This document shows, one piece after another, positions 1 to 64,000 of a DNA stretch of 64,000 nucleotides. Within the stretch, counting starts at the first letter, position 1, and each line of letters opens with the position of its first letter. Below the pieces are notes generated by a model, which saw only the letters and a list, made by a program, of their open reading frames with translations, ran no database searches and had not been told where the DNA came from. Made by a program: the position numbers and the translations under genes. The stretch is from Jannaschia aquimarina (GTDB lineage: Bacteria > Pseudomonadota > Alphaproteobacteria > Rhodobacterales > Rhodobacteraceae): positions 1 through 64,000 of the forward strand of contig NZ_JYFE01000037.1 in the NCBI RefSeq assembly GCF_000877395.1, in the 5' to 3' direction.

Positions 1-1701
1 GGACCCGCCCGCCCGCGAGAGGGTCGCAGCGCTTGCGCCGATGACGGCGCGGGCTTCTGGTGCGACGCCGCGCAGGGCCGCCTCGACCCGCTGCGCGACA
101 TTCACCGTCTCGCCCGTCAGCGTGTAGTCGACGCGTCCCGCGAAGCCGATATCGCCGACCAGCGCGGGCCCGGAATGCAGGCCGATCCGCGCCCGCGGAC
201 CATCGCCCAGAACGCCGGGGAGCCTCTCGGCCAGACGCCGGGCAGCGCGCAGCGCGCGTTCGGCATGATCGGGCTGCGCCTCTGGTGCCCCCCAGAACGC
301 CATCAGTCCGTCGCCCGTGTACTTGTCGATCACCCCGCCCTCCGCCTCGATCAGAGGGCCGGCGGCCTCGAAGAGGCCCGAGAGGTGGTGCGCGACCTCG
401 GCGGCGGGGCGCCCACCGGCAAAGCGGGTGAAGCCCTCAAGGTCGAGAAACATGACGGTCACGTCCCGCTCCTCCGGCGCGGCGGCGCGCTCGGGCAGGT
501 CCAGCAATCTGCGGGTCAGAACCCGCGGCACGTAGGTGGCAAGCTTCTCCAGCGTCGCCGCCGTTCCCGCCGCGCGCTGGCCGATCGAGCGCCATTCACT
601 CAGCCGCGACCGCTCCATGTCGGGCTGCCGTGCCCCCTCGAAGTCGAGCGCGGCCAGCGACCCCAGCACGTCGTCAAGCCGGCCGACCCGTCTCGCCAGA
701 TGCCGACCCAACACCCAGGCCCCCACGGCGGCCAGCGACGTCAGGAGCAAGCCGATGCTCGCAGCGATGGCGGGGGAGTTGCGCGCGTAGGCGGTGTCGG
801 CGGCGGGCACCGCGACCACCAGCGTCAGCGGCGCAGGCCCATAGCCGGGCATGCGCCGGGTGAAGTAGACATGCACATCGCCCGCAACTTCGCTCAGGTG
901 CCCACCCGCCGCAGCAAGCCCTTCGGGCACGTCGTCCTGAGGCAGACGCGCATCCCAGATCGCGGCGACGACCGGGTCCGTGCTGTCGCTGACCAGCGGC
1001 AGGGCGGTGCTTTCGTCCGCCCGTTCCAGCGCGACGCGGCCGGGATAGGCGACCAGCCGGTCTCGGCCCGCCATGACGAAAGCCGTGACCCCGTAGCGCG
1101 CGGACACGTCCTCGGCATAGCGCGAAATGCCCGCCCCGGTGACGCCCACGCCGAACAGGCCCAGAAGCGTCCCGTCCCGCAGCATCGCCGCCCGATGGTT
1201 CAGGATCACGTCCCCGAGCGCGAAAGAGTAGAAGGGCGGCGCCCAGACGGAGACGCGCCCTGCCCGGGCATCCGCCACGGCCTGGGGTGTGAAAGGCAGG
1301 TTATCCAGGGGTTCTTCGATCTCCAACAGCGAGTCCCGCTCCCACCGGAGCATCGAGCCGTCGAGACGGATCCAGCCGATCCCGAAGACCTGCGGCGTCC
1401 CCGCAAGCAGGCCATGCACGAAGGTTCGGAGCATCGCCTCGTCCGTGGGATCGACCATTCCTTCGGCGACCAGGCGCTGCGCCTGATCCATCTTGGCCTC
1501 GACCGGATCGAGCAAGCGCTGGACCTCGGCCTCCAGCCCGTCCATCACCGTCTCGGCCCGTTGCAGGACCAGCTTTTCGGTCACACTCGACGACACGGCA
1601 TAGCCCACCAGGATCGTCGGTGTGGCCCCGCCCACGATCAGCGCGGCAAGCACAAGCGGCAAAAGGGTCGAGAGGCGGATCGTGGCCTTGGGCTTCGTCA
1701 T
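1..1701 (-). CDS. Membrane class III adenylate/guanylate cyclase, C-terminus outside window
   Basis: This is the first 567 residues of a membrane-bound class III nucleotide cyclase, which would make a cyclic nucleotide in response to an external signal. Translation starts at an ATG and runs off the left edge without a stop. Seen: a membrane segment at residues 12-35, about 270 periplasmic residues that look like a Cache-type sensor, a second membrane segment near 308-332, a HAMP-like linker, and the catalytic domain from about residue 412. The metal-binding aspartates lie in FLDLEG (D420) and YTGDG (D464). The transition-state Asn/Arg lie in TVNVAQR. The ligand, and whether ATP or GTP is used, cannot be told from the sequence. 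Confidence 0.88.
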   Translation of the reverse strand, partial: MTKPKATIRLSTLLPLVLAALIVGGATPTILVGYAVSSSVTEKLVLQRAETVMDGLEAEVQRLLDPVEAKMDQAQRLVAEGMVDPTDEAMLRTFVHGLLAGTPQVFGIGWIRLDGSMLRWERDSLLEIEEPLDNLPFTPQAVADARAGRVSVWAPPFYSFALGDVILNHRAAMLRDGTLLGLFGVGVTGAGISRYAEDVSARYGVTAFVMAGRDRLVAYPGRVALERADESTALPLVSDSTDPVVAAIWDARLPQDDVPEGLAAAGGHLSEVAGDVHVYFTRRMPGYGPAPLTLVVAVPAADTAYARNSPAIAASIGLLLTSLAAVGAWVLGRHLARRVGRLDDVLGSLAALDFEGARQPDMERSRLSEWRSIGQRAAGTAATLEKLATYVPRVLTRRLLDLPERAAAPEERDVTVMFLDLEGFTRFAGGRPAAEVAHHLSGLFEAAGPLIEAEGGVIDKYTGDGLMAFWGAPEAQPDHAERALRAARRLAERLPGVLGDGPRARIGLHSGPALVGDIGFAGRVDYTLTGETVNVAQRVEAALRGVAPEARAVIGASAATLSRAGGS

Positions 1702-1794
1702 GTCTCTCTCGCTGGACGGGCCCGCGGCCCCGGTCGATCCTGACAGAAAGGCCCCGCCCTGTTCAACCTGGCGAGGCCCACGGATGGGAGTTGG

Positions 1795-2661
1795 TCAGCG
1801 CGTCAGGTAGCCGCCATTGACGAAGACGGTCTGCCCGTTGGTCCACTGGCTTTCGGGCAGGACCAGATTGGCGACGGCCGGGACGACATCGGCGACGGTA
1901 CCGAGGCGCCCCTCGGTCGAGAGCCCCGAGGCATAGGCCACGCTCTGCGGCGTCTCGGCGGCGTGGAAGAAGGGCGTATCGATGGGACCGGGTGCGACGT
2001 TGTTCACAGTGATCCTGCGGTCGCCGAGCTCTTTCGCCAGCATGCGCGTGAACTCCTCCACCGGGGCTTTCGTGCCGCCGTAGCCCGCATATCCGGGGGC
2101 CGCGCCCGCCGTCAGCGACGTGCCGACCGCGATGATGCGCCCCCCGTCGCGCAACCGGCGCGCGGCCTCGCGCATCGCGTAGAAGGTCGTCATGGTATTG
2201 TCGTTGACGAGGCGCTCGAATTCCGCGTCGGTGAATTCCGCCACGGGCTTCTTGATGATGGTCCCGGCGCAGTGGACCAGGATGTCCGTTCCGCCGAATT
2301 CGGTCTCTGCCACGTCGAAGAGCGCCGCGACTTGGGTGCTGTCGCCAAGGTCGCCATGCGCGACGGCGGCGCGGGCGCCTGCGGCGCGGACCAGGTCGGC
2401 TGTCTCTTCGGCTTCGGCGCGGCTTTCGGGGCGGTGGTGGTGGACGACCACGTCGGCCCCCATCTGCGCCAGCCGCTGGGCGAAGCCACGGCCAAGGTTG
2501 TTTCGCGCGCCGGTCACGATGGCGATCTTGCCGACGAGTGGGCGGGGATCCGCGCCTTGTGCGGCGGCACTGGTGGCGCCGGTGGCTGCGGCCGCACCGG
2601 CAGCGGCAAAGCCGAGGCCTCGGATGATGGCACGGCGGGAGGGGGTCTGAAGGTCGGTCAT
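1795..2661 (-). CDS. Tat-exported SDR family oxidoreductase
   Basis: This is a 288-residue short-chain dehydrogenase/reductase with an N-terminal twin-arginine signal (SRRAIIRGLGF, residues 8-18) and an alanine-rich hydrophobic stretch after it. The Rossmann cofactor motif TGARNNLGRG follows at about residue 50. The catalytic Ser, Tyr and Lys are in GTSLTAG and YAGYGGTK. The C-terminal NGGYLT is usual for the family. Tat export suggests that the enzyme folds with NAD(P) in the cytoplasm and is then moved to the periplasm, which is uncommon for this family. The substrate is not apparent. It follows the small exported proteins on the same strand, after two hairpins. Confidence 0.85.
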   Translation of the reverse strand: MTDLQTPSRRAIIRGLGFAAAGAAAATGATSAAAQGADPRPLVGKIAIVTGARNNLGRGFAQRLAQMGADVVVHHHRPESRAEAEETADLVRAAGARAAVAHGDLGDSTQVAALFDVAETEFGGTDILVHCAGTIIKKPVAEFTDAEFERLVNDNTMTTFYAMREAARRLRDGGRIIAVGTSLTAGAAPGYAGYGGTKAPVEEFTRMLAKELGDRRITVNNVAPGPIDTPFFHAAETPQSVAYASGLSTEGRLGTVADVVPAVANLVLPESQWTNGQTVFVNGGYLTR

Positions 2662-2698
2662 GGGAACTCCGCGTCAGGAAAGGTCAGAGCGCCAAGGA

Positions 2699-2726
2699 GG
2701 GCCGCCGACGGGAGGACAGGCGGCCC
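2699..2726 (-). terminator. Hairpin upstream of the SDR gene
   Basis: GGGCCGCC (2699-2706) is the exact complement of GGCGGCCC (2719-2726), with a 12-base loop. It lies in the 144-base gap between the small exported protein gene and the SDR gene. No T-tract follows, so termination or mRNA-end protection is inferred only from position. Confidence 0.35.
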
Positions 2727-2761
2727 CCCTGGCTTGGGGAGGGGTTTGGGAGAGGTCGGCG

Positions 2762-2792
2762 CGCCGGGCGGTCGGGAGAGGTCCGCCCGGCG
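2762..2792 (-). terminator. 10-bp hairpin after small exported protein gene
   Basis: CGCCGGGCGG (2762-2771) pairs perfectly with CCGCCCGGCG (2783-2792) across an 11-base loop. It sits 13 bases past the stop of the 2806-3111 gene. No run of T follows. It probably acts as a 3'-end stabiliser or weak terminator. Confidence 0.45.
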
Positions 2793-2805
2793 TGGGCGGC
2801 GGGGA

Positions 2806-3111
2806 TCAGTCGTTGTCCTCCGCGGCGATGGCTTCGAAGATCTCCGCACCGTAGGTCGGCTGACCGGAGACGAGGGTGACGCTGTCCACCGAGATGCGCT
2901 CGCTGGGCGACAGGTCCTGGTTGAAGTGCGAGACGACGTCGCCCTTCAGACCCGAGCGGGTCGAGATGGAGACCGGCTGCGTTTCGGGCAGGAAGATCTG
3001 CTCGTTGGCGCTGAGGTCCTGGTTGAAATGCGTGACGGCCATTGCGGTCGGGTTGGCGAGGGCCGGTGTGGCGAGCGCGAGGGCGAAAGCGGAGAGGGTC
3101 AGGGTTTTCAT
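2806..3111 (-). CDS. Small exported protein with two HFNQDLS repeats (paralogue 1)
   Basis: This 101-residue protein has a clear Sec signal peptide (MKTLTLSAFALALATPALA, cleavage near residue 19-20). The mature part is about 80 residues and carries the motif HFNQDLS twice (residues 28-34 and 62-68). It ends in SGQPTYGAEIFE plus an acidic tail. The next gene encodes a paralogue with the same architecture, so the pair arose by duplication. The start is well supported by AAAGGA eight bases upstream of the ATG. There are no cysteines, no membrane segment and no enzyme motif. I do not recognise the family. A periplasmic or secreted role is inferred from the signal peptide only. Confidence 0.75.
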   Translation of the reverse strand: MKTLTLSAFALALATPALANPTAMAVTHFNQDLSANEQIFLPETQPVSISTRSGLKGDVVSHFNQDLSPSERISVDSVTLVSGQPTYGAEIFEAIAAEDND

Positions 3112-3173
3112 GGTTTCGGTCCTTTTGTGAGGATGTTGCTTGGGTTCGGGGGTTCGGGTCGAAGGATGGTCGA

Positions 3174-3500
3174 TCAGTCGTCGTCTTCCGCGCGCAGCCG
3201 CTCGAAGATCTCGGCGCCGTAGGTCGGCTGGCCGGACCAGGCGGTCGCCGTCTCGGCCCGCAGGCGATCGTTGCCCGTCCGGTCCTGGTTGAAGTGGGCG
3301 ATGGCTTCGCCGACCGTGCCGCCGCGGGTCGAGACCGAAGTCAGGGACCGGTCCGCATCGGGCATCGGGATCACGTCATTGCCGCTGAGGTCCTGGTTGA
3401 AATGGGCGATGGCGCGCTCCATCGGCGAGAGCTGCTGGGCGGCGGCGGGGAGGGTGCCGAGCGACAATGCGGCAGCGGCGATCAGGGTCAGGGTTTTCAT
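3174..3500 (-). CDS. Small exported protein with two HFNQD repeats (paralogue 2)
   Basis: This 108-residue protein is a tandem paralogue of the downstream 101-residue protein. The start chosen is the MKTLTL methionine, which has AAAGGA nine bases upstream and opens directly into a signal peptide (to about residue 21). A longer in-frame reading would put 26 polar residues before the signal and is unlikely. HFNQDLSGND (residues 33-42) and HFNQDRTGND (69-78) repeat the paralogue's core, and SGQPTYGAEIFE recurs at 89-100, followed by an acidic end. The identical signal start, repeat spacing and tail show descent from one gene. Function is unknown. Confidence 0.75.
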   Translation of the reverse strand: MKTLTLIAAAALSLGTLPAAAQQLSPMERAIAHFNQDLSGNDVIPMPDADRSLTSVSTRGGTVGEAIAHFNQDRTGNDRLRAETATAWSGQPTYGAEIFERLRAEDDD

Positions 3501-3922
3501 CGGTCTGTTTCCTTTCGGGTTTCGGTTCGCTTGGCTGGGTGCCTCGCTTCGATGAGACAGAGATAGAAAATCAATCATTCCGCAGGGAGTGCGAAAGATT
3601 TGGTCATATTGATCTATTATGTAGATGGTTCTGACGGGTAGGCTGGCCGTCTTCCAAGCAGATCACGCCGCGCACGCATCCCCGCGAAGGGAAACCGCCG
3701 CCCGTGCTCGGATGACAGGGATGCGCGGTCGGCCGCCTCCACCCCCAAGCGGGCGATGATGATGGCCGGCCACTGCGACCTCGGTGATCTGCAACCGAGA
3801 AGGCGGAGCCAGGGGGAAGCGCTCCGGAGCCGTTGCAAAAAGGGCGGTACCGACCTGCCCCATCGGGGGATCCCGGTCAGGTGATCGGCCAATGCCCCGG
3901 GAAGGGGCTCACACGCCCGATC
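3501..3922. other. Intergenic DNA without a recognisable gene
   Basis: No credible gene is visible. Bases about 3550-3625, directly upstream of the small exported protein gene, are markedly A/T-rich for this genome and probably hold its promoter, although no clear -35/-10 pair could be assigned. The rest is GC-rich with only spurious open frames. Confidence 0.5.
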
Positions 3923-4160
3923 CAGCAGGTCCTCGACCCCACGGCGGCCGCGCAATTCGCGCACCGCCGCAATCGTGACGTCCTGCCTGTTCTCCGACCC
4001 CGTGCGGCTCGAGAGGACGCGCTGGCCTGAGCAGGTCGGCAATAACGGCGAACATATCGTCGGAGTTCGATCGCCGCGCGGCCGGCACGGCGAAGCACTC
4101 GCGCCTGTGCCTGTCGGTCGCCGCGAGCATCCGGATCCGGCGCACTTCCTGTGTGCAGTC
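3923..4160 (-). pseudogene. Decayed IS3-family transposase (OrfB) remnant
   Basis: Two adjoining minus-strand frames recall the integrase core of IS3-family transposases. One frame (4160 to about 4029) reads DCTQEVRRIRMLAATD, then RRECFAV, then SNSDDMFAVIADL. This matches the family pattern D-x-T-x-x-G-R-x-F-R-M-L-x-x-x-D followed by T-R-E-C-L-A-I and a helix ending in ADL. A second frame (4042 to about 3923) continues with RTGSENR and AAVRELRGRRGVE, like the SDNGPEF and AVRxWL segments, so a frameshift is implied. There are no ends, inverted repeats or intact catalytic triad. The assignment rests on pattern recognition of about 80 residues. Confidence 0.45.
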
Positions 4161-4245
4161 CGAGCTCCGATGGGAACAGGTCGGTCGAGCCGCCGACGAA
4201 GGCCGATCGACCGAGGACGTCCTGCAGTAGCGCTGGTTGGATGAG

Positions 4246-4320
4246 TGGTGCCCGGGGGCGGAATCGAACCACCGACACGCGGATTTTCAATCCGCTGCTC
4301 TACCCCTGAGCTACCCGGGC
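4246..4320 (-). tRNA. tRNA-Phe (GAA)
   Basis: This is a 75-base cloverleaf on the minus strand. The acceptor stem is GCCCGGG/CCCGGGC, the D arm is GCTCAGGGGTAGAGC, the anticodon stem-loop is GCGGATTGAAAATCCGC with anticodon GAA, and the T arm is GGTGGTTCGATTCCGCC. The 3' CCA is encoded in the DNA. It lies between the IS3-like remnant and yacG. Confidence 0.97.
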
Positions 4321-4421
4321 ACGGGTATCGGCGATGTGGATCGCCGCGGGTGGGCGCGTGTTATGGCAGGCGCCTCGCACTGTCCAGCCCCAAAGCCGCG
4401 CGCCTGCGCCGGGATGCGCTG

Positions 4422-4607
4422 CTAATGCGGCTCCGATCGGTCCGACGTGCCGGCGGCGTCCAGCGCCTCGTCCAGATCATCCGGATCCGTCGATGGAACC
4501 GCATAGGCGCCGGTCATCCAGCGGCCGAGATCGATGTCGGCGCATCGCTTCGAACAGAAGGGGCGGTAAGCGGCGACGGTGGCGGCCTTGCAGATGGGGC
4601 AGGTCAC
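4422..4607 (-). CDS. yacG: DNA gyrase inhibitor / zinc-binding protein YacG
   Basis: This is a 61-residue zinc-finger protein of the YacG family. Members bind GyrB and inhibit DNA gyrase in E. coli. The four zinc-ligand cysteines are C3, C6, C18 and C22 (CPIC and CSKRC), followed by the family signature DLGRWMTGAYAVP. The start is a GTG that overlaps the TGA of the RNase E/G gene (GTGA), so translation is probably coupled. Length is normal for the family. It is the last gene of the infA-maf-RNase block. Confidence 0.9.
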   Translation of the reverse strand: MTCPICKAATVAAYRPFCSKRCADIDLGRWMTGAYAVPSTDPDDLDEALDAAGTSDRSEPH

Positions 4608-5617
4608 AACAGCTCCTCCAATGGCCGGCGGACACGCTTGCGGGTCAATTCGTAGTGGCCCAGCGGCGTCCAGCCGATCAGGGATGTCTCGACCGGATCG
4701 CCCTTGAGCGCTCCGCGGAGGGCCGCCTCCCACGGCTTTCGGTCCTTCTTGGGCATAGGCGCCAAGTCTAGGACGATCTGACCACCCAGGCCACGCAACC
4801 GCAACTGTCTGGGCAAAGCACGGGCGGCGGCGAAGTTCGCCTTGGTTCCCGCGGCCGGGGACGTGTCCGACATGTTGACGTCGACGGCGACCAGAGCGCG
4901 CGTCCGCTCCACGAAAAGGGTCGTAGGACCGACGACGACACGTGAGGATCGGAGCACATCCAGCTGATCTGAAACGATATCCCAATCGTTCACGACGCTT
5001 GTCACATCCGACCATTCGGACCAGGCGACCTGATGCGCGTCGGGCCCATCGAGGAGATGCTCGGCGCCTGCGCCGGTATCGCTCATGACCGCCATGGCGA
5101 GATCCCAAGTCCGGCGGAGGTCGTCCTCGATCTCCTCGGGCGGCGCGCTCTCGCAGGCGGAGCGCAGGATCACGCCCGTCTCTCCCCGCTCAGGCGGCAC
5201 GGCCTCTCGGGCGATCTCTTCGATGCGGTCGCGCTCCTCGTCCTCGCGGATCGAGCGGGCGATGTTCACGCCCGGCGCGTCGGGCGTGACGATGCAATAC
5301 CGCGAGCGGAAGAGGACCCGGTCGGTGACCGGCACGGCCTTGCCGTCCTCGGAGTGTCCCGAGACCTGGACCAGAACCGCCTGCCCCGGGCTACGCCCCC
5401 GAGCGCCACGCAGGAACCCGGTCAAGCCGTTGCCGAGCTTGACGAAAATCCCGCCCTGCCCCTTGACCGGACGGTCGCACACCGCGCGATAGACGGCGCC
5501 CGGGCGGGGCGCGTCATCGGCTGCATCGATGAGAAGGTCGTCGAGTTGCCCGTCCCGCAGCAGAGCGGCAGCGGGCCGGTCGCGGTAATGGCCAAGAACG
5601 ATCTGATCGCCCTTCAT
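4604..5617 (-). CDS. Short RNase E/G family ribonuclease
   Basis: This is a 337-residue member of the RNase E/G family, made of little more than the catalytic core. An S1-like region comes first ([15 protein letters not shown], about residues 53-67). The DNase-I-like catalytic part follows. Both metal-binding aspartates of the family can be placed: the first in VAVDVN and the second in [11 protein letters not shown], after [10 protein letters not shown]. The usual DVNSG is DVNMSD here. The zinc-link and long C-terminal scaffold of full RNase E are missing, as expected of the compact alphaproteobacterial paralogue next to maf. The ATG overlaps the maf stop (ATGA). Probable role: trimming of rRNA or other RNA. 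Confidence 0.85.
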
Positions 5618-6180
5618 CGCCAGATCTCCATCCCGGCGGCCTGAAGCAGGTTTGCCGTCTCGTGCAGCGGCAGGCCGACGATCGCGGAATGGCTCCCCTC
5701 GATCCAGCTGACGAAGGCCGCGGCGGGTCCCTGAATGGCATAGGCGCCTGCCTTTCCCTGCCAGTCGCCCGTCGCGAGGTAGCCCGAAATCTCCTTTTCA
5801 CTCAGACGCTTGAGCTTGACCGAGGACATGCTGGTGCGGTGCCAGGCCTGGTCGCCGCGGCGGACGGCGATGGCTGTGATCACACGATGGCGGCGGCCCA
5901 TCAGGCTTTCGAGAAACGCACGGGCCTCGGCCGCATCGGCGGGCTTGCCGAGGATGCGGCGACCGAGTGCGACAGTGGTGTCCGCGCAGAGCACGATATC
6001 GTCGGGCGCGGCCTCGACCGCCGTGAGCTTGGACGCCGTGATCCGCTCGCAATAGGCGCGCGGAAGCTCTGCATGTCGGGGGGTCTCATCCACGTCGGGG
6101 GGACGGACATCGTCGGGCACGATGCCCAGCTGCGCCAGCAACTCCAGCCGGCGCGGGGACCCAGAGCCGAGGATAAACAA
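5614..6180 (-). CDS. maf: Maf-like nucleoside triphosphate pyrophosphatase
   Basis: This is a 188-residue Maf/HAM1-like enzyme that hydrolyses non-canonical or dTTP/UTP-type nucleotides to monophosphates. The phosphate-binding start [10 protein letters not shown] is at residues 5-14, the catalytic Asp region is ADTTVALG, and KAGAYAIQG and [15 protein letters not shown] complete the family pattern. Length is typical. It sits 13 bases after infA and overlaps the RNase E/G gene by four bases, a conserved arrangement in alphaproteobacteria. Confidence 0.92.
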
Positions 6181-6193
6181 AGGCTTACGGGCC

Positions 6194-6412
6194 TTACTTG
6201 AAGCGATAGTTGATCCGTCCCTTGGTCAGGTCGTAGGGTGTCATCTCGACCTGAACACGGTCGCCTGCAAGGACGCGGATGCGGTTCTTGCGCATCTTTC
6301 CCGCCGTGTGCGCGATGATCTCATGGCCGTTGTCGAGCTCGACCCGGAACGTCGCGTTGGGCAGGAGTTCCTTCACGACGCCTGGGAATTCGAGCATCTC
6401 TTCCTTGGCCAT
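6194..6412 (-). CDS. infA: Translation initiation factor IF-1
   Basis: This is a 72-residue OB-fold protein. [20 protein letters not shown] and the end [13 protein letters not shown] are near-invariant IF-1 sequence. IF-1 binds the ribosomal A site during initiation. The ATG has GGAGA six to seven bases upstream. Longer upstream readings enter a repeat-rich intergenic region and are not credible. Confidence 0.98.
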
Positions 6413-6518
6413 GATCTCTCCTGTGATTGCGGACCCCATGTTCGGGGATGCGGTTAGATGGTCCCGAATCGGGGGTTTGGCAAGTGCTGGAAAGGGGTTC
6501 GGAGGCGGGGCACGCCCT

Positions 6519-6556
6519 GTGCATCCCGCGTGCACCCCCTGTGCACCCCCTGTGCA
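6519..6556. repeat. Four GTGCA motifs at exact 11-bp spacing
   Basis: GTGCA occurs at 6519, 6530, 6541 and 6552, each start 11 bp after the last, with the spacer mostly CCCCCT. The array lies about 107-144 bp upstream of the infA start, in the gap before the phosphatase gene. A sister array of three units in the same orientation lies at 59545-59571. One-turn spacing would place all motifs on one face of the helix, so protein binding is possible. Confidence 0.6.
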
Positions 6557-6614
6557 GACCAAAATGCGCAAAGGCGGTTTGCACGAACGAAAGGGAGACG
6601 GAGCGCCGACGGGG

Positions 6615-7073
6615 TCAAGCCCGGATCCGGGTGACGGGGAACCGTTTGCGCAGACGCTCTTCGATCTGGTCGCGGGTCTGGCGGTAGACGGCGAGCTTGG
6701 CCTCGCGGCTTTCGCCCAGGCCGGTCGGGTCCATGATGGGCCAATATTCGACGTCGATATGGGCGTGGCGGGCGAGTTCCTGCGCCTGCCGCTGCGAGGC
6801 GGGCGAGAGCGCGACGATCAGGTCGAACTGTTCGAGGTCGTCGCCCCAATCGCGCATTTCCTCGAAGCTGCGGGTGCGGTGGCGGGACAGCTCTACGCCG
6901 ACCTCTTCGCAGACGGCGATGGCGAAGCCGTCGATCTCCAGGTCGTTCTTCACGCCAGCCGACTGGACGTAGATGTCCATTCCGTGGAGCTTCTTCATCA
7001 ACCCTTCGGCCATCGGCGAGCGGACCGCGTTGTGGTCGCAGCAGAACAGCACGGATTGGGGAAGATCGGCCAC
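6615..7073 (-). CDS. Low-molecular-weight phosphotyrosine phosphatase family protein
   Basis: This is a 152-residue LMW-PTP/arsenate-reductase-fold protein. The P-loop C-x5-R-S is CDHNAVRS, with catalytic C12 and R18. The general-acid loop is probably IMDPTG near residue 117. Length is typical. It lies one base from the UPF0262 stop region in the conserved hisD-UPF0262-phosphatase block, where its natural substrate is not established. Arsenate reduction is less likely because there is no ars context. Confidence 0.85.
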
Positions 7074-7074
7074 C

Positions 7075-7545
7075 CTACCCCCCGTGGTGCAGCACGCAGA
7101 TCAGCGTGAAGAGGCGCCGCGCGGTGTCGATGTCGATCCGGGCCTTGCCTTCCAGCCGCTCTTGCAGAAGGCGCGCGCCTTCGTTGTGGATGCCGCGGCG
7201 GGCCATATCGATAGCCTCGATCTGGCTTGGCGGCAGCTTCTTGACGGCGTCGAAGTAGGACTCGCAGATCTGCCAGTAATCCTTGACGATTTGGCGGAAC
7301 GGGCTGAGCGACAGGATGATCTCGCCCGCCTCGCCGCCTTTTACGGCAACGCCCATCACGAGCCGCCTTTCGCGGATCGACAGGTGCAGGTCGTAAGGCC
7401 CCGGCGGGGCGCCCTCGCGGTCCAGCGCGAAGGAGTTGTCTTCCAGCAGATCGAAAATCGCCACCGCCCGTTCTTGCGCGATCTCTGGCGTGGGAACGGG
7501 GAGGTTGGCGTCGTCGATCTCTATGTGGGCGATGCGGTCGGTCAT
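7075..7545 (-). CDS. UPF0262 family protein
   Basis: This is a 156-residue cytoplasmic protein of the alphaproteobacterial family UPF0262. Family features are an acidic N-terminus, SIRERRLVMGVA, the central SPFRQIVKDYWQICESYF, and RRGIHNEGARLLQERL. No catalytic motif is recognised and the molecular function is unknown. It consistently follows hisD in this lineage, as here, with a 52-base gap. Confidence 0.88.
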   Translation of the reverse strand: MTDRIAHIEIDDANLPVPTPEIAQERAVAIFDLLEDNSFALDREGAPPGPYDLHLSIRERRLVMGVAVKGGEAGEIILSLSPFRQIVKDYWQICESYFDAVKKLPPSQIEAIDMARRGIHNEGARLLQERLEGKARIDIDTARRLFTLICVLHHGG

Positions 7546-7597
7546 GGGGCCACGGCGTATGCGAGCTTGGAACGGGGGGCCATGCTGCGAAGGTCGG

Positions 7598-8899
7598 TCA
7601 TCGGTTCAGCTTTTCGAGACGCGCCGCGACGCTGAGGCCGTGGGCCTCCAGCCGTTCGGCCTCGGCCAGGGTGACGGCGGCCGGGCCGATCGCGCCCAGC
7701 GCGTCGGGGGTCATGGTGGCGAGCGTCGTCCGCTTGAGGAAATCGAGCACCGACAGCCCGGACGAGAAGCGCGCCGACCGCGCCGTGGGCAGGACGTGAT
7801 TGGGGCCGCCGACATAATCGCCCACCGCCTCGGGCGTCCAGCGGCCGAGGAAGATCGCGCCCGCATGGCGCACCTTGGCGGCCAGGGCCTGGGGGTCTGC
7901 GACGGCGAGTTCCAGATGCTCGGCGGCGATGCGGTTGGCCAGATCGGCGGCCTCGTCGAGGTCGCGCACGACGACGATGGCGCCGAAATCGCGCCAGGAG
8001 GCCCCGGCGATGTCGGCGCGGGACAATTGCGGGATGCGCCGCTCGACCGCCTGGGCCACGGCGTCGCCCAGCGCCGCGTCATCGGTGATGAGGATCGACT
8101 GGGCAGAGGCGTCGTGTTCGGCCTGGGCCAGCAGGTCCAGCGCCAGCCAATCCGGGTCGTTGTCGCCGTCGGCGAGGATCAGCACCTCGGACGGACCGGC
8201 GATCATGTCGATGCCCACGCGTCCGAAGACGCGACGCTTGGCGGCGGCCACGTAGGCGTTACCGGGGCCGGTGATGACGTCCACGGGCGCGATGGTCGCG
8301 GTGCCGTAGGCCATCGCGCCCACCGCTTGCGCGCCGCCGATGCGGTAGACCTCGTCGATACCGGCGATCTGGGCGGCCAGCAGGACCAGCGGGTCGATCT
8401 GCCCGTCGGGCGCGGGCACGCACATGACCAGCCGGCCCACCCCGGCCACGCGGGCCGGGATCGCGTTCATGAGCACGCTGGACGGATAGCTGGCCAGCCC
8501 GCCGGGCACGTAGAGCCCCGCCGCGTCCACAGGCGTCCAGCGCCAACCCAGCGTCGCGCCCGTCTCGTCAGTCCATTCGGCGTCTTCGGGCAACTGGCGG
8601 TCGTGATAGGCGCGGATGCGCGCAGCGGCGAGTTCGAGCGCGGCGCGGCGGTCGGCGGGGACGGCGGCCGCGGCTTCGGCGATCTCTGCGGGCGAAATGC
8701 GCACGGTGTCGGCGGTCAGCTCCAGCCGGTCGAAGCGGGCGGTCAGCTCGACCAGCGCCGCATCGCCGCGGTCGCGGACATCGGCCAGGATGGCGGCCAC
8801 GGCCTCGTCCACGTCGGGCGCGTCCTCGCGCTTCATCGTCAGGAGCGCGGCGAAGCGGGCGTCGAAATCGGCGGCGGTGGTGTCGAGGCGGATCGGCAT
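7598..8899 (-). CDS. hisD: Histidinol dehydrogenase
   Basis: This 433-residue enzyme carries out the last two steps of histidine synthesis, oxidising L-histidinol to L-histidine with two NAD+. Family motifs are present in order: YVPGGLASYPSSVLMNAIPA, DVITGPGNAYVAAAKR, IAGPSEVLILAD, and the zinc/base-supplying region AEHLELAV and GPNHVLPT. Length matches the usual 430 or so residues. It is the first gene of the housekeeping block and follows the catabolic operon after a 51-base gap. Confidence 0.96.
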   Translation of the reverse strand: MPIRLDTTAADFDARFAALLTMKREDAPDVDEAVAAILADVRDRGDAALVELTARFDRLELTADTVRISPAEIAEAAAAVPADRRAALELAAARIRAYHDRQLPEDAEWTDETGATLGWRWTPVDAAGLYVPGGLASYPSSVLMNAIPARVAGVGRLVMCVPAPDGQIDPLVLLAAQIAGIDEVYRIGGAQAVGAMAYGTATIAPVDVITGPGNAYVAAAKRRVFGRVGIDMIAGPSEVLILADGDNDPDWLALDLLAQAEHDASAQSILITDDAALGDAVAQAVERRIPQLSRADIAGASWRDFGAIVVVRDLDEAADLANRIAAEHLELAVADPQALAAKVRHAGAIFLGRWTPEAVGDYVGGPNHVLPTARSARFSSGLSVLDFLKRTTLATMTPDALGAIGPAAVTLAEAERLEAHGLSVAARLEKLNR

Positions 8900-8950
8900 G
8901 GCCGCCCCCTACCCGACCGCGCGGCGGGTCTCAACGGGCCGCGGACCCGT

Positions 8951-10504
8951 TCAGCGCAAGGCCGCGATCACGTCCGCCGTCTTGGTGACCAGCGCCACGT
9001 TGCGCATGGCATAGTCGATGCTGGCCCGGTGCCAGTCGGCGTTCATGGTCGAACAGGCGTCTTCGGGGATGACCATGAGATAGCCCTTGTCCGCGCCGGT
9101 GCGGGCCGTGTGCTCGATGGACATGTTCGTCCACGCGCCGGTCTCGATGATCATATCGCGACCCTCGGCCTTGAGGATGGTCTCGAGCCGGGTGCCCTCC
9201 CATGCCGACATGCGCATCTTTTCGACGATGTGGTCGCCCGGCTGCGGCTCGGCGCCCGGAGCGGCAGCGGCGCCCCATGTGCCGCGCACCAGCGCCTCGC
9301 TGTCGAGCAGGTCCTCGAAGAGCGGGGCATTCAGCGTCAGGCCGGGAGCGCCCGGCTCGACGATGAAGTGGACGTGGATCACGGGAATGCCGAGGCTGCG
9401 GCACTTGTCCGCCAGCGCGGCCACATGGGTCAGGGCGTTCTGGCTGCGGCAATGGGCCGGCGAGCCGGAGTCGGCGAAGGCCCCACCCTCCATCACGACG
9501 TCGTTCTGCATGTCCTGGATCACCAGCGCGCAGCGCGCGGCGTCGAGCTGGAGGGGTTCGCCTTCGGGCGCCTGCGTGACGGCTCGGGACCGGGCGCGCA
9601 TGAAGGGCTCGTTTCGCGGACCGACCTTGGTGGTCAGCGCATAGACGCTCGTCGTGGCGCAGACATAGAGCGTGCGCCAGTCGGGGCCGCCCCAATGCAG
9701 GTTGGCGGCCAGTTCGGGGATCGCCACCTCTCCCAGCAGCTTGCCGGTCGGGGAATAGACCCAGAGGCCGCCGGGCGCCGTGACCCAGACATTGCCCGAG
9801 GCGTCGCATTTCATGCCGTCCGGCACTCCGGGGCGCAGGCTGTCCTTGATCCCCGCGGCGAAGATGCGGCCGTTTTCGAGGCGGTCGCCCTGCACTTCGA
9901 AGACGCGGATGTTGGCCTGTTCGGTGTCGTTGACGTAAAGCAGCGACTCGTCGGGCGAGAAACAGAGCCCGTTGGGCATGGTGAAGGTATAGCGGTCGAC
10001 CATCAGCGCGGGCTCGTCGCCGGGGCGGTGATCGGGGGCGAGGCGGTAGACGCCCTGGAATCCCAGCTCTCGCGGGCGTTCGACGCCGAAGCCGGGCATC
10101 CGGCCGTACCAGGGGTCGGTGAACCAGATCGAGCCGTCGGACTTCACGCAGAGATCGTTGGGGGAGTTCAACTCCCGTCCCTCGAAATGGCTGGCGAGGA
10201 CGTCGCGGGTGCCGTCGGGACGGAAGCGGGCGACGGAGGATGTCGAATGCTCGCAGACCAGCAGGTTCAGGGAGGCATCGTAGGTCATGCCGTTGCCCTT
10301 GTTGGACGGGCTGAGCACCTCTCGGACGCCGCCTGCGTCCAGGCGGCGCCGGACATCGGCGGGCATGTCGGAGAACAGGAGGTACCGGTCCACCGGATGC
10401 CAGATCGGGCCTTCGGTGAAGGTGCAGCCGGACGCCACCTGAAGGACGGGCGCGTGTTCGTCGATCAGGTCGCGGAAGGCGGGGTCGAACGCTGTGTGGG
10501 CCAT
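8951..10504 (-). CDS. SMP-30/gluconolactonase - cysteine-hydrolase-like fusion
   Basis: This 517-residue protein has two enzyme folds. Residues about 1-305 are an SMP-30/gluconolactonase beta-propeller, which usually opens lactones with a divalent metal (TEGPIW, NSPNDL, FTMPNG and DGMKCD supply typical ligand regions). Residues about 325-517 are an isochorismatase-like hydrolase: the Asp is in LVIQDMQND and the Lys in VEKMRMSAW. The nucleophile segment, normally TNVCVESTAR, is TNMSIEHTAR, so the catalytic Cys is replaced by Ser. The second half may therefore not be a normal thiol amidase. It is the last gene of the operon, so it may act on a late ring-opened or lactone intermediate. Confidence 0.83.
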   Translation of the reverse strand: MAHTAFDPAFRDLIDEHAPVLQVASGCTFTEGPIWHPVDRYLLFSDMPADVRRRLDAGGVREVLSPSNKGNGMTYDASLNLLVCEHSTSSVARFRPDGTRDVLASHFEGRELNSPNDLCVKSDGSIWFTDPWYGRMPGFGVERPRELGFQGVYRLAPDHRPGDEPALMVDRYTFTMPNGLCFSPDESLLYVNDTEQANIRVFEVQGDRLENGRIFAAGIKDSLRPGVPDGMKCDASGNVWVTAPGGLWVYSPTGKLLGEVAIPELAANLHWGGPDWRTLYVCATTSVYALTTKVGPRNEPFMRARSRAVTQAPEGEPLQLDAARCALVIQDMQNDVVMEGGAFADSGSPAHCRSQNALTHVAALADKCRSLGIPVIHVHFIVEPGAPGLTLNAPLFEDLLDSEALVRGTWGAAAAPGAEPQPGDHIVEKMRMSAWEGTRLETILKAEGRDMIIETGAWTNMSIEHTARTGADKGYLMVIPEDACSTMNADWHRASIDYAMRNVALVTKTADVIAALR

Positions 10505-10512
10505 GGCGGGGC

Positions 10513-11364
10513 CTATGCCGGGAACCAGTTGCGGGCGGGCACGGATTCGACCGTGGGACCGGGAACGGACATGCCCAGCCTGCCCACCACCTTGCCGTTC
10601 TCGATCTTCGCGCCCTTGTCGTGGACGGGCAGCAGGAACCTGGCGTCGGAATACATCAGCTTGCGGATCGCGCCCTTCTCCGCCCGCTTGGAGCCGCCGT
10701 GGTTGCCGGTGACCTGATATTCCTCCGGCCCGAAGGAGCGGTCGGGCTGGATGATCTGGTCGTGGAAATCGTAGATCACGTCGCCGCAGAGCGTGGCCCG
10801 ACCCTCGGCCGTGTCCACATGGACATTCATCGAGCCTTCGGTGTGGGCGCCCGCCATTTCGAGATAGAGGCCGGGCATCAACTCGACCGGGCCGGTGATC
10901 TCCAGATCCTCCAGCCGCAGGGCGCCGGGGGTGTGCAGCCGCTCGACCAGATGGATGATGTCGGGCTTGGGATATTGGGGGTGCATCAGCCCCGAGACGG
11001 AATATTCCAGCTCGCGCCGGTTGATGACCACGGTGGTGTTCATCGGGAAATGGTCGTCCTTGCCTGCGTGGTCGATATGCAGGTGGGTGTGCAGGACGTA
11101 GCGCACGTCGCCGGGCTTGACGCCGTGATTGGCGAGTTGGCGTTCGATCATGTTCTCATGGAATTGCAGGCCCCGCATTCCCAGCGACTCCATGATGGCG
11201 TTGTCGCGGTAGCCCGTATCGACCACCACGGGGTATTCGCCGCCCAGAATGAGGAAGCCGTAGACCGGCACGCGCCGGGTGCGGCCGCATTCACGGCCGA
11301 GCACGAGAAAGCTCGATTCCAGTTCGATGTCCCCGTAGTCGAGTACCTTGATTTCGAGTGCCAT
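10513..11364 (-). CDS. Metallo-beta-lactamase-fold hydrolase, N-acyl-homoserine-lactonase-like
   Basis: This is a 283-residue MBL-fold protein. The zinc motif HTHLHIDHAGKDD (HxHxDH) is intact, and further ligands are His in AGAHTEGS, Asp in CGDVIYD and His in LPVHDKG. The layout resembles AiiA-type lactonases, but homologues in catabolic operons hydrolyse other esters or lactones, and there is no luxI/luxR nearby. It lies eight bases upstream of the lactonase/hydrolase fusion gene and 22 bases after the VWA gene, so it probably belongs to the same pathway. Confidence 0.85.
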   Translation of the reverse strand: MALEIKVLDYGDIELESSFLVLGRECGRTRRVPVYGFLILGGEYPVVVDTGYRDNAIMESLGMRGLQFHENMIERQLANHGVKPGDVRYVLHTHLHIDHAGKDDHFPMNTTVVINRRELEYSVSGLMHPQYPKPDIIHLVERLHTPGALRLEDLEITGPVELMPGLYLEMAGAHTEGSMNVHVDTAEGRATLCGDVIYDFHDQIIQPDRSFGPEEYQVTGNHGGSKRAEKGAIRKLMYSDARFLLPVHDKGAKIENGKVVGRLGMSVPGPTVESVPARNWFPA

Positions 11365-11386
11365 CGCCTTCTCCTCCCTCGTCTTT

Positions 11387-12517
11387 TCAACTCATGGGCA
11401 TGTCGGGCGGCCCGGTAGGCCGGCCCCTCGCACCACGCGCGAAGCCCAGCACCTCGCGCGCGATGGCGGCCGGATCGCGGCCGTCGCCGAAGCGGTCGAT
11501 ATGCGGCAGGACAGCCCGCAGGGCGTCGGTTTGCGGGCGGTAGCCCTGCTCGGCGGCGAGCGGCGAGAGCCACAGGACCTGCCAGGCCAGCCCGTCGAGC
11601 CGCTCCATCGCCTGCACCAGGCTATCGGGGCCGCCGCGTTCCAGCCCGTCGGACAGGATCACCACCAGCGCGCCGCGCGCGAAGGACGCGAAACGCGGGA
11701 CCGACAGGAACGAGGCGAGCGCGTCCCCCAGCCGCGTGCCGCCGTCCCAGTCGGCGACCAGCCCGGAGGCAAGACCCAGGGCCTGATCGCGGTTCCGGTG
11801 GCGCAGGGCCCGTGTCACGCGCGTCAGCCGCGTGCCGAGGGTGAAGGCCTCGACCCGCTCGCCTGCCTGAACGAGGGCATGGGCGAAGCGCATCGCCCCG
11901 TCGGTTCCCGCCTTCATGGAGCCGGACACATCGAGCAGCAGGAGGATCCGGCGCTGCCGCTGCCGGCGCCGGCGGGTGGGCAGCATGGTCAGCTCTCCGT
12001 CGCGGCGCATCATCTCCCGGAAGGCGCGGGCCGGATCGGGAAGGCGCCCCTTACCCCCACCCCTGCGGCGGGAGATGCGTCGCGGAAGGGCGGCGGGCGC
12101 GGCGCGGCGGAAGGCGCGCAGGGCGGCGTCGGGGTCGGCCTGCGCGAAGGCGCGGATTGTCAGGCGTTCTGCGCTCGTGGCCTCGGCGCCGGACGGGTCT
12201 TCGTCCTCGGGATCGGCGAGAAGCTCGACTGCGCCGCCGTCATAGGCCGGAGGCTGGTCATCGGGTGCGCCCTCCGAGGGGGAGGCCAACGCGCGGCCCA
12301 GGAAGACCGCGTCGAAGGCCGCGTCGAAGGCGGCCCGCCTGTCCGGGCCGGGGCCGAAGATCGCGTGGGCGGCGCGGCGGATATCGGCGATTGAGCGCGG
12401 GCCCAGCAGGCCTGTCGCGGCGATGAAATCGCGCGTCTGGTCAGGCGCGGCGGGCAGGCCGATGCGCCGAAGCTCTGCCGGGAAGGCGAGAAACGGATCC
12501 AGCGCGCGGGGGGTCAT
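11387..12517 (-). CDS. VWA-domain protein, CoxE-like
   Basis: This 376-residue cytoplasmic protein has a C-terminal von Willebrand A domain. The metal-ion-dependent adhesion site is DVSGS at residues 196-200 (in ILLLLDVSGSM), with the later MIDAS parts in GGTRLGD and SDGLERG. The N-terminal half has an Arg-rich stretch before the domain. In molybdenum-hydroxylase operons CoxE works with the MoxR ATPase CoxD to mature or activate the enzyme. The start is the ATG overlapping the moxR stop (ATGA). A longer in-frame reading crosses the moxR gene and is not credible. Confidence 0.85.
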   Translation of the reverse strand: MTPRALDPFLAFPAELRRIGLPAAPDQTRDFIAATGLLGPRSIADIRRAAHAIFGPGPDRRAAFDAAFDAVFLGRALASPSEGAPDDQPPAYDGGAVELLADPEDEDPSGAEATSAERLTIRAFAQADPDAALRAFRRAAPAALPRRISRRRGGGKGRLPDPARAFREMMRRDGELTMLPTRRRRQRQRRILLLLDVSGSMKAGTDGAMRFAHALVQAGERVEAFTLGTRLTRVTRALRHRNRDQALGLASGLVADWDGGTRLGDALASFLSVPRFASFARGALVVILSDGLERGGPDSLVQAMERLDGLAWQVLWLSPLAAEQGYRPQTDALRAVLPHIDRFGDGRDPAAIAREVLGFARGARGRPTGPPDMPMS

Positions 12518-13395
12518 GCGACGGCCTCGGCGAGGAGCGCGTCGAGATCGGGGGCGACGAAGGTCAGGTCGTCCTGATCCTTGAGGGCGACGCCGATGGC
12601 GGCGGCGAAGGCGCGCGGCCAGGGCGCCCCCTGCCCCGCCAGCAGGGTCGCGGCCTCGGCCCATTCCACCGTCTCGGCCACGCCGGGCGGCTTGGCCAGC
12701 GGACGCTCGCGCAGCGCGCCCACGGCGGCAACGACCTTGCGCGCCGTGTCCTCGGCCACGGTGGACGCGCGCATCATGACGATCTGCGCCTCCAGTACCG
12801 GATCGGGATAGTCGATCCAGTGATAGACGCAGCGTCGGCGCAGCGCCTCGTGCAGTTCGCGGGTGCGGTTGGAGGTCAGGATGACGATCGGCGGCTCCGG
12901 CGCGCGCACGGTGCCGCGTTCGGGGATCGAGATCGTGAAGTCCGACAGGAATTCGAGGAGGAACGCCTCGAATTCGTGGTCGGCGCGGTCGATCTCGTCG
13001 ATCAGCAGAACACGCTCGGACGGCTTCTCCAGCGCGCGCAGGATGGGCCGGGCGATCAGGAACTCGTCGGCATAGAGGTTCACGTAGCCCTCGTCCGCCT
13101 GACGGATGGCGAGCATCTGGCGCGGGAAGTTCCACTCGTACATCGCCGCCGACGCGTCGATCCCCTCGTAGCATTGCAGGCGGACCAGTTCGCGCCCGAG
13201 GATCGAGGCCAGCGCCTTGGCGGCCTCGGTCTTGCCGACGCCCGGCGCGCCTTCGAGCAGGAGGGGCTTGCCCAGCGAGAGCGCCAGGAAGATCGCGGTC
13301 GCCAGCCCCTCAGAGGAGATATACTGCGCCTCGCGCAACGACGCCGCCAGCCGGTCGGGCGATTCCAGCCCGCGGGGAAGGCGCCGGACCGCCAT
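12514..13395 (-). CDS. MoxR-family AAA+ ATPase, CoxD-like
   Basis: This is a 293-residue MoxR ATPase. Walker A is GAPGVGKTEAAK (residues 49-60), Walker B is VLLIDEIDRAD, and sensor 1 is in VILTSN. MoxR proteins act with VWA proteins as chaperone pairs that insert or remodel metal cofactors. CoxD/CoxE do this for CO dehydrogenase-type enzymes. The gene lies directly between the split molybdenum-hydroxylase subunit and the VWA gene, sharing one base with the former (TGATG) and four with the latter, so co-translation is likely. Confidence 0.9.
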   Translation of the reverse strand: MAVRRLPRGLESPDRLAASLREAQYISSEGLATAIFLALSLGKPLLLEGAPGVGKTEAAKALASILGRELVRLQCYEGIDASAAMYEWNFPRQMLAIRQADEGYVNLYADEFLIARPILRALEKPSERVLLIDEIDRADHEFEAFLLEFLSDFTISIPERGTVRAPEPPIVILTSNRTRELHEALRRRCVYHWIDYPDPVLEAQIVMMRASTVAEDTARKVVAAVGALRERPLAKPPGVAETVEWAEAATLLAGQGAPWPRAFAAAIGVALKDQDDLTFVAPDLDALLAEAVA

Positions 13396-14417
13396 CAGAG
13401 CGCCTGCCGCGGCCGCGCGCCGCCATTGGCCCGGATGCCGCGCAGCACCTTTTCGGGCGTTACCGGCAGATCATCGATGCGCACGCCCACCGCGTCGTAG
13501 ATTGCATTCACCACCGCCGGGAGGACAGGGTTGGCGCACATCTCGCCCGGGCCCTTGCCGCCATAGGGACCGTCCTCGGCGGGGCGTTCGAGCACGCTGA
13601 TGTGGTGGGTCGCCAGATCGCCGGGGCCGGGCATGGCATAGTGATCGAAATCGACGGGGCCATGGTCGCGGTCGGGATAGTAGGGTTCCGTCGTCTCCCA
13701 TGCGGCGTGGCTCATGCCCATCCAGGCGCCGCCCCGAAGCTGCTGTTCGACGAGGCCGGGGTTCAGGGCGCGGCCCACCTCGTAGGCGGACTGGATGTCG
13801 AGCACCTCGACCTCCCCGGTCTCGGCATCGACCTCCACTTCGACCACGAGGGCGGCATGGGCGAAGGTCGTGACGGGGGACATCTCTCCGGTCTCGGGAT
13901 CGACCTCGGAGAGCGGCACGAGGAAGATGCCGCGCCCTGCGATGGTGCGACCCTGGCGGAACTGCGCGGCCTGCGCGGCGGCCATGGTGGTGATCGTGCG
14001 CGAGGGCGCGCCGCGGACATGGATGTTGCCCTGCCCGTCGGTCACGAGATCGCCGGCATCGACCTCGAGCTCTTCGGCGGCGGCCTCCAGCATGACGGCG
14101 CGGGCTTCAAGGGAGGCCTGGATGACGGCGTTGCCCATGCGGTGCGTGCCGCGCGAGGCGAAGCTGCCCATGTCGTGGGGGCCGGTATCGCTGTCGGCTG
14201 TGTCGACATAGACATCGGCGATGGGGACGCCCAGCGTCTCGGCGGCGATCTGGCGGGTGACGGATTTCATGCCCTGGCCCAGGTCGATGGCCGAGAGCGC
14301 GACGGTGAACTTGCCGTCGGGGTTCGAATGCACGAGCGCCTGACTGGGGTCGCCGCCCAGGTTCATGCCGATCGGGTAGTTGATCGCCGCGAAACCACGG
14401 CCGCGATGGAGCGTCAT
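13395..14417 (-). CDS. Molybdenum hydroxylase large subunit, C-terminal half (split gene)
   Basis: This 340-residue protein is the second molybdopterin-binding half of a xanthine-dehydrogenase/aldehyde-oxidase-type large subunit. It begins at the middle of the usual ~750-residue chain (MNLGGDPSQALVHSNPDGKF, DLGQGMKSVTRQIAAETLG, SFASRGTHRMGNAV). It carries the active-site Glu in GGKGPGEM. The start ATG overlaps the stop of the N-terminal half (TGATG), and a perfect AGGAGG lies five bases upstream. That is evidence that it is translated as a separate polypeptide rather than created by a sequencing error. It must pair with the N-terminal half to form an active site. Confidence 0.88.
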   Translation of the reverse strand: MTLHRGRGFAAINYPIGMNLGGDPSQALVHSNPDGKFTVALSAIDLGQGMKSVTRQIAAETLGVPIADVYVDTADSDTGPHDMGSFASRGTHRMGNAVIQASLEARAVMLEAAAEELEVDAGDLVTDGQGNIHVRGAPSRTITTMAAAQAAQFRQGRTIAGRGIFLVPLSEVDPETGEMSPVTTFAHAALVVEVEVDAETGEVEVLDIQSAYEVGRALNPGLVEQQLRGGAWMGMSHAAWETTEPYYPDRDHGPVDFDHYAMPGPGDLATHHISVLERPAEDGPYGGKGPGEMCANPVLPAVVNAIYDAVGVRIDDLPVTPEKVLRGIRANGGARPRQAL

Positions 14418-16111
14418 CAGCGCCTCCTGAAGCCGGAGAGGGACGAGAACCGCATCGCGCCGGAGCGGGCTGGCTTCCTAGCGGGCGGCGACGTGTCGGC
14501 GCGCGGCGCATCGGGGCGGGGCGCAGGGTCCTTCGGTTCGGGTGCCGGCGCGGCGGGCCGGGACGCCGGGGCGGATGCGCCGGGCGGCAGGGTCGCGACG
14601 ATGGCCGGGCTGGCGGGGGCCCCGCCCTTGCGGGCGTAGCTGCCAGAGGAGAATCCCTCGACGAGGCCGTTCTGGTCTGTCGCGGTGTGGGCCGGAAGCT
14701 CTGCCCGGGGGCCGCCGCCACCGGTCTTGGAGGATGCCGCCAGCATGTCCGGCGACAGGCGAAGGCCCGCCTTCTGCGCCGCGACCTGGCAGCATTCGAC
14801 CAGGGCGCAGTTCTTGGCAAGGCGGCGATGGGCCTTCATGTCGCCGTCGCGATAGGCGTTGAGGATGCGCAGCTCGACCGGGTGCAGGCCCACCGTTTCG
14901 GCGACCTTGTCCATATGCGCCTCGATGGCGAAATCGACACCGGTGATCCCGAAGCCGCGCATGGCCGTGGCCGGTGTGCGGTTGGTGTAGACGCAATAGA
15001 CGTCCGCATGGACATTCGGGATCGTATAGGGTCCGGGCAGGTGGCCCGCGCATTTGATCACCGCGTAGGAGGTCAGGCGCGTATAGGCGCCGCTGTCGAA
15101 ATATCCGGTGAACTTTCGGGCGACGATGCGGCCGTCATTCATCACCCCGTCGGTCAGGTACCAGCGCTCTGCCCCACGCGGGGCGCCCACCTGCATCTCT
15201 TCCTCGCGGTCCCACTGGCTCTTGCAGGGCTGGCCCGTGAGCATGGTGCCCAGGATGGCGAGCGGTTCGTGGATCGAGTCGACCTTGCCGCCGAAGCCGC
15301 CGCCCACCGTGCCGCCGATGAAATGCAGGCGCGACGACGGCAGCTCGAGCAGCTTGGACGCCGTGCCCAGCGAAAAGAAGAGCGCCTGCGTCCCCGTATA
15401 GCAGACGTAGCGGCCGTTCTGCTCCTGCGCGGCGATGGCGCCGCAGGTCTCGATCGGGGCCTGTTCGATCGGCGACATCTGGTAGCGCCCCTCGATCACG
15501 TGGTCCGCCTCGGCCAGGGCACGATCCACGTCGCCGTAGCGCAGTTTCTGGTGATCGTACTTGCCGTGATAGACGAAGGCGTTGCCCGGATAGGTCTCGT
15601 TCACGGTAGGGGCGCCGGGCTTCAGCGCCTCTTCGACATCGAGGACGTGGGGCAGCACCTCCCAGTCGACGCGGACAGTACGGGTGGCGGCGCGGGCCTG
15701 CGCCTCGGTGCGGGCGATCACCGCGGCGACGGGCTCTCCGCGGTAGGCGACCTTGCCTTCGGACAGGAGCGGTTCGTCGTCGAGGCCGAAATCCAGAAGC
15801 GACAGGAGCGTGTTGAGGTTCACCGGCACATCGCGCCCGGTGACGATGCGGACGACGCCCTCCATCCGGTCCGCCTCGGAGGTGTCGATGCGGCGGATAC
15901 GGGCGTGGTGATGGGGCGAGCGCACGCAGCGGATATGCAGCAGGCCGTCGAAGAGGTGGTCGTCATAGAAGGGCGAGCGGCCGGTGACGTGACCCTCGAT
16001 GTCCTGCCGGCGGATGCGCTTGCCGATCTCGTTGAGGTCGTCGTCACGCTCGTCGGCGAAGAGGTCCTTGCGCATCTCGAAGCCGTTGCGGTCGGATCTG
16101 CGGTCGCTCAT
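14417..16111 (-). CDS. Molybdenum hydroxylase large subunit, N-terminal half (split gene)
   Basis: This 564-residue protein is the first half of a xanthine-dehydrogenase-family large subunit: the a/b hammerhead (FDGLLHIRCVRSPHHHARI), then the first molybdopterin domain with GGTVGGGFGGK and AMRGFG. After about residue 455 it ends in a Pro/Ala-rich tail that is not part of the normal fold. The motif is not the AYxCSFR of true CO dehydrogenase, so another substrate is expected. The ATG overlaps the stop of the 2Fe-2S subunit gene (ATGA). Together with the next gene it makes one complete large subunit, which would hydroxylate an aldehyde or heterocycle. Confidence 0.88.
   Translation of the reverse strand: MSDRRSDRNGFEMRKDLFADERDDDLNEIGKRIRRQDIEGHVTGRSPFYDDHLFDGLLHIRCVRSPHHHARIRRIDTSEADRMEGVVRIVTGRDVPVNLNTLLSLLDFGLDDEPLLSEGKVAYRGEPVAAVIARTEAQARAATRTVRVDWEVLPHVLDVEEALKPGAPTVNETYPGNAFVYHGKYDHQKLRYGDVDRALAEADHVIEGRYQMSPIEQAPIETCGAIAAQEQNGRYVCYTGTQALFFSLGTASKLLELPSSRLHFIGGTVGGGFGGKVDSIHEPLAILGTMLTGQPCKSQWDREEEMQVGAPRGAERWYLTDGVMNDGRIVARKFTGYFDSGAYTRLTSYAVIKCAGHLPGPYTIPNVHADVYCVYTNRTPATAMRGFGITGVDFAIEAHMDKVAETVGLHPVELRILNAYRDGDMKAHRRLAKNCALVECCQVAAQKAGLRLSPDMLAASSKTGGGGPRAELPAHTATDQNGLVEGFSSGSYARKGGAPASPAIVATLPPGASAPASRPAAPAPEPKDPAPRPDAPRADTSPPARKPARSGAMRFSSLSGFRRR
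14423..14428 (-). promoter_or_regulatory. Perfect Shine-Dalgarno before the C-terminal half of the split large subunit
   Basis: AGGAGG stands five bases upstream of the ATG at 14417 and lies inside the last codons of the N-terminal half. It decides the start of the downstream gene and supports a genuine split with translational coupling. Confidence 0.8.
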
Positions 16112-16584
16112 GCGCTGGCCTTCCGTCCGGCGAGCGAGAGGATCGCGTCGATGATCGGGTCGTATCCCGTGCAGCGGCAGAGATTCCCCGAGATCGCCTC
16201 GACCACCTCCTCGCGGGTCGGGTTCGGGTTGCGGTCCAGCAGGGCGCGGGCCGAGACAAGCATTCCGGGCGTGCAATAGCCGCATTGCGCGGCGAAGTGG
16301 TCCATAAACGCCTGCTGCAAGGGGTCAAGCGTGGCGCCCTGCCCCAGCCCGGCGGCGGTCCGCACGTCGCATCCCTCGACCGTTTCGGCCAGGGTCAGGC
16401 AGGCCAGCCGGGTCTCCCCGTCGATGGTCACCGTGCAGGCGCCGCAGCTTCCCTGCCCGCAGCCGTATTTCGGGGACAGGTCGCCCAGACCCCGGCGGAT
16501 GAAGTCGAGCAGGTTCTGGCCGGGATCGGCGAAAGCGGCGCGCTCGGCACCGTTATGGGTCAGGGTGACGGGTATCTTGGTCAT
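16108..16584 (-). CDS. Molybdenum hydroxylase 2Fe-2S subunit (CoxS/CutS-type)
   Basis: This 158-residue iron-sulfur subunit passes electrons from the molybdenum centre to FAD. The plant-type cluster motif is CGQGSCGACTV with a later Cys in RLACLTL. The C-terminal cluster is bound by CGYCTPG and CRCTGY. Length is typical for CoxS. It overlaps the FAD-subunit gene and the large-subunit gene by four bases each, which fits a stoichiometric complex. Confidence 0.95.
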   Translation of the reverse strand: MTKIPVTLTHNGAERAAFADPGQNLLDFIRRGLGDLSPKYGCGQGSCGACTVTIDGETRLACLTLAETVEGCDVRTAAGLGQGATLDPLQQAFMDHFAAQCGYCTPGMLVSARALLDRNPNPTREEVVEAISGNLCRCTGYDPIIDAILSLAGRKASA

Positions 16585-17384
16585 CGTCCCTCCTCCATCC
16601 GTGCGAGGAGGCGGCCGAGATGGACGCCCGCGACCTCGCCGCGATACCAGCCGCTGGCGAGCGCGTCGGTGGGCGGGTCGAGACCCTCGGCGGCGACGGC
16701 GACAGCGCGCTCGCGGGCCGCCTGATCGAGGCGTCCTCCTTCGAGCACGCGCTCAACGGCGGCCGCGCGCAGGGGTGTGGGCCCCATCGCGCCGTAGGCC
16801 ACCCGCACGCCGGCCAGCTTTCCGCCCGGCGAAGGCGCAAGAACGGCGATGGAGATGACCGAGACGCCGCGCGGCTTGACCCGGCTGACCTTGTGGAACC
16901 GGAAGGCGCGCGCGGGCGGGCGCGGGATCTCGACCGCTTCGACAAGGCCGCCGGGGCGGTCCCGGTCGCGCAGGAGATCGTCGAGGGGCCGCGTTCCCCC
17001 TGCCCCGGCCATCCGGGCGCGGGCGCCCAGCGCCAGCAGGGCGACGGCGAAGTCGCCGTAGGGATGCGGTGCGAAGAGGTTGCCGCCGACCGTCGCCATG
17101 TTGCGGATCTGCGGGCTGCCGACGGCGCGGGCGACGGGGTGCAGGAAATCGAGCTGCGGCTCTGCCAGGATGCGGGCCATGGTGACGCCCGCGCCCACGG
17201 TGACGGTATCGCCGCGTGCACTCACGGCGCGCAGGACCGGATCGGCGGTCCGAACGAGCCGCGGCGGCGCGGTCCCGGCATTGACGGCGCGCATCAACAT
17301 GGTGCCGCCGCCCAGATAGGCGGCCCCGTCGGACAGGATGCGCGCGGCCTCGGCCGTCGTGGCGACGGTCTCGACCCGGGTCAT
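16581..17384 (-). CDS. Molybdenum hydroxylase FAD subunit (CoxM/CutM-type)
   Basis: This 267-residue flavoprotein subunit has the FAD pyrophosphate-binding motifs AAYLGGGTMLMRAV (near residue 21) and ATVGGNLFAPHPYGDF (near 95). The C-terminal CO_deh_flav_C-like domain contains VAYGAMGPTPLRA. It delivers electrons to the final acceptor. The start is the ATG overlapping the preceding SRPBCC stop (ATGA). Gene order FAD subunit - FeS subunit - large subunit is the coxMSL order. Confidence 0.93.
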   Translation of the reverse strand: MTRVETVATTAEAARILSDGAAYLGGGTMLMRAVNAGTAPPRLVRTADPVLRAVSARGDTVTVGAGVTMARILAEPQLDFLHPVARAVGSPQIRNMATVGGNLFAPHPYGDFAVALLALGARARMAGAGGTRPLDDLLRDRDRPGGLVEAVEIPRPPARAFRFHKVSRVKPRGVSVISIAVLAPSPGGKLAGVRVAYGAMGPTPLRAAAVERVLEGGRLDQAARERAVAVAAEGLDPPTDALASGWYRGEVAGVHLGRLLARMEEGR

Positions 17385-17824
17385 GCCTCCAGCCCCATGC
17401 GCGCGCGGATCGCGTCGAAGCCGCTTTGATAGACGCCTTCGGCCACGAGGTCGCGCAACTCGCGCTCGCGGCCCTTGGGGGTGTCGAAACGGCTTTCCCA
17501 TTGCCAGAAGGTCCAGTCCTCGTCCGTCACGGGGGCGAGGCGGACATGCGAGACGTAGTTCAAGAGAGGGATCGGCGTGTCGAGCAGGCAGTAGGAATAG
17601 GCCATGTCCGCATCCGACAGGGTCAGGAGCTGTTCGCGCAGCTCGGACCCGTCGGCGAGATGAAAGCGGCGCACGCATCCCACCTTGTCCGAGCCCTGCC
17701 CCCGCTCGATCTGGCTGTCGGTGATGGCGGGATGCCATTCGTCGTGGCCGTTGAAGTCGCGCAGGATATCCCAGACCGCCTCGACCGGGGCCTCCATGAC
17801 GGTGCTCTTGACGACCTTGACCAT
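17381..17824 (-). CDS. SRPBCC family protein (CoxG/START-like) 1
   Basis: This 147-residue SRPBCC (Bet v1/START fold) protein begins MVKVVKSTVMEAPVEAVWDI, followed by WHPAI and DKVGCVRRFHLADG, the pattern of polyketide-cyclase-type or CoxG-type proteins that bind a hydrophobic ligand. It is a sister of the next-door gene with the same layout. Location directly before the molybdenum hydroxylase genes matches coxG, whose product helps anchor or assemble the enzyme at the membrane. Binding of the pathway substrate is an alternative. Confidence 0.8.
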   Translation of the reverse strand: MVKVVKSTVMEAPVEAVWDILRDFNGHDEWHPAITDSQIERGQGSDKVGCVRRFHLADGSELREQLLTLSDADMAYSYCLLDTPIPLLNYVSHVRLAPVTDEDWTFWQWESRFDTPKGRERELRDLVAEGVYQSGFDAIRARMGLEA

Positions 17825-17826
17825 GG

Positions 17827-18264
17827 TCAGGCCCCCAACTGCCGCTTGAGGGCGGAGAAGCCGGCGAGGAACACGTCCTGCCCGATCCCGGTCACGAGAC
17901 CGACGGCATCCGCCTCGTCGCATTCGAATTCCGCCGTCCACTCAGCGAAGCAGCGGTCGCCGTCGGTCACCGGGGTCAGCCGCAGGGTGGCGACGTAATC
18001 CGTCAGCGGCATGGGGCTTTCGAGGATCGCGTAGGTGCAGAAGTAGTCGTAGTCGCTGAGCCCCAGCAGACGCTCGCGAATGCGGTCGCCGTTCTGAAGG
18101 TGGAAGTCGCGGACGCAGCCGATCTTGTCGGACGGCTCCGCGTTCTCGATCCGGCTGTCGCGAATGGCGGGGTGCCAGCGCGGCAGGCCGTCGAAATCGC
18201 GCACCCGCTCCCAGACGCGCGTGGCCGGCGCGTCGATGACGGCGGAGACGTAGACGCGGGGCAT
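17827..18264 (-). CDS. SRPBCC family protein (CoxG/START-like) 2
   Basis: This 145-residue SRPBCC-fold protein has VIDAPATRVWERVRDFDG, WHPAI and DKIGCVRDFHLQNGD in the same order as its neighbour, so the two are tandem paralogues that have diverged. There is no membrane segment or cysteine motif. It starts directly at the flotillin stop with no gap and ends two bases before its sister. The two may form a heterodimer or bind two different pathway intermediates, which is inferred only from the pairing. Confidence 0.8.
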   Translation of the reverse strand: MPRVYVSAVIDAPATRVWERVRDFDGLPRWHPAIRDSRIENAEPSDKIGCVRDFHLQNGDRIRERLLGLSDYDYFCTYAILESPMPLTDYVATLRLTPVTDGDRCFAEWTAEFECDEADAVGLVTGIGQDVFLAGFSALKRQLGA

Positions 18265-21189
18265 CTAGGCCTTGCCCCCGTCGGACGGCGTATCGTCCGC
18301 GTCCGGCTTCCGCGCCTTGGCCGCCTCGTTGGCGACGCGCTGCATGTCGGAGGCCTCGCGCATGAGGCCGCCCTGTTTGGCCAGCGTTCCGCCCTCGACA
18401 CCGATATCGGCCAGAAGCGAGTCGATCAGCGGCGCCTGCACCCGGTAGCGGAGCGCGGAATTGATGACCTCGTCCGTGGGTGATCCGTCGCCGCCAGCCC
18501 CGCCCCCGCCGGTCACGCCGTCGAGTTGCATGATCCGGATATCCTGGATCTTTTCGAGCGGCTTGACCGACGCGGCGACGATGCCCTCGACATGTTCCAG
18601 CATCTTGCGACGGAAGAGCGAGGCGCGGGCCGGATCGGTAAGCACGTTCTCGGCCTCGTTGATCAGGCGCTGGGCCTCGGCCGCGACTTCGGAGCGTACC
18701 TTTTCGGCCTCGGCCACGAACTTGGCTTCGGCGGCAGCCTTCTCGGCCATCAACACGTCGACGGACTTGCGGCGGTTGGCGGCCTCGGTCTCGCGGACGG
18801 TCTGGACCTTCTCTTCTGCCTCGGCGGCGGAGGCGCGGGCGGCATCGGCCTCGGCACGCGCGGCGCTCTCCTCCAGCGACTTCTGATAGAGCGCGATGGC
18901 CTTCTCCATCTGCGCGGTCTCGACCTCGCGCTCGCGCTCGACCTCCAGGCGGCGGCGATCCTTCTCGTGGCCGATGCGGACCTCGTCGAGCCCGCGTTCG
19001 GAGGCGATGCGGGCGCGTTCCACATCCTCGCGGCTGCCGATCTCGGCCTCACGCAGGGCCTGGACGCGCGCCACTTCGAGCTGCTCGATGGAGCGGCGGC
19101 GTTCGAGCCTGGCGGCCTCGACAGCGCGCTCGCGGTCCACCTCCGCGGCCTCCACGTCTCGCTGGGCCGCGATCTCGGCCTGCTTGACGCTGCCCTCGGC
19201 TGCGGCGCGCTTGGCCTTCTGATCGGCAAGCGCCACGACGCGTTTCTCGTCGGCGGCCTCGACCGCCTGACGCCGTTCGATATCGGTGACTTCCCGGGTC
19301 TTCTGGCTGGCGATCCGTTCCTGTTCCAAGGACAGTTCGGAGCCGACGCGCTGCTTTTCGATGGCTTCGCGACGCGCGATCTCGGCCGCCTCGATCTGTT
19401 CTTCCTTCTCGATCTCGCGGGCGCGCACCTCCTGGTCGGCGGAGATACGTTCGGCCTCCAGCGTCTTGCGCTGGGCGATCCGGGCCTGTTCGACCGCCTC
19501 GTCCGCGGCGATGCGGGCATTGTCGATGGCCTTGTTGCGCTCGATTTCCAGCGATCTGGTGGACTCGTCGGCCGAGATCCGTTCGGCTGCGATCTGCTTC
19601 TCGCGGGCGATGCGCGCGGCCTCGACGGCCTCGTTCGCCGCAATCTCGGCGGCCTCGACGGCCTGCTGGCGCTCGATCTCCAGTTCGCGCACGCGGCGGT
19701 CCTCGGCGATCCGGGCCTCGGACACTTCGGCGGCCTGAAGGATCCGAAGCCGTTCCACTGCCTCGCGAGAAGTGATCTCGGCCTCGTCGAGCGCCTTCTG
19801 GCGCGCGATCTCGCGCTGGCGGATATCCTCTTCGCCCTTGATGCGGGTCTGCGCCAGCAGAAGGTCCTGGGCCATCCGGCGCTTTTCGTTGGCCTCGTTG
19901 GCCGCGATCTCTGCGTCGCGCAGGGCACGCGCGCGTTCGATCTCCAGCGCCTGGGTCTCGCGCTCCTTGGCGATCCGGGCTTCATCGACGGCCTTCTCAC
20001 GGGCGATGCGGGCCTCGTCGACGATACGCTCCTGTTCGATGCGGGCGCGTTCGGTCGCCTCGCTTGCCGCGATCTCTTCGGCCTCGATGGCCTTGCGGCG
20101 CGCGATCTCCCGGGCCTGGGTGTCCTGTTCGTTGGCGATGCGGGCCTCTGCGACGGCGCGTTCCTGAAGGATCCGCGCGGTTTCGGTCGCCTCGCGGGCG
20201 GCGATCTCTTCGGCCTCGTCCTCGCGGGTGCGGGCGATCTCGCGCGCGCGGATGTCCCGCTCGGAGGCGATGCGCGCCTCGGAGATGGCGCGCTCGTTCG
20301 AGATGCGCGCCTTCTCGATCGCCTGATGGGCGTCGATCTGCGCGCTCTCGGCCTCGGTGTCGCGGGCGGCGCGTTCGCGGGCGAGTTCGGCGCGCTGCTG
20401 GGCCCGGCGGAATTCGACGTCGCGCTGCTGGGCGAGGCGCGCCTCCTCGCTTTCGCGTTCGATATCGAGCGCCTGCTTCTCGGCTTCGAGATTGCGGGCG
20501 CGGATGCGGATCATCGAGTCCTGCTCGATATTGTTGCGAAGGGTGCGGCGCTCCTCGATGTCCTGGATCAGCGCGGTCAGACCCTCGGCGTCGAAGCGGT
20601 TGGACGGGTCGAAGTATTCGAGCGCCGTCTGGTCGATATCGAGGATCGCCACGCTTTCGAGTTCGAGCCCGTTCTTTTCGAGATCCTGCTGGGCCAGCGC
20701 GCGGACGCGTTCGACGTAATCGTGCCGTGCCTCGTGCATTTCCGGCATGGTCATCTCGGCGGCGACGGCGCGCAGGGCACTTTCGAACTTGCCCACGAGC
20801 AGCCCTTCGAGCCGCTCGCTTTCCAGCGTCCGGCGGCCCAGCGTCGCGGCGGCCATGGACACGGCGTCCTTGGTCTGGCGGACGCGGACGTAGAACTCCG
20901 CCTCGACGTCGATCCGCATCCGGTCGCGGGTGATGAGCGCCTGCGTCTCGGTCCGGCTGACGGCCAGCGGGACGGTGTTCAGGTTGACCGGCGTGATGTC
21001 GTGGATGATCGGCAGCACGAAGGCGCCGCCGTCGATCACGACCTTTTCGCCCAGGAAACCTGTGCGCACGAAGGCGATCTCTTTGGTCGACCGCCTGTAG
21101 AGCCACTGCATGACCCAATAGACGATCGCGACGACGATGACGGCGACGATCAGCCAGAGGATGAGCTGTCCGATGAGCTGTCCGGTCAT
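18265..21189 (-). CDS. Giant flotillin/SPFH protein with 11-residue repeats
   Basis: This 974-residue protein has one N-terminal membrane helix (residues 5-28), an SPFH domain (about 35-230, with PVNLNTVPL, ALITRDRMRIDVEAEF, and ALEYFDPSNRFDAEGLT), and a huge charged coiled coil. From residue 282 to 644 it consists of 33 uninterrupted 11-residue units with Ile/Val/Leu/Met at position 4 and a second apolar site at about position 10. Four unit types often cycle, giving a 44-residue super-period. About eight more units follow near 665-765. Usual flotillins have about 400-700 residues. It probably forms a tall membrane-attached ring or cage and may scaffold the oxidase encoded beside it. Confidence 0.87.
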   Translation of the reverse strand: MTGQLIGQLILWLIVAVIVVAIVYWVMQWLYRRSTKEIAFVRTGFLGEKVVIDGGAFVLPIIHDITPVNLNTVPLAVSRTETQALITRDRMRIDVEAEFYVRVRQTKDAVSMAAATLGRRTLESERLEGLLVGKFESALRAVAAEMTMPEMHEARHDYVERVRALAQQDLEKNGLELESVAILDIDQTALEYFDPSNRFDAEGLTALIQDIEERRTLRNNIEQDSMIRIRARNLEAEKQALDIERESEEARLAQQRDVEFRRAQQRAELARERAARDTEAESAQIDAHQAIEKARISNERAISEARIASERDIRAREIARTREDEAEEIAAREATETARILQERAVAEARIANEQDTQAREIARRKAIEAEEIAASEATERARIEQERIVDEARIAREKAVDEARIAKERETQALEIERARALRDAEIAANEANEKRRMAQDLLLAQTRIKGEEDIRQREIARQKALDEAEITSREAVERLRILQAAEVSEARIAEDRRVRELEIERQQAVEAAEIAANEAVEAARIAREKQIAAERISADESTRSLEIERNKAIDNARIAADEAVEQARIAQRKTLEAERISADQEVRAREIEKEEQIEAAEIARREAIEKQRVGSELSLEQERIASQKTREVTDIERRQAVEAADEKRVVALADQKAKRAAAEGSVKQAEIAAQRDVEAAEVDRERAVEAARLERRRSIEQLEVARVQALREAEIGSREDVERARIASERGLDEVRIGHEKDRRRLEVEREREVETAQMEKAIALYQKSLEESAARAEADAARASAAEAEEKVQTVRETEAANRRKSVDVLMAEKAAAEAKFVAEAEKVRSEVAAEAQRLINEAENVLTDPARASLFRRKMLEHVEGIVAASVKPLEKIQDIRIMQLDGVTGGGGAGGDGSPTDEVINSALRYRVQAPLIDSLLADIGVEGGTLAKQGGLMREASDMQRVANEAAKARKPDADDTPSDGGKA

Positions 21190-21204
21190 GATGTATCCTC
21201 CCCT

Positions 21205-22032
21205 TCAGTCCCGTCCGATGCGTTTGAACGCGGCGGTCTGTTCCTTCATCGCGACCTCCGTGGGCAGCCGCTCCATCGAGGAGGCGCCATAGAAGCCGTG
21301 GCAGGTCTGCGAATTGCGCAGGACGAAATCGGCGTCGTCCGGCATGGCGACCGGGCCGCCATGGACCAGGATCACCGCGTCCTTCTTCACCTTCAGCGCC
21401 GCCTCGGCCCAGCGATCCACCAGCGCCGGGCATTCCTTGAGCGTCACCGCCGTCTCGGCCCCGATGGCGCCGCCCGTCGTGAGACCCAGATGGCAGACGA
21501 TGACGTCGGCCCCCGCCTCGGCCATGGCGGTCGCGCTGTCCTCGTCGAAGACATAGGGGGTGGTCAGCATCCCCTTACCGGCGGCCTTGGCGATCATGTC
21601 GATCTCGTGTCCGAACCCCATCCCGGTCTCTTCGAGCTGGGCGCGGAACGTGCCGTCGATCAGGCCGACCGTCGGGAAGTTCTGCACCCCCGAGAAGCCG
21701 ACGCGGCGCAGCTCGTCCAGAAAGACGTCCATCAGGCGGAAGGGATCGGTGGCGCAGACCCCCGCCAGAACCGGCGTGTCGCGAACCACGGGCAGCACCT
21801 CGCCGGCCATTTCGAGGACGACCGCGTTGGCGTCGCCATAGGGCATGAGCCCCGCCAGCGAACCGCGCCCCGCCATCCGGTAGCGGCCCGAATTGTAGAT
21901 CACGATCAGGTCGATGCCGCCGGCCTCTTCGCATTTCGCGGACAGGCCCGTCCCGGCGCCGCCGCCGATGATGGGCTCGCCTTTCGCGATCATGGTCTGG
22001 AAGCGGTCGAGAATGTCTTGGCGCGGGATCAT
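21205..22032 (-). CDS. PEP-hydrolase-like TIM-barrel protein (Tm-1 C-terminal type)
   Basis: This 275-residue TIM-barrel protein belongs to the family of the C-terminal half of the plant Tm-1 protein. Seen: [52 protein letters not shown] and [12 protein letters not shown]. The start is the ATG overlapping the stop of the upstream fusion gene (ATGA). That upstream gene carries the matching Tm-1 N-terminal-type domain, so the pair rebuilds the Tm-1 architecture in two proteins. The reaction is unknown. A carbon-carbon hydrolase or lyase role is only a guess from the family name. Confidence 0.8.
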
Positions 22033-24245
22033 CGGCGAGCCTCGTGTTTGGTGCGTCTCTGCGCGGTGCGGGTGGGGCGCGGAGCGCCGTGGAGGCCGCG
22101 AAAGGCCTCGACCACGGCAGCGGCGAAAGCGGGATCGTTGATATGCTCGGGCCGGCGGATCAGTTGGCGGTTGGCCGTGGAGAGAACCGTGCGGTCCAAC
22201 GCATCGAAGAGCGCCTTGCGGGCCGCGGCGTCGTGGAAGGGCTGGCCCGGCGCGTCGAGGGCAGAGACCCCGCCTTCGGGCAGGAAGAAGCGGACCGGGC
22301 CCTCCATCTCGTTGAGGCGCGCTCCGATCCAGCGTCCCATCTCGGCGCATTCCTCAGGCGTCGTGCGCATCAACGTGACCTGCGGGTTGTGTTCGTAGAA
22401 CAGGCGGTCGCGGTACCGGTCGGGGACGGTGTCGCGAGCGCCGAAATTCACCATGTCGAGCGCGCCGACCGAACCGATATAGGGCTGGCGGGTACGGATG
22501 ACGGCGCGGAAACGGTCCTCGGTCGCGGCGAAGACGCCGCCGAAGAGCATGTCGCAAATCTCGGTCGTGGTCAGATCGAGGACGCCGACCACCTTGCCGC
22601 TATCGACGAGGGTCTCCATCGACTGACCGCCGATGCCGGTGGCGTGGAAGACGAGGCAGTCGTAATCGTCGTCTAGCTGGGCGACGACCTGCTGGATGCA
22701 GGGCGTGGTGACGCCGAACATCGTCAGCCCGATCGCAGGCTTGCGGCCGGGGCGCGGCGCAGCCTCCCGCCGGGCGCGCACCATGCCGATCATGGCCTGC
22801 GCGGCGTTGCCCAGCACCTCTTCGGTGATCGCATTCAGACCCTGAACGTCGGCTACGGAATGCATCATCATCAGGTCCGAGGATCCGACATAGCGTTGCA
22901 CGTCGCCCGACGCGACGGTCGAGACGATAAGCTTGGGCACGCCCACGGGCAGGGCCCGCATGGCGGGCGCCGCCATGGCCGTGCCGCCCGAGCCGCCCGC
23001 CGAGATCACGCCCGCGATCCCCTCTTGGCGGGCGATCCAGCGCGAGAAGGCCAACGCCATCCCCGCGACCGACTGGCCCCGGTCGCCGGTGAAGACGCCC
23101 GCGGCGCCGCGCGGGTGGAACGCGGCGATCTGGTGGGCCGGGATCTCGGCGCCCGTATGCCCGCCCGTCGTGGACAGGTCCGCGATACGTACCGGCAGCC
23201 CGGCCTCGCGGATGAGGTCGCGCATGTAGCGCAACTCCGCCCCCTTGGTGTCCAGCGTTCCGGCCACGACGACCACCTGCGCGCCCGGCGCGGCGAGCGG
23301 TCGGATCTCGGTACTGGCGGGGGCAGACGTGGACCGGCCGGGGACGGCGGAGGACTGGACCTTGGCCATACGCTCCAGCACCGGGACGGGAACGGGCGCG
23401 GACCACCGCGTCGGAAGCGTCGGGTTGGACTGATAGACTTTGGTGAGCGTGGGAGCGTCCGAGGGACCGGTCCGCTTTTCTTCGGCGGCAACGGGCGCCG
23501 AGTCGACAGGCGTGTCGTCATGGGCATGGCGACCGACCCCCAAAAGACGCTGTTGCAGGTCGCGGTCCCCTGCCAGTTGTGCGGCGGGCGCGAGGCGATT
23601 GATCCTGCCATTCACCATGATCGCCACGTTGTCGGCGACCGCACACGCGACGCCGATATTCTGCTCGATCACGAGGACCTCGATATCCCCCTCTTCGGCG
23701 AGACGCAGGAGGATATCCTCGACCTGCGCGACGATGACGGGGGCCAGCCCCTCGGTGGGCTCGTCCATGATCAGGAGCTTGGGGTTCGCCAGAAGCGCGC
23801 GGGAGATGGCGAGCATCTGCTGTTCGCCGCCCGAAAGCTGCCCGCCGCCATTGCTCTTGCGCTCGGCCAGGCGGGGGAAGGTGGAATAGATGCGGTCGAC
23901 AGTCCAGGCGCCTTCGGACGTCTCGACCATCCGAAGATGCTCGTCCACGGTCAGGCTGGGCCAGAGCCGCCGGCCCTGGGGCACATAGCCCACGCCCATG
24001 CGCGCGATCTCTGTCGGGTTGCGGCCCACGAGGGGCTGGCCCGCGAAGGTGATCGACCCCGAGGCGACCTGCACCATCCCCATGATCGCCTTGCAGAGCG
24101 TCGTCTTGCCCATGCCATTGCGACCGACCACCGAAAGCACGCCGCCATCGAGCCGCAGGTCCACGCCCTGCAAGGCGTGCGACGCGCCGTAATAGACGTT
24201 GAGCCCCTTGACCTCGAGGGCAGGTGCGCGCCCCCGCTCAGCCAT
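22029..24245 (-). CDS. LivF-type ABC ATPase fused to Tm-1-like (UPF0261) domain
   Basis: This 738-residue protein has two domains. Residues 1 to about 240 are a branched-chain-amino-acid-type ABC ATPase (LivF): Walker [10 protein letters not shown] (41-49), signature LSGGEQQ (137-143), Walker B LLIMDEP (157-163). A low-complexity linker of about 80 residues follows. Residues about 325-725 are a UPF0261/Tm-1-like ATP-binding domain ([38 protein letters not shown]). There is no separate livF, so this is the transporter's second ATPase. It overlaps livG by eight bases and the TIM-barrel gene by four. The fusion physically joins uptake to a probable first metabolic step. Confidence 0.87.
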
Positions 24246-25038
24246 GTCCGTCGCCCAGATAGAGTTCCTGAACCTCGGCGTCGTTCTCGATCTCTTCGGG
24301 GGTGCCTTCCTTGAAGACGGTCCCGTTGTGCATCATCGTCACGCTCTCGGCGACGCGCAGGGCGACGTCCATGTCGTGCTCGATGATGACATAGCCGATA
24401 TGCTCGGGCAGATTCGTGAGCAGGCGGACGAGCTCTCCGCGCTCGGTTGGCGACAGGCCCGCAGCGGGTTCGTCGAAGAGGATCAGGCGCGGCGCGCCCG
24501 CAAGCGCGAGCGCGATTTCGAGCTGGCGCTGCTGACCGTAGCTGAGATTGGCGACCATCGTGGAGGAGGCGTCGGTCAGGTTCACCGCCTCGATCAGTTC
24601 CTCGGCCCGCGACAGCAGCGTGTCGCCTTGCCGCGGACGCAGCATCGAGAACCGCGCGCGGGAGACGCCGCGGCAGGCGAGGTAGACATTGTCGGCCACC
24701 GTCAGTCCGCCGAACAACAGGCTGATCTGGTAGGTCCGGCGCAGGCCCCGGCGGACCCGTTCATGGGCCGGAAAGGTCGTCACGTCCTCGCCGAAGAGGC
24801 GGATCGTACCGGATGTCGGAAGGAAGTCGCCGGTCACGCAGTTGAAGAGCGTCGTCTTGCCCGCGCCGTTCGAGCCCAGCACCGCGCGCCGCTCTCCGGA
24901 TGCGACGGTCATGGTCACGTCGGCGATTGCGGCCAGGGCCCCGAACATCTTTTGGACGCCGCGCAATTCCAGCGCGGCACCGGTCGAGACCGAGCCGATC
25001 CGCGCGGGCGCGGCGGGTGTCCCGGTCTGCGCGTTCAC
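24238..25038 (-). CDS. livG: Branched-chain-type ABC transporter ATPase LivG
   Basis: This is a 266-residue ATPase. Walker A is [12 protein letters not shown], the signature is [11 protein letters not shown] and Walker B is [14 protein letters not shown]. The long insert before the signature ([18 protein letters not shown]) is typical of LivG. The start is a GTG overlapping the livM stop (GTGA). It drives uptake through LivH/LivM with the LivF-type ATPase encoded next. Confidence 0.92.
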
Positions 25039-26096
25039 CGCAGGCCTCCGTCGCGGGCCATCTGCGCCCGCCGCGCCCTCCACCGGTCCCACAGGCCCAG
25101 CACGCCGTCGGGCGAGAAGAAGACGAGCGCCAGGAAGCCCAGCCCGATCAGAAGCTTGAAGCGCTCTCCCGACAGGCCGAAGGCCAGCAGAACGTCCGGC
25201 GAGAAGGTGCGCAGCAGGACGTAGATCAGCGCCCCGATGAAGGGGCCGATCGGCCGCCCGATCCCGCCGATCACGGCGATCACCAGGATGTCGATGACGG
25301 CCGGGATGCCCGCCGTCCCCGGCGCGATCTGTGCGTTCTGCCAGACCAGCAGGATGCCCGCCACCGCCGCGATGATCGACGCGAACGTGTAGGCCGCGAC
25401 CCGGTGCGCGGTCACGTTGAAGCCCAGTGCCGCCATCCGGCGCGGGTTGTCTCGGATGCCCTGAAGCGCGAGGCCGAAGGGCGCGCGCGAGACATAGATG
25501 ACGACACCATAGGCCAGCGTCGCCCAGCCCAGCGTGAGGTAGTAGAACGGCATCGGTTCGCGCCAGTCGACGCCGAAGAGGCGCGGCGGCACCACGAGGT
25601 TGAAGCCGGTATAGCCGTTGAAGATCGTGTAGTTCTGGCGGGTGAAATAGAAGAACGCCGCCGCGATCGCGAGGGTGATCATGATCGTGTAGATGCCCTC
25701 GGTCCGCACGGCGAGGGCACCGACGATGGTGCCGAAGATCGCCGCGATGATGATCGCGATGGGGACATAGAGCCACCACGGCAGGTCCATCGAGATCTCG
25801 GCGATGCCGGAGGTTCCGAAGATCGCCACCATATAGCCCGCCATCGCCGCGACCGACATCTGGATCAGGCTGACCATGCCCCCGTAGCCCGCAAGGAACA
25901 TCAGCGAGAGCGCGATCATCCCAAGGATGAAGGTCCAGCCGAAGACCTGAAAGAGGATGAAGTCGTTCGCATAGGCCGGCAGCGTCAGCAGGAAGAGGCC
26001 CAGCGCCCACCAGACCGGCGGGATCCGTTCCACCCAACCGGCCTCCGGTCGCTCGCGGGATGCGGAGCGGTCGAGAGGGGGTTCCGCCAGCGCCAT
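25035..26096 (-). CDS. livM: Branched-chain-type ABC transporter permease LivM
   Basis: This 353-residue permease has about nine to ten hydrophobic segments. The family signature is GIRDNPRRMAALGFNV and the conserved end includes GGIGRPIGPFIGALI. It lies three bases after livH and overlaps livG by four. In this operon the substrate is probably not a simple amino acid but the compound oxidised by the downstream enzymes. Confidence 0.92.
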   Translation of the reverse strand: MALAEPPLDRSASRERPEAGWVERIPPVWWALGLFLLTLPAYANDFILFQVFGWTFILGMIALSLMFLAGYGGMVSLIQMSVAAMAGYMVAIFGTSGIAEISMDLPWWLYVPIAIIIAAIFGTIVGALAVRTEGIYTIMITLAIAAAFFYFTRQNYTIFNGYTGFNLVVPPRLFGVDWREPMPFYYLTLGWATLAYGVVIYVSRAPFGLALQGIRDNPRRMAALGFNVTAHRVAAYTFASIIAAVAGILLVWQNAQIAPGTAGIPAVIDILVIAVIGGIGRPIGPFIGALIYVLLRTFSPDVLLAFGLSGERFKLLIGLGFLALVFFSPDGVLGLWDRWRARRAQMARDGGLR

Positions 26097-26099
26097 GAC

Positions 26100-27110
26100 T
26101 CAACTCCTCCCCAGAAGGCCCTGGGGGCGGAAGGCGAGGACGGCGGCCATGATGAGGAAGGTGAATACGACCGAATAGGTCGGCGCGTAGACGAGGCCCA
26201 ATTGTTCGGCCAGACCGATCACGAGCGCGCCGATGGCCGCGCCCGGGATCGAGCCCATCCCACCCACTATCACCACCACGAGAGAGGCCAGAAGAAAGCG
26301 CGTGTCTTCCCCCGGAGAGAGCGACTGGAAGGTCCCGCCGATGATCCCGGCCATGCCGGCGAGCCCCGCGCCGAAGCCGAAGACGGCCAGGAAGACGTAC
26401 TGGATGCGCACGCCCGAGGCGGCCAGCATCTCACGGTCGTCCACGCCCGCTCGGACCAGCATCCCCAGTTTGGTCCGGTTCAGGACGAACCACATCGCGA
26501 AGCCCACGACGATCGCCGCGAAAAGGATGGCCATGCGAACAGCCGGATAGCGCAGGAACACGATCTCGCCCGAAGATCGGGTGCCGCTGACGATGGGCAG
26601 CGTCATCGGCCCGCTGAGCCAGTCGGGCGCGAAGATCGTGTAGCTCTGCCCGCCCCAGATCCACAGCAGGATGTCGGCGATGACGACCGACAGGCCGATG
26701 GTCACCATGGTCTGTCGCAGCTCCTCGCCCTCCATCCGGCGGAAGACCTGGTTTTGCAGGATGAGACCCAGCGCGGCCACGACGATGAAGACGACCGGAA
26801 AGGCCAGCAGCCAGGAGCCGGTCCGCTCGGACACTTCGAAGCCGATATAGCCGCCCAGCAGGTAGAGCGATCCATGGGCCAGGTTCACGTTGCGCATGAG
26901 GCCGAAGATCAGCGTGAAGCCCGACGCGACGAGGAAGTAGAGCGCGCCCAGCGTGACGCCGCCGAAGACCGCGTTCAGAAAGATCCGCTTGCGGCCGAAC
27001 GTCTCCTCCATCGCCTCGGACCAAGGTGCGAAGATCGACCATAGCAAGACGGCGACGACGAGGCCGATGATGACCGACCATACCGGATGGCGCGACACGA
27101 ATGCCGTCAT
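26100..27110 (-). CDS. livH: Branched-chain-type ABC transporter permease LivH
   Basis: This is a 336-residue permease. Residues about 40-330 show eight hydrophobic segments with family motifs GLMRNVNLAHGSLYLLGGY, RAGVDDREMLAASGV and GGMGSIPGAAIGAL. It is the first gene of the long minus-strand operon. The nearest upstream gene, an AraC regulator on the same strand, is 100 bases away, and this gap probably contains the promoter. Confidence 0.92.
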   Translation of the reverse strand: MTAFVSRHPVWSVIIGLVVAVLLWSIFAPWSEAMEETFGRKRIFLNAVFGGVTLGALYFLVASGFTLIFGLMRNVNLAHGSLYLLGGYIGFEVSERTGSWLLAFPVVFIVVAALGLILQNQVFRRMEGEELRQTMVTIGLSVVIADILLWIWGGQSYTIFAPDWLSGPMTLPIVSGTRSSGEIVFLRYPAVRMAILFAAIVVGFAMWFVLNRTKLGMLVRAGVDDREMLAASGVRIQYVFLAVFGFGAGLAGMAGIIGGTFQSLSPGEDTRFLLASLVVVIVGGMGSIPGAAIGALVIGLAEQLGLVYAPTYSVVFTFLIMAAVLAFRPQGLLGRS

Positions 27111-27210
27111 CTGACGCCAAGCTCCTCCCTGTTGGGGAAAGCCTAAACCGGTTGCGGGGCGCGGCGCGTACCCGACAGTCTGATCGTTGCGCCGAAGGTC
27201 CGCTTAATCG

Positions 27211-28050
27211 TCAGTGCGGCAGCGGGGTCTGGACACAGCGGCGATAGGCGGTGGGCGGCACGACCCCGTTTGCGATGAAGAACCGCGAAAAGCTGGCCTG
27301 GCTGGAGAAGCCCAGATCGAAGCCGATATCGGCCACCGCGTCCGCGCTTTCCGACAGCTTGTCGATGGCCCGCTCCATCCTCAGAGCGTTCAGGTAGAGG
27401 TTCGGTGTCAGGCCGACCTGTTCGCGGAACAGCTTGTAGAAGTGCGGCCGGGACAGGCCCGCCTCTCGGGCAACGGCGCACATGTCGATATCCTCTCCCA
27501 CGCCGCGCTGAAGGATGCGCAGCGAGCGGCGGATCCGGAAATCCCGGCTGACGACATTGGGGCCGATGAAGGCGCGCCCGCTTTCCGTCCACTGCCAGGA
27601 TTGGTCGTAGGCCGATTGCGACAGCGCGCAGAGGCGATCCTCCAGCATCGGATCGTCGGCATCCGGGTCGAGCATGGTGGCTGCCGTTTCGCGGACGAGG
27701 TGGCCCAGACGGTCCGTCACCTCGATGCCCACGCGGCCGAATTGAAGCGAGGCCGTCACTTGGCGCGCGACTTCGAGAAACCAGGCCGGGCGGATGTAGA
27801 GGACCAGCGCGAGCGTCGGCTGGCTGGACGGCGCGTTCTGGAAGTAATGCGACTGCCACGGGCTGACGGCGACGGCCTGTCCCGGCGAAATCGGCCAGAG
27901 CTGATCCCCGACGGACATGGCGGCGGGCGGGCCCTGAACGTGAAAGATCAGGTGGCCCTCGCGATGCGCGTGTGGGGCCATGCGCCGATCCATGGAATAG
28001 AGACAGACACGCCCAAAGGCGCCGTGAAACACGGCAATTGCGGTACTCAT
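27211..28050 (-). CDS. AraC-family transcriptional regulator
   Basis: This 279-residue regulator has an N-terminal cupin-like sensor region (MAPHAHREGHLIFHVQG, SPGQAVAVSPWQSHYF) and two C-terminal helix-turn-helix motifs (AVAREAGLSRPHFYKLFREQ and ADIGFDLGFSSQASFSRFF). It lies 100 bases upstream of livH on the same strand and is the nearest candidate regulator for the transporter/oxidase operon. An effector cannot be named. Confidence 0.92.
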   Translation of the reverse strand: MSTAIAVFHGAFGRVCLYSMDRRMAPHAHREGHLIFHVQGPPAAMSVGDQLWPISPGQAVAVSPWQSHYFQNAPSSQPTLALVLYIRPAWFLEVARQVTASLQFGRVGIEVTDRLGHLVRETAATMLDPDADDPMLEDRLCALSQSAYDQSWQWTESGRAFIGPNVVSRDFRIRRSLRILQRGVGEDIDMCAVAREAGLSRPHFYKLFREQVGLTPNLYLNALRMERAIDKLSESADAVADIGFDLGFSSQASFSRFFIANGVVPPTAYRRCVQTPLPH

Positions 28051-28153
28051 GATTTTTCCTCCCCTCGCCTTTCGGCGAGTTCCTCCGGCGTCAGGCTAGC
28101 GCCTTTACGTAGAGTCACCAAGAAAAGTCTCGGCGCATGGCGAGCTTCGGCCA

Positions 28154-29215
28154 TCAGACCGCGTCCTCCAGAAGCGCGAGGTAATCCGCCTTGGTCGCAT
28201 GCCTCGGATTGGTCTGGGTGGCCGGGTCGGCGGCGGCGCGCGCCGCCACCCTGCCGAGTGCCGCGCGGTCGAGGCCGAGATATCCGATGCGATCGGGCAG
28301 CCCGATCCGCAGGCCGAACTCGGCCAGAACGTCTATCAGATCGGCCTGAGGCGCGTGCCCCATCTCGACCGCGATCCGGCGGTAGCGGTCGCCGACCGCC
28401 GGAGCGTTGAACCCGAGGATGCGCGGCAGAACGGACGCATGAAGCCGTCCGTGGGGCAGCGCGTCCCCGGTTTCCGCCTCGAGCCCGAGGGCAATCGCCT
28501 CGGTCGCGCCTAGCCCCTTCTGCGCGGCGAGTGCGCCATTCAGGGCCGCCGCCATCATCTCTCGCCGCGGGGCCGGCCGTCGACCGTCCCGAACGGCTTC
28601 TTCCAGGTTGTGGGTCGCCCGGTAGATTCCTTCCAGCGCGATCCCGTCGGCGGGGGGATTGTAGCCGGGCGCGAGATACGCCTCGATGCAGTGAGCCAGC
28701 GCGTCGAACCCATGCGCCGCCGTGCGCATGGCGTCGGTGCCGTAGGTCAGGCAAGGGTCGCACAGGATCGCGGCCGGAACGGCGGCGGCGGGCGTCCGCG
28801 TTGACCCGGCCTGCATAGGCCGCCCCAAGCCGATATCCGAAGTCGTCGTCGGAACCGCGACGAGCGGCAGGCCGGGCGCCGAGACGGCGGCGACGCGGCG
28901 CCCGGTTTCCATTGCGGACGTCCCTCCGAAGGCCACGATCACATCGCATTCCGCCTCGCGCGCGGCCTGAGCGAGCGTTTCGACCCACATGGCCAGCCCG
29001 ACATCCGACGGGGGCGCAAGCGTGCGGTCCCAGATCGCCGTGGCGGAAGACGGCAGGGCATCTTCCAGCATGGCGCGCCCATCCTCCGTTGGCCCGTCCT
29101 CGTCCGTCACGAGAAGCGGCCGCGAGACGCGAAGGCGCGCCATCTCGGAGGCCAGCGCATCCTCGAAGACACGCTCCGCGAAGTGGATCCTCGTGACATA
29201 GGTGATGAGAGACAT
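28154..29215 (-). CDS. Iron-containing alcohol dehydrogenase / maleylacetate-reductase-like
   Basis: This 353-residue group III (Fe-type) dehydrogenase oxidises an alcohol or reduces a keto group with NAD(P). Conserved pieces are VAVPTTTSDIG, AAHGFDALAHCIEAYLAPG and LPHGRLHASVLP, which supply the metal-binding His residues. The nucleotide loop, commonly GGGSxxD, reads GGTSAMETG, a deviation also seen in maleylacetate-reductase-like members. The ATG at 29215 was preferred to a GTG four codons upstream. It lies between the binding-protein gene and the AraC gene, consistent with a role in the same catabolic programme. Confidence 0.82.
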   Translation of the reverse strand: MSLITYVTRIHFAERVFEDALASEMARLRVSRPLLVTDEDGPTEDGRAMLEDALPSSATAIWDRTLAPPSDVGLAMWVETLAQAAREAECDVIVAFGGTSAMETGRRVAAVSAPGLPLVAVPTTTSDIGLGRPMQAGSTRTPAAAVPAAILCDPCLTYGTDAMRTAAHGFDALAHCIEAYLAPGYNPPADGIALEGIYRATHNLEEAVRDGRRPAPRREMMAAALNGALAAQKGLGATEAIALGLEAETGDALPHGRLHASVLPRILGFNAPAVGDRYRRIAVEMGHAPQADLIDVLAEFGLRIGLPDRIGYLGLDRAALGRVAARAAADPATQTNPRHATKADYLALLEDAV

Positions 29216-29318
29216 GGGGGCGTCCACGGTCAGGCGTCGCGACGAAGGCCGCGCCCTGCCGAGGCGCGCCCGGGCGATTGTGCCGGGCGCGGCGCGGCGC
29301 CCGGCCTGGCATTCGGGA

Positions 29319-30581
29319 TCAGCCGCCGCCGAGGGCCGCGCAATCCGGATTGTCGCGCGAAGGCAGGCCCATGGCGCGGAACTCGTCGGGCGTCATTCCC
29401 AGCGTCTGGGTGACGTTGTCGACGCGGGCCTTGAACTCGTTGCGCAGGCCGCCTTCCCCGTCTTCGACCACCTCTGTGATGAAGACCGAGCCGGAGGCCT
29501 GACGGTTCTCGTTCAACTCGACGGTGCCCAGCGGTGTGTCCAGTGGCGTGGTCGAGAGCGCCTCGTGCAAAGCGGCCTGTCCGTCGCTGAGATCGCCGCC
29601 GACCTCATTGATCCCCTGGAGGGCCGCCAGGGTGGCGATGTAGTAGCCCACACCGAAGAGCGACGGGGTCGGGAACCGCTCATCCTCGGGGAAGGCTTCC
29701 TGGTAGGCCGTGACATAGCTCTGCCAGGCTTCGGAGGGGTCATCCGTCGCGAGCGGACCGGAGGTCGGCGTTCCGATCAGCGCCTCCTTGGCGCGGCCGC
29801 GCGATGTCAGCACGGTCTGGTCGGCCATGATCGTCCCGCCGATCAGGTTCGTCTCCGCCCCCGTCTGGTTGTACTGGTTCAGGAAGTTGATGGCGTCCGT
29901 GCCGCCGACGCCCAGATAGATCGCATCCACATCGTCCGGCAGAGAGGCGATCACGCCGCCGAAATCCGAAGAGCCGAGCGGCACCCAGAACCGTTCCACG
30001 ATCTCGCCGCCCGCGCGGCAGAAATCGACGGCGAAGCCCAAGAAGTTGGTGTAGCCGAAGGAATAGTCGGCGGCGACGGTCGCGACGCGGGTCCAGCCCT
30101 TTTCCTCGACGACATATGTGCCGAGGCCCGCGCCCCACTGCGAGCCGTCGAGATTGAAGCGGAAGAAGTTCTCGGCCGGATCCACCCACGTCGTCTCGAG
30201 CGCGCCCGAGATGCCGTTGATGATCGTCTTGTCGGGGACGGTCTTGGCGTAGTCGCGCATCGCGATCCCCTCGGACCCGGAAAGCGGACCGATGATGATG
30301 TCGACGCCGTCCTGCTCGATCAGCTTGCGGGCCTGGCGCACGGCGGTGTCCGGCGTGGTGTCGGACGGTGCGACGACGTATTCGATCTGTCGCCCGCCGG
30401 CCTCGAACCCGGCCTGCTGAAGCGCGAGTTCCACGTTGCGGACCCCGTCGGCACCGCCCTCCGCGAAGGCGCCTTCGAGGGCGACGAGCACGCCAAGCTT
30501 GATCGGTTCGTCCTGCGCCATCGCGCCGGACGGAAGGGTAACGGCAGCGGCGGCAGCCGCGGCGATGAGCGTCTTCCTCAT
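29319..30581 (-). CDS. ABC transporter substrate-binding protein, LivJ/LivK type
   Basis: This 420-residue periplasmic binding protein has a signal peptide (MRKTLIAAAAAAAVTLPSGAMA). The mature start, EPIKLGVLVALEGAFAEGG, and the GPLSGSEG and ADYSFGYTN segments are of the branched-chain type I fold. The start has GGAGG upstream. It is the only such protein in the window and is separated from the matching permeases by just the dehydrogenase and AraC genes, so it is the probable receptor for the LivHMG/LivF-fusion transporter. Confidence 0.9.
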   Translation of the reverse strand: MRKTLIAAAAAAAVTLPSGAMAQDEPIKLGVLVALEGAFAEGGADGVRNVELALQQAGFEAGGRQIEYVVAPSDTTPDTAVRQARKLIEQDGVDIIIGPLSGSEGIAMRDYAKTVPDKTIINGISGALETTWVDPAENFFRFNLDGSQWGAGLGTYVVEEKGWTRVATVAADYSFGYTNFLGFAVDFCRAGGEIVERFWVPLGSSDFGGVIASLPDDVDAIYLGVGGTDAINFLNQYNQTGAETNLIGGTIMADQTVLTSRGRAKEALIGTPTSGPLATDDPSEAWQSYVTAYQEAFPEDERFPTPSLFGVGYYIATLAALQGINEVGGDLSDGQAALHEALSTTPLDTPLGTVELNENRQASGSVFITEVVEDGEGGLRNEFKARVDNVTQTLGMTPDEFRAMGLPSRDNPDCAALGGG

Positions 30582-30747
30582 TGGTGTCCTCCCAGACTGC
30601 GCGCAGGCTCGTTCGCTTCCTCCACACGCCTGCCGCCGCCTGCACCGAGCGGTCCGTTCGGGCGCCAATCCAGCCTAGTGCGCGCACGCCCGGCAGCGCG
30701 ATCACCGCGAGTTGGGCGCCATACCCGAAGGTCTCATTTTTTCCGGG

Positions 30748-32253
30748 CTACTGGAGGTCCGGCGGCAACAGGGGCGCGGGCACGCCCTGATAGCAGACCG
30801 GCCGGAGCCAGCGCCGGATCGACAAGGTCCCGACCGACGTCGCCCCGAAATTCGTCGAAGCCGGATAAGGGCCGCCATGGACCATCGCATCGCTGACTTC
30901 GACCCCGGTGGGAAAGCCGTTGGCCAGAATGCGCCCCACCTTGCGTTCGAGGATCGGCATCAGGCGGCGCGCATCGGGAATGTCGGCCTCGTCCACATGC
31001 AGCGTCGAGGTCAATTGCCCTTCGAGGCCGGTCGCGATCTCGACCATTTCGTCCAGACCGGAGGCCGTGACGATGATCCCGGACGGGCCGAACACTTCGT
31101 GCGCAAGCGCCGGGTTCGTGCGCCAGGTCGAGCCGGCGACGCGGAAGAGGCTCGGCGACGCATGGCGGCCGTTGCCGTCCCCGGGCAGGATGACTTCGAC
31201 ATCCGCCGCCCCGGCAATGGCGTCCCGTCCCGTGCGGAACGCCCCGGCGATGCCGTCGGTCAGCATCGTCTGCGAACCGACCGCCCGGATCGCCTCGGAC
31301 GCGCTGTCGGCGAAGCGCGATGCGTCGATGCCTTCGGGCAGAATGACGAGTCCGGGATTGGTGCAGAACTGGCCGGCGCCTTGGGTCAGAGACGCCGCCC
31401 AGCCCTTGGCGATCTCTTCGCGGCGCGCGGCCAGGGCGGCGGGCAGCACGAACATCGGGTTTACGCTGCCCAGCTCGCCGAAGAAGGGGATCGGGTCGGG
31501 CCGGGCGGCGCAGAGGTCGAAGAGCGCCCTGCCCCCGCCCAGCGATCCGGTGAAGCCCACGGCACGGATCAGCGGGTGCTGCACAAGGGCCTGACCGACC
31601 TCGCGCGATCCGCCGTGGATCATCGAAAAAATGCCTTCGGGCAGACCCGACGCCCGGATCGCCGACAGGATTGCGTCTGCGACAAGTTCCGTGGTGCCGG
31701 GATGGGCCTCATGGCCCTTGACGATTACAGGGCATCCGGCGGCCAGTGCCGAGGCGGTGTCGCCCCCGGCGGTCGAGAAGGCGAGCGGGAAGTTCGACGC
31801 GCCGAATACGGCGATCGGGCCGATGGGCCGCTGGATCATGCGCAGGTCGGGCCGCGGGATCGGGGCGCGATCCGGGAGGGCCGGATCGTGCCTGCGGTCG
31901 AGATAGTCGCCGGCCTCGATGTGATCCGCAAAGAGGCGCAATTGCCCGCACGTGCGCCCCCTCTCCGCCTCCAGGCGCGCGGCGGGGAGGCCGGTTTCGC
32001 GGGTCCCGATCCGGGTGATCGCGGCGCCGCGGGTCTCGATCTCGTCAACGATGGCGCGCAGGAACCGCGCACGCCGGTCGCGGGAGGTTTCGGCGTAGGT
32101 CGCGAATGCCGCCTCGGCGGACCGGGCAGCGCGGTCGACCAGCGCCGGGCTGCCCTGAAAGAAGCTCCGCGACGCCCATTCGACGGGATTGTTCTCGAAC
32201 GTCGCGTGGCTCTCGACCCAGTCCCCGGCGATCAGATTTTGGCCATTCGGCAT
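30748..32253 (-). CDS. Aldehyde dehydrogenase, 2-oxoglutarate-semialdehyde type
   Basis: This 501-residue NAD(P)-dependent aldehyde dehydrogenase has the catalytic Cys in GAGQFCTNPG and the Glu in PFFGELGSVNP. IGPIAVFGASNFPLAFSTAG and KGHEAHPGTTEL are typical of the 2,5-dioxovalerate (alpha-ketoglutaric semialdehyde) dehydrogenases, which finish several sugar-acid and hydroxyproline routes by making 2-oxoglutarate. Length fits. The start is the MPNGQNL methionine. A longer reading adds 25 Arg-rich residues and is unlikely. Confidence 0.87.
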   Translation of the reverse strand: MPNGQNLIAGDWVESHATFENNPVEWASRSFFQGSPALVDRAARSAEAAFATYAETSRDRRARFLRAIVDEIETRGAAITRIGTRETGLPAARLEAERGRTCGQLRLFADHIEAGDYLDRRHDPALPDRAPIPRPDLRMIQRPIGPIAVFGASNFPLAFSTAGGDTASALAAGCPVIVKGHEAHPGTTELVADAILSAIRASGLPEGIFSMIHGGSREVGQALVQHPLIRAVGFTGSLGGGRALFDLCAARPDPIPFFGELGSVNPMFVLPAALAARREEIAKGWAASLTQGAGQFCTNPGLVILPEGIDASRFADSASEAIRAVGSQTMLTDGIAGAFRTGRDAIAGAADVEVILPGDGNGRHASPSLFRVAGSTWRTNPALAHEVFGPSGIIVTASGLDEMVEIATGLEGQLTSTLHVDEADIPDARRLMPILERKVGRILANGFPTGVEVSDAMVHGGPYPASTNFGATSVGTLSIRRWLRPVCYQGVPAPLLPPDLQ

Positions 32254-32352
32254 GTCACCCCCCGCATTGCTCCGCCTTGATCGATATCGGCGGGGAACGA
32301 GGGCGTCCATTCCGACGGCATCGGGCAACCCGATGCCGCGGATCGCGGACGG

Positions 32353-32952
32353 TCAGGCGATGCGGGAGGAAAGGCGCGGCGCCGGTTGCAGGCGCGCCGC
32401 TTCGTAGGCGGCGATGTCGTTCTCATGCTCCAGCGTGCGCGCGACGTGGTCCTTCCCTTCCATCAGGAGGGTCTTGCGCGCTTGCGGAATGTCGAAGGAC
32501 GTCTCGCCCCGCGCGTGGCGGATGGCCTGCGCGGGCAGGTCCACCTCGAATTCCACGGTGGCCGGATCGGCTGCGAGGGTCGCGAGGGCGGCCACATCGT
32601 CCGGCGGTAGCGTGATCGCCAGCAAACCGTTCTTCTCGCAATTGCCGAAGAAGATCCCGGCGATGGACGGCGCCACGATCACCCGGATGCCCCATTGCAT
32701 CAATCCCCAGACGGCGTATTCCCGGCTGGAGCCGCAGCCGAAATTCTCGCCGCAGATCAGGATCGACGCATCGGACCAGGGTTCGCGGTTCAACACGAAA
32801 CCGGGATCCTGACGCAGGTCGTGGAAGGCCCCTTCGGCCAGCCCGGCGCGGTCGATCCGCTTGAGGAACTGCTTGGGCATGATGACGTCGGTATCGACGT
32901 TCGGCGCGGGCATGGATGCCGCGATCCCGGTATGGACGGTAAACGGCGTCAC
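32353..32952 (-). CDS. Isopropylmalate-dehydratase-type small subunit (LeuD-like)
   Basis: This 199-residue swivel-domain subunit of the aconitase superfamily has VDTDVIMPKQFLKRI near the start and GENFGCGSSREYAVWGL, the substrate-binding signature. The start is a GTG overlapping the LeuC-like stop (GTGA). The partner gene is directly upstream and the operon continues with a TTT carboxylate transporter rather than with leuB or leuA. The pair may therefore dehydrate another 2- or 3-hydroxy dicarboxylate such as a methylmalate. Confidence 0.88.
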   Translation of the reverse strand: MTPFTVHTGIAASMPAPNVDTDVIMPKQFLKRIDRAGLAEGAFHDLRQDPGFVLNREPWSDASILICGENFGCGSSREYAVWGLMQWGIRVIVAPSIAGIFFGNCEKNGLLAITLPPDDVAALATLAADPATVEFEVDLPAQAIRHARGETSFDIPQARKTLLMEGKDHVARTLEHENDIAAYEAARLQPAPRLSSRIA

Positions 32953-34328
32953 AGCTTCCTCACATCGGTCAGATGCCCCGTGACCGCGGCCGCGGCGACC
33001 ATGGCGGGGCTCATCAGATGGGTTCGGGCGCCGCGTCCCTGGCGCCCCTCGAAGTTGCGGTTCGTCGAGGAGGCGAGGCGCTCGCCCGTGGCGGCGACAT
33101 CGTCGTTCATGGCCAGGCACATCGAACAGCCCGATCCGCGCCACTCGAACCCGGCCTCGCGGAAGATCGCGTCCAGGCCCTCGGCTTCGGCCTGGGCGCG
33201 CACCGCCTTCGAGCCGGGAACGCAGATCGCCGTCACGCCGTCCGCGACGCGGCGACCGCGCAGGATCTGGGCCGCGGCACGCAGATCCTCGATCCGCGCG
33301 TTGGTGCAGGAGCCGATGAAGGCGCGATCTATCTGGATCGTGTGGAGCGGCATACCGGGCACCAGATCCATGTAGTCGAGCGCGCGGCGGTCGGCGTCGC
33401 CCCGAGGGTCCGGGACGGTCGCGAAGATGGGCGCTGCCTGATCGGGGCTGGTCCCCCATGTCACGAGGGGGGCGATGGCGGCGACGTCGATTTCGACTTC
33501 GCGGGCGAAGACGGCGCCCTCGTCGGTGCGCAGCGTCGTCGCATGCGCGGCCAATGCGTCCCAGGCGTCGCCGGTCGGAGCGTGGGGACGCCCGCCCAGA
33601 TGGGCCAGCGCCATACCGTCGGGCGCGATCACGGCGACCCGTGCGCCGGCCTCGACGATCATGTTGCAGAGCGTCATCCGCCCTTCCATGCCCAGCGCCG
33701 CAACCGCAGGACCGTCCCACTCGACGGCATGTCCGGCAGCTCCGTTGGCGCCGATCCGGGCGATGACCGCCATCACCATGTCCTTGGCCGTCACCCCTGC
33801 GCCCGGCGCGCCGGTCAGCGTGATCCGCATGGGTTTCAGCACGCTGTGCTCGACGGTCTGGGTCGCGAGGATGTGCTCGATTTCTGAGGTCCCGATCCCG
33901 TAGGCGAGCGCACCGAAAGCGCCGTAGGTCGTGGTGTGGCTGTCGCCGCACAGGATCGTGGTGCCCGGCCAGGCGAGACCCAGATCGGGGACGACGACAT
34001 GCTCGATCCCCTGGCGCGGGTCGAACAGGTCGATCAGTTCGATTTCGTGGCGGGCGCAATTCTCGGCCAGCGTCTCTATCTGGAGCCGGCCGCCGGCATC
34101 CTCCACCTCGTCCAGAGAGGCGATCGCGCGGGTGGGGCTGACGTGATCGACGATGGCCAGGTGCCGCCCCGGGTCGCGGACCGATCGGCCCGCCTCGTGC
34201 AGCCCGGCGAAGGCCTGCGGGCTGGTATACTCGTTCATGACGTGGAAATCGACGTAGAGCAGGACCGTGTCATCGTCGATCCGGCGCACTGTATGCGCGT
34301 CGAGCAGCTTCTCGTAGAGCGTCTTCAT
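32949..34328 (-). CDS. Isopropylmalate-dehydratase-type large subunit (LeuC-like)
   Basis: This is a 459-residue aconitase-superfamily large subunit. The 4Fe-4S ligands are Cys in FIGSCTNARIEDL and the pair in GSGCSMCLAMN. GDSHTTTYGAFGALAYGIGT is the active-site signature. The start ATG overlaps the TctB stop (ATGA), so this dehydratase is co-translated with a tricarboxylate-type transporter. That link is not expected for leucine synthesis and suggests use of an imported branched di- or tricarboxylate. Confidence 0.9.
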   Translation of the reverse strand: MKTLYEKLLDAHTVRRIDDDTVLLYVDFHVMNEYTSPQAFAGLHEAGRSVRDPGRHLAIVDHVSPTRAIASLDEVEDAGGRLQIETLAENCARHEIELIDLFDPRQGIEHVVVPDLGLAWPGTTILCGDSHTTTYGAFGALAYGIGTSEIEHILATQTVEHSVLKPMRITLTGAPGAGVTAKDMVMAVIARIGANGAAGHAVEWDGPAVAALGMEGRMTLCNMIVEAGARVAVIAPDGMALAHLGGRPHAPTGDAWDALAAHATTLRTDEGAVFAREVEIDVAAIAPLVTWGTSPDQAAPIFATVPDPRGDADRRALDYMDLVPGMPLHTIQIDRAFIGSCTNARIEDLRAAAQILRGRRVADGVTAICVPGSKAVRAQAEAEGLDAIFREAGFEWRGSGCSMCLAMNDDVAATGERLASSTNRNFEGRQGRGARTHLMSPAMVAAAAVTGHLTDVRKL

Positions 34329-34753
34329 GGCAGCGGCACCAGCAGGAGACGCCCGAAGAGAAGCGCGACGAGCACCACGACGCCGACTAGGGCCGCCGAC
34401 TGGGCGAGGACGGACCGGGCGGCGGGCCGCTCTTCGAAGGCCAGGGCCATTGCGAGGATCGCGCCGCCGATCGAGGTCGGCACGAAGCCCGTGACCGGCA
34501 ACAGGATGGCCCAACCCAGCAACAGCGCCAGGAAGAGAAGCGGCCGCGCGAGATCCCCGTGGGGGCGGGTGACGGGCGGGTTTCGCCAGACGGCGCGAAC
34601 GGCCAAAGCGATGCCGCCGAGCAGAAGGCCGAAGCCGGCCAGCCGGGGGAAGATCGCGCCGAAGGTGGACATGGCCAACGTTTCCCACAGGGCGTAGGCG
34701 CCCAGCAGGATCAGGACGACCGAGGGCAGCAGGTCGCGATGGGTCCAGGTCAT
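34325..34753 (-). CDS. tctB: TTT transporter small membrane subunit TctB
   Basis: This 142-residue protein has four hydrophobic segments (about residues 8-27, 34-56, 69-101, 117-141), as expected for TctB of tripartite tricarboxylate transporters. It overlaps the TctA gene upstream and the LeuC-like gene downstream by four bases each. Sequence within TctB is poorly conserved, so the call relies on topology and position. Confidence 0.85.
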   Translation of the reverse strand: MTWTHRDLLPSVVLILLGAYALWETLAMSTFGAIFPRLAGFGLLLGGIALAVRAVWRNPPVTRPHGDLARPLLFLALLLGWAILLPVTGFVPTSIGGAILAMALAFEERPAARSVLAQSAALVGVVVLVALLFGRLLLVPLP

Positions 34754-36258
34754 GCGCCCGCCTCCTCGCGCAGCGCCTTCAGCCGCGCGCGACGGTCGGA
34801 CCACCAGGGCCATGTGAGGGTGAGGATCGTGAAGAAGATGATGCCCAGGCTGATCGGCCGACCGAAATATTGCCCCCAGAGGTCGCCCGAGGCGTTTCCG
34901 ATCAGCCAGGCCTGAACGAAGCCCTGTTCCGCGATAGGGCCGAGGATCAGGCCCAGCACGATGGGCGACGGCTCGAACCCCCAGCGTGCGGCCACCCAGG
35001 CGAGCGCGCCGAGCACGACCATCATGATGACATGGTTCGGGTTCTGCTCGACCGCGTAGGCGCCGATCATGATCAGGACGCCGATCGCGGGGGCGAGGAC
35101 CGATTTCGGGATCGAGGAGATCGTCCGGAAGGCGGTGCGCCCGATCACGAGACCCGTGGGGATCATCAGAAGCGTCGCGATCAGCAATCCGAAGGTGAAT
35201 GTCTGCACGAGGTCTCCCTGCTCGGCGAAGAGCTGGGGGCCGACGCGGATGCCCTGCACCATGAGCGCGCCGAGGATGATCGCGTCGGGGGGCGTGCCCG
35301 GAATGCCAAGGACCAGCGTCGGGACGAAGCCGCCGCCCACAGTGGCCGAGTTCGCGCTCTCGCTGGCCACGACGCCATCGGGCGCGCCCTTGCCGAAATT
35401 CGCGCGGTCGGGGGACGTGCGCCGGGCTTCGGAATAGGCGACCAGCCCGGCGACGGCGCCGCCAGCCGCGGGCAGGATGCCCACGACGGTCCCCACGACC
35501 GAGGACCGGATGAGGTTGACCTTCGAGCGCCACAGCGTCGCCAGGGCTTCGGGAATGCGGGTCCCACCCCCCGTCTTCGCGCGTTCGATATGCGGCGCGC
35601 GGTCGGCGACCATGCCCAGAAGGACCGGTACGCAATAGAGACCGATCAGCGCCGGGATGATATGGATACCGCCCAGGAGCGCCGGCTCGCCGAACGTGTA
35701 GCGGACATCGCCACCCACGACGGCGGATCCGACCGTCGACAGCAAGAGCCCGGCGAAGCCGCCGATCAGACCCTTGAGCGTGTTGCCCTTGGACAGCACC
35801 GCGATCAGCGACAGGCCGAAAATGGCCAGCCAGAAGTACTCGACCGGACCGAATTTCAACGCGATCACTGCGAGCGGCGGCGCCACGAACAGCAATGCGA
35901 GCGCGCCGACGATCCCGCCGAAGGCCGATGCAAAGCAGGAAATGGTGACGGCCAGGTCGCCGTCGCCCCGCTTGGCCATCGGAAAGCCGTCGAGCGACGT
36001 CGCGATGGCCGCGGGGGTTCCGGGCGTGTTCACGAGGATCGCAGCGTAGGCGCCGCCATAGATCGCGCCGGTATAGACGGCGCCCAAGGCGATCAGGCCC
36101 GAGGCCGGATCCATTGTGAACGTGAACGGAACGAGGACCGCGACGGCCATCGTCGCAGACAACCCGGGCAACGCGCCGATGATCGTCCCGACAATGACGC
36201 CGGCCAGGGCCAGCGTCAGGTTGAAAGGCGTCAACGCCCCGAGGAAAGCCTCGATCAT
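34750..36258 (-). CDS. tctA: TTT transporter large permease TctA
   Basis: This 502-residue permease has about 11-12 membrane segments. The family signatures are GALPGLSATMAVAVLVPFTF near the start and the repeated half GILPAAGGAVAGLVAY, with SEARRTSPDR, NSATVGGGFVPTLVLGIPG and PPDAIILGALMVQG. It pairs with TctB downstream and TctC upstream, from which it is separated by a strong hairpin. Confidence 0.95.
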   Translation of the reverse strand: MIEAFLGALTPFNLTLALAGVIVGTIIGALPGLSATMAVAVLVPFTFTMDPASGLIALGAVYTGAIYGGAYAAILVNTPGTPAAIATSLDGFPMAKRGDGDLAVTISCFASAFGGIVGALALLFVAPPLAVIALKFGPVEYFWLAIFGLSLIAVLSKGNTLKGLIGGFAGLLLSTVGSAVVGGDVRYTFGEPALLGGIHIIPALIGLYCVPVLLGMVADRAPHIERAKTGGGTRIPEALATLWRSKVNLIRSSVVGTVVGILPAAGGAVAGLVAYSEARRTSPDRANFGKGAPDGVVASESANSATVGGGFVPTLVLGIPGTPPDAIILGALMVQGIRVGPQLFAEQGDLVQTFTFGLLIATLLMIPTGLVIGRTAFRTISSIPKSVLAPAIGVLIMIGAYAVEQNPNHVIMMVVLGALAWVAARWGFEPSPIVLGLILGPIAEQGFVQAWLIGNASGDLWGQYFGRPISLGIIFFTILTLTWPWWSDRRARLKALREEAGA

Positions 36259-36278
36259 CTACTCGCTCCGTACAGGAT

Positions 36279-36314
36279 TGGCCGGCCCTCGGGGAGGATG
36301 CGGAGGGCCGGCCA
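36279..36314 (-). terminator. 12-bp hairpin between tctC and tctA
   Basis: TGGCCGGCCCTC (36279-36290) is the exact complement of GAGGGCCGGCCA (36303-36314), with a 12-base loop. It sits nine bases after the TctC stop and before tctA. No T-run follows, so a partial terminator or 3'-end stabiliser that raises binding-protein mRNA over permease mRNA is more likely than a full stop. Confidence 0.6.
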
Positions 36315-36322
36315 GGACGGGA

Positions 36323-37285
36323 TCAGGACCCGCCCATCCGCTCGATGGCGGTCGCGTAGGCGGCCCGCCTGTTCTCGATAAAGGCCGGGATCTCTCCCAG
36401 CGGAATATCGACCACCTGATAACCTGCCTCAGTCATCTGGCGCTGGAACTCGGGGTCGGCGTTGACCTCGCCGATCACGTCCGAGAGGCGCTGCTTGATC
36501 TCGTCGGGTGTCCCCGCAGGCACAGCGACGCCACGGTAGGCGCCACCGACATGGTCAATGCCAAGCTCCAGGAACGTGGGCACGTCCGGCAATGCGGGCA
36601 CCCTCTCTTCGGTGGCGACGGCAAGCGCGCGCACCTGGTCGCCCGCCTTCACGGCCTGCGTGGTGTAGGACATCGCCCCGCCGATCTGGCCGCCAAGGAC
36701 GGCGGTCATCGCGGGGGCGGACCCGGAGAAGGGCACGTAGGTCACGGTCGCGCCGGTCAGGTCGCCGAAGATCACCGAGGCCAGATGGTTCGCCGTGTTG
36801 GTGCCCGAGCCGCCCATGGTCAGCGCACCGGGATTTTCGGTCGCGAAGTCGATCAGATCCTGAAGCGTCTGGAACGGGCTATCGGCCGGAACGAGGATCG
36901 CATCTGGCGTGTAGTGGAAGAAGTAGACGTTCTCGATATCGGCGGTCTGGTAGCCCACATCCTTCATTGCCGGCTGCAGGATGGTGTGTGGCACGATCGT
37001 GTTCATGATCGTGTGGCCGTCGGCCTCGAGGCTGTTGAGTTGCGCCCACGCGGTCGCACCACCCGCGCCGGGGCGGGACTGGATGACGACGGACTGGCCC
37101 AGAATCTCTTCCATGAAGGGCTGCTGGAAGCGTGCGGTCACGTCGCTTTCACCGCCCGGATTGAACGGGATCACGTAGGTGATCGGCCTCGTCGGAAAAT
37201 CGGCCTGCGCCATCAGCGGGCCGGTCGTGGCCACAAGCATGGCACTGGTGAGAACGGCCCCCAGGCCGCGGCGTGTGATCGTCAT
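36323..37285 (-). CDS. tctC: TTT transporter periplasmic binding protein TctC (Bug family)
   Basis: This is a 320-residue extracytoplasmic binding protein. The signal begins MTITRRGLGAVLTSAML, with a twin-arginine-like RR, and the mature chain starts ADFPTRPITYVIPFNPGGES. Bug-family motifs include QSVVIQSRPGAGG and MGGSGTNTANHL. The start chosen is the MTITRR methionine. It is the first gene of the tctC-tctA-tctB-leuC-leuD-like operon. The A/T-rich 122-base gap upstream (37286-37407) probably holds divergent promoters. Confidence 0.93.
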   Translation of the reverse strand: MTITRRGLGAVLTSAMLVATTGPLMAQADFPTRPITYVIPFNPGGESDVTARFQQPFMEEILGQSVVIQSRPGAGGATAWAQLNSLEADGHTIMNTIVPHTILQPAMKDVGYQTADIENVYFFHYTPDAILVPADSPFQTLQDLIDFATENPGALTMGGSGTNTANHLASVIFGDLTGATVTYVPFSGSAPAMTAVLGGQIGGAMSYTTQAVKAGDQVRALAVATEERVPALPDVPTFLELGIDHVGGAYRGVAVPAGTPDEIKQRLSDVIGEVNADPEFQRQMTEAGYQVVDIPLGEIPAFIENRRAAYATAIERMGGS

Positions 37286-37407
37286 GTCGGTCCTCCCGTG
37301 TCCTTCTGCCACCAGTGATAGAGGCAGAGAGCCGCCGGGATTGAGCGCGAACTATTACACAATCATTCGATGTTAATCCTCCGCTCGCCGCATGGCAGGC
37401 AGAATGC

Positions 37408-38346
37408 ATGTGCGACCCCGATCCCCTGGCCATCCTCGCCGATGCCCCCCCCGCCCCGACTTTCTTCGATGGGTTCGAGGATCGGATCCTGCCTCTGGAG
37501 GAAGGCCATGTCCGATACCGGATCGGGGGAGAAGGGCCACCGATCCTTTTGCTGCATGGGCATCCGCAGACCTCTGCCATGTGGCATCGCATAGCGCCTG
37601 ACCTGGCCCGGGATCACACGGTGATCTGCCCGGATCTGCGCGGCTACGGGCGGTCCTGGAAACCGGCGGCCGCGCCGGATCACGCACTGATGTCGAAACG
37701 CGCCATGGCGTCGGACCTGCTGGCGCTGATGACCGCGCTGGGACATGACCGCTTCGCCATCGGCGCCCATGACCGCGGCGCGCGGGTGGGGCACCGCCTC
37801 GCCGCTGACCACCCCGATCGGGTCTCGATCCTTCTGACGCTCGATATCGCGCCGACGCGCGAGATGTATGCGGCGGGCGGATCGGCCTTCGCGGCCGATT
37901 ATTGGTGGTGGTTCTGGCTGATCCAGCCGGCCCCCCTGCCCGAGCGGATGATCTCGGCCGATCCGGATTGGTACTGGTGCCGCAAGTGCTGCTGCGGGCC
38001 GGCAGGCGCGACGATCTTCGCGCGCCCCGCCCTCGAGGAATACCTGTCCTGCTGGCAGGACCCAGCCACGGTGGCATCGGCCTGCGAGGATTACCGCGCG
38101 GCCCACGGCATCGACATCCTGCACGACGAGGCGGACACGACCCCGATGAGCGTTCCGGTCCACGCGCTCTGGGGCGAAAACGGCGCGATCGAGCGGCATT
38201 TCGACTGCATCGCACTCTGGCGCGAACGGGCGCAACAGGTCACCGGACACGCGCTGCCGGGCGGACATTTCCTGGCCGAAGAGGTGCCCGAGGCCGTCCT
38301 CGCCGCGTGGCGCCCCCTCCTGGCGGAACTCCGCGCCCCCGCCTGA
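37408..38346 (+). CDS. Alpha/beta hydrolase, fluoroacetate/haloacetate-dehalogenase-like
   Basis: This 312-residue alpha/beta-hydrolase is closest in pattern to haloacetate dehalogenases. The nucleophile Asp is in GAHDRGARVGHRLAADHPDRV, the oxyanion region in HGHPQTSAMWH, and the His in PGGHFLAEEVPE. The two Arg residues that hold the carboxylate are present in the RGAR segment. The halide-binding pair, usually His-Trp in YWHWFF, appears as YWWWFW, so the His is lost and fluoride binding may be weakened. It could be a dehalogenase for another halide or an epoxide/ester hydrolase. A LysR gene follows on the opposite strand. Confidence 0.8.
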   Translation: MCDPDPLAILADAPPAPTFFDGFEDRILPLEEGHVRYRIGGEGPPILLLHGHPQTSAMWHRIAPDLARDHTVICPDLRGYGRSWKPAAAPDHALMSKRAMASDLLALMTALGHDRFAIGAHDRGARVGHRLAADHPDRVSILLTLDIAPTREMYAAGGSAFAADYWWWFWLIQPAPLPERMISADPDWYWCRKCCCGPAGATIFARPALEEYLSCWQDPATVASACEDYRAAHGIDILHDEADTTPMSVPVHALWGENGAIERHFDCIALWRERAQQVTGHALPGGHFLAEEVPEAVLAAWRPLLAELRAPA

Positions 38347-38363
38347 CGCGACGCGAGGTTCAC

Positions 38364-39260
38364 TCAGCCCGCGACATGTGCCGCCTCGCTCCGGGACAGA
38401 GCCAGAAAGTCGTCGAGCGTCTCCCGCCCGGCATCGCGTTCCCGCCAGGCGACCCCGAAGGCCAGGCGTGGGCCGTTCTCGAGCGGCACGAACCGCACGC
38501 CCTCCGCCCCGACGCGTGCGCACCAGTCCGGGACGAGACCGACACCCGTTCCCTGCGCGACGAGCCGCATGAGGGTGGACTTGTCGAGGACTTCCATCTC
38601 GACATTGGGCGGCGCATCCAGCCCTTCGATGCATCTTGCGACCATGTCGGCGAGGTAGGGACGGGCATGGCGAGGATAGCCGATCAGGCTCCGCCCCGTC
38701 AGGGCTTCGGCCGATAGGGAATGCGCATCGGCCGCGTCGTCGCCCGCAGGCAAGGCGATGGCCACGCCCTCCTCGAACAGCGTCTCCCAGGCGATGCCGG
38801 GCGTCGCCGTCGGGGGGCGGAAGAAGGCGAGATCGATATGATGCCGCTCCAGCGCCTCCACCTGCTGCGCGGAAGCGGACACCTCGGTCAGCGTCAGGCG
38901 GATGCCCGGATGCCGGCTGCGGAACGCCTCGAAGACCGGCGGAAGGAACCAGGCGAGGGCTGCGTCGATCCCGCCGATCCGAAGCCGGTCGAGGCCCCGT
39001 TCGGCGACCGCGCGCGTCTCGGCGATGGCCGCGTCGAGGCGATCCAGAAGGTTCCGCGCTTCCGTCAGGAAGACAGCCCCCGCCTGCGTCAGGCTGACAT
39101 GGCGCGTCGTCCGGAACAGGAGCGCGACGCCCATCTCCTCTTCGAGGCGCCGCACCTGTGCCGACAGGGCCGTCTGCGCCAGCCCGACCCGTTCGGCGGC
39201 CCGGCGGAAGTGAAGCTCTTCGGCCACGGCGATGAAGCATCGGATCTGACGCAGGTCCAT
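38364..39260 (-). CDS. LysR-family transcriptional regulator
   Basis: This 298-residue LysR protein begins MDLRQIRCFIAVAEELHFRR and has the helix-turn-helix AAERVGLAQTALSAQVRRLE. The effector domain follows (LRIGGIDAALAWFLPPV). It is convergent with the dehalogenase-like gene, separated by 17 bases. Possible targets are that gene or the SDR gene beyond. Confidence 0.92.
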   Translation of the reverse strand: MDLRQIRCFIAVAEELHFRRAAERVGLAQTALSAQVRRLEEEMGVALLFRTTRHVSLTQAGAVFLTEARNLLDRLDAAIAETRAVAERGLDRLRIGGIDAALAWFLPPVFEAFRSRHPGIRLTLTEVSASAQQVEALERHHIDLAFFRPPTATPGIAWETLFEEGVAIALPAGDDAADAHSLSAEALTGRSLIGYPRHARPYLADMVARCIEGLDAPPNVEMEVLDKSTLMRLVAQGTGVGLVPDWCARVGAEGVRFVPLENGPRLAFGVAWRERDAGRETLDDFLALSRSEAAHVAG

Positions 39261-39369
39261 GGCCGACTTCTAGGCGGCTTGGCCCGGATGCGCGAGAGGA
39301 GACGACTTCGCCGCCCGCACGGACAAGCGGATCGAAGGCGCGGCCGTGGACACGCGCCCTCTGCCGCGG

Positions 39370-40854
39370 TCAAGCAGTAGGCAAACCGACTGCTTCGCGC
39401 CCCTCATCCGTCTTGAGACTGAAATCCGCCCCGTCGAAGGCGCGCGCGGCATCGGTCGTGAGCCAAGCGATGGCGCGGGCGACCCATTCGGCGGGGATAT
39501 GACGCTCCCATGCAAGCTGGGACACCGGATTGATCCCGGAGTCGCGGATCGAACGCTGCATGTCCGTGGCCACCGTGCCGGGCGACAATCCGATGACGTT
39601 GACCCCCTTCGGGGCCAATTCCTTGTGGGCGCACCGGGTGAGCGACAGCAGGGCGGCCTTCGTTGCGCAGTAGTGGCTCCAGCCTTCGAGGGCCGAGGTC
39701 GCAGCGCCGGAGGAGATGTTGACGATCAGACCGGATCCGCCCGCGATCATCGGCGGGACGACGGCGCGCAGCATGTGGAACGCGCCCTTCACGTTCACGT
39801 CGACCACCCTGCCCCAAGCCCCGGGATCGGCATCCTCGATCCGGGCGATCGGGTCGATCAGACCGGCATTGTTCACCAAGAGATCGACCGCGCCGAAGGT
39901 ATCGACTGCCTGCGCGACCGTCGCCGCCGCCTGATCCCAGTCGGAGACGTCGCAGGCGACACCGATTGCGTTTGGCCCGATCTCGACTGCGATTTTCGTG
40001 ACGGCGTCGCCCGAGCGGGCTGCCAGCACCACGTTCGCGCCCAGTGAGGCCAGGTGGCGCGCAGAGGCCTCGCCGATGCCGCGGCTCGCGCCCGTGACGA
40101 TGACGGTCTTGCCTTCAAGGTCCATGGTTTTTCCAATCGTGAGGTGAGGGTGGACGGGGCGGCGCCCCGTCCCGATATCCGTCGTTCGGTTTCCGGCCGC
40201 CGCGCCGAGTTCCGCGACACGGCCCCAGTGACAGGGAACATTCGTCTCGGGCACCCCGTCGCACCGCACGAGATCGAACCGCGCGTCCAGCGTGACCACG
40301 AACCCGGTGGGGCTGCCCACAAAGGCGATGAAATCCATGCCGTGGTCGAGACGCGCGATCTCTCCGGTGGCGTGGAACCCGACGACCTCGACCTCGTCGT
40401 AGTTCGGAATGAAGTCCGGATAGGTCCGCCGGTTGACCATCTCGAAGTCGAGTTCGACCGGAGCCGTCACACCCAGCATCGTCAGATCTCCGCGCAACTT
40501 GCCGGTCGTGGGCGTGAGCATCTGGACTTCGGTCGAAACGAAGTCGATCTGCGGGTGCGCCTCGACATTCAGGTAGTCCGGATTGCGCAGGTGATCGTCA
40601 CGCCCCGTGTGGTTCGAGTCGATGGACGACGCGTCGATCGTGAAGGTGATCCGGCTGTTCGCGGGCTCTGCCTCGTCGATGAGGAACGTGCCGTCGAACG
40701 AATTGAAGCGTCCGACCGTGTTCGCCATGTTCATGTGGTCGATTTCCCACCCGATATGGGCGTGACCCAGATCCAGGGTCCATTCTGTCGGCTCCGCCAG
40801 CGCGGGCGCCGCGCATGCAAGGGCGATGCAGGCCGCCATCGTCGTCTTCATCAT
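39370..40854 (-). CDS. YceI-domain - SDR single open frame (in-frame fusion)
   Basis: One uninterrupted 494-codon frame encodes two unrelated proteins. Residues 1 to about 225 are a signal peptide (MKTTMAACIALACAAPALA) plus a YceI lipocalin-like domain (EWTLDLGHAHIGWEIDHM, GRFNSFDGTF, RDDHLRNPDYLNVEAHPQI). From residue 244 a complete 251-residue short-chain dehydrogenase begins at an internal ATG (40125): TGASRGIGEASA, NNAG, SSGAATSALEGWSHYCATK. No stop codon lies between them. The SDR may be made from its own start (a weak GGAAA lies upstream) or as a fusion, which would send an NAD(P) enzyme to the periplasm. The 5' start has AAAGGAAAG upstream. Confidence 0.78.
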   Translation of the reverse strand: MMKTTMAACIALACAAPALAEPTEWTLDLGHAHIGWEIDHMNMANTVGRFNSFDGTFLIDEAEPANSRITFTIDASSIDSNHTGRDDHLRNPDYLNVEAHPQIDFVSTEVQMLTPTTGKLRGDLTMLGVTAPVELDFEMVNRRTYPDFIPNYDEVEVVGFHATGEIARLDHGMDFIAFVGSPTGFVVTLDARFDLVRCDGVPETNVPCHWGRVAELGAAAGNRTTDIGTGRRPVHPHLTIGKTMDLEGKTVIVTGASRGIGEASARHLASLGANVVLAARSGDAVTKIAVEIGPNAIGVACDVSDWDQAAATVAQAVDTFGAVDLLVNNAGLIDPIARIEDADPGAWGRVVDVNVKGAFHMLRAVVPPMIAGGSGLIVNISSGAATSALEGWSHYCATKAALLSLTRCAHKELAPKGVNVIGLSPGTVATDMQRSIRDSGINPVSQLAWERHIPAEWVARAIAWLTTDAARAFDGADFSLKTDEGREAVGLPTA

Positions 40855-40997
40855 TGTTCTTTCCTTTCTCGAATACCGAGGGCCCTGGAGCCATGCGGTT
40901 GTCCAAAATCGTGAGACGACCATGATGCCTGCGTGGATTGCGGGAAATGCTCCTCCATGGCATTCTCCTGTGCAGAAGACGCACGAATAGGCCCGGC

Positions 40998-41891
40998 TTG
41001 GATATCGAACTCCTCAGAAGTTTCTCCACTATCGCGCAACGCGGGTCTTTCGCCGCGGTCGCGCGAGAGGAGGGTGTGGACCCGTCTTCGGTCTCTCGTC
41101 GGATCGGTGCGCTCGAGGCGGAGGTCGGGGTGCGGCTCTTCGACCGGACGACCCGGCGGCTGAACCTGACCGAGGCCGGGCGCCTCTATCTGGAGCGGGT
41201 CCGCACGGCCCTCGACGCGCTGGACGAGGCGGCGGACGCGGCGCGGGACGCGATTTCCGACCCGTCGGGCCTGCTGCGTGTGACGACGTCGGTCGCGTTC
41301 GGCGAACGATGGCTCATGCCGCGGATCACTTCATTCCGGGAGGCACATCCGCGGGTCGAGATCGGGATGCGCCTCACCGATGCCGTGGTGGACATCGCGG
41401 CCGAGGGGATCGACGTCGCCCTGCGCCTCGGCCGTGAAGTCGAAGGCGCCTTCGTCGCGGCCAGGCTCTTCGACGTGCGATACCGCGCCGTCGCCTCTCC
41501 GGGCTATCTCGACCGGGCGGGAAGGCCCGACCGGCCGGCGGATCTGGCACGGCACGATGGCATCCTCTTCGCTTTGCCGCGCTTCGGCTCGGCCTGGCGC
41601 TTCCGCGGAGGCCCGGAGGGACCGGTGGAAGAGGTCAGACCCCGGCCGGCGCTTGCGATCTCGAACGCACTCGCGATCCGCCGCGCGGCACTGGACGGTC
41701 TGGGCGTGGCCCTTCTGGCCGACTGGACGATCCGGTCCGATCTCGCATCCGGCGATCTGGTGGACCTCTTTCCCGCCCTCGAAGGCAGCGCGACCGATTT
41801 CGACGCCGCCGCCTGGGTCGTCTATCAGAGCCGGAGCTACGTTCCCGCCCGGTTGCGCGCCTTCGTGGACCACCTCAGGGCGCACCGATAG
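40998..41891 (+). CDS. LysR-family transcriptional regulator
   Basis: This is a 297-residue LysR regulator when read from the TTG that gives LDIELLRSFSTIAQRGSFAA, the usual N-terminal form. Upstream in-frame TTG (40938) or ATG (40947) codons would add 17-20 non-conserved residues. The helix-turn-helix is AAVAREEGVDPSSVSRRIGA, followed by the effector-binding domain. It is divergent from the YceI-SDR gene across about 143 bases, a classic LysR arrangement, so it probably regulates that gene. Confidence 0.9.
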   Translation: MDIELLRSFSTIAQRGSFAAVAREEGVDPSSVSRRIGALEAEVGVRLFDRTTRRLNLTEAGRLYLERVRTALDALDEAADAARDAISDPSGLLRVTTSVAFGERWLMPRITSFREAHPRVEIGMRLTDAVVDIAAEGIDVALRLGREVEGAFVAARLFDVRYRAVASPGYLDRAGRPDRPADLARHDGILFALPRFGSAWRFRGGPEGPVEEVRPRPALAISNALAIRRAALDGLGVALLADWTIRSDLASGDLVDLFPALEGSATDFDAAAWVVYQSRSYVPARLRAFVDHLRAHR

Positions 41892-41920
41892 CGGCACCGC
41901 CAGAGATACGGCCCGAACGA

Positions 41921-42736
41921 TCACGACGTGGGCTGCGCCGCCGCAGGAGTGGGGCCCGCAGCGGCCATGATTTCGGCGGCGCGGGCGCTCATCGTCACGG
42001 ACCGGCCCATCTGTTCGAGCATGGCGGCACATTCGCGCAGCTCCTCGGCGCGTCGGGGGCCGTGCTTTGCAACACGCCCCAGGTGATAGGACGTGAAGGC
42101 CGGCCAATCGAGTTCCGGGATCCAGTCGGCAAGCGTCTCCAGCAGGACCGGCTCCAGGCTTTCGGCCCGTGCGCCCTCGAACGCCTCGACCAGAAGCGCC
42201 TCGAACCCCTTCACCATGACCGAGCGAAGCAGCTTGGCTTTCGGCGCGGCGCCCCAGGCCTCTCCGGCGCTCTTGGCGGACCAACCGAGGGCGGCGAGCC
42301 GCTCGGCCCAGATCGCCGAACCGGGCCCCGAAAGCAGCACGCGCGGCAGCTTGCCTTCGGCGATGCGCCCCATCGCGACGCCCTCGACAAAGGCATTCGG
42401 GGCGACGGCGTCGCCGACCGCCCGCTTTCCGTCCGGCGAGATCGAGTTCATGTCCAGATAGCAGGCCTCCGCAGCCAGAAGCGGCGCCGCGTCGCGCGCG
42501 ACCCGAAGGGCCGCACCCGCGGTCACGGTCGAGACCACCAGGTCAGCCCCGTCCAGTGCTGCGGCAAGGCTTCCGGAATGCGCAGCTCCGACACGCGCGC
42601 AAAGCGCGGCCTGCGCCTCGGCCTGTCGGGCGTCGAGGGAGCGCAGGTCGAAGGCGCGGACCTCGGCGCCGTTGCCGACCATTGCCTCGGCGAAGGCGGG
42701 TCCCGCCTCGGAAAAGCCGATGAAGGCGACGATCAC
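41921..42736 (-). CDS. NAD(P)-dependent dehydrogenase with DUF1932 domain
   Basis: This is a 271-residue protein of the 6-phosphogluconate/3-hydroxyisobutyrate dehydrogenase superfamily. The Rossmann start is MIVAFIGFSEAGPAFAEAM (GFSEAG replaces GxGxxG). YLDMNSISPDGKR follows, and the C-terminal DUF1932 part contains KAKLLRSVMVKGFEALLVEA. Members are thought to oxidise small hydroxy acids. It is the last gene of the Tcu-type operon and overlaps tcuB by four bases. The substrate is unknown. Confidence 0.83.
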   Translation of the reverse strand: MIVAFIGFSEAGPAFAEAMVGNGAEVRAFDLRSLDARQAEAQAALCARVGAAHSGSLAAALDGADLVVSTVTAGAALRVARDAAPLLAAEACYLDMNSISPDGKRAVGDAVAPNAFVEGVAMGRIAEGKLPRVLLSGPGSAIWAERLAALGWSAKSAGEAWGAAPKAKLLRSVMVKGFEALLVEAFEGARAESLEPVLLETLADWIPELDWPAFTSYHLGRVAKHGPRRAEELRECAAMLEQMGRSVTMSARAAEIMAAAGPTPAAAQPTS

Positions 42737-43884
42737 GTCCGGACCCTCCCCTCCGTGGGCGCCTCGGCCTCCTGCACGTCGTGCGCCCGGCCTTCATGTG
42801 CGTGGCGGACCAAGGCGGCGAAACGATAGAGGCCGTGGACGAACTTGCCGTAGGGCATCGTCACGAAGAAGGCGAAGACGACGCCCAGATGGACCGCCAG
42901 CAGGACCCCCATCGCCGGCGTCTCACGCAGCCAATAGAGCGCCAGCCCCGTGGCGCCGAGGGCAAGCAGCGTCCAGGTGAAGGCCGCGCCCATTCCCGTC
43001 CGCCGCTCGGGCAGGAGCGCCGGATCCCGACGCCAATCGTACCAGATGAGCCCAGCCGCCCCGATCACGAGACCCAGCCCGCCCGGCACGCCCAACAGCT
43101 TCGGAGGTGCCCACCAGGGATAGGGTGCGGGCCAGTCCAGCAGATAATGCATCAGCGTCCCGGATGACGTGGAGGCGAAGCAGAGGAGGAAGCCGTAGAA
43201 GGTCAGGTGATGAAACGTCCGGCGGTGGCGGTCCGGCCGCTCGCTCTGGGACATGCAGCCCATGCCGCCGCCGTCGAAATACCGCAGTGCCGCCGCCTCT
43301 CGCATCGCTTGCCAGAGGGCGGCGAGCGTCACCGGAACCGGATGTGCGTCATCCGCCGTTCGCCAGAAGCGGCGTAGAGACAAAGCGAGCGCCAGGAGCG
43401 AGAAGAGGAAGACCGGCGCGAAGACCGCGACCATCGCGTCATGGGGCATGACCGCATAGAAGTCGCCAGAGGCCGTCAGCGCGCCCGGATCGGCCAAGAG
43501 GGCGAAACCGAGGATGAAGCCAGCCACGGCCAGCGCGGATACCAACGCGATCCAGACCCCATTTCGGGCAAAGACCGGCCCCAGCGCCTGAGGCCAGGCG
43601 AAGCGGGCGTAGGATTCCTCGCGCAGCTCCGCCATGGCCTGCGGCACGTTCACCGCGAAGGGGTGCGGCGGGGCATATTGGCAATCATAGTGGCAGGCCC
43701 CGCAATTGTGGCAGAGGTTCGCGAGGTAATCGACGTCGCCTTCGGTGAAGACGCGCCGCCGCTCCATCGCCGGAAAGACGGCGCACAGCCCTTCGCAATA
43801 ACGGCAGGCGTTGCAGACCTGCATCTGCCGGGCGACCTCGGACTGGCTTGCGGTGGCAAGAGAGGGAAGATCGACGCGGGTCAT
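42733..43884 (-). CDS. tcuB: Tricarballylate utilisation protein TcuB (Fe-S/cytochrome-b-like membrane protein)
   Basis: This 383-residue membrane electron-transfer protein has two N-terminal cysteine clusters, CNACRYCEGLC and CHNCGACHYDC (4Fe-4S type). About six membrane helices follow, with His residues such as HHLTFYGFLLCFAS fit to bind haem. In Salmonella TcuB takes electrons from the TcuA flavoprotein to the quinone pool. The start is the MTRVDLPS methionine with AGGAG nine bases upstream. It is preceded by tcuA after an 85-base gap. Confidence 0.88.
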   Translation of the reverse strand: MTRVDLPSLATASQSEVARQMQVCNACRYCEGLCAVFPAMERRRVFTEGDVDYLANLCHNCGACHYDCQYAPPHPFAVNVPQAMAELREESYARFAWPQALGPVFARNGVWIALVSALAVAGFILGFALLADPGALTASGDFYAVMPHDAMVAVFAPVFLFSLLALALSLRRFWRTADDAHPVPVTLAALWQAMREAAALRYFDGGGMGCMSQSERPDRHRRTFHHLTFYGFLLCFASTSSGTLMHYLLDWPAPYPWWAPPKLLGVPGGLGLVIGAAGLIWYDWRRDPALLPERRTGMGAAFTWTLLALGATGLALYWLRETPAMGVLLAVHLGVVFAFFVTMPYGKFVHGLYRFAALVRHAHEGRAHDVQEAEAPTEGRVRT

Positions 43885-43969
43885 CGGATCGGGCTCCTTT
43901 CGGCGTTGCAAGGGAGCCCCGCATGGCGTGCGGGCCCCTCGGATGGGGCGTCGGGGGCGCGATGCGGGA

Positions 43970-45379
43970 TCACGATGCCGGCTCTCGGTTGGAGATCGCC
44001 CTGGCCGCCGTCTCGCCGGCGATCCGGCCGAACACGGTCCCGATCGTCATGCCGATGCCGGCCAGATATCCCTGTCCCAGCACGTTGCCGGCCATGATCT
44101 CGCCGGCCGCGAAGACATTCGGACTGGCCGTGCCGTCGAACAGGACGCGGGCATCGCGGTTCACCCGCACGCCCATATAGGTGAACGTGATCCCGGGCCG
44201 CAGCGTGTAGGCCCGGAACGGCGGAGTTTCGATGGGACGCGCCCAGTGGGATTTGGGCGGGTCCAGACCTTCGGTCCGGCAATCGTCGTGGATCGTATGA
44301 TCGAACGTGCCGGGGCGGCAGGCGGCATTGAAATCGTCCACCGTCTTGCGCAGCGTATCGGGCGCGACGCCGATCTTTCCCGCCAACCCATCCAGATCGT
44401 CGTCGATCTCGGGCGGAAAGACCGACGGCATGAAGAGATCGGCGGATTTCGCGTCGATGATCACATGGCCGATCTGATCGGGCTGCGCGGCGACGAGTCG
44501 CCCCCAGATGGCGTAGCGCTTGGGCCAGAAGTCTTCCCCTTCGTCATAGAAGCGCTGGCCCTGTGCGTTCACGACAATCCCGAACGGCACGCAGTCGAGA
44601 CGCGTCACGATCCCGCCGTCGAATTTCGGCGCGCGGCCGTCCACGGCGACGGCGTGGCACTGGTCCGCCTCGCCGACGCGGTCGGCGCCTGCGTCGAGCA
44701 TCAGGCGGAGAACCCCGCCGGTATTGTAGGGCGTCCCGCGGATCAGGAAGTTGCGGGCCGCGGGGCCCCACCCCTCTTCCAGCCAGTCAAGATTGGCTTC
44801 GAACCCGCCCGAAGCCGCGACGAAGGCGCGGGCCTCGATCCGTTCGGATCGCGGATGGTCCCCGTCCCACTCGGCCTCGAGCGTCGCGCCAAGGAAGAAT
44901 CCGTCCTCGACCTCTATGGCGGCGACGCGGGTGTCGTAACGGATGGCGACGCCCAGATCCTCGGCCATGCGGTAGAGCGCGTTCAGCATCGACCGGCCGC
45001 CGCCCAGGAAGAACGCGTTGGTTCGCCCCAGCGACAGGGTTCCGCCCAGAGACGGCTGGAACCTGACCCCCTGCGCTTCGAGGAAGTCCCAGATCTCCTT
45101 CGATCTTTGCAGGGTCAGCTCGGCCAGTTCGGTGTCGGTGTTGCCCTTCGTGACCCGCATCAGGTCATCGAGATATTCGTCCACGGGATAAGGCCCGGTC
45201 AAAATGCCGTTGCCCTCGTCATGGGCGACGCGGCAATTCCGCGTATGCCGGGTATTCCCGCCTCGCATCGCCTTGGGCGCCGCCTCCGCGACGAGGACGC
45301 GCGCGCCCCCCCGCGCCGCGCAGATCGCCGCGCAGAGGGCCGCGTTCCCGCCGCCAGCGATCAGGACGTCGTAGCTCAT
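43970..45379 (-). CDS. tcuA: FAD-dependent tricarballylate dehydrogenase TcuA-like
   Basis: This 469-residue flavoprotein is of the fumarate-reductase/succinate-dehydrogenase type. The FAD site is YDVLIAGGGNAALCAAICAA (residues 3-22). GGNTRHTRNCRVAH, SLGGTLSLGRTNAFFLGGG and the end GEIMAGNVLGQGYLAGIGM follow the TcuA pattern. It would oxidise tricarballylate or a similar tricarboxylate to cis-aconitate, passing electrons to TcuB. Its ATG overlaps the aldehyde dehydrogenase stop (ATGA). Confidence 0.87.
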   Translation of the reverse strand: MSYDVLIAGGGNAALCAAICAARGGARVLVAEAAPKAMRGGNTRHTRNCRVAHDEGNGILTGPYPVDEYLDDLMRVTKGNTDTELAELTLQRSKEIWDFLEAQGVRFQPSLGGTLSLGRTNAFFLGGGRSMLNALYRMAEDLGVAIRYDTRVAAIEVEDGFFLGATLEAEWDGDHPRSERIEARAFVAASGGFEANLDWLEEGWGPAARNFLIRGTPYNTGGVLRLMLDAGADRVGEADQCHAVAVDGRAPKFDGGIVTRLDCVPFGIVVNAQGQRFYDEGEDFWPKRYAIWGRLVAAQPDQIGHVIIDAKSADLFMPSVFPPEIDDDLDGLAGKIGVAPDTLRKTVDDFNAACRPGTFDHTIHDDCRTEGLDPPKSHWARPIETPPFRAYTLRPGITFTYMGVRVNRDARVLFDGTASPNVFAAGEIMAGNVLGQGYLAGIGMTIGTVFGRIAGETAARAISNREPAS

Positions 45380-46758
45380 GCGAGACCCGAGAAGGTCACG
45401 AGGCGCTCGTGAGTCATCTCGCGGATGGCGTAGCGTGGCCCTTCCTGTCCGAAGCCGGACAGCTTGACGCCGCCATAGGGCATCAGGTCCACGCGCGACG
45501 ACGAGGTCTCGTTGATATGAACGCCGCCGACATGCAGGCCGCGCGCGGCCGTGAAAGCCGCCCCGATATCCTGTGTAAAGATGCCCGTCGCAAGGCCGTA
45601 GGGCGTCGCGTTCACCCGCGCGATCGCGTCGTCCAGCCCGGTGACGGGAATCAGCGCGGCGACCGGCCCGAAGGCTTCGGCCTCCAGAAACGCAGACGCG
45701 GGGTCCGAAATGACGGTCGGCTGCATCAGAGGCCCCGCACGCGTGCCGCCGGTCAGGATGGTTGCGCCGCGCAGCATCCCTTCGACCCGAGCGGCGGCAT
45801 CCTCGGATATGAGGGGACCGACATCCGTGCCACGGTCTGACGGGTCGCCTGCGACGAGCGCCTCGGCCTCGGCGACGTAGGCATCCCGGAAGGCCTCCAT
45901 CGCGCTGTCCGCCACATACAGCGTCTGGATCGACGTGCAGACCTGCCCGGCCTTGCGGAAGGAGGCGCCGGCGCATTTCGCCGCGATCTCCGCGGGGTCG
46001 CCGTCGAGGACGATGGTCGATGCAATGGACCCGAGCTCCATCTGAGTGCGACGCAGGCCCGCCGCCTGCTGTATCGCCCGCCCCACTGCCGTCGATCCGG
46101 TAAAGGCGAAGAAGGCCGGGCGCGGGTCGTCCAGCAACAGCCGCGCGACATCCGCCCCCCCCTGCAAAGTCTGGACCGCACCGGGGGGAAAGCCCGCTTC
46201 GAGAAGGGCCCGGACCAGCAGATTGGCCGCGCCGGGAGTCTTCTCGGACGGTTTCAGGATGACGGCGTTCCCAGCAGCCAGGCCCGGCCCGACCTTGTGG
46301 GCGGGTGTGTTGAGCGGCGCGTTGAATGGGGTGATGGCGACGACGGTCCCGACCGGGACCCGCATCGTGAACCCGATCCGCCCCGCGACGGCCGCATCGA
46401 ACGGGACCATCTCGCCCGTGATCCGCGTCGCTTCCTCGGCCGAGAGCCGAAGAGTGTTGAGCGCGCGCGAGATTTCCCCATCGCAATCCCGGCCCGGAAA
46501 ACCAGCCTCGGCGATCATCGTTTCGCGAAGGTCCGCGCGCCGCGCGTCCAGCAGGTCCGCCGCGCGGTGCAGGGCCGCCGAACGCTCGGGCGGAGAGAGG
46601 GGGGCCTCGGCATACCGGGCGGCCGCCGACAGCGCATCCGCGACGTCCCCGCCGCCCGCGACACGGATTGGGTCGAGCTCGGTCAGATGGTACTTGTCCA
46701 GCACCGGCAGGGCGGGGCCGTCCCCCCGCTCCGCCCCATCGACGATGGAGCCCGGCAT
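45376..46758 (-). CDS. Aldehyde dehydrogenase family protein
   Basis: This is a 460-residue NAD(P)-dependent aldehyde dehydrogenase. VAITPFNAPLNTPAHKVGP and KPSEKTPGA form the cofactor site, the Glu is in MELGSIAS and the catalytic Cys in KAGQVCTSIQ. It is placed between the ThDP decarboxylase-like gene (sharing one base, TGATG) and tcuA. A plausible role is oxidation of the aldehyde released when a 2-oxo acid is decarboxylated. Confidence 0.9.
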   Translation of the reverse strand: MPGSIVDGAERGDGPALPVLDKYHLTELDPIRVAGGGDVADALSAAARYAEAPLSPPERSAALHRAADLLDARRADLRETMIAEAGFPGRDCDGEISRALNTLRLSAEEATRITGEMVPFDAAVAGRIGFTMRVPVGTVVAITPFNAPLNTPAHKVGPGLAAGNAVILKPSEKTPGAANLLVRALLEAGFPPGAVQTLQGGADVARLLLDDPRPAFFAFTGSTAVGRAIQQAAGLRRTQMELGSIASTIVLDGDPAEIAAKCAGASFRKAGQVCTSIQTLYVADSAMEAFRDAYVAEAEALVAGDPSDRGTDVGPLISEDAAARVEGMLRGATILTGGTRAGPLMQPTVISDPASAFLEAEAFGPVAALIPVTGLDDAIARVNATPYGLATGIFTQDIGAAFTAARGLHVGGVHINETSSSRVDLMPYGGVKLSGFGQEGPRYAIREMTHERLVTFSGLA

Positions 46759-48347
46759 CAGAACTGCGCCGCGTACTGGGCCGGGTCGATCCGCGCCCCG
46801 ATCACCAGCGGGACGTCGCCCGTATCTGTCGACAGCGCGTCTTGCAGGGCACTCTCTGTGTCGGCCATCACGCCGTGGCAGCCCATGGACACGGCCAGCG
46901 GCACGATCGCCGTCTCTTCGATCACGGTTCCGGTCGACGGGACCTGCCGGGCCATCTGCTTGAGTTCGATCCGGTTCAGGGAGTTATCGACGAAGACGAC
47001 AACCTTGAGGCCCAGCTTCAAGGAAGCGGCCAGGCGTAACTCCCCCTGCACCATGGCAAGGCCGCCGTCGCCCATGAAGCTGACCACCGGCGCGTCCGGC
47101 ATCAGATGCTTGGCCGCGATCCCTGCGGGCAGCGAGAACCCCATCGAGGAAAGCCCGTTCGTCATCAGGAACCGTCTCGGACCGGACGGGCGCCACCCCT
47201 GCCCCACCAGAAGCTTGTGCGAGCCCACATCGACGCTTGCGATCGTATCCGCGGGCAGCACGTCGCGCGCGACACGGATCACGTCCGACGGATTGAGAGC
47301 ACCGCTCACCCGGCCCGAGTCGAAATCGGCCCGGAGTGCGTCACGGTGGGCCGCGATATCCTTCTCCGGCCAACCGTCGCTTTCGGGCACCGCATCGGCC
47401 AGCATGGCGAGGATCGGTCCGATCGGCCCCGTCATCTCGGTCTCGGCGGCATAGATCTGATCCGTGTTCGGCACCCGGTCGATATGGATCACCGGGGCCG
47501 TGACGGACCAAGGCTTGATCAACTCGACCGCATCGAACCCCGCGCAGATGACGAGATCGGCGGACTTCAAGAAGTCCCACATCGGCGCCTGACAGGCCAT
47601 GTCCAGCGTACCGGCAAAACGCGGGTGATCCTCGGACACCGTGCCTTTCGCCATGGGACCGGCCACGATGGCCGCGCCGATCCGGTCTGCGAGGGCCACG
47701 ATCTGTTCGCCGCATCCGTCCTGCATCGCCGAGATGCCGAAAAGGATCAGGGGACGGCGCGCCTCGGCGATCCGGCGCTCGGGCATGGTACCCGAGTGGA
47801 TCAGGACGGATGCGGCGGTTTCCGTTGGCGGCACGAGGATCGCGTCGTCCTGCGCCTCTGCCGTCACGTGATCGGCATGCATGGTCAAATGGACGGGGCC
47901 CGGACGGGGCGCCATCGCAGTCCGGTGCGCCTTGCGCAGGACGTGGCCGACGGTGTTCGGTGCGACCTCCGCTGCCCATTTGCTGACCGGCGCGAACAAG
48001 GCCCGCTGGTCGACGACCTGATGGGTGAAGGTGGGCGCGCGTTTGGTGTCGATCTGTCCCGAGAGCGCGATCATCGGGACCCTGTCCAGCCAGGCATTCG
48101 CGACGGCGTTCACGAGGTTGGTCGATCCGGGGCCAAGCGTCGACAGACAGACCCCTGGCTTTCCGGTCAGCATGCCCGCCGCCTCGGCCATCAGTCCCGC
48201 CGTCCCCTCGCGCCGCGCCAGAACGAAGTCGTGGCCCTCGGTCCGGAGCGCCTCGAGAAAGCCGACCGAAGGATCGCCAGGATAGCCGAAGACCGTGCCG
48301 ATCCCCGCCTCTCGGAGATAGCGCGCGCAGACGTCAGACAGGTTCAT
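46758..48347 (-). CDS. ThDP-dependent enzyme, acetolactate-synthase-like
   Basis: This is a 529-residue thiamine-diphosphate enzyme. The catalytic Glu is E47 in ARREGTAGLMAEAAG, the central domain carries STLGPGSTNLVNAVANAWLD, and the ThDP motif is GDGGLAMVQGEL ending in VDNSLNRIE. True acetolactate synthases are slightly longer and lie beside ilvH, which is absent here, so decarboxylation or ligation of another 2-oxo acid is more likely. It is the first gene of the operon that runs to the DUF1932 gene, and its start faces the GntR-like operator. Confidence 0.88.
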   Translation of the reverse strand: MNLSDVCARYLREAGIGTVFGYPGDPSVGFLEALRTEGHDFVLARREGTAGLMAEAAGMLTGKPGVCLSTLGPGSTNLVNAVANAWLDRVPMIALSGQIDTKRAPTFTHQVVDQRALFAPVSKWAAEVAPNTVGHVLRKAHRTAMAPRPGPVHLTMHADHVTAEAQDDAILVPPTETAASVLIHSGTMPERRIAEARRPLILFGISAMQDGCGEQIVALADRIGAAIVAGPMAKGTVSEDHPRFAGTLDMACQAPMWDFLKSADLVICAGFDAVELIKPWSVTAPVIHIDRVPNTDQIYAAETEMTGPIGPILAMLADAVPESDGWPEKDIAAHRDALRADFDSGRVSGALNPSDVIRVARDVLPADTIASVDVGSHKLLVGQGWRPSGPRRFLMTNGLSSMGFSLPAGIAAKHLMPDAPVVSFMGDGGLAMVQGELRLAASLKLGLKVVVFVDNSLNRIELKQMARQVPSTGTVIEETAIVPLAVSMGCHGVMADTESALQDALSTDTGDVPLVIGARIDPAQYAAQF

Positions 48348-48386
48348 AACGGGGCTCCCGGCGAGGTCGAAGAGGACTGGACCAGA

Positions 48387-48408
48387 ATTGAATACGCTTG
48401 TATGCAAT
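48387..48408. promoter_or_regulatory. Palindromic GntR/FadR-type operator candidate
   Basis: The 22-bp site has half-sites ATTGAATAC and GTATGCAAT around GCTT. The arms match in eight of nine positions. TTG-N-ATAC...GTAT-N-CAA resembles operators of FCD-type GntR regulators. It lies in the 84-base gap between the divergent ThDP-enzyme operon and the SDR-gntR pair, the expected place for autoregulation and control of both sides. Confidence 0.6.
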
Positions 48409-48431
48409 CTGACGTCAACAGGGAGGCGCAG

Positions 48432-49181
48432 ATGGATCTGATGCTGGATGGCAAGCGTGCCGTCGTGACCGGAGGCAATGCCGGGATCGGGCGCGCGATC
48501 GGACGCATGCTCGCGGCGGAAGGCGCACACGTTCTGCTGACCGGGAGGAATACGGAAACGCTTGGGACCGCCCGGGAGGAGATCGAGGCGGACGGCGGTA
48601 CCGCTCATACGATGGTCGCCGACCTCTACGATGGCGATGTCGCGCAACTCATCGCCGCCGAAGCCGGGAAGACGCTGGGCGGCGCAGATATCCTGATCAA
48701 CAACGCCGGCGGGTCACGCCCCTTCGGTAAGGACGCGACCGAGGAACAATGGGACGAGGCGCTGACGCTCAACTTCACCCGTCCTCGCCAGATCGCCCAC
48801 GCCTTGCTGCCGCCGATGCAGGCGGCGGGCTGGGGGCGCCTGATCCATATCACCGGCAAGTCCGAGCCCGAAGGCGTCAACGGTGCCTTCTGTGCCAAGG
48901 CGGGCATCCATTCCTGGTCCAAGGGGCTGAGCCGCGAAGTCGGAAACGACGGAATCACGTCCAACTGCATCGCACCGGGCCGGATCATGTCGGACCAGAT
49001 CCGGCGGAACTACTCGCCCGAATACCGCGCGGAGCAATCCCGGACCGAGATCCCCGTCGGCCGTTACGGTGAACCGGAGGAGCTGGCGGCATTGGCCGTG
49101 TTCCTGGCCTCTCCGCTTGCATCCTATATTACGGGGACCATGATCGCCGTGGATGGCGGCCTGCGGCGCTACCAGTTCTGA
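48432..49181 (+). CDS. SDR family oxidoreductase
   Basis: This is a 249-residue short-chain dehydrogenase. TGGNAGIGRAIG is the cofactor site and NNAGG the structural motif. The usual catalytic Tyr-x3-Lys position reads GAFCAKAGIHSWSK, so the Tyr appears replaced by Phe or Cys next to the Lys. HITGKSE stands where the Ser is expected. Activity may therefore be altered. GGAGG lies five bases before the chosen ATG; an upstream ATG (48402) has no such signal and lies inside the operator. It is probably co-transcribed with the GntR gene. Confidence 0.85.
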   Translation: MDLMLDGKRAVVTGGNAGIGRAIGRMLAAEGAHVLLTGRNTETLGTAREEIEADGGTAHTMVADLYDGDVAQLIAAEAGKTLGGADILINNAGGSRPFGKDATEEQWDEALTLNFTRPRQIAHALLPPMQAAGWGRLIHITGKSEPEGVNGAFCAKAGIHSWSKGLSREVGNDGITSNCIAPGRIMSDQIRRNYSPEYRAEQSRTEIPVGRYGEPEELAALAVFLASPLASYITGTMIAVDGGLRRYQF

Positions 49182-49206
49182 GGCGCCCGCTCGCAGCATG
49201 ACCATC

Positions 49207-49211
49207 GGAGG
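49207..49211 (+). promoter_or_regulatory. Shine-Dalgarno that fixes a CTG start for the GntR gene
   Basis: GGAGG ends five bases before CTG at 49217. The reading frame is closed upstream by TGA at 49199, and no ATG, GTG or TTG occurs before the DNA-binding helices, so this site selects the CTG. Confidence 0.65.
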
Positions 49212-49216
49212 ACGCC

Positions 49217-49855
49217 CTGACCACCGCCGCCACAGCCTACGATGCGATCCGGGACCGCATCCTCTCCGGGGGAATCAGGCCGGGCGACCGCCTTCGCGAA
49301 GCCACGCTGGCCGACGAACTCGGTCTGTCCCGGACACCCGTACGAGAGGCGATGCGTCGCCTCGAACAGGACGGATTGATCGCTCATGTGCCTCACAAGG
49401 GTGCCACCGTTCGCGCGCTGGACACGCAGCAGATGACCGAGCTCTATCTGGTGCGGGAGGTGCTTGAGGGCACGGCCGCGCGGCTTGCGGCACAACATGC
49501 CTCGGAAGCCGAGATCGCGGCCCTGCGCGAATTGCTGGCCGGCCAGCCCTCGGAGGCCGAGGATGCGGGCGCCGCCGAGGCGAGCCGCAGGAACGCGGTT
49601 TTCCACGGCGCGATCAGAGACGCGGCGCACAACCGGTTTCTGCTGGCGGCGATGGAGGGGGTCCACGCCTCGCTCGCCCTGCTCGGACCGACAACGCTGG
49701 GATTGCGCGGCAGGATTTCCGCCGCCGCGCAGGAACATGCGGCAATCCTCGACGCCATCGCGGCCCGCCGTCCCGATGCCGCCGAAGAGGCCGCGCGCGA
49801 ACATATCCGGCAAGCCCATCGCGCACGCCTTCGCCTGGTCTACGGGACCGAATGA
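49217..49855 (+). CDS. GntR-family (FCD type) regulator with probable CTG start
   Basis: This is a 212-residue FadR-subfamily regulator. The winged helix reads AYDAIRDRILSGGIRPGDRL and LADELGLSRTPVREAMRRLE, and the all-helical FCD effector domain follows (VREVLEGTAARLAAQ, HGAIRDAAHN). The HTH region lies wholly upstream of the first ATG (49352), so that start would delete the DNA-binding domain. The only sensible start is CTG with GGAGG five bases upstream. It lies 35 bases after the SDR gene and is the natural ligand of the palindrome at 48387-48408. Confidence 0.85.
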   Translation: MTTAATAYDAIRDRILSGGIRPGDRLREATLADELGLSRTPVREAMRRLEQDGLIAHVPHKGATVRALDTQQMTELYLVREVLEGTAARLAAQHASEAEIAALRELLAGQPSEAEDAGAAEASRRNAVFHGAIRDAAHNRFLLAAMEGVHASLALLGPTTLGLRGRISAAAQEHAAILDAIAARRPDAAEEAAREHIRQAHRARLRLVYGTE

Positions 49856-50619
49856 AGGCCAGCGCAAAAGCCCGCGATGAGGTTCGCGACCACGTCCGGC
49901 GCCTCGACCGGGGGAAGATGACCGACGCCGTCCAGGACCTCTGCCCTTGCGTTCGGGAGGGCCGCAGCCAACGCGCGGATCGTGTCCGGGCCGGTCGACG
50001 GGTCCTGTCCCCCGCCGAGGCAGAGGCAGGGCAGCGCCAGCCGGGCGAGGTCTGGCGTCAGATCCGTCGCGCCGATGGCGGCACAGGCGGCGGTGTATCC
50101 TTCCACCGGTTGGGCGGACAGCGCGTGGCGCGCTCCGGCGACGATCTCGGGATGGGCAGCGGCAAAGCCCTCCGAGAACCATCGGCGGACCTGTTCGCGC
50201 GCGAACAGCGCCATCCCTTCGCGGCGGACGCGCGCGGCGCGCTCGGAATACCTCGCCGCATCCCCGATCTTGGCGGCGGTCGCGCAGAGCACGAGGCCCC
50301 GGATCCGGCCGGGCTCGTCGAGTGCGGCACGCATCGCGATCTGTCCGCCGATGGAGAGACCGCAGAGGATTGCGCCTTTGGGGGCGAGCGCGAGCAAATC
50401 CGCCGCATGATCCGCGAGCCGCGGCCCTGCACCCCCCGAAAGGCCGTGGCCACGCATGTCATAGAGCGTCAGCCCCCAGTCCCGAGGCAGACGTTCCGCC
50501 ACGCCCTCCCACGCCCACAACCCGGCCCCGAGCGCATGGATGAAAGCGACCTCGGGCGCACCGGCTTCGGCCTTGCGCCGGCGGACCCGCAGGGCCGTTC
50601 CCCGAACCTCCTCGAACAT
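49840..50619 (-). CDS. Alpha/beta hydrolase, 3-oxoadipate-enol-lactonase-like
   Basis: This is a 259-residue alpha/beta hydrolase. The nucleophile Ser is in CGLSIGGQIA, the acid is probably Asp in GGGQDPSTGP and the His in GVGHLPPVEAP. The oxyanion start is FIHALGAGLWAWEGV. The pattern resembles PcaD lactonases and ester hydrolases, but no protocatechuate genes are close. It is convergent with the GntR gene and overlaps its end by 16 bases. Confidence 0.82.
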   Translation of the reverse strand: MFEEVRGTALRVRRRKAEAGAPEVAFIHALGAGLWAWEGVAERLPRDWGLTLYDMRGHGLSGGAGPRLADHAADLLALAPKGAILCGLSIGGQIAMRAALDEPGRIRGLVLCATAAKIGDAARYSERAARVRREGMALFAREQVRRWFSEGFAAAHPEIVAGARHALSAQPVEGYTAACAAIGATDLTPDLARLALPCLCLGGGQDPSTGPDTIRALAAALPNARAEVLDGVGHLPPVEAPDVVANLIAGFCAGLHSVP

Positions 50620-50657
50620 GGTAGAACCATCGACCGCCCGGCGCGCGGGGGCAAGCG

Positions 50658-51413
50658 ATGGATCTGACCGTTCTGATGGAGCTGGGGCCGCTGGTCGTCG
50701 CGGCGGTGATCCTCGCGGCCTTCCTCACCTCCATCATCCACGGGGCGACGGGGATCGGCGGTGGCTTTCTTTTGGCGATCGTGCTTGCGCCGCTGATCGG
50801 GGTGGTGGCGGTCGTGCCGGTGCTGGCCGTGACCCTGACGATCAGCGGCGTGGCCCGGCTGTTCTTCAACCGCGATGCGGTCGCCTGGAAGGCCTATGGC
50901 TGGGTGATGCTGACCACCATCCCCGCCGTGGCCATCGGCGCGCTGCTCTACGGCTATCTGAATGCCACGACGATCGCCCTGATCCTCGGGACCACGATCC
51001 TGGTTTCCGTACCCGCGCGCAGATGGGCCGCGAAGCGGGAGATCACGGCCGGTCCGCGCGCGCTGAGCGGGGCGGGAACCGTCTACGGTTTCATCTCCGG
51101 CGCGAGCGTCGGGGCCGGGATGCTGCTGATCCCCTTCCTTCTCGGCTACGGGCTGTCGCGGCGGGAATTCGTCGGCTCCCTTGCCGCCATCGCGCTGACG
51201 ATGAATGTCGCGCGCACGGCCGTCTTCGGCGGGACCGACATGCTGGATGGCGGCTGGCTTGCCCTGGGCCTCGTCTGCGGCCTGGCCACCCTGCCCGGCA
51301 ACTGGGTCGGACAACGCCTTCTGCGGGGCATGAAGGCCGACCGCCATGCGCTGGCCATCGACGTGCTGACGATCTTCGGGGGCCTCAACTTCTATCGCAT
51401 CGCACTGGGCTGA
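50658..51413 (+). CDS. TSUP (TauE/SafE) family membrane permease
   Basis: This 251-residue integral membrane protein has about seven to eight helices and the family repeats HGATGIGGGFLLAIVLAPLI and SGASVGAGMLLIPFLLGYG. TSUP proteins export or import sulfite, sulfonates or small organic anions. It is divergent from the alpha/beta hydrolase and its last 22 bases overlap the convergent LysR gene. It may export an anion made by the adjoining pathways, but the substrate is not known. Confidence 0.85.
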   Translation: MDLTVLMELGPLVVAAVILAAFLTSIIHGATGIGGGFLLAIVLAPLIGVVAVVPVLAVTLTISGVARLFFNRDAVAWKAYGWVMLTTIPAVAIGALLYGYLNATTIALILGTTILVSVPARRWAAKREITAGPRALSGAGTVYGFISGASVGAGMLLIPFLLGYGLSRREFVGSLAAIALTMNVARTAVFGGTDMLDGGWLALGLVCGLATLPGNWVGQRLLRGMKADRHALAIDVLTIFGGLNFYRIALG

Positions 51414-52339
51414 GCGCCGAGCTCGCGGGCACGCTGAGGCGGGAGGCCCTGCGCTTCGAGGAATCCGTCGGCCACTTCGCGCGTCAGCCGGACCAGTTCC
51501 TGCGCTTCGGGGCCAAGCTCCTGACCGCGCAGGAAGTGCATCCCGAACGCCATCCGGTAGCGTGGCGCGATCGGAACGCAGGTCAGCCGCTCGGGCCAGG
51601 CCGAGGGCAGCATCGGATCGCAGATGGTCACGCCGGTCCCCTGCATCACCAATTGGCAGGCGAGCATGGCCTGACTGACCTCGACCACGGGCCGCAGCAA
51701 GGCGTTGGCATGGCCGAAGATCGCCTCGGTCTGTTGCCGAAGCAGCGTGCCGGGACTGAGCGTCAGGAATGCCTCGCGCGTCAGATCCTCGACGGTGACG
51801 GCTTCCGCCTTGGCCAATCGGTGCCCGACAGGCAGCACCGCGACCGCCGGCAACTCGAACAACAGCCGCGTGTCGATATCGCGATGCCGCGCCGGCAGGC
51901 TCGACAGGCCGAGATCGAAGCGCTGCCCGGTGATCCAGGTCTCGAGCAGGCGCCTCGGCTGGATGTCCACCGACAGATCCACCTCCGGATGGGCAGCCTT
52001 GAAGCGGGCCACCACCGGCGCCGTGATCGCGGTGCTGAGCCGCGGCATGGAAACCAGCCTGACACGACGACGCGAACCGGCACGAATCTCGGCGGCGAAA
52101 TCGCCGATCCGTTCCAGCCCGGACAGGACGGGCTGGATCTCCTGCAGAAACGCGCGCCCCGTTTCGGTCGGTCGCAATTGCCGGCCGGTACGGTCGAACA
52201 GCTCCAGCCGCAGCTCCCGCTCCAAAGCCGAAATCGACCGCGAGAGTGCGGGCTCCGAGATGTTGAGAACACGCGCGGCGGCGCTGAGGGTCCCGTGCTC
52301 GACCACGAGTTGGAAAGCCCGGAGGGCGTCTATCTTCAT
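51392..52339 (-). CDS. LysR-family transcriptional regulator
   Basis: This 315-residue LysR protein starts at the methionine giving MKIDALRAFQLVVEHGTLSA and has the helix-turn-helix AAARVLNISEPALSRSISAL. The effector domain follows. It is divergent from the second TTT operon (tctC starts 128 bases away), so control of that transporter is likely. A longer reading adds 16 residues with no upstream signal. Confidence 0.92.
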   Translation of the reverse strand: MKIDALRAFQLVVEHGTLSAAARVLNISEPALSRSISALERELRLELFDRTGRQLRPTETGRAFLQEIQPVLSGLERIGDFAAEIRAGSRRRVRLVSMPRLSTAITAPVVARFKAAHPEVDLSVDIQPRRLLETWITGQRFDLGLSSLPARHRDIDTRLLFELPAVAVLPVGHRLAKAEAVTVEDLTREAFLTLSPGTLLRQQTEAIFGHANALLRPVVEVSQAMLACQLVMQGTGVTICDPMLPSAWPERLTCVPIAPRYRMAFGMHFLRGQELGPEAQELVRLTREVADGFLEAQGLPPQRARELGAQPSAMR

Positions 52340-52466
52340 CGAACCCGACTCTTGCGTTTCTTGCAAGAGAACCGGCGACCTTCTCAATTGTAAAGGGTGC
52401 CGTCGGCGTGGCAGCCTGTCGCAGCAGGCGCCGCAGAGAACAACGCGGCCCGCAAGGGAGGATAAG

Positions 52467-53426
52467 ATGAAAGCATTTCTACTCGCTTCCGCAGCGGCTC
52501 TGACCGCCAGTGCAGCCTGGGCGGATTATCCGGAACGTCCTGTCCGGCTGATCGTCGGGTTCTCGGCGGGCGGCGGCACAGACACGTCCGCGCGCGGCTT
52601 CGGCTCTTTCGTCGCGTCGGCACCCACGATGAACGAGATGCCGATGGTGGTGGTCAACCAGCCGGGCGGTTCCGGCCTTCAGGCGGCCCAGACCGTCGCC
52701 GATGCCGATCCCGACGGCTACACGCTCTATATCATCAACAACGGCACGATGTCGGCGACGGCGCTTTCGACCCCCGAAGCCGGGTTCGACCCGCGCGAAA
52801 GCCTGACCAATCTCGGCTGCGTGACCCAGCTCGTCACCGGGTTGCAGGTCCCGGCCGGTCACCCCGCCACGACCGCCGCCGAATGGGTCGAAGCGGTCAA
52901 ATCGTCGGGTGAGACGGTGCGCTGGTCGACCTCGGGCGCGGCCACCATGCATGCTATCGTCGGCCACCTCTTCATGGACGCCAACGAGATCTCCCATCAG
53001 GTCGTGCCGTTCCGCGGCGGATCGAATGCGCGCAACGCGCTGGTGGCCGGGGACGTGGCGGCCAGCTTCAATGGCAACCAGCTCGTCGACGGGTTCGAGG
53101 ATTCTATCAAGGTTCTCGGCGTACCCTCGGCCGAGCGCGACCCGGCCAACGAGGACGTTCCGACATTCGCGGAACAGGGGCTCGAAGGCCTGAACGTGAC
53201 TGGCCCGATGTGCGTCTACGGCCCGACTGGCCTGCCAGAGGAAGTGGTGGCCGATGTCTCGGCGGCCATTCAGGCCGTCACCGAGATGGAAGGCTTCGGC
53301 CGCTTCATGGGACGCTCCGGTCTGGCTTCGATGCACCTCACCCCGGAAGAGGGCGCCGCCAACCTGTCGCAACTCTACGAGACGTTCGGTCCGGTGGTGG
53401 AGCAGATCTCCGCCGCTCAGAACTGA
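52467..53426 (+). CDS. tctC: TTT transporter periplasmic binding protein TctC (second system)
   Basis: This is a 319-residue Bug-family binding protein with signal MKAFLLASAAALTASAAWA and mature start DYPERPVRLIVGFSAGGGTD. Conserved segments include VVNQPGGSGLQAA, RWSTSGAATMHAI and VPFRGGSNARNALVAGDVAA. GGGAGGAT stands just upstream of the ATG. A strong hairpin follows the stop before tctB. It is not similar enough to the first TctC in its pocket segments to predict the same ligand. Confidence 0.93.
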   Translation: MKAFLLASAAALTASAAWADYPERPVRLIVGFSAGGGTDTSARGFGSFVASAPTMNEMPMVVVNQPGGSGLQAAQTVADADPDGYTLYIINNGTMSATALSTPEAGFDPRESLTNLGCVTQLVTGLQVPAGHPATTAAEWVEAVKSSGETVRWSTSGAATMHAIVGHLFMDANEISHQVVPFRGGSNARNALVAGDVAASFNGNQLVDGFEDSIKVLGVPSAERDPANEDVPTFAEQGLEGLNVTGPMCVYGPTGLPEEVVADVSAAIQAVTEMEGFGRFMGRSGLASMHLTPEEGAANLSQLYETFGPVVEQISAAQN

Positions 53427-53460
53427 TCCGGTCCTCCCCCGGATCACCGATCGAACGGAT

Positions 53461-53488
53461 GGGGGACGCGGCAGAGACCGCGTCCCCC
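53461..53488 (+). terminator. 11-bp hairpin between tctC and tctB
   Basis: GGGGGACGCGG (53461-53471) pairs perfectly with CCGCGTCCCCC (53478-53488) around the loop CAGAGA. It lies 35 bases after the TctC stop and 17 bases before tctB. No T-tract follows, so a stabilising or partial-termination role in lowering permease expression is inferred. Confidence 0.65.
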
Positions 53489-53505
53489 GCTCACGAGTTG
53501 ACCTC

Positions 53506-54024
53506 ATGACCCTTCACCCAAGAACACGACTCGATCTCGGCGTCGCCGCCGCGGTGATCCTGATCGGCCTCGTCTTCGCCGTCGAAGCCTGGCGGATCGA
53601 CCCCCGGTCCTACGAGGCCGTCGGCCCGCGCTTCGTCCCCGTCCTTCTTGCGGCCACGATGATCGGCCTGGGTCTGCTGGTCGCGCTCGGCGCGATGCTG
53701 CGCAACCCATCCGCGCAACCGCTCCGGGAAGAGGGCGATCTGGGTTTTGAGGGCAGCGACCTCAAGCGGGTCATGGCCGTCATCGGCGCGGGCGCGGCCT
53801 ACACGTTCTGCTTCTGGGCTTTCGGATACATGGCCGCGACGGCGCTCGGGATGCTTCTCGCGCTGCTGGCATTCGGCGTCCGGTCGCCTCTGGCACTGAT
53901 CCTTCTGCCGATCTTTGCGGCGATCGCCTATCAGGCGCTCTTCATGGGTCTGATGGGCTTGCTCGATCCGCGGGGCGCGCTTCTTGACCTGCGATGGCTG
54001 TCCGAGCCGGTGACGCCACAATGA
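53506..54024 (+). CDS. tctB: TTT transporter small membrane subunit TctB (second system)
   Basis: This is a 172-residue protein with four hydrophobic segments (about residues 8-26, 43-63, 86-106 and 112-146). SYEAVGPRFVPVLLAATMI is the TctB family pattern. It overlaps tctA by four bases (ATGA). A longer reading would cross the hairpin and the tctC end and is rejected. Confidence 0.88.
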   Translation: MTLHPRTRLDLGVAAAVILIGLVFAVEAWRIDPRSYEAVGPRFVPVLLAATMIGLGLLVALGAMLRNPSAQPLREEGDLGFEGSDLKRVMAVIGAGAAYTFCFWAFGYMAATALGMLLALLAFGVRSPLALILLPIFAAIAYQALFMGLMGLLDPRGALLDLRWLSEPVTPQ

Positions 54025-55571
54025 GCGCGTTTCAGGATCTCATCGGCGGCTTCGGCATGCTGTTCGGCGACCCGCAAGCCGTCGGCTTCACGATCCTCGC
54101 GGCATTTGTAGGGATCGTCTTCGGCGCGCTTCCGGGGCTGACCGCCAGCGCCGCGATCGCGATGCTGCTGCCGCTCAGCTTTTACCTGGGGCCGCTTCCC
54201 GCGCTGGCCTTCCTCTATGTGATCGGCAAGTCCGGGCGCTATGGCGGCTCGATCGCCGCTATCCTCTTCAACACGCCGGGCACCGCGGCTTCAGCCGCCA
54301 CCATGCAGGACGGCCACCCGATGGCAAAAAGGGGCCAGCCGAACCGCGCCCTGCGGACGGCCACTTTGGCCAGCGTTTTCGGAGACTACGTGGGCGAGAT
54401 CATCCTAATATTCGGCGCCGTGTGGATCGCGCAATATACTCGGACGTTCGGGCCGACCGAGTATTTCGCGATCTACCTCATGGCCTTCGTGGTAATCGGA
54501 TCGGTCGTCGGCAAGTCCATCCTCAAGGGCCTGCTGTCGACGGTTCTCGGCGCCATGGTCGCGTTGATCGGGGTGGACATCATCACGAACACACCCCGGC
54601 TGACCTTCGGCACGCAGGACCTGCGCGACGGCATGTCCCTCGTCCCCTTGCTGATCGGGGTCTTCGTGATCTCCGAGATCATCATCCAGGCCGAGCGCAT
54701 GGCGAAGCAGGTAGCGGTCGATGCCGGCATCGCGGACGAACACGTGGAGGACCGGCTGACCTTCGCGGAAGTGCGCGGCCTGATCCCCCTGTTGTTCCGA
54801 TCGTCCTTGATGGGGTCGGTCATCGGCATGATGCCGGGCCTCGGCTCTTCGGTGGCCTGCTTCGTGGCCTATGGCGAGGAGAAGCGGCGCGCCGCCAACC
54901 GCGAGGAGTGGGGCACCGGAGTGATCGAAGGCATCGCCGCCCCCGAATCCGCCAACAACGCGGTTTCGGGCCCGTCGATGATCCCGCTTCTGACGCTTGG
55001 GGTGCCCGGGTCGACTGTCGCGGCGGTGCTGATCGGGGTCTTTCTGATCCACGGCATTCAGGTCGGCCCGCTGCTCTTCTCCGAGACGAACATGATCATC
55101 ACCGATGCGGGCGACTTCTTCTCGTCACGCGAACTGGTCTTCGCGCTCTTCGCGGCCGGTCTGTTGGGGATCGCCGCCTATGGCCTGATGGGGTTCTGGG
55201 GCGGGCCGCTGATCGGAAAGACGATCGCCCGGATCCCGCCCCGCTTTCTCTATCCGTTCATCTTCCTCACATCCGTGGCCGCCGCCTACTCGGCGCGGGC
55301 CTCCATCCTGGACGTCGCGATTGCGCTGGTCTTCGGCGTGGTCGGCTACCTGATGCGTCGCACGGGATTTGCTCCGGCGGCCTTCGTGATCGCCTTCGTC
55401 CTCGCCCGACCGATGGAAGAGGCGTTCCGGCAGGCGCTGCTGCTCAGTGACGATGGCGTCCTGATCTTCCTGCGCGAGCCCGTCGCCGGAGGCTTCCTGC
55501 TCGTCGGGCTGCTGGTCCTGATCCTTCGCGCGATCGGGACGAACCGCGCCGCGCGGCGGGCGGCGGCATGA
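54021..55571 (+). CDS. tctA: TTT transporter large permease TctA (second system)
   Basis: This 516-residue permease has about 12 helices. Signatures are GALPGLTASAAIAMLLPLSF and the second-half motif GMMPGLGSSVACFVAYGEEK, plus AAPESANNAVSGPSMIPLLT. It forms the translocation channel with TctB for the ligand delivered by TctC. It overlaps tctB before it and the CoA-transferase gene after it by four bases each. Confidence 0.95.
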   Translation: MSAFQDLIGGFGMLFGDPQAVGFTILAAFVGIVFGALPGLTASAAIAMLLPLSFYLGPLPALAFLYVIGKSGRYGGSIAAILFNTPGTAASAATMQDGHPMAKRGQPNRALRTATLASVFGDYVGEIILIFGAVWIAQYTRTFGPTEYFAIYLMAFVVIGSVVGKSILKGLLSTVLGAMVALIGVDIITNTPRLTFGTQDLRDGMSLVPLLIGVFVISEIIIQAERMAKQVAVDAGIADEHVEDRLTFAEVRGLIPLLFRSSLMGSVIGMMPGLGSSVACFVAYGEEKRRAANREEWGTGVIEGIAAPESANNAVSGPSMIPLLTLGVPGSTVAAVLIGVFLIHGIQVGPLLFSETNMIITDAGDFFSSRELVFALFAAGLLGIAAYGLMGFWGGPLIGKTIARIPPRFLYPFIFLTSVAAAYSARASILDVAIALVFGVVGYLMRRTGFAPAAFVIAFVLARPMEEAFRQALLLSDDGVLIFLREPVAGGFLLVGLLVLILRAIGTNRAARRAAA

Positions 55572-56725
55572 CGGAGGGGCCGCTGACGGGCCTTCGGGTC
55601 GTCGACTTCACCCATGTCCTGGCCGGGCCCGCCTGCGGCTACATGCTGGGTCTGCTCGGTGCAGACGTCATCAAGGTCGAAGGCCCGAACGGCGATGCTA
55701 TGCGCTGGCGGGGCGGGACCGATGCCGATGCGGCGAAGGCGGGCCGGTCCACGGCCTGGCTGACACAGGCGGCGGGCAAGCGCAGCATCGTGCTCGACCT
55801 CGAGACGGAGTTCGGCCGGGATGCCATGATGCGCCTGCTGGAGCGCGCCGATATCCTCGTCGAGAACCACCTGCCGGAAACGCTCCGCCATCTGGGGCTC
55901 GACGATCTGACCAAACGATTCCCGCGGCTCATCCATTGCGCGATGACCGGCTACGGACGAGGCGGAGACCTGCAGGACGCACCGGCCTACGACGTCAACA
56001 TCCAGGCTGCGAGCGGCCTCATGTCGCTGACGGGGACCGAAGCCACCGGCCCCCTACGCGCCGGGGCCCCGGTGATGGATTACGCGACGGCGCTCGCGGC
56101 GGGCTTTGCGATCTGCGCGGCCCTTTACCGGCGGGAACGGACGGGAGAAGGCGGCCTTGTCGACGTCTCGATGTTCGAGACCGGGCTAACCCTCATGGCA
56201 TCATCCGTGGCGGACATGACGGCTACCGGGCGTGTGCCCCGCGCCCGCGGGAACGCGGCAAATTCGCGGTCGCCCTCGGCAGGGACGTTCCCCTGCCGCG
56301 AAGGCCTCCTGTCGCTCGGCGTCAACGAAGAGCACCAGTTCGATGCGTTGGCGCGCGCTCTTGGCCGGGATGACTGGCTGGCCGATCCCCGCTTCGCCAC
56401 CCGCGCGGCACGAGGACAGAATGGAGCTGCGCTGGAACAGGCCCTGCTCGCCGCGCTCTCGGAGCGCGACGCCACGGACTGGGAGAGCATTCTGCGCGCA
56501 GCCGGCGTCCCTGCGGCCGAACTGCGTGGTCTCGACGCGGCGCTCGCCCTGCCTCAGGTCGACGCGCGCGGATTTCTCGCGGATATCGGCGGTGTCCATG
56601 TCCCCACGCTCCCTTTCCGCATCGGCGAGCACGCCCCGCGACCGTCGGGACCACCTCGCGAACTGGGCGTCGATACGGATGAGATCCTTGCGGAACTGGG
56701 CCTCGTGCAGAAGGCCCGAACCTGA
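55568..56725 (+). CDS. CaiB/BaiF family CoA-transferase
   Basis: This 385-residue class III CoA-transferase has the N-terminal LTGLRVVDFTHVLAGPACGY with LLGADVIKVEGPNGD. The catalytic Asp is in APVMDYATALAAGFAICAAL. The enzyme moves CoA between carboxylic acids. Its ATG overlaps the tctA stop, so the imported carboxylate is probably its acceptor and enters metabolism as a CoA thioester. Confidence 0.9.
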   Translation: MTEGPLTGLRVVDFTHVLAGPACGYMLGLLGADVIKVEGPNGDAMRWRGGTDADAAKAGRSTAWLTQAAGKRSIVLDLETEFGRDAMMRLLERADILVENHLPETLRHLGLDDLTKRFPRLIHCAMTGYGRGGDLQDAPAYDVNIQAASGLMSLTGTEATGPLRAGAPVMDYATALAAGFAICAALYRRERTGEGGLVDVSMFETGLTLMASSVADMTATGRVPRARGNAANSRSPSAGTFPCREGLLSLGVNEEHQFDALARALGRDDWLADPRFATRAARGQNGAALEQALLAALSERDATDWESILRAAGVPAAELRGLDAALALPQVDARGFLADIGGVHVPTLPFRIGEHAPRPSGPPRELGVDTDEILAELGLVQKART

Positions 56726-56731
56726 CGCGGA

Positions 56732-57829
56732 TCACGCCGTCACGTCGTGATCGTAGAGCCAGTCATATCGCTTCAGCATCGCACCGGGCGCGACGCCCGC
56801 AACGAGACGCAGGACCAGATGCGCCAGGGTCTTGCGTGGTCCACTCAAGTGGTAGTTCGCCGCATTCGCCCGCGCTGCCATCAGCGCCCGCTCTACTCTC
56901 GGACGACGCGCAGCCTCCCACGCGGTCGGATCGTCAAGCGCGTGCGCCAACGTCCACGCATCCTCCAGCGCGAGATTGGCGCCCTGCGCCAGAAACGGCA
57001 GGGTCGGATGAGCCGCATCCCCGATCAGGGTGACGCCGTTCCGGTGCCAGGCCGGCACGGCCCCGTGATCCATCAGCCCCCAGAGATGGACCGTCTCGAC
57101 CCGGGCGAGCAGCTCTCTGATAAAGGGGGCGTAACCGTCAAACGCCGCTCTCAGATTGGCTGGATCGTCGCGCTGTGACCAGCCTTCGGCGACCCAATCC
57201 GAGCGTTCCTCGACCGCGACGATGTTTAGGAGACGCCCCTCCCTGAGCGGATAGAGCACGAGATGGCGGCCGGGCCCTACATGGACCTGTGCCTCAAGGG
57301 GCCAGTCGTCGGGCGCCGGAACCAGCGTGCGCCACGCGACCTGACCCGTAAAGCGGCTGAAGTGATCCGGCGCCACGAAGCGGCGGGCAGCACCGCGGGC
57401 GCCATCCGCGCCGACCAGATGGTCGAACGCCATTTCGCGCCCGTCCGCGATCAGCCTTCCGGCATCCACACGATCCACATGGCACCCGAGCAGGATCTCG
57501 ACACCTTCCGCCCGTGCCGTGCGTTCCAGTTCAGCGATCAGATCGGCCCGATGGATGAACCGGAACCCGGGTCCCAGTGGCATGCGGATCAGGGATCTGC
57601 CGCTCGGACCGTCGATCAGGTGCACCGCCCTGCTCTCAAGCGCGGGAGGAGCGGCCCCGAGCGCGTCGAGGACGCGCCCACCATTCGGTGCGATCTGAAG
57701 GCCCGCGCCGACCTCCGTCAGGGCAGACGCCTGCTCCAGTAGGGTGACCCTGCGCCCGGTTTGGGCGAGCGCCGCAGCGCAGGCGAGGCCCGCGACCCCG
57801 CCACCAAGAACGCAGACCGGATCAGTCGT
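56732..57829 (-). CDS. FAD-dependent monooxygenase, hydroxybenzoate-hydroxylase type, probable ACG start
   Basis: This 365-residue class A flavin monooxygenase has GGGVAGLACAAALAQTGRRV (dinucleotide site), GAGLQIAPNGGRVLDAL, the FAD/NADPH-binding LVGADGARGAAR, and GDAAHPTLPFLAQGANLALE. The first ATG/GTG/TTG in frame is GTG at 57625, after the essential GxGxxG, so that start would give a dead protein. Upstream no standard start exists. ACG at 57829 would give TTDPVCVLGGG, and it overlaps the dksA stop exactly where ATGACTGA would be expected. Substrate is unknown; a hydroxylated aromatic is usual for the family. Confidence 0.78.
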   Translation of the reverse strand, partial: TTDPVCVLGGGVAGLACAAALAQTGRRVTLLEQASALTEVGAGLQIAPNGGRVLDALGAAPPALESRAVHLIDGPSGRSLIRMPLGPGFRFIHRADLIAELERTARAEGVEILLGCHVDRVDAGRLIADGREMAFDHLVGADGARGAARRFVAPDHFSRFTGQVAWRTLVPAPDDWPLEAQVHVGPGRHLVLYPLREGRLLNIVAVEERSDWVAEGWSQRDDPANLRAAFDGYAPFIRELLARVETVHLWGLMDHGAVPAWHRNGVTLIGDAAHPTLPFLAQGANLALEDAWTLAHALDDPTAWEAARRPRVERALMAARANAANYHLSGPRKTLAHLVLRLVAGVAPGAMLKRYDWLYDHDVTA

Positions 57830-58244
57830 CGCGATGGACGCGCTCTCGCCGTTCGTGTTTCTCCTGCGCCTCCAGCGACATGGTCGCGATCGGGCGGGCG
57901 TCGAGCCGCTTGAGGCTGATCGGGTCGCCGGTCACCTCGCAATATCCGTATTCGCCTTCCTCGATCCGCCGCAGGGCCGAATCGATCTTGGCGATCAGCT
58001 TGCGCTGACGGTCGCGGGTCCGGAGCTCCAGCGCGCGGTCGGTCTCCTCCGAGGCGCGGTCGGCGATATCCGGGATATTGCGGGCCGCATCCTGCAATCC
58101 CTCGATCGTCGTGGCGGTCTCGTCCAGCAGGTCCGCTTTCCAGGCCAGCAGCTTGCGGCGGAAGTACTCGATCTGCCGCTCGTTCATGAACGGCTCATCC
58201 TCAGCGGGCGTGTAGTCGTTCGGAAGGAATGTTTCGGCTTTCAT
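57822..58244 (-). CDS. dksA: DksA/TraR family transcription factor lacking the zinc cysteines
   Basis: This 140-residue DksA binds the RNA polymerase secondary channel and, with ppGpp, adjusts rRNA and stress-gene transcription. The coiled-coil carries NIPDIADRASEETDRALELR with the tip aspartates. The finger region is EYGYCEVTGDPISLKRLDAR, with one cysteine instead of four, a known feature of Rhodobacteraceae DksA. Start is the MKAETFLP methionine. Its last bases overlap the flavin monooxygenase gene by eight. Confidence 0.93.
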   Translation of the reverse strand: MKAETFLPNDYTPAEDEPFMNERQIEYFRRKLLAWKADLLDETATTIEGLQDAARNIPDIADRASEETDRALELRTRDRQRKLIAKIDSALRRIEEGEYGYCEVTGDPISLKRLDARPIATMSLEAQEKHERRERVHRDD

Positions 58245-58474
58245 GTCTGCTCCCTCGTCCGGCCGCCGTTGCAGGTTAAGGCACATGTTCGATGGCGACC
58301 GGTTCCCCATGGCGCGCGCTTACACCACGTCAGGACCCTTGTCACGATATGCGATGCCGCACTTGCGAAAGCGTGACACGCCTGCCCGGCAGGGTTTGGG
58401 CGGGTCCGTGGCCGGACCATGGCGGCTGCGGGTTCCCCATGCTAGCCGAACCCGAAACCATCCCGGAGGACCCG

Positions 58475-59314
58475 ATGCGCTTCGAAGGAACCGAGGATTA
58501 CGTCGCCACCGACGACCTCTCCGTTGCCGTGAACGCAGCGATCGCGCTGGAGCGGCCGCTTCTGGTCAAGGGCGAGCCCGGGACCGGCAAGACCGAACTC
58601 GCGCGTCAGGTGGCGGGCGCGCTGGGCCTGCAAATGATTGAATGGTCGGTGAAATCCACGACCCGCGCCCAGCAGGGCCTCTACGAATACGACGCCGTCA
58701 GCCGTCTGCGGGACAGTCAGTTGGGCGACGAGCGGGTGCACGACATCTCCAACTACATCCGCAAGGGCAAGCTGTGGCAGGCCTTCGAGGCGCCGGAACG
58801 GGCCGTCCTGCTGATCGACGAGATCGACAAGGCGGATATCGAGTTCCCGAACGATCTGCTCCAAGAGCTTGATAAGATGGAGTTTCACGTCTACGAGACT
58901 GGCGAGACGATCCGGGCCGGGCAGCGGCCGATCGTGATAATCACCTCCAACAACGAGAAGGAATTGCCCGATGCGTTCCTGCGGCGGTGCTTCTTTCACT
59001 ACATCCGGTTCCCCGATGCCGAGACGCTCGCGCGAATCGTGGAAGTGCATCATCCCGGCATCAAGAAGGACCTGCTGGCCGAGGCGCTGACGCGGTTCTA
59101 TGCGATCCGGGACCAGCAGGGGCTGAAGAAGAAGCCGTCCACGTCCGAGGTGCTGGACTGGCTGAAACTCCTTCTGTCAGAGGACCTTACGGCCAAGGAC
59201 CTGCGTGAGGACGCGGGGAATTCCCTGCCCCGGCTGCACGGCGCGCTGCTCAAGAACGAGCAGGACGTGGCGCTGTTCGAGCGGCTCGCCTTCCTGGCCC
59301 GACGGGGGCAGTGA
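58475..59314 (+). CDS. MoxR-family AAA+ ATPase (second copy)
   Basis: This is a 279-residue MoxR-type ATPase. Walker A is GEPGTGKTELARQ (about residues 33-45), Walker B is VLLIDEIDKAD, sensor 1 is VIITSNNEKELPD and the arginine finger lies in FLRRCFFHYI. The start MRFEGTEDY has GGAGG six bases upstream. In this lineage such genes often precede a VWA partner, but here a tRNA-Asp follows instead. The client protein is unknown. It shares only the core fold with the operon copy at 12.5 kb. Confidence 0.92.
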   Translation: MRFEGTEDYVATDDLSVAVNAAIALERPLLVKGEPGTGKTELARQVAGALGLQMIEWSVKSTTRAQQGLYEYDAVSRLRDSQLGDERVHDISNYIRKGKLWQAFEAPERAVLLIDEIDKADIEFPNDLLQELDKMEFHVYETGETIRAGQRPIVIITSNNEKELPDAFLRRCFFHYIRFPDAETLARIVEVHHPGIKKDLLAEALTRFYAIRDQQGLKKKPSTSEVLDWLKLLLSEDLTAKDLREDAGNSLPRLHGALLKNEQDVALFERLAFLARRGQ

Positions 59315-59361
59315 TCGGCGCTTGACGGCGCGGGTCGCTCTGGGTATCCGGCGATCCACGC

Positions 59362-59438
59362 GCGGTTGTAGCTCAGTTGGTTAGAGTACCGGCCTGTCAC
59401 GCCGGGGGTCGCGGGTTCGAGCCCCGTCAACCGCGCCA
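59362..59438 (+). tRNA. tRNA-Asp (GTC), copy 1
   Basis: This is a 77-base cloverleaf. The acceptor is GCGGTTG/CAACCGC, the anticodon loop CTGTCAC contains GTC, the T arm is GCGGGTTCGAGCCCCGT, and CCA is encoded. It is identical to the copy at 61686-61762, and the two bracket a 2.25-kb insert. Confidence 0.97.
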
Positions 59439-60103
59439 TTTCCTTCATATCTTTGGATTTTTCGCCCTGGCGGGACGATGGGATCGTGGCGTTAACCTGT
59501 GTGAGCGCGCCGCCGCCGAGAGGGCCGAAATCCACGAAAACGCTGTGCACCCCCTGTGCACCCCCCGTGCACCCTGCGTCTGCACATGGATGCACCGGAT
59601 CAGGCGTTAAGATCGGTTAAGATGCGCACCGAGCGGTAACGCATCGTTAACGCTCTGGCCGTCGCAACGCGAGTCATCTGACACGAGCGGGCGGCGCGCG
59701 GGCCGACCGGATCCAGACGGATGCAGGGCGCGCCATGCGGATCGGCCTCGCGCGGTTTCAGGTCGGCAGAGATCCGGCCTGCTCGACCGCCTCGGATCGC
59801 GCCGTGTCGATGCCGGGCAAGGCGCGTCGACGGACACCGGAACGGTTCGCGTCATGCTTTCCCGCCTGAGCCGTGCCAGCGCCGGGCCGGGGGACGGCGC
59901 CGCATCGTCGGGGCGAGGCGCTTGATCCCTCATCCCCGAAAAGCGGAGCCGCTTCGGGAAGACGTCGCAGGTGCGCCGGCCCACGGGCCGATCCGGCGCT
60001 GGCACGGCGGGCCCGCGGCCCTTGTCCCATGCCGGGGTCGGTGGTCGGGGCGCAGACCGATCAGAACCTTGGGTCGCGATGCCCCCTGACACTCATTGCC
60101 CCC
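59439..60103. other. Intergenic DNA without a recognisable gene
   Basis: No believable gene is seen in these 665 bases. It holds the phased GTGCA repeats (59545-59571), further degenerate TGCAC copies to 59595, and several GTTAA words (59606-59650). The remainder is GC-rich with open frames that show no protein character. Confidence 0.6.
59545..59571. repeat. Three GTGCA motifs at exact 11-bp spacing
   Basis: GTGCA occurs at 59545, 59556 and 59567, with C-rich spacers, followed by degenerate TGCA copies at 59581 and 59591 that break the phase. It is the same element, in the same orientation, as the array at 6519-6556 upstream of infA. It lies 107 bases downstream of tRNA-Asp copy 1. Confidence 0.6.
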
Positions 60104-61099
60104 TTACTTCGGAAGCTTGCAGACCGTTTGAGTGAGTTCTTTGATCAACGGATGATCCTGCCCGAGAAAATAGGCAACCGAAGTCAGAGTTGCGACGGAT
60201 CCGATGGAGACCGTAAGTTTCCAGGCCGCTTCCCCTGCCCCCTTCGCATAGGCGGAAAGAAAAGGACTGTCCGGTGCGCCCTTCGGAAGGAGTTCCGTTG
60301 CCCGGGCAGCCCCGTCTCGGTCCGCGAGTTCGGCGGTCAACCGCTCTACCTCGGCTTCGAGACGTGCGATCTCCGTTCGAAGTGCCGTCTCCCCTTCGGA
60401 GACGGCCGAGCCGAGCCGATCCAGGATCTCGGCGACGTCAAGCATCGACTGGAGAGCGGGCGGCAGACGGTTCCCATCGGTCGCTGGCACGTCCTTGAGA
60501 GCAAATCTGATTTGGTCGGCGGTTTGCCGGGCGGGAATCGCGTTGATGGCCGCGTGTTCAAGAAGGAACGCGATGTGGTGTTCAGCCGTACGGATCGGTG
60601 AGTGCGCCGGTTCGGCTTGGATGGATTCGGAGGCCTGAGTGTCAAACGAACGTTCGGCGAGCGGCTCCGGCCAGGGCGGTAGGGTGCTGAGATGGGCGAG
60701 GAGGGCTTCGAGGCGTTCTCTGTCGTCCGCAATCGCGGCGGCTTCGGCGATTGCCGGATCTTCGCAGGCGGGCGTGTCGGCGAACCTGATTGACCTCGCT
60801 TGCTCTGGATCCGCCGATCGTGCGGCAGAGATCCAGTTGGCGACCGGTCGAAGGTCCGAAACCCTCGATCCATTGATCCTCAATTCACGCAACGAGCCGA
60901 TACTGCCGATCGGGGAGATGTCTTCGACGTCAGTGCCCCTGAGAAAAAGGTGCTGAACGTTCCTGAGACCAGAGATCGGGGACAGATCGGTGACCGGCAC
61001 GTTCTTCAAAAGAAGATCCTGCAACGCCGTCATCCGAGCCACCGGCGAGATGTCGGTCACTTCGGTGTCGTCGAGCCCCAGACCACGCAGGTTCGTCAA
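60104..61099 (-). CDS. Leucine-rich-repeat membrane protein, C-terminal part after frameshift
   Basis: This 331-codon frame (first codon TTG) continues an LRR domain in the preceding frame. Residues 1-90 hold four more repeats of about 22 residues in the pattern LxxLxLxxTxVxDIxPV. A variable middle follows, then a coiled coil (about 235-262, EIARLEAEVERLTAELADRD) and a single hydrophobic helix near the end (293-313). The first codons, TNLRGLGLDD, fall mid-repeat, so this is not a true start. Base composition is less GC-rich than neighbours. Membrane anchoring with a cytoplasmic LRR recognition surface is inferred. Confidence 0.7.
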   Translation of the reverse strand: MTNLRGLGLDDTEVTDISPVARMTALQDLLLKNVPVTDLSPISGLRNVQHLFLRGTDVEDISPIGSIGSLRELRINGSRVSDLRPVANWISAARSADPEQARSIRFADTPACEDPAIAEAAAIADDRERLEALLAHLSTLPPWPEPLAERSFDTQASESIQAEPAHSPIRTAEHHIAFLLEHAAINAIPARQTADQIRFALKDVPATDGNRLPPALQSMLDVAEILDRLGSAVSEGETALRTEIARLEAEVERLTAELADRDGAARATELLPKGAPDSPFLSAYAKGAGEAAWKLTVSIGSVATLTSVAYFLGQDHPLIKELTQTVCKLPK

Positions 61100-61530
61100 A
61101 TTTTTATGTCCGTTATGTCCAGGACGGACGTTCCGTCGAGGCTGAGCAACTCGAGATCGTGCAGGTCCGCCAAGGGGGTCAGGTCGGCGACAGGTGTATC
61201 CCGGAGGTTCAGGGAGCGCAGCGCCTTCATACCGGCAATCGGGGCCAGATCCTTCACCTGGGTCCCCGAAAGATCGACGGTCAGAACTCGCTTTAGATCA
61301 GCGATTTCCGATGGGATCCTGTCGATCCGCAACCCGCTCAGGTCGATGCGCTGCGCGTTGCTGGACTGGGCTTCGTTGATCCGGCGGAGGGCTTCGGTCC
61401 GGGCACCTGTTTCCGGCGCTCGTTCTTCGCTGATCCTGCGTTCTCTTTCGAGCTTCTCGGACTGGTCCAGTTGTCGAGCCCATTCGAGTTCTCGTTGGAT
61501 CGGATTTGTCATCTGCCGGTATGTCGCCAT
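61096..61530 (-). CDS. Leucine-rich-repeat protein, N-terminal part before frameshift
   Basis: This 144-codon frame has a charged helical N-terminus (QRELEWARQLDQSEKLERE) and three LRR units such as LTVDLSGTQVKDLAPIAGM and LRSLNLRDTPVADLTPLADL. It ends abruptly in the fourth repeat (DITDIKI). One more A in the five-A tract at 61101-61105 (minus strand AAAAATTTG) would restore DIKNLTNLRGLGL and join it to the next frame. The gene is thus frameshifted, or decoded by slippage. ATG at 61530 was chosen; a GTG at 61563 is possible. Confidence 0.65.
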   Translation of the reverse strand: MATYRQMTNPIQRELEWARQLDQSEKLERERRISEERAPETGARTEALRRINEAQSSNAQRIDLSGLRIDRIPSEIADLKRVLTVDLSGTQVKDLAPIAGMKALRSLNLRDTPVADLTPLADLHDLELLSLDGTSVLDITDIKI

Positions 61531-61685
61531 GCGGAGAGTCTTGCGCGTCCCTCGATATGACACAACCCGACATCGCCGCGCGTCGGTCTACATGCGGGCT
61601 CACCGAGTGCCGCGCCCCGCCGGAACCGGCGGACCTCGACAACCCCATTGACCCCCCTGCCCGCCCCGGCTATCCCGCGCCTCAC

Positions 61686-61762
61686 GCGGTTGTAGCTCAG
61701 TTGGTTAGAGTACCGGCCTGTCACGCCGGGGGTCGCGGGTTCGAGCCCCGTCAACCGCGCCA
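61686..61762 (+). tRNA. tRNA-Asp (GTC), copy 2
   Basis: This is a 77-base cloverleaf identical to copy 1, including the encoded CCA. Identity to copy 1 stops within a few bases outside the tRNA on both sides. Copy 2 is followed by a hairpin and the convergent mmsB gene. Confidence 0.97.
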
Positions 61763-61781
61763 CTCCCCCCTTCCATCGCAC

Positions 61782-61798
61782 GCGCTTCGGCGAAGCGC
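61782..61798. terminator. Hairpin between tRNA-Asp and mmsB
   Basis: GCGCTTC and GAAGCGC face each other around GGC (61782-61798). A UUCG-type loop pairing is also possible. It lies between the tRNA end and the mmsB stop of the convergent strand, so it may serve both directions. Confidence 0.5.
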
Positions 61799-61802
61799 CG
61801 GG

Positions 61803-62678
61803 TCACCGGTCGCCGGGCTTGCCCGCGAAGCGCGGCAGCATGGCGCTGAAGTCGCGGCCCTTCCCGTCCTCCTGCTCGACGAAGGTGCGGTACTCGGCCA
61901 GCGCGGCGGCACCCATGGGGGTTGTGGCGCCCACGGCCTCGGCCGCCTGCGCGGCGAGGCCCAGATCCTTGAGCATCAGTTCGGCCGCGAAGCCAGGACG
62001 GTAGTCGTTGTCCGCCGGAGAGGTGGGGCCCACGCCGGGGGCGGGGCAATAGGTGTTCATCGACCAGCTCTGCCCCGACGAGGTCGAAACCACGTCGAAC
62101 ATCGCCTGCCGGTCGAGGCCCAGCCTGTCGGCCAGCGCGAAGGCCTCGCAGGTGGCGACCATGGTAGCGCCCAGTATCATGTTGTTGCAGATCTTGGCAG
62201 CCTGGCCCGCGCCCGCCTCTCCGCAATGGACGATGCGGGCGCCCATGACCTCCAGCAGGGGCCGCGCGGTGGCGAGCGCGTCCTCGGCGCCGCCCACCAT
62301 GAAGGTCAGCGTGCCCGCATCGGCGCCCCCCACCCCGCCGGAGACCGGCGCGTCGAGAAAGCGGCGGCCCTGCGCGGCGGCCTCTCGGGCCACGGCGCGG
62401 GCGCTGTCCACGTCGACGGTGGAGCAGTCCAGCAGCACCGCGCCGGGCGCCATCGCGGGCAGGATCTCGGCGACGACGGCGCGCAGGATCTCTCCGTTCG
62501 GGAGCATCGTGACCGCGACCTCGGCGTCCTTGACGGCGTCGGTGGCGCTGGCGGCGACGAGAACGCCGTCGGGCATGGGCGCTTGGGTGTCGAAGCCCGT
62601 CACTTCGTGCCCCGCATCGGCGAGGTTGCGGGCCATGGGCGCGCCCATGTTGCCGGTTCCGATGAATGCGACCTTCAT
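61803..62678 (-). CDS. mmsB: 3-hydroxyisobutyrate dehydrogenase
   Basis: This 291-residue enzyme oxidises 3-hydroxyisobutyrate to methylmalonate semialdehyde in valine breakdown. The NAD site is VAFIGTGNMGAPMARNLADA, the substrate signature is FLDAPVSGGVGGADAGTL, and the catalytic Lys lies in GQAAKICNNMILG. Length is typical. It overlaps the upstream hydratase/hydrolase gene by four bases, and the valine-pathway neighbours support the specificity over other beta-hydroxyacids. Confidence 0.93.
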   Translation of the reverse strand: MKVAFIGTGNMGAPMARNLADAGHEVTGFDTQAPMPDGVLVAASATDAVKDAEVAVTMLPNGEILRAVVAEILPAMAPGAVLLDCSTVDVDSARAVAREAAAQGRRFLDAPVSGGVGGADAGTLTFMVGGAEDALATARPLLEVMGARIVHCGEAGAGQAAKICNNMILGATMVATCEAFALADRLGLDRQAMFDVVSTSSGQSWSMNTYCPAPGVGPTSPADNDYRPGFAAELMLKDLGLAAQAAEAVGATTPMGAAALAEYRTFVEQEDGKGRDFSAMLPRFAGKPGDR

Positions 62679-63715
62679 GGGGTCTCCTCCAGGTTCAGGG
62701 CGTCGGGGCCGAGGGGGCGCAGCATGGCCGAGACCTCGACCGGGGGCACGGCTTCGGGGCCGGGATGGCGCCAGACGGGGGCGTTGTCCTTGTCGATGAT
62801 GCGGGCGCGGATGCCTTCCACGAAGTCGGACGATTGCAGCGCGCGGTGGGTGAAGCGGTATTCCAGGCCCAGCGCGGTCTCGATGGAGGCGGTGGGCGCG
62901 AGGCGCTGCTGCATCTCCAGGGCGCAGGCCATGGCCAGCGGCGAGTTCGCATCGAGGGCCTTGCGCGTCGCCTGCGCGGCGGGGCCGTCGTCGCGGACGG
63001 CGCGCGACAGATCGGCAAGCGTGGCGGCGGCGTAGAGGCGGTCGATCTCCTCCTGCCAGCCGGTCAGCGCGGCCTCGGGGGCCGGAGCGGCGGCCGCGTC
63101 GAGCGCCGCCACATCCCCGGCCTCGCACAGCGCGTCGGTCAGCGCCGCCCAGTCGCCGGGCACGTAGGTATCGGCAAAGCCCGCGCGGATCGCGTCCCCC
63201 GGCCCCATCCGATGCCCCGTCACGCCCAGAAACGCGCCCAGCCGCCCCGGTGCCCGCCGCAGAAGCAGCGAGCCGCCCACATCCGGCACCAGCCCGATGG
63301 CGCATTCCGGCATCGCGATGCGGCTGTCGTCGCGCACCACCCGATGCGAGGCGTGGCAGCCCACACCCACGCCGCCGCCCATGACGAAGCCGTGCAGCAG
63401 CGTGACGACGGGCTTCGGGAACCGCGCCAGCTTGGCGTCCATGCGGTATTCGTCGCGCCAGAACCGCTGGCCATAGCCGTAATCCCCGCGCCCGGCCGCC
63501 TCGTGCATCTCGGCGATGTCGCCGCCGGCGCAGAAGGCCCTTTCCCCCGCGCCGTCGATCAGGATCAGCGAGACGGCCTCGTCGGCCTCCCAGCTGTCGA
63601 GGGCGCGCTCGATGGCGAGACACATGTCCCAGGTCAGCGCGTTCAGCGCCTTCGGACGACTCAACGTGATGCGGCCCGCCCGGCCTTCGATACGGATATG
63701 GATGTCGTCCGACAC
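62675..63715 (-). CDS. Enoyl-CoA hydratase/isomerase family, probable 3-hydroxyisobutyryl-CoA hydrolase
   Basis: This is a 346-residue crotonase-fold protein read from a GTG that has GAGG upstream. An in-frame ATG at 63769 is an alternative. ITLSRPKALNALTWDMCLAI, FCAGGDIAEMH and HGFVMGGGVGVGCHASHRVV give the oxyanion hole. PECAIGLVPDVGGS contains the Glu and Asp used by the hydrolase subgroup. The greater length compared with ordinary hydratases (about 260) and the position before mmsB favour 3-hydroxyisobutyryl-CoA hydrolase. Confidence 0.88.
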   Translation of the reverse strand: MSDDIHIRIEGRAGRITLSRPKALNALTWDMCLAIERALDSWEADEAVSLILIDGAGERAFCAGGDIAEMHEAAGRGDYGYGQRFWRDEYRMDAKLARFPKPVVTLLHGFVMGGGVGVGCHASHRVVRDDSRIAMPECAIGLVPDVGGSLLLRRAPGRLGAFLGVTGHRMGPGDAIRAGFADTYVPGDWAALTDALCEAGDVAALDAAAAPAPEAALTGWQEEIDRLYAAATLADLSRAVRDDGPAAQATRKALDANSPLAMACALEMQQRLAPTASIETALGLEYRFTHRALQSSDFVEGIRARIIDKDNAPVWRHPGPEAVPPVEVSAMLRPLGPDALNLEETP

Positions 63716-63844
63716 GCTGTCCCTCAATCTGCTACAAAAGTCCCGGGATGCGCGGGGGGCATCGTCCATCTGGCTCGAACCGATGGCACAGGATGGGCGA
63801 CCCCCCGCCGGGTCGGACCGGGCTCGATGCCCGGTCCGGCCCGG

Positions 63845-64000
63845 TCACGCCGCCAGCATGTTGCGCGCCACGATGAGGCGCATGATCTCGTTCGTCCCTT
63901 CGAGGATCTGGTGCACACGCAGGTCGCGCGACAGCTTCTCGATCCCGTAATCGGCCAGATATCCGTAACCGCCGTGAAGCTGCAGACATCCGTCGACCAC
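63845..64000 (-). CDS. Acyl-CoA dehydrogenase, C-terminal end only
   Basis: The last 51 residues of an acyl-CoA dehydrogenase are visible. LHGGYGYLADYGIEKLSRDL and QILEGTNEIMRLIVARNML are the classic C-terminal FAD-binding and active-site end. The gene runs off the right edge. Position upstream of the hydratase/hydrolase and mmsB genes suggests isobutyryl-CoA dehydrogenase, the FAD-linked step of valine degradation. Confidence 0.9.
   Translation of the reverse strand: MVDGCLQLHGGYGYLADYGIEKLSRDLRVHQILEGTNEIMRLIVARNMLAA

Follow-up and report, generated by a model that had tools for sequence, protein, structure and literature searches.

The window, a 64,000-nt stretch of DNA from Jannaschia aquimarina, contains 16 minus-strand genes running from position 27110 down to 8951, none of them more than 22 bp apart (gene coordinates, families from Pfam); neighboring genes either overlap by 1–8 bases or leave a gap of 0–22 bases. 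The tight packing on one strand put forward in the original prediction is thus retained, while its estimate of ∼17 genes is reduced to 16. The series starts with LivH, LivM and LivG, followed by a LivF/Tm-1 (UPF0261) fusion, the PF09370 half of Tm-1, flotillin, SRPBCC1 and SRPBCC2. It continues with the FAD and FeS subunits, the N and C halves of the Mo subunit, a CoxD-type AAA and a CoxE-type VWA protein, an MBL hydrolase and an SGL/isochorismatase fusion (Table 1). Pfam matches and gene order agree with the families named earlier (importer, Tm-1 pair, flotillin, two SRPBCC proteins, three-cofactor Mo hydroxylase, CoxD/E factors, MBL hydrolase and lactonase/hydrolase fusion); the make-up was corrected in that the Mo subunit is split in two, one Tm-1 half is fused to LivF and SRPBCC1 abuts flotillin.

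Three upstream genes (binding protein, Fe-ADH and AraC regulator), separated by gaps of ∼90–105 bp, may form the start of the unit. Between positions 8700 and 28600 we found no sigma-70-like sites and four terminator-like sites versus 7.1 in shuffled sequences; both counts are weak evidence. The housekeeping gene hisD (7598–8899) was excluded from the system, as it presumably lies in the usual hisD neighborhood of its family.

Table 1. Features of the locus, listed from the upstream end
Feature	Coordinates	Strand	Evidence
Substrate-binding protein of importer (Peripla_BP_6), possible first gene of unit	29319..30581	-	Pfam; closest solved 4zpj, 4ey3, 4evq
Iron-containing alcohol dehydrogenase (Fe-ADH), present in only part of relatives	28154..29227	-	Pfam
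AraC-family regulator	27211..28050	-	Pfam
LivH-type permease	26100..27110	-	Pfam
LivM-type permease	25035..26096	-	gene order, tblastn
LivG-type ATPase	24238..25038	-	Pfam
LivF-type ATPase fused to Tm-1/UPF0261 domain	22029..24245	-	Pfam; Tm-1 structure 3wry, 310 bits
Second Tm-1 half, TIM-barrel PF09370	21205..22032	-	Pfam; structure match 2p10
Flotillin, 974 aa, N-terminal hydrophobic helix and ∼640-residue hendecad wall helix	18265..21189	-	Pfam, wall analysis
SRPBCC1, helix-grip ligand-pocket protein	17827..18264	-	Pfam; model pLDDT 93.4; Foldseek
SRPBCC2	17381..17824	-	Pfam
FAD subunit (CoxM type)	16581..17384	-	Pfam
2x[2Fe-2S] subunit (CoxS type)	16108..16584	-	Pfam
Mo subunit, N half (NdhL type)	14417..16111	-	Pfam; best solved match 3hrd_A
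P/A-rich linker and C-terminal motif of Mo subunit, proposed docking peptide	14420..14710	-	orthologue comparison
Mo subunit, C half (NdhM type)	13395..14417	-	Pfam; best solved match 3hrd_B
CoxD-type AAA maturation factor	12514..13395	-	Pfam (AAA families)
CoxE-type VWA maturation factor	11387..12517	-	Pfam
MBL-fold lactonase-like hydrolase	10513..11364	-	profile and structure matches
SMP-30/gluconolactonase-like and isochorismatase-like hydrolase fusion	8951..10504	-	profile and structure matches

The FAD, 2x[2Fe-2S] and Moco-binding domains all score above the Pfam gathering thresholds, which places the enzyme in the xanthine oxidase family. Its Mo catalytic subunit is divided between two genes, and both halves match 3hrd best among solved structures, as expected of an NdhL/NdhM split. 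The active-site loop reads AMRGFG, which differs from the loop of CO dehydrogenase. Aerobic CO dehydrogenase was rejected as an assignment at 157.5 bits against a cut-off of 991 (TIGR02416) and 163.5 against 950 (NF040766).

All 80 named loci, the best-ranked among at least 580 relatives, match the window in gene order and strand, so the cluster is conserved far beyond chance; flotillin, oxidase and transporter do occur together elsewhere, and the proposal came strongly through the test that they might never do so. The complete set of 15 core genes is present in 55 of these best 80 loci and the AraC regulator in 52. Most of the other 28 are cut upstream; ∼10 are long enough yet have no regulator, and in eight of those the binding protein takes its place. 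CoxD/E genes are not beside the oxidase in two of the 80 (L151 and L158), and no PF09370 gene was seen in one (L132). Within the family, oxidase genes adjoin flotillin in 18 of the 22 genomes with a long flotillin orthologue (≥55% identity). Conversely, 17 of the 18 family genomes having the Mo C half have the flotillin; the remaining copy (L169) is broken, cut by a contig end. In the stretches read from three family genomes with flotillins at 42–50% (G011, G029 and G102) no oxidase was seen. The cluster is spread across Alphaproteobacteria, plasmids included; this survey covers 22 phylum genomes in part and leaves aside the class-level matches G491 and G514.

Relatives fall into several locus types. 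Type A combines the Tm-1/SRPBCC block, flotillin and the Mo oxidase. Type B has the scaffold block including flotillin and, instead of the window's Mo enzyme, an MDR/quinone-reductase-like oxidoreductase that forms one protein with the second SRPBCC domain. One type B locus (L193) does encode a Mo enzyme beside flotillin, an unrelated one (33%) on the opposite strand that is not an orthologue and has no tail of the kind described below. Flotillin is missing from type C loci, which encode the Mo enzyme and CoxD/E, and type D loci keep the SRPBCC genes and the Tm-1 pair with no oxidase of any kind. Because flotillin and the window's Mo enzyme each occur without the other (in type B and type C, respectively), the closest bond of flotillin is to the Tm-1 pair and the SRPBCC genes rather than to the oxidase.

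Two features went beyond the original prediction: a Mo-subunit tail that tracks flotillin and an unusually long flotillin wall built in 11-residue steps. The N half of the Mo subunit closes with a P/A-rich linker and, at its very end, a conserved motif, RFSSLSGFRRR in the window (MRFSSLSGFRRR, positions 14420–14455, minus strand). In alignments the linker sequence is not conserved and the end motif is; the motif is basic, has one aromatic residue and keeps its Gly in 18 of 18 aligned sequences. An RRR ending was absent in proteins of 16 other cluster families and in the SMP-30 fusion, QOR, binding protein and Fe-ADH sets. All 82 intact Mo-subunit orthologues from flotillin loci carry the tail, versus none of 10 from loci without flotillin (type C loci, two oxidase-only genomes, an actinobacterium and a haloarchaeon). 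Set aside from this count were 14 orthologous matches with the frame cut by a locus end or the end missing, the L169 fragments, an interrupted copy (L223) and the unrelated Mo enzymes of L186 (31%) and L193. The figures 82 and 10 do not amount to 92 independent tests, because a single event on one branch may have brought in both flotillin and tail.

Encapsulation peptides, by analogy, are cargo peptides of protein compartments, and here as well a cargo-like tail is found only where the gene of the candidate shell is present, possibly as the result of a single event. We consider it fairly probable that the locus is a catabolic operon whose oxidase docks through the Mo-subunit tail on a long-walled membrane flotillin, with the SRPBCC proteins as ligand carriers. 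The suggestion of a flotillin platform for the oxidase thus gains from the tail, while locus types B and C point to the Tm-1 and SRPBCC genes as the nearest partners of flotillin.

Two other readings of the tail were weighed. In an ordinary catabolic operon flotillin would be a general membrane helper, flotillin and SRPBCC proteins would guard the membrane against the substrate or its products, and the tail arginines would bind acidic lipids rather than flotillin. A basic motif with one aromatic residue is possible in lipid-binding peptides, flotillin does occur with another enzyme set (type B), and more distant flotillins are found in many family genomes; however, a lipid anchor would not be expected to follow the presence of flotillin or to keep its Gly invariant, and we regard this reading as unlikely. 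Alternatively, the tail could serve maturation or assembly, being read by CoxD/CoxE or joining the split Mo halves, with the flotillin link a lineage accident. Type A loci may indeed be one clade, and CoxD/E are encoded adjacent to the oxidase in most loci. Yet type C loci and Nonomuraea possess CoxD/E and the split subunit and have no tail, L151 and L158 are tailed without adjacent CoxD/E, and a split Mo subunit works without a tail, as the L chain of 3hrd has 425 residues. A maturation tail therefore seems very improbable.

The docking platform would be an unusual flotillin. Its Band_7/SPFH and Flot domains are above the Pfam cut-offs, which identifies it as a flotillin, while its score for the NCBIfam FloT equivalog is far below the cut-off (34.7 versus 700). 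The wall helix spans ∼640 residues versus 186 in human flotillin, where the wall forms a right-handed helical barrel (PMC11260169). Wall length changes in steps of 11: for all 86 type A proteins it belongs to class 1 or class 9 modulo 11 (flotillins of L105, L045 and L122, which could not be anchored, stand outside the count), and one of four flotillins from loci of unclear type falls outside both classes. Only two prolines occur in 52,984 wall residues. This periodicity is, judged from sequence, compatible with a right-handed barrel. Ordinary flotillins, counted without L036 and L066 (no anchoring possible), obey the 11-residue rule too, so a special cage does not follow from it; the predicted structure has low confidence (pLDDT 60.6). 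We put forward only tentatively, as a rather unlikely extension, that the giant flotillin forms a new bacterial metabolic compartment: a sealed cage fixed to the membrane, its wall ∼3 times as long as the human one and assembled from complete 11-residue units, in which cargo enzymes would dock by a C-terminal peptide (type A) or an SRPBCC fusion (type B), the imported compound would be oxidized and a reactive intermediate would be retained.

The model of SRPBCC1 is a helix-grip fold with a cavity. Both SRPBCC proteins match PF10604/PF03364 only, without a COXG Pfam match, and stop after the last helix with no membrane tail; they are therefore not CoxG by these two marks. CoxG, an SRPBCC protein, is reported in the accessible part of the source to bring CO dehydrogenase to the membrane and the quinone pool. 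The role of the proteins of our cluster may not be electron transfer, because type D keeps them and the Tm-1 pair without an oxidase. They could instead form, with the Tm-1 pair, a substrate-sensing or activation module, the oxidase being only one among the enzymes that it serves. In favor of this, the Tm-1/SRPBCC block accompanies the Mo oxidase (A), the MDR enzyme (B) or neither (D), and plant ABA receptors are among the Foldseek fold neighbors of SRPBCC1. We think this quite unlikely: type B joins SRPBCC2 and the MDR enzyme in one protein, and in type C loci and a haloarchaeon, where Tm-1 is missing, an SRPBCC gene still lies close to the Mo enzyme; these two observations point to a direct role of SRPBCC proteins with the enzyme.

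With docking on flotillin as the preferred reading, the pathway may be outlined as follows. The substrate, probably a small aromatic, heterocyclic or aldehyde/lactol-like organic molecule, would be taken up by the LivFGHM-type ABC system and oxidized to a lactone, lactam or acid by the four-subunit Mo hydroxylase (FAD, 2x[2Fe-2S] and split Mo subunit), which CoxD/E-type factors would mature. The dedicated flotillin would keep the oxidase at the membrane, holding the candidate docking motif at the end of the flexible tail, and SRPBCC1 and SRPBCC2 would carry a hydrophobic ligand between the membrane and the enzyme. A quinone is the likeliest ligand, in line with the proposal for CoxG, with the substrate as second choice. 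The product would be opened by the MBL, SMP-30 and isochorismatase-type hydrolases, joined in most relatives by an amidohydrolase-2 lactonase. The proposed course from import through oxidation to hydrolytic opening is consistent with the gene families; the order of steps is inferred, and so is the electron acceptor.

The window genome has no close orthologue of the amidohydrolase-2 lactonase (best match 27%). Some relatives have SDR and FAH genes downstream. In L225 the FAH reaches 412 bits (cut-off 500) with the model for 2,4-didehydro-3-deoxy-L-rhamnonate hydrolase, and the amidohydrolase 114 (cut-off 400) with that for fuconolactonase. These findings hint at an acylpyruvate-type last step without fixing the substrate; a sugar-type pathway was rejected. 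Another contig of the window genome encodes an FAH match (63%), possibly a true sugar gene. Homarine as substrate was dropped after a literature search gave nothing on genes. A caffeine-type pathway was set aside because the SRPBCC of its review, in the part available, is a Rieske oxygenase domain, unlike that of the cluster. No description of the cluster or its pathway was found in the literature search, which reached few subscription papers.

A scaffold would account for a 16-gene operon kept across Alphaproteobacteria. It bears on the open question of the purpose of bacterial flotillins, one subfamily of which is now tied to defined enzymes. A candidate docking peptide, natural relatives without both peptide and flotillin, and the wall length rule make the idea testable by removing a dozen residues. 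A compartment, if real, would be the membrane-bound equivalent of a bacterial microcompartment, its scaffold block staying constant while the enzymes can be exchanged.

Among known systems, the enzyme in 3hrd, which we take to be nicotinate dehydrogenase of Eubacterium barkeri (subunits NdhFSLM), likewise has its Mo catalytic subunit divided between a large and a medium chain. The cluster differs from it in adding CoxD/E factors, flotillin, the SRPBCC pair and the importer and in the long tail of the large half; nothing points to nicotinate as its substrate. The CO dehydrogenase cluster coxBCMSLDEFGHIK, in the portion of its description at hand, resembles ours in FAD, FeS and Mo subunits, CoxD/E and an SRPBCC partner, whereas the window has a split Mo subunit, the AMRGFG loop, flotillin and importer, and no COXG match.

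In Rhizobium leguminosarum, according to the accessible text (PMC3333776), CoxG, CoxMSL and LIV-type (HAAT) importer genes of pRL8 are induced specifically in the pea rhizosphere. The combination of CoxG/SRPBCC, CoxMSL and a LIV-type importer is shared; however, that text names a single CoxL and does not mention flotillin. The human flotillin cage (PMC11260169) and bacterial SPFH2/FloT proteins have in common with the window protein an SPFH domain, a long wall helix and a C-terminal flotillin domain. Unlike the human cage, the window flotillin has the longer wall, an N-terminal hydrophobic helix and a link to a catabolic operon. SPFH1/2 proteins are reported, in the source as available, to be linked to NfeD, in place of which the window flotillin is tied to catabolic genes. 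The flotillin-associated rhodopsin (PMC10308929) has another partner, and the accessible part of its description mentions no docking tail, but it presents the same kind of conserved genomic link between one flotillin and one specific machine.

The gene cluster (genes listed in the table) is a real, broadly conserved system, of which our literature search found no published account. The run comprises 16 genes, the widest intergenic gap being 22 bp as calculated from gene coordinates. Genes for a binding protein, an Fe-ADH and an AraC regulator are located directly upstream on the same strand. When positions 8700-28600 were scanned, no sigma-70-like promoter was detected (shuffles: 1.1) and terminator-like sites numbered four (shuffles: 7.1). 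Among the relatives compared by similarity to window ORFs, the aldehyde dehydrogenase and TctA/TctC genes were not seen upstream of the cluster. A second flotillin of the window genome (locus L066, G000:C5) lies ∼8 kb from CoxD-like (55%) and CoxE-like (35%) genes.

Gene cluster and other features of the window
Feature	Position	Strand	Remark
Gene cluster	27110 to 8951	-	
Genes 1-5		-	LivH, LivM, LivG, LivF ATPase-Tm-1/UPF0261 fusion, second Tm-1 half (PF09370)
Genes 6-10		-	flotillin, SRPBCC1, SRPBCC2, FAD subunit, FeS subunit
Genes 11-14		-	Mo subunit halves (N, C), CoxD-type AAA, CoxE-type VWA
Genes 15-16		-	MBL hydrolase, SMP-30/isochorismatase fusion
Aldehyde dehydrogenase and TctA/TctC transporter genes	30748-32328, 34750-37312	-	upstream of cluster
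YceI-like domain + short-chain dehydrogenase	39370-40923		single ORF; unusual fusion if real
Two tRNA-Asp genes	59362-59438, 61686-61762		same anticodon, ∼2.3 kb apart

The original prediction had placed flotillin and oxidase in one system, and the neighbourhoods of relatives bore this pairing out. In a survey of 198 family genomes, 66 had some flotillin match (threshold E 1e-20), and 23, including the window's, carried a long flotillin orthologue with at least 55% identity, as read off the match list. All 22 other orthologues were fetched; Mo-oxidase genes stood beside 18 of them. Stretches read in three further genomes with a flotillin match at 42-50% had no Mo oxidase. A scan of named genomes with the SRPBCC alignment gave at least 580 relatives; the best 80 were kept, a sample biased to close relatives. 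By record titles these 80 range over Rhodobacterales, Hyphomicrobiales, Roseomonas/Elioraea, Geminicoccaceae and one Arenicellales MAG. Gene order and strand matched the window in 80/80 of these best loci, and 55 had the complete 15-gene core; matches were present for flotillin in all 80, for the FAD subunit in 78, for a Tm-1 domain in 70 and for LivH in 65. The two loci that lack the FAD gene (L122 and L144) stop directly after SRPBCC2. Locus L132 has no PF09370 match between its neighbour genes, and in L151 and L158 the oxidase has no CoxD/E next to it. In 57 of the best 80 loci an additional amidohydrolase-2 gene is situated between CoxE and MBL; the best match in the window genome is at 27% and lies elsewhere. 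Locus L169 (genome G063) is a decayed copy at a contig end, with interrupted frames from the oxidase to the SMP-30/isochorismatase region.

Of 385 class genomes drawn with less bias, 34 had an SRPBCC match (threshold E 1e-30); loci were fetched from 31 of the 33 other than the window's, and gene content was determined by tblastn. Five of the 31 had the gene set of the window (type A). Twelve were of type B, in which the importer, the Tm-1 pair, flotillin and SRPBCC1 are joined by an SRPBCC2 that is fused to an MDR/quinone-reductase-like enzyme, and the type A Mo oxidase is missing; type B was thus the commoner among flotillin loci of this draw. Among type B loci, L194, a short contig, covers just the end of the locus, and in L193 the opposite strand carries an unrelated Mo enzyme. 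The SRPBCC2 fusion is shared by L055, L056, L058, L176, L178 and other type B relatives, and in many type B relatives FAH, enol-lactonase-like and amidohydrolase-1 genes replace the Mo oxidase. One genome had flotillin but reached the contig end, and 13 had no flotillin in the stretch, some being type D (Tm-1 pair and SRPBCC) and others having merely a weaker SRPBCC match. Type C, found in the fetched part of the phylum genomes (L206, L207, L208, L211 and L219), combines SRPBCC, the split Mo oxidase, CoxD/E and an amidohydrolase without flotillin, Tm-1 pair or Liv importer. Two class genomes (L214-L216) have the split oxidase, and neither SRPBCC nor flotillin was present in the fetched stretches. 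Plasmid records contain type A loci in Shinella and Yoonia, and oxidases without flotillin in an actinobacterium and a haloarchaeon. The latter two are split Mo oxidases of Nonomuraea gerenzanensis (L221) and Salinigranum rubrum (L222), the Salinigranum one plasmid-borne with an SRPBCC gene nearby. Since these types and the flotillin-less oxidases combine blocks differently, the system is modular. Locus L050 (genome G186) is a variant lacking both the Mo oxidase and the second Tm-1 half; its UPF0261 domain is diverged (25% identity), and the MBL gene is succeeded by one for an aldehyde-dehydrogenase-like protein.

Both Mo halves have nicotinate dehydrogenase as best solved-structure match and score far below the cut-off of every NCBIfam model matched. 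The MBL hydrolase resembles AHL lactonases and 4-pyridoxolactonase, the SMP-30/isochorismatase fusion resembles gluconolactonase and YecD/RutB/biuret-hydrolase types, and SDR and FAH genes are additionally present in some relatives. The common theme would be a predicted oxidation that yields a lactone or lactam, which is then opened.

The predicted structure of SRPBCC1 is a helix-grip fold (pLDDT 93.4); among the matches listed, its nearest folds are uncharacterised proteins, then plant ABA receptors. SRPBCC1 is not a member of the CoxG Pfam family. Passages of PMC4240915 report that without CoxG growth on CO is slower and the enzyme is lost from the membrane, and a passage of PMC13240472, citing Kropp 2025, describes CoxG as quinone-binding. 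An SRPBCC gene accompanies the oxidase both in type A and in type C and is located close to the haloarchaeal one, and in type B it forms a fusion with a quinone-reductase-like enzyme; our best guess is therefore a putative carrier next to a redox enzyme. Type D, which has no redox enzyme, counts against this role.

The N half of the type A Mo subunit extends past the fold end with a linker of 59-171 residues (median 96.5; 21% Pro, 17% Ala) and a conserved terminal motif. An RRR ending is shared by 79 of 82 distinct complete ends; of the remaining three, one reads RKR and two are fragments of the broken copy L169. When 18 sequences were aligned, the linker was unconserved, but F, G and two of the three closing Arg (the first and second) were invariant. 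The RRR ending is absent from all proteins of 16 other cluster families, and from the SMP-30 fusion, QOR, binding protein and Fe-ADH sets. With two plasmid loci included and broken, cut and unrelated copies left out, the tail occurs in 82/82 Mo subunits of flotillin loci versus 0/10 of loci without flotillin; the chain ends 156-268 and 82-87 residues, respectively, after the MRGFG motif. A maturation-tag role is argued against, because CoxD/E are encoded in the tail-less type C loci and in Nonomuraea. The tail-flotillin link is limited mainly by the possibility that type A is a single clade, in which case the association could stem from a single event. We propose that the oxidase docks on a flotillin scaffold, a specific and testable claim.

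Flotillins of type A have 697-1214 residues (median 975.5; 94 loci) and those of type B 558-730 (median 688; 15 loci). The sequence of their walls is periodic, with lags of 11 and 44 residues; Ile or Val is preferred at fixed hendecad positions, and two prolines occur in a total of 52,984 residues. As is general for coiled coils, an 11-residue repeat fits a right-handed barrel. Anchor-to-anchor length equals 1 or 9 modulo 11 in 86/86 distinct type A and 15/15 type B flotillins; one of four from unclassified loci breaks the rule. Among eight control loci with flotillins of a more ordinary kind, six, from four genomes (L031, L034, L035, L037, L064 and L065), could be anchored, all in class 9 modulo 11, so the rule is not special to the cluster and may be general for bacterial flotillins. 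What distinguishes the cluster flotillin is its great length. A low-confidence model (pLDDT 60.6) has helices at 2-34, 202-436 and 454-849. According to passages of PMC11260169, the wall of human flotillin is a right-handed barrel without holes, likely impervious to small molecules. The human wall spans 186 residues, whereas that of the cluster flotillin has ∼640 and, as a straight helix, would by our estimate be some 96 nm long.
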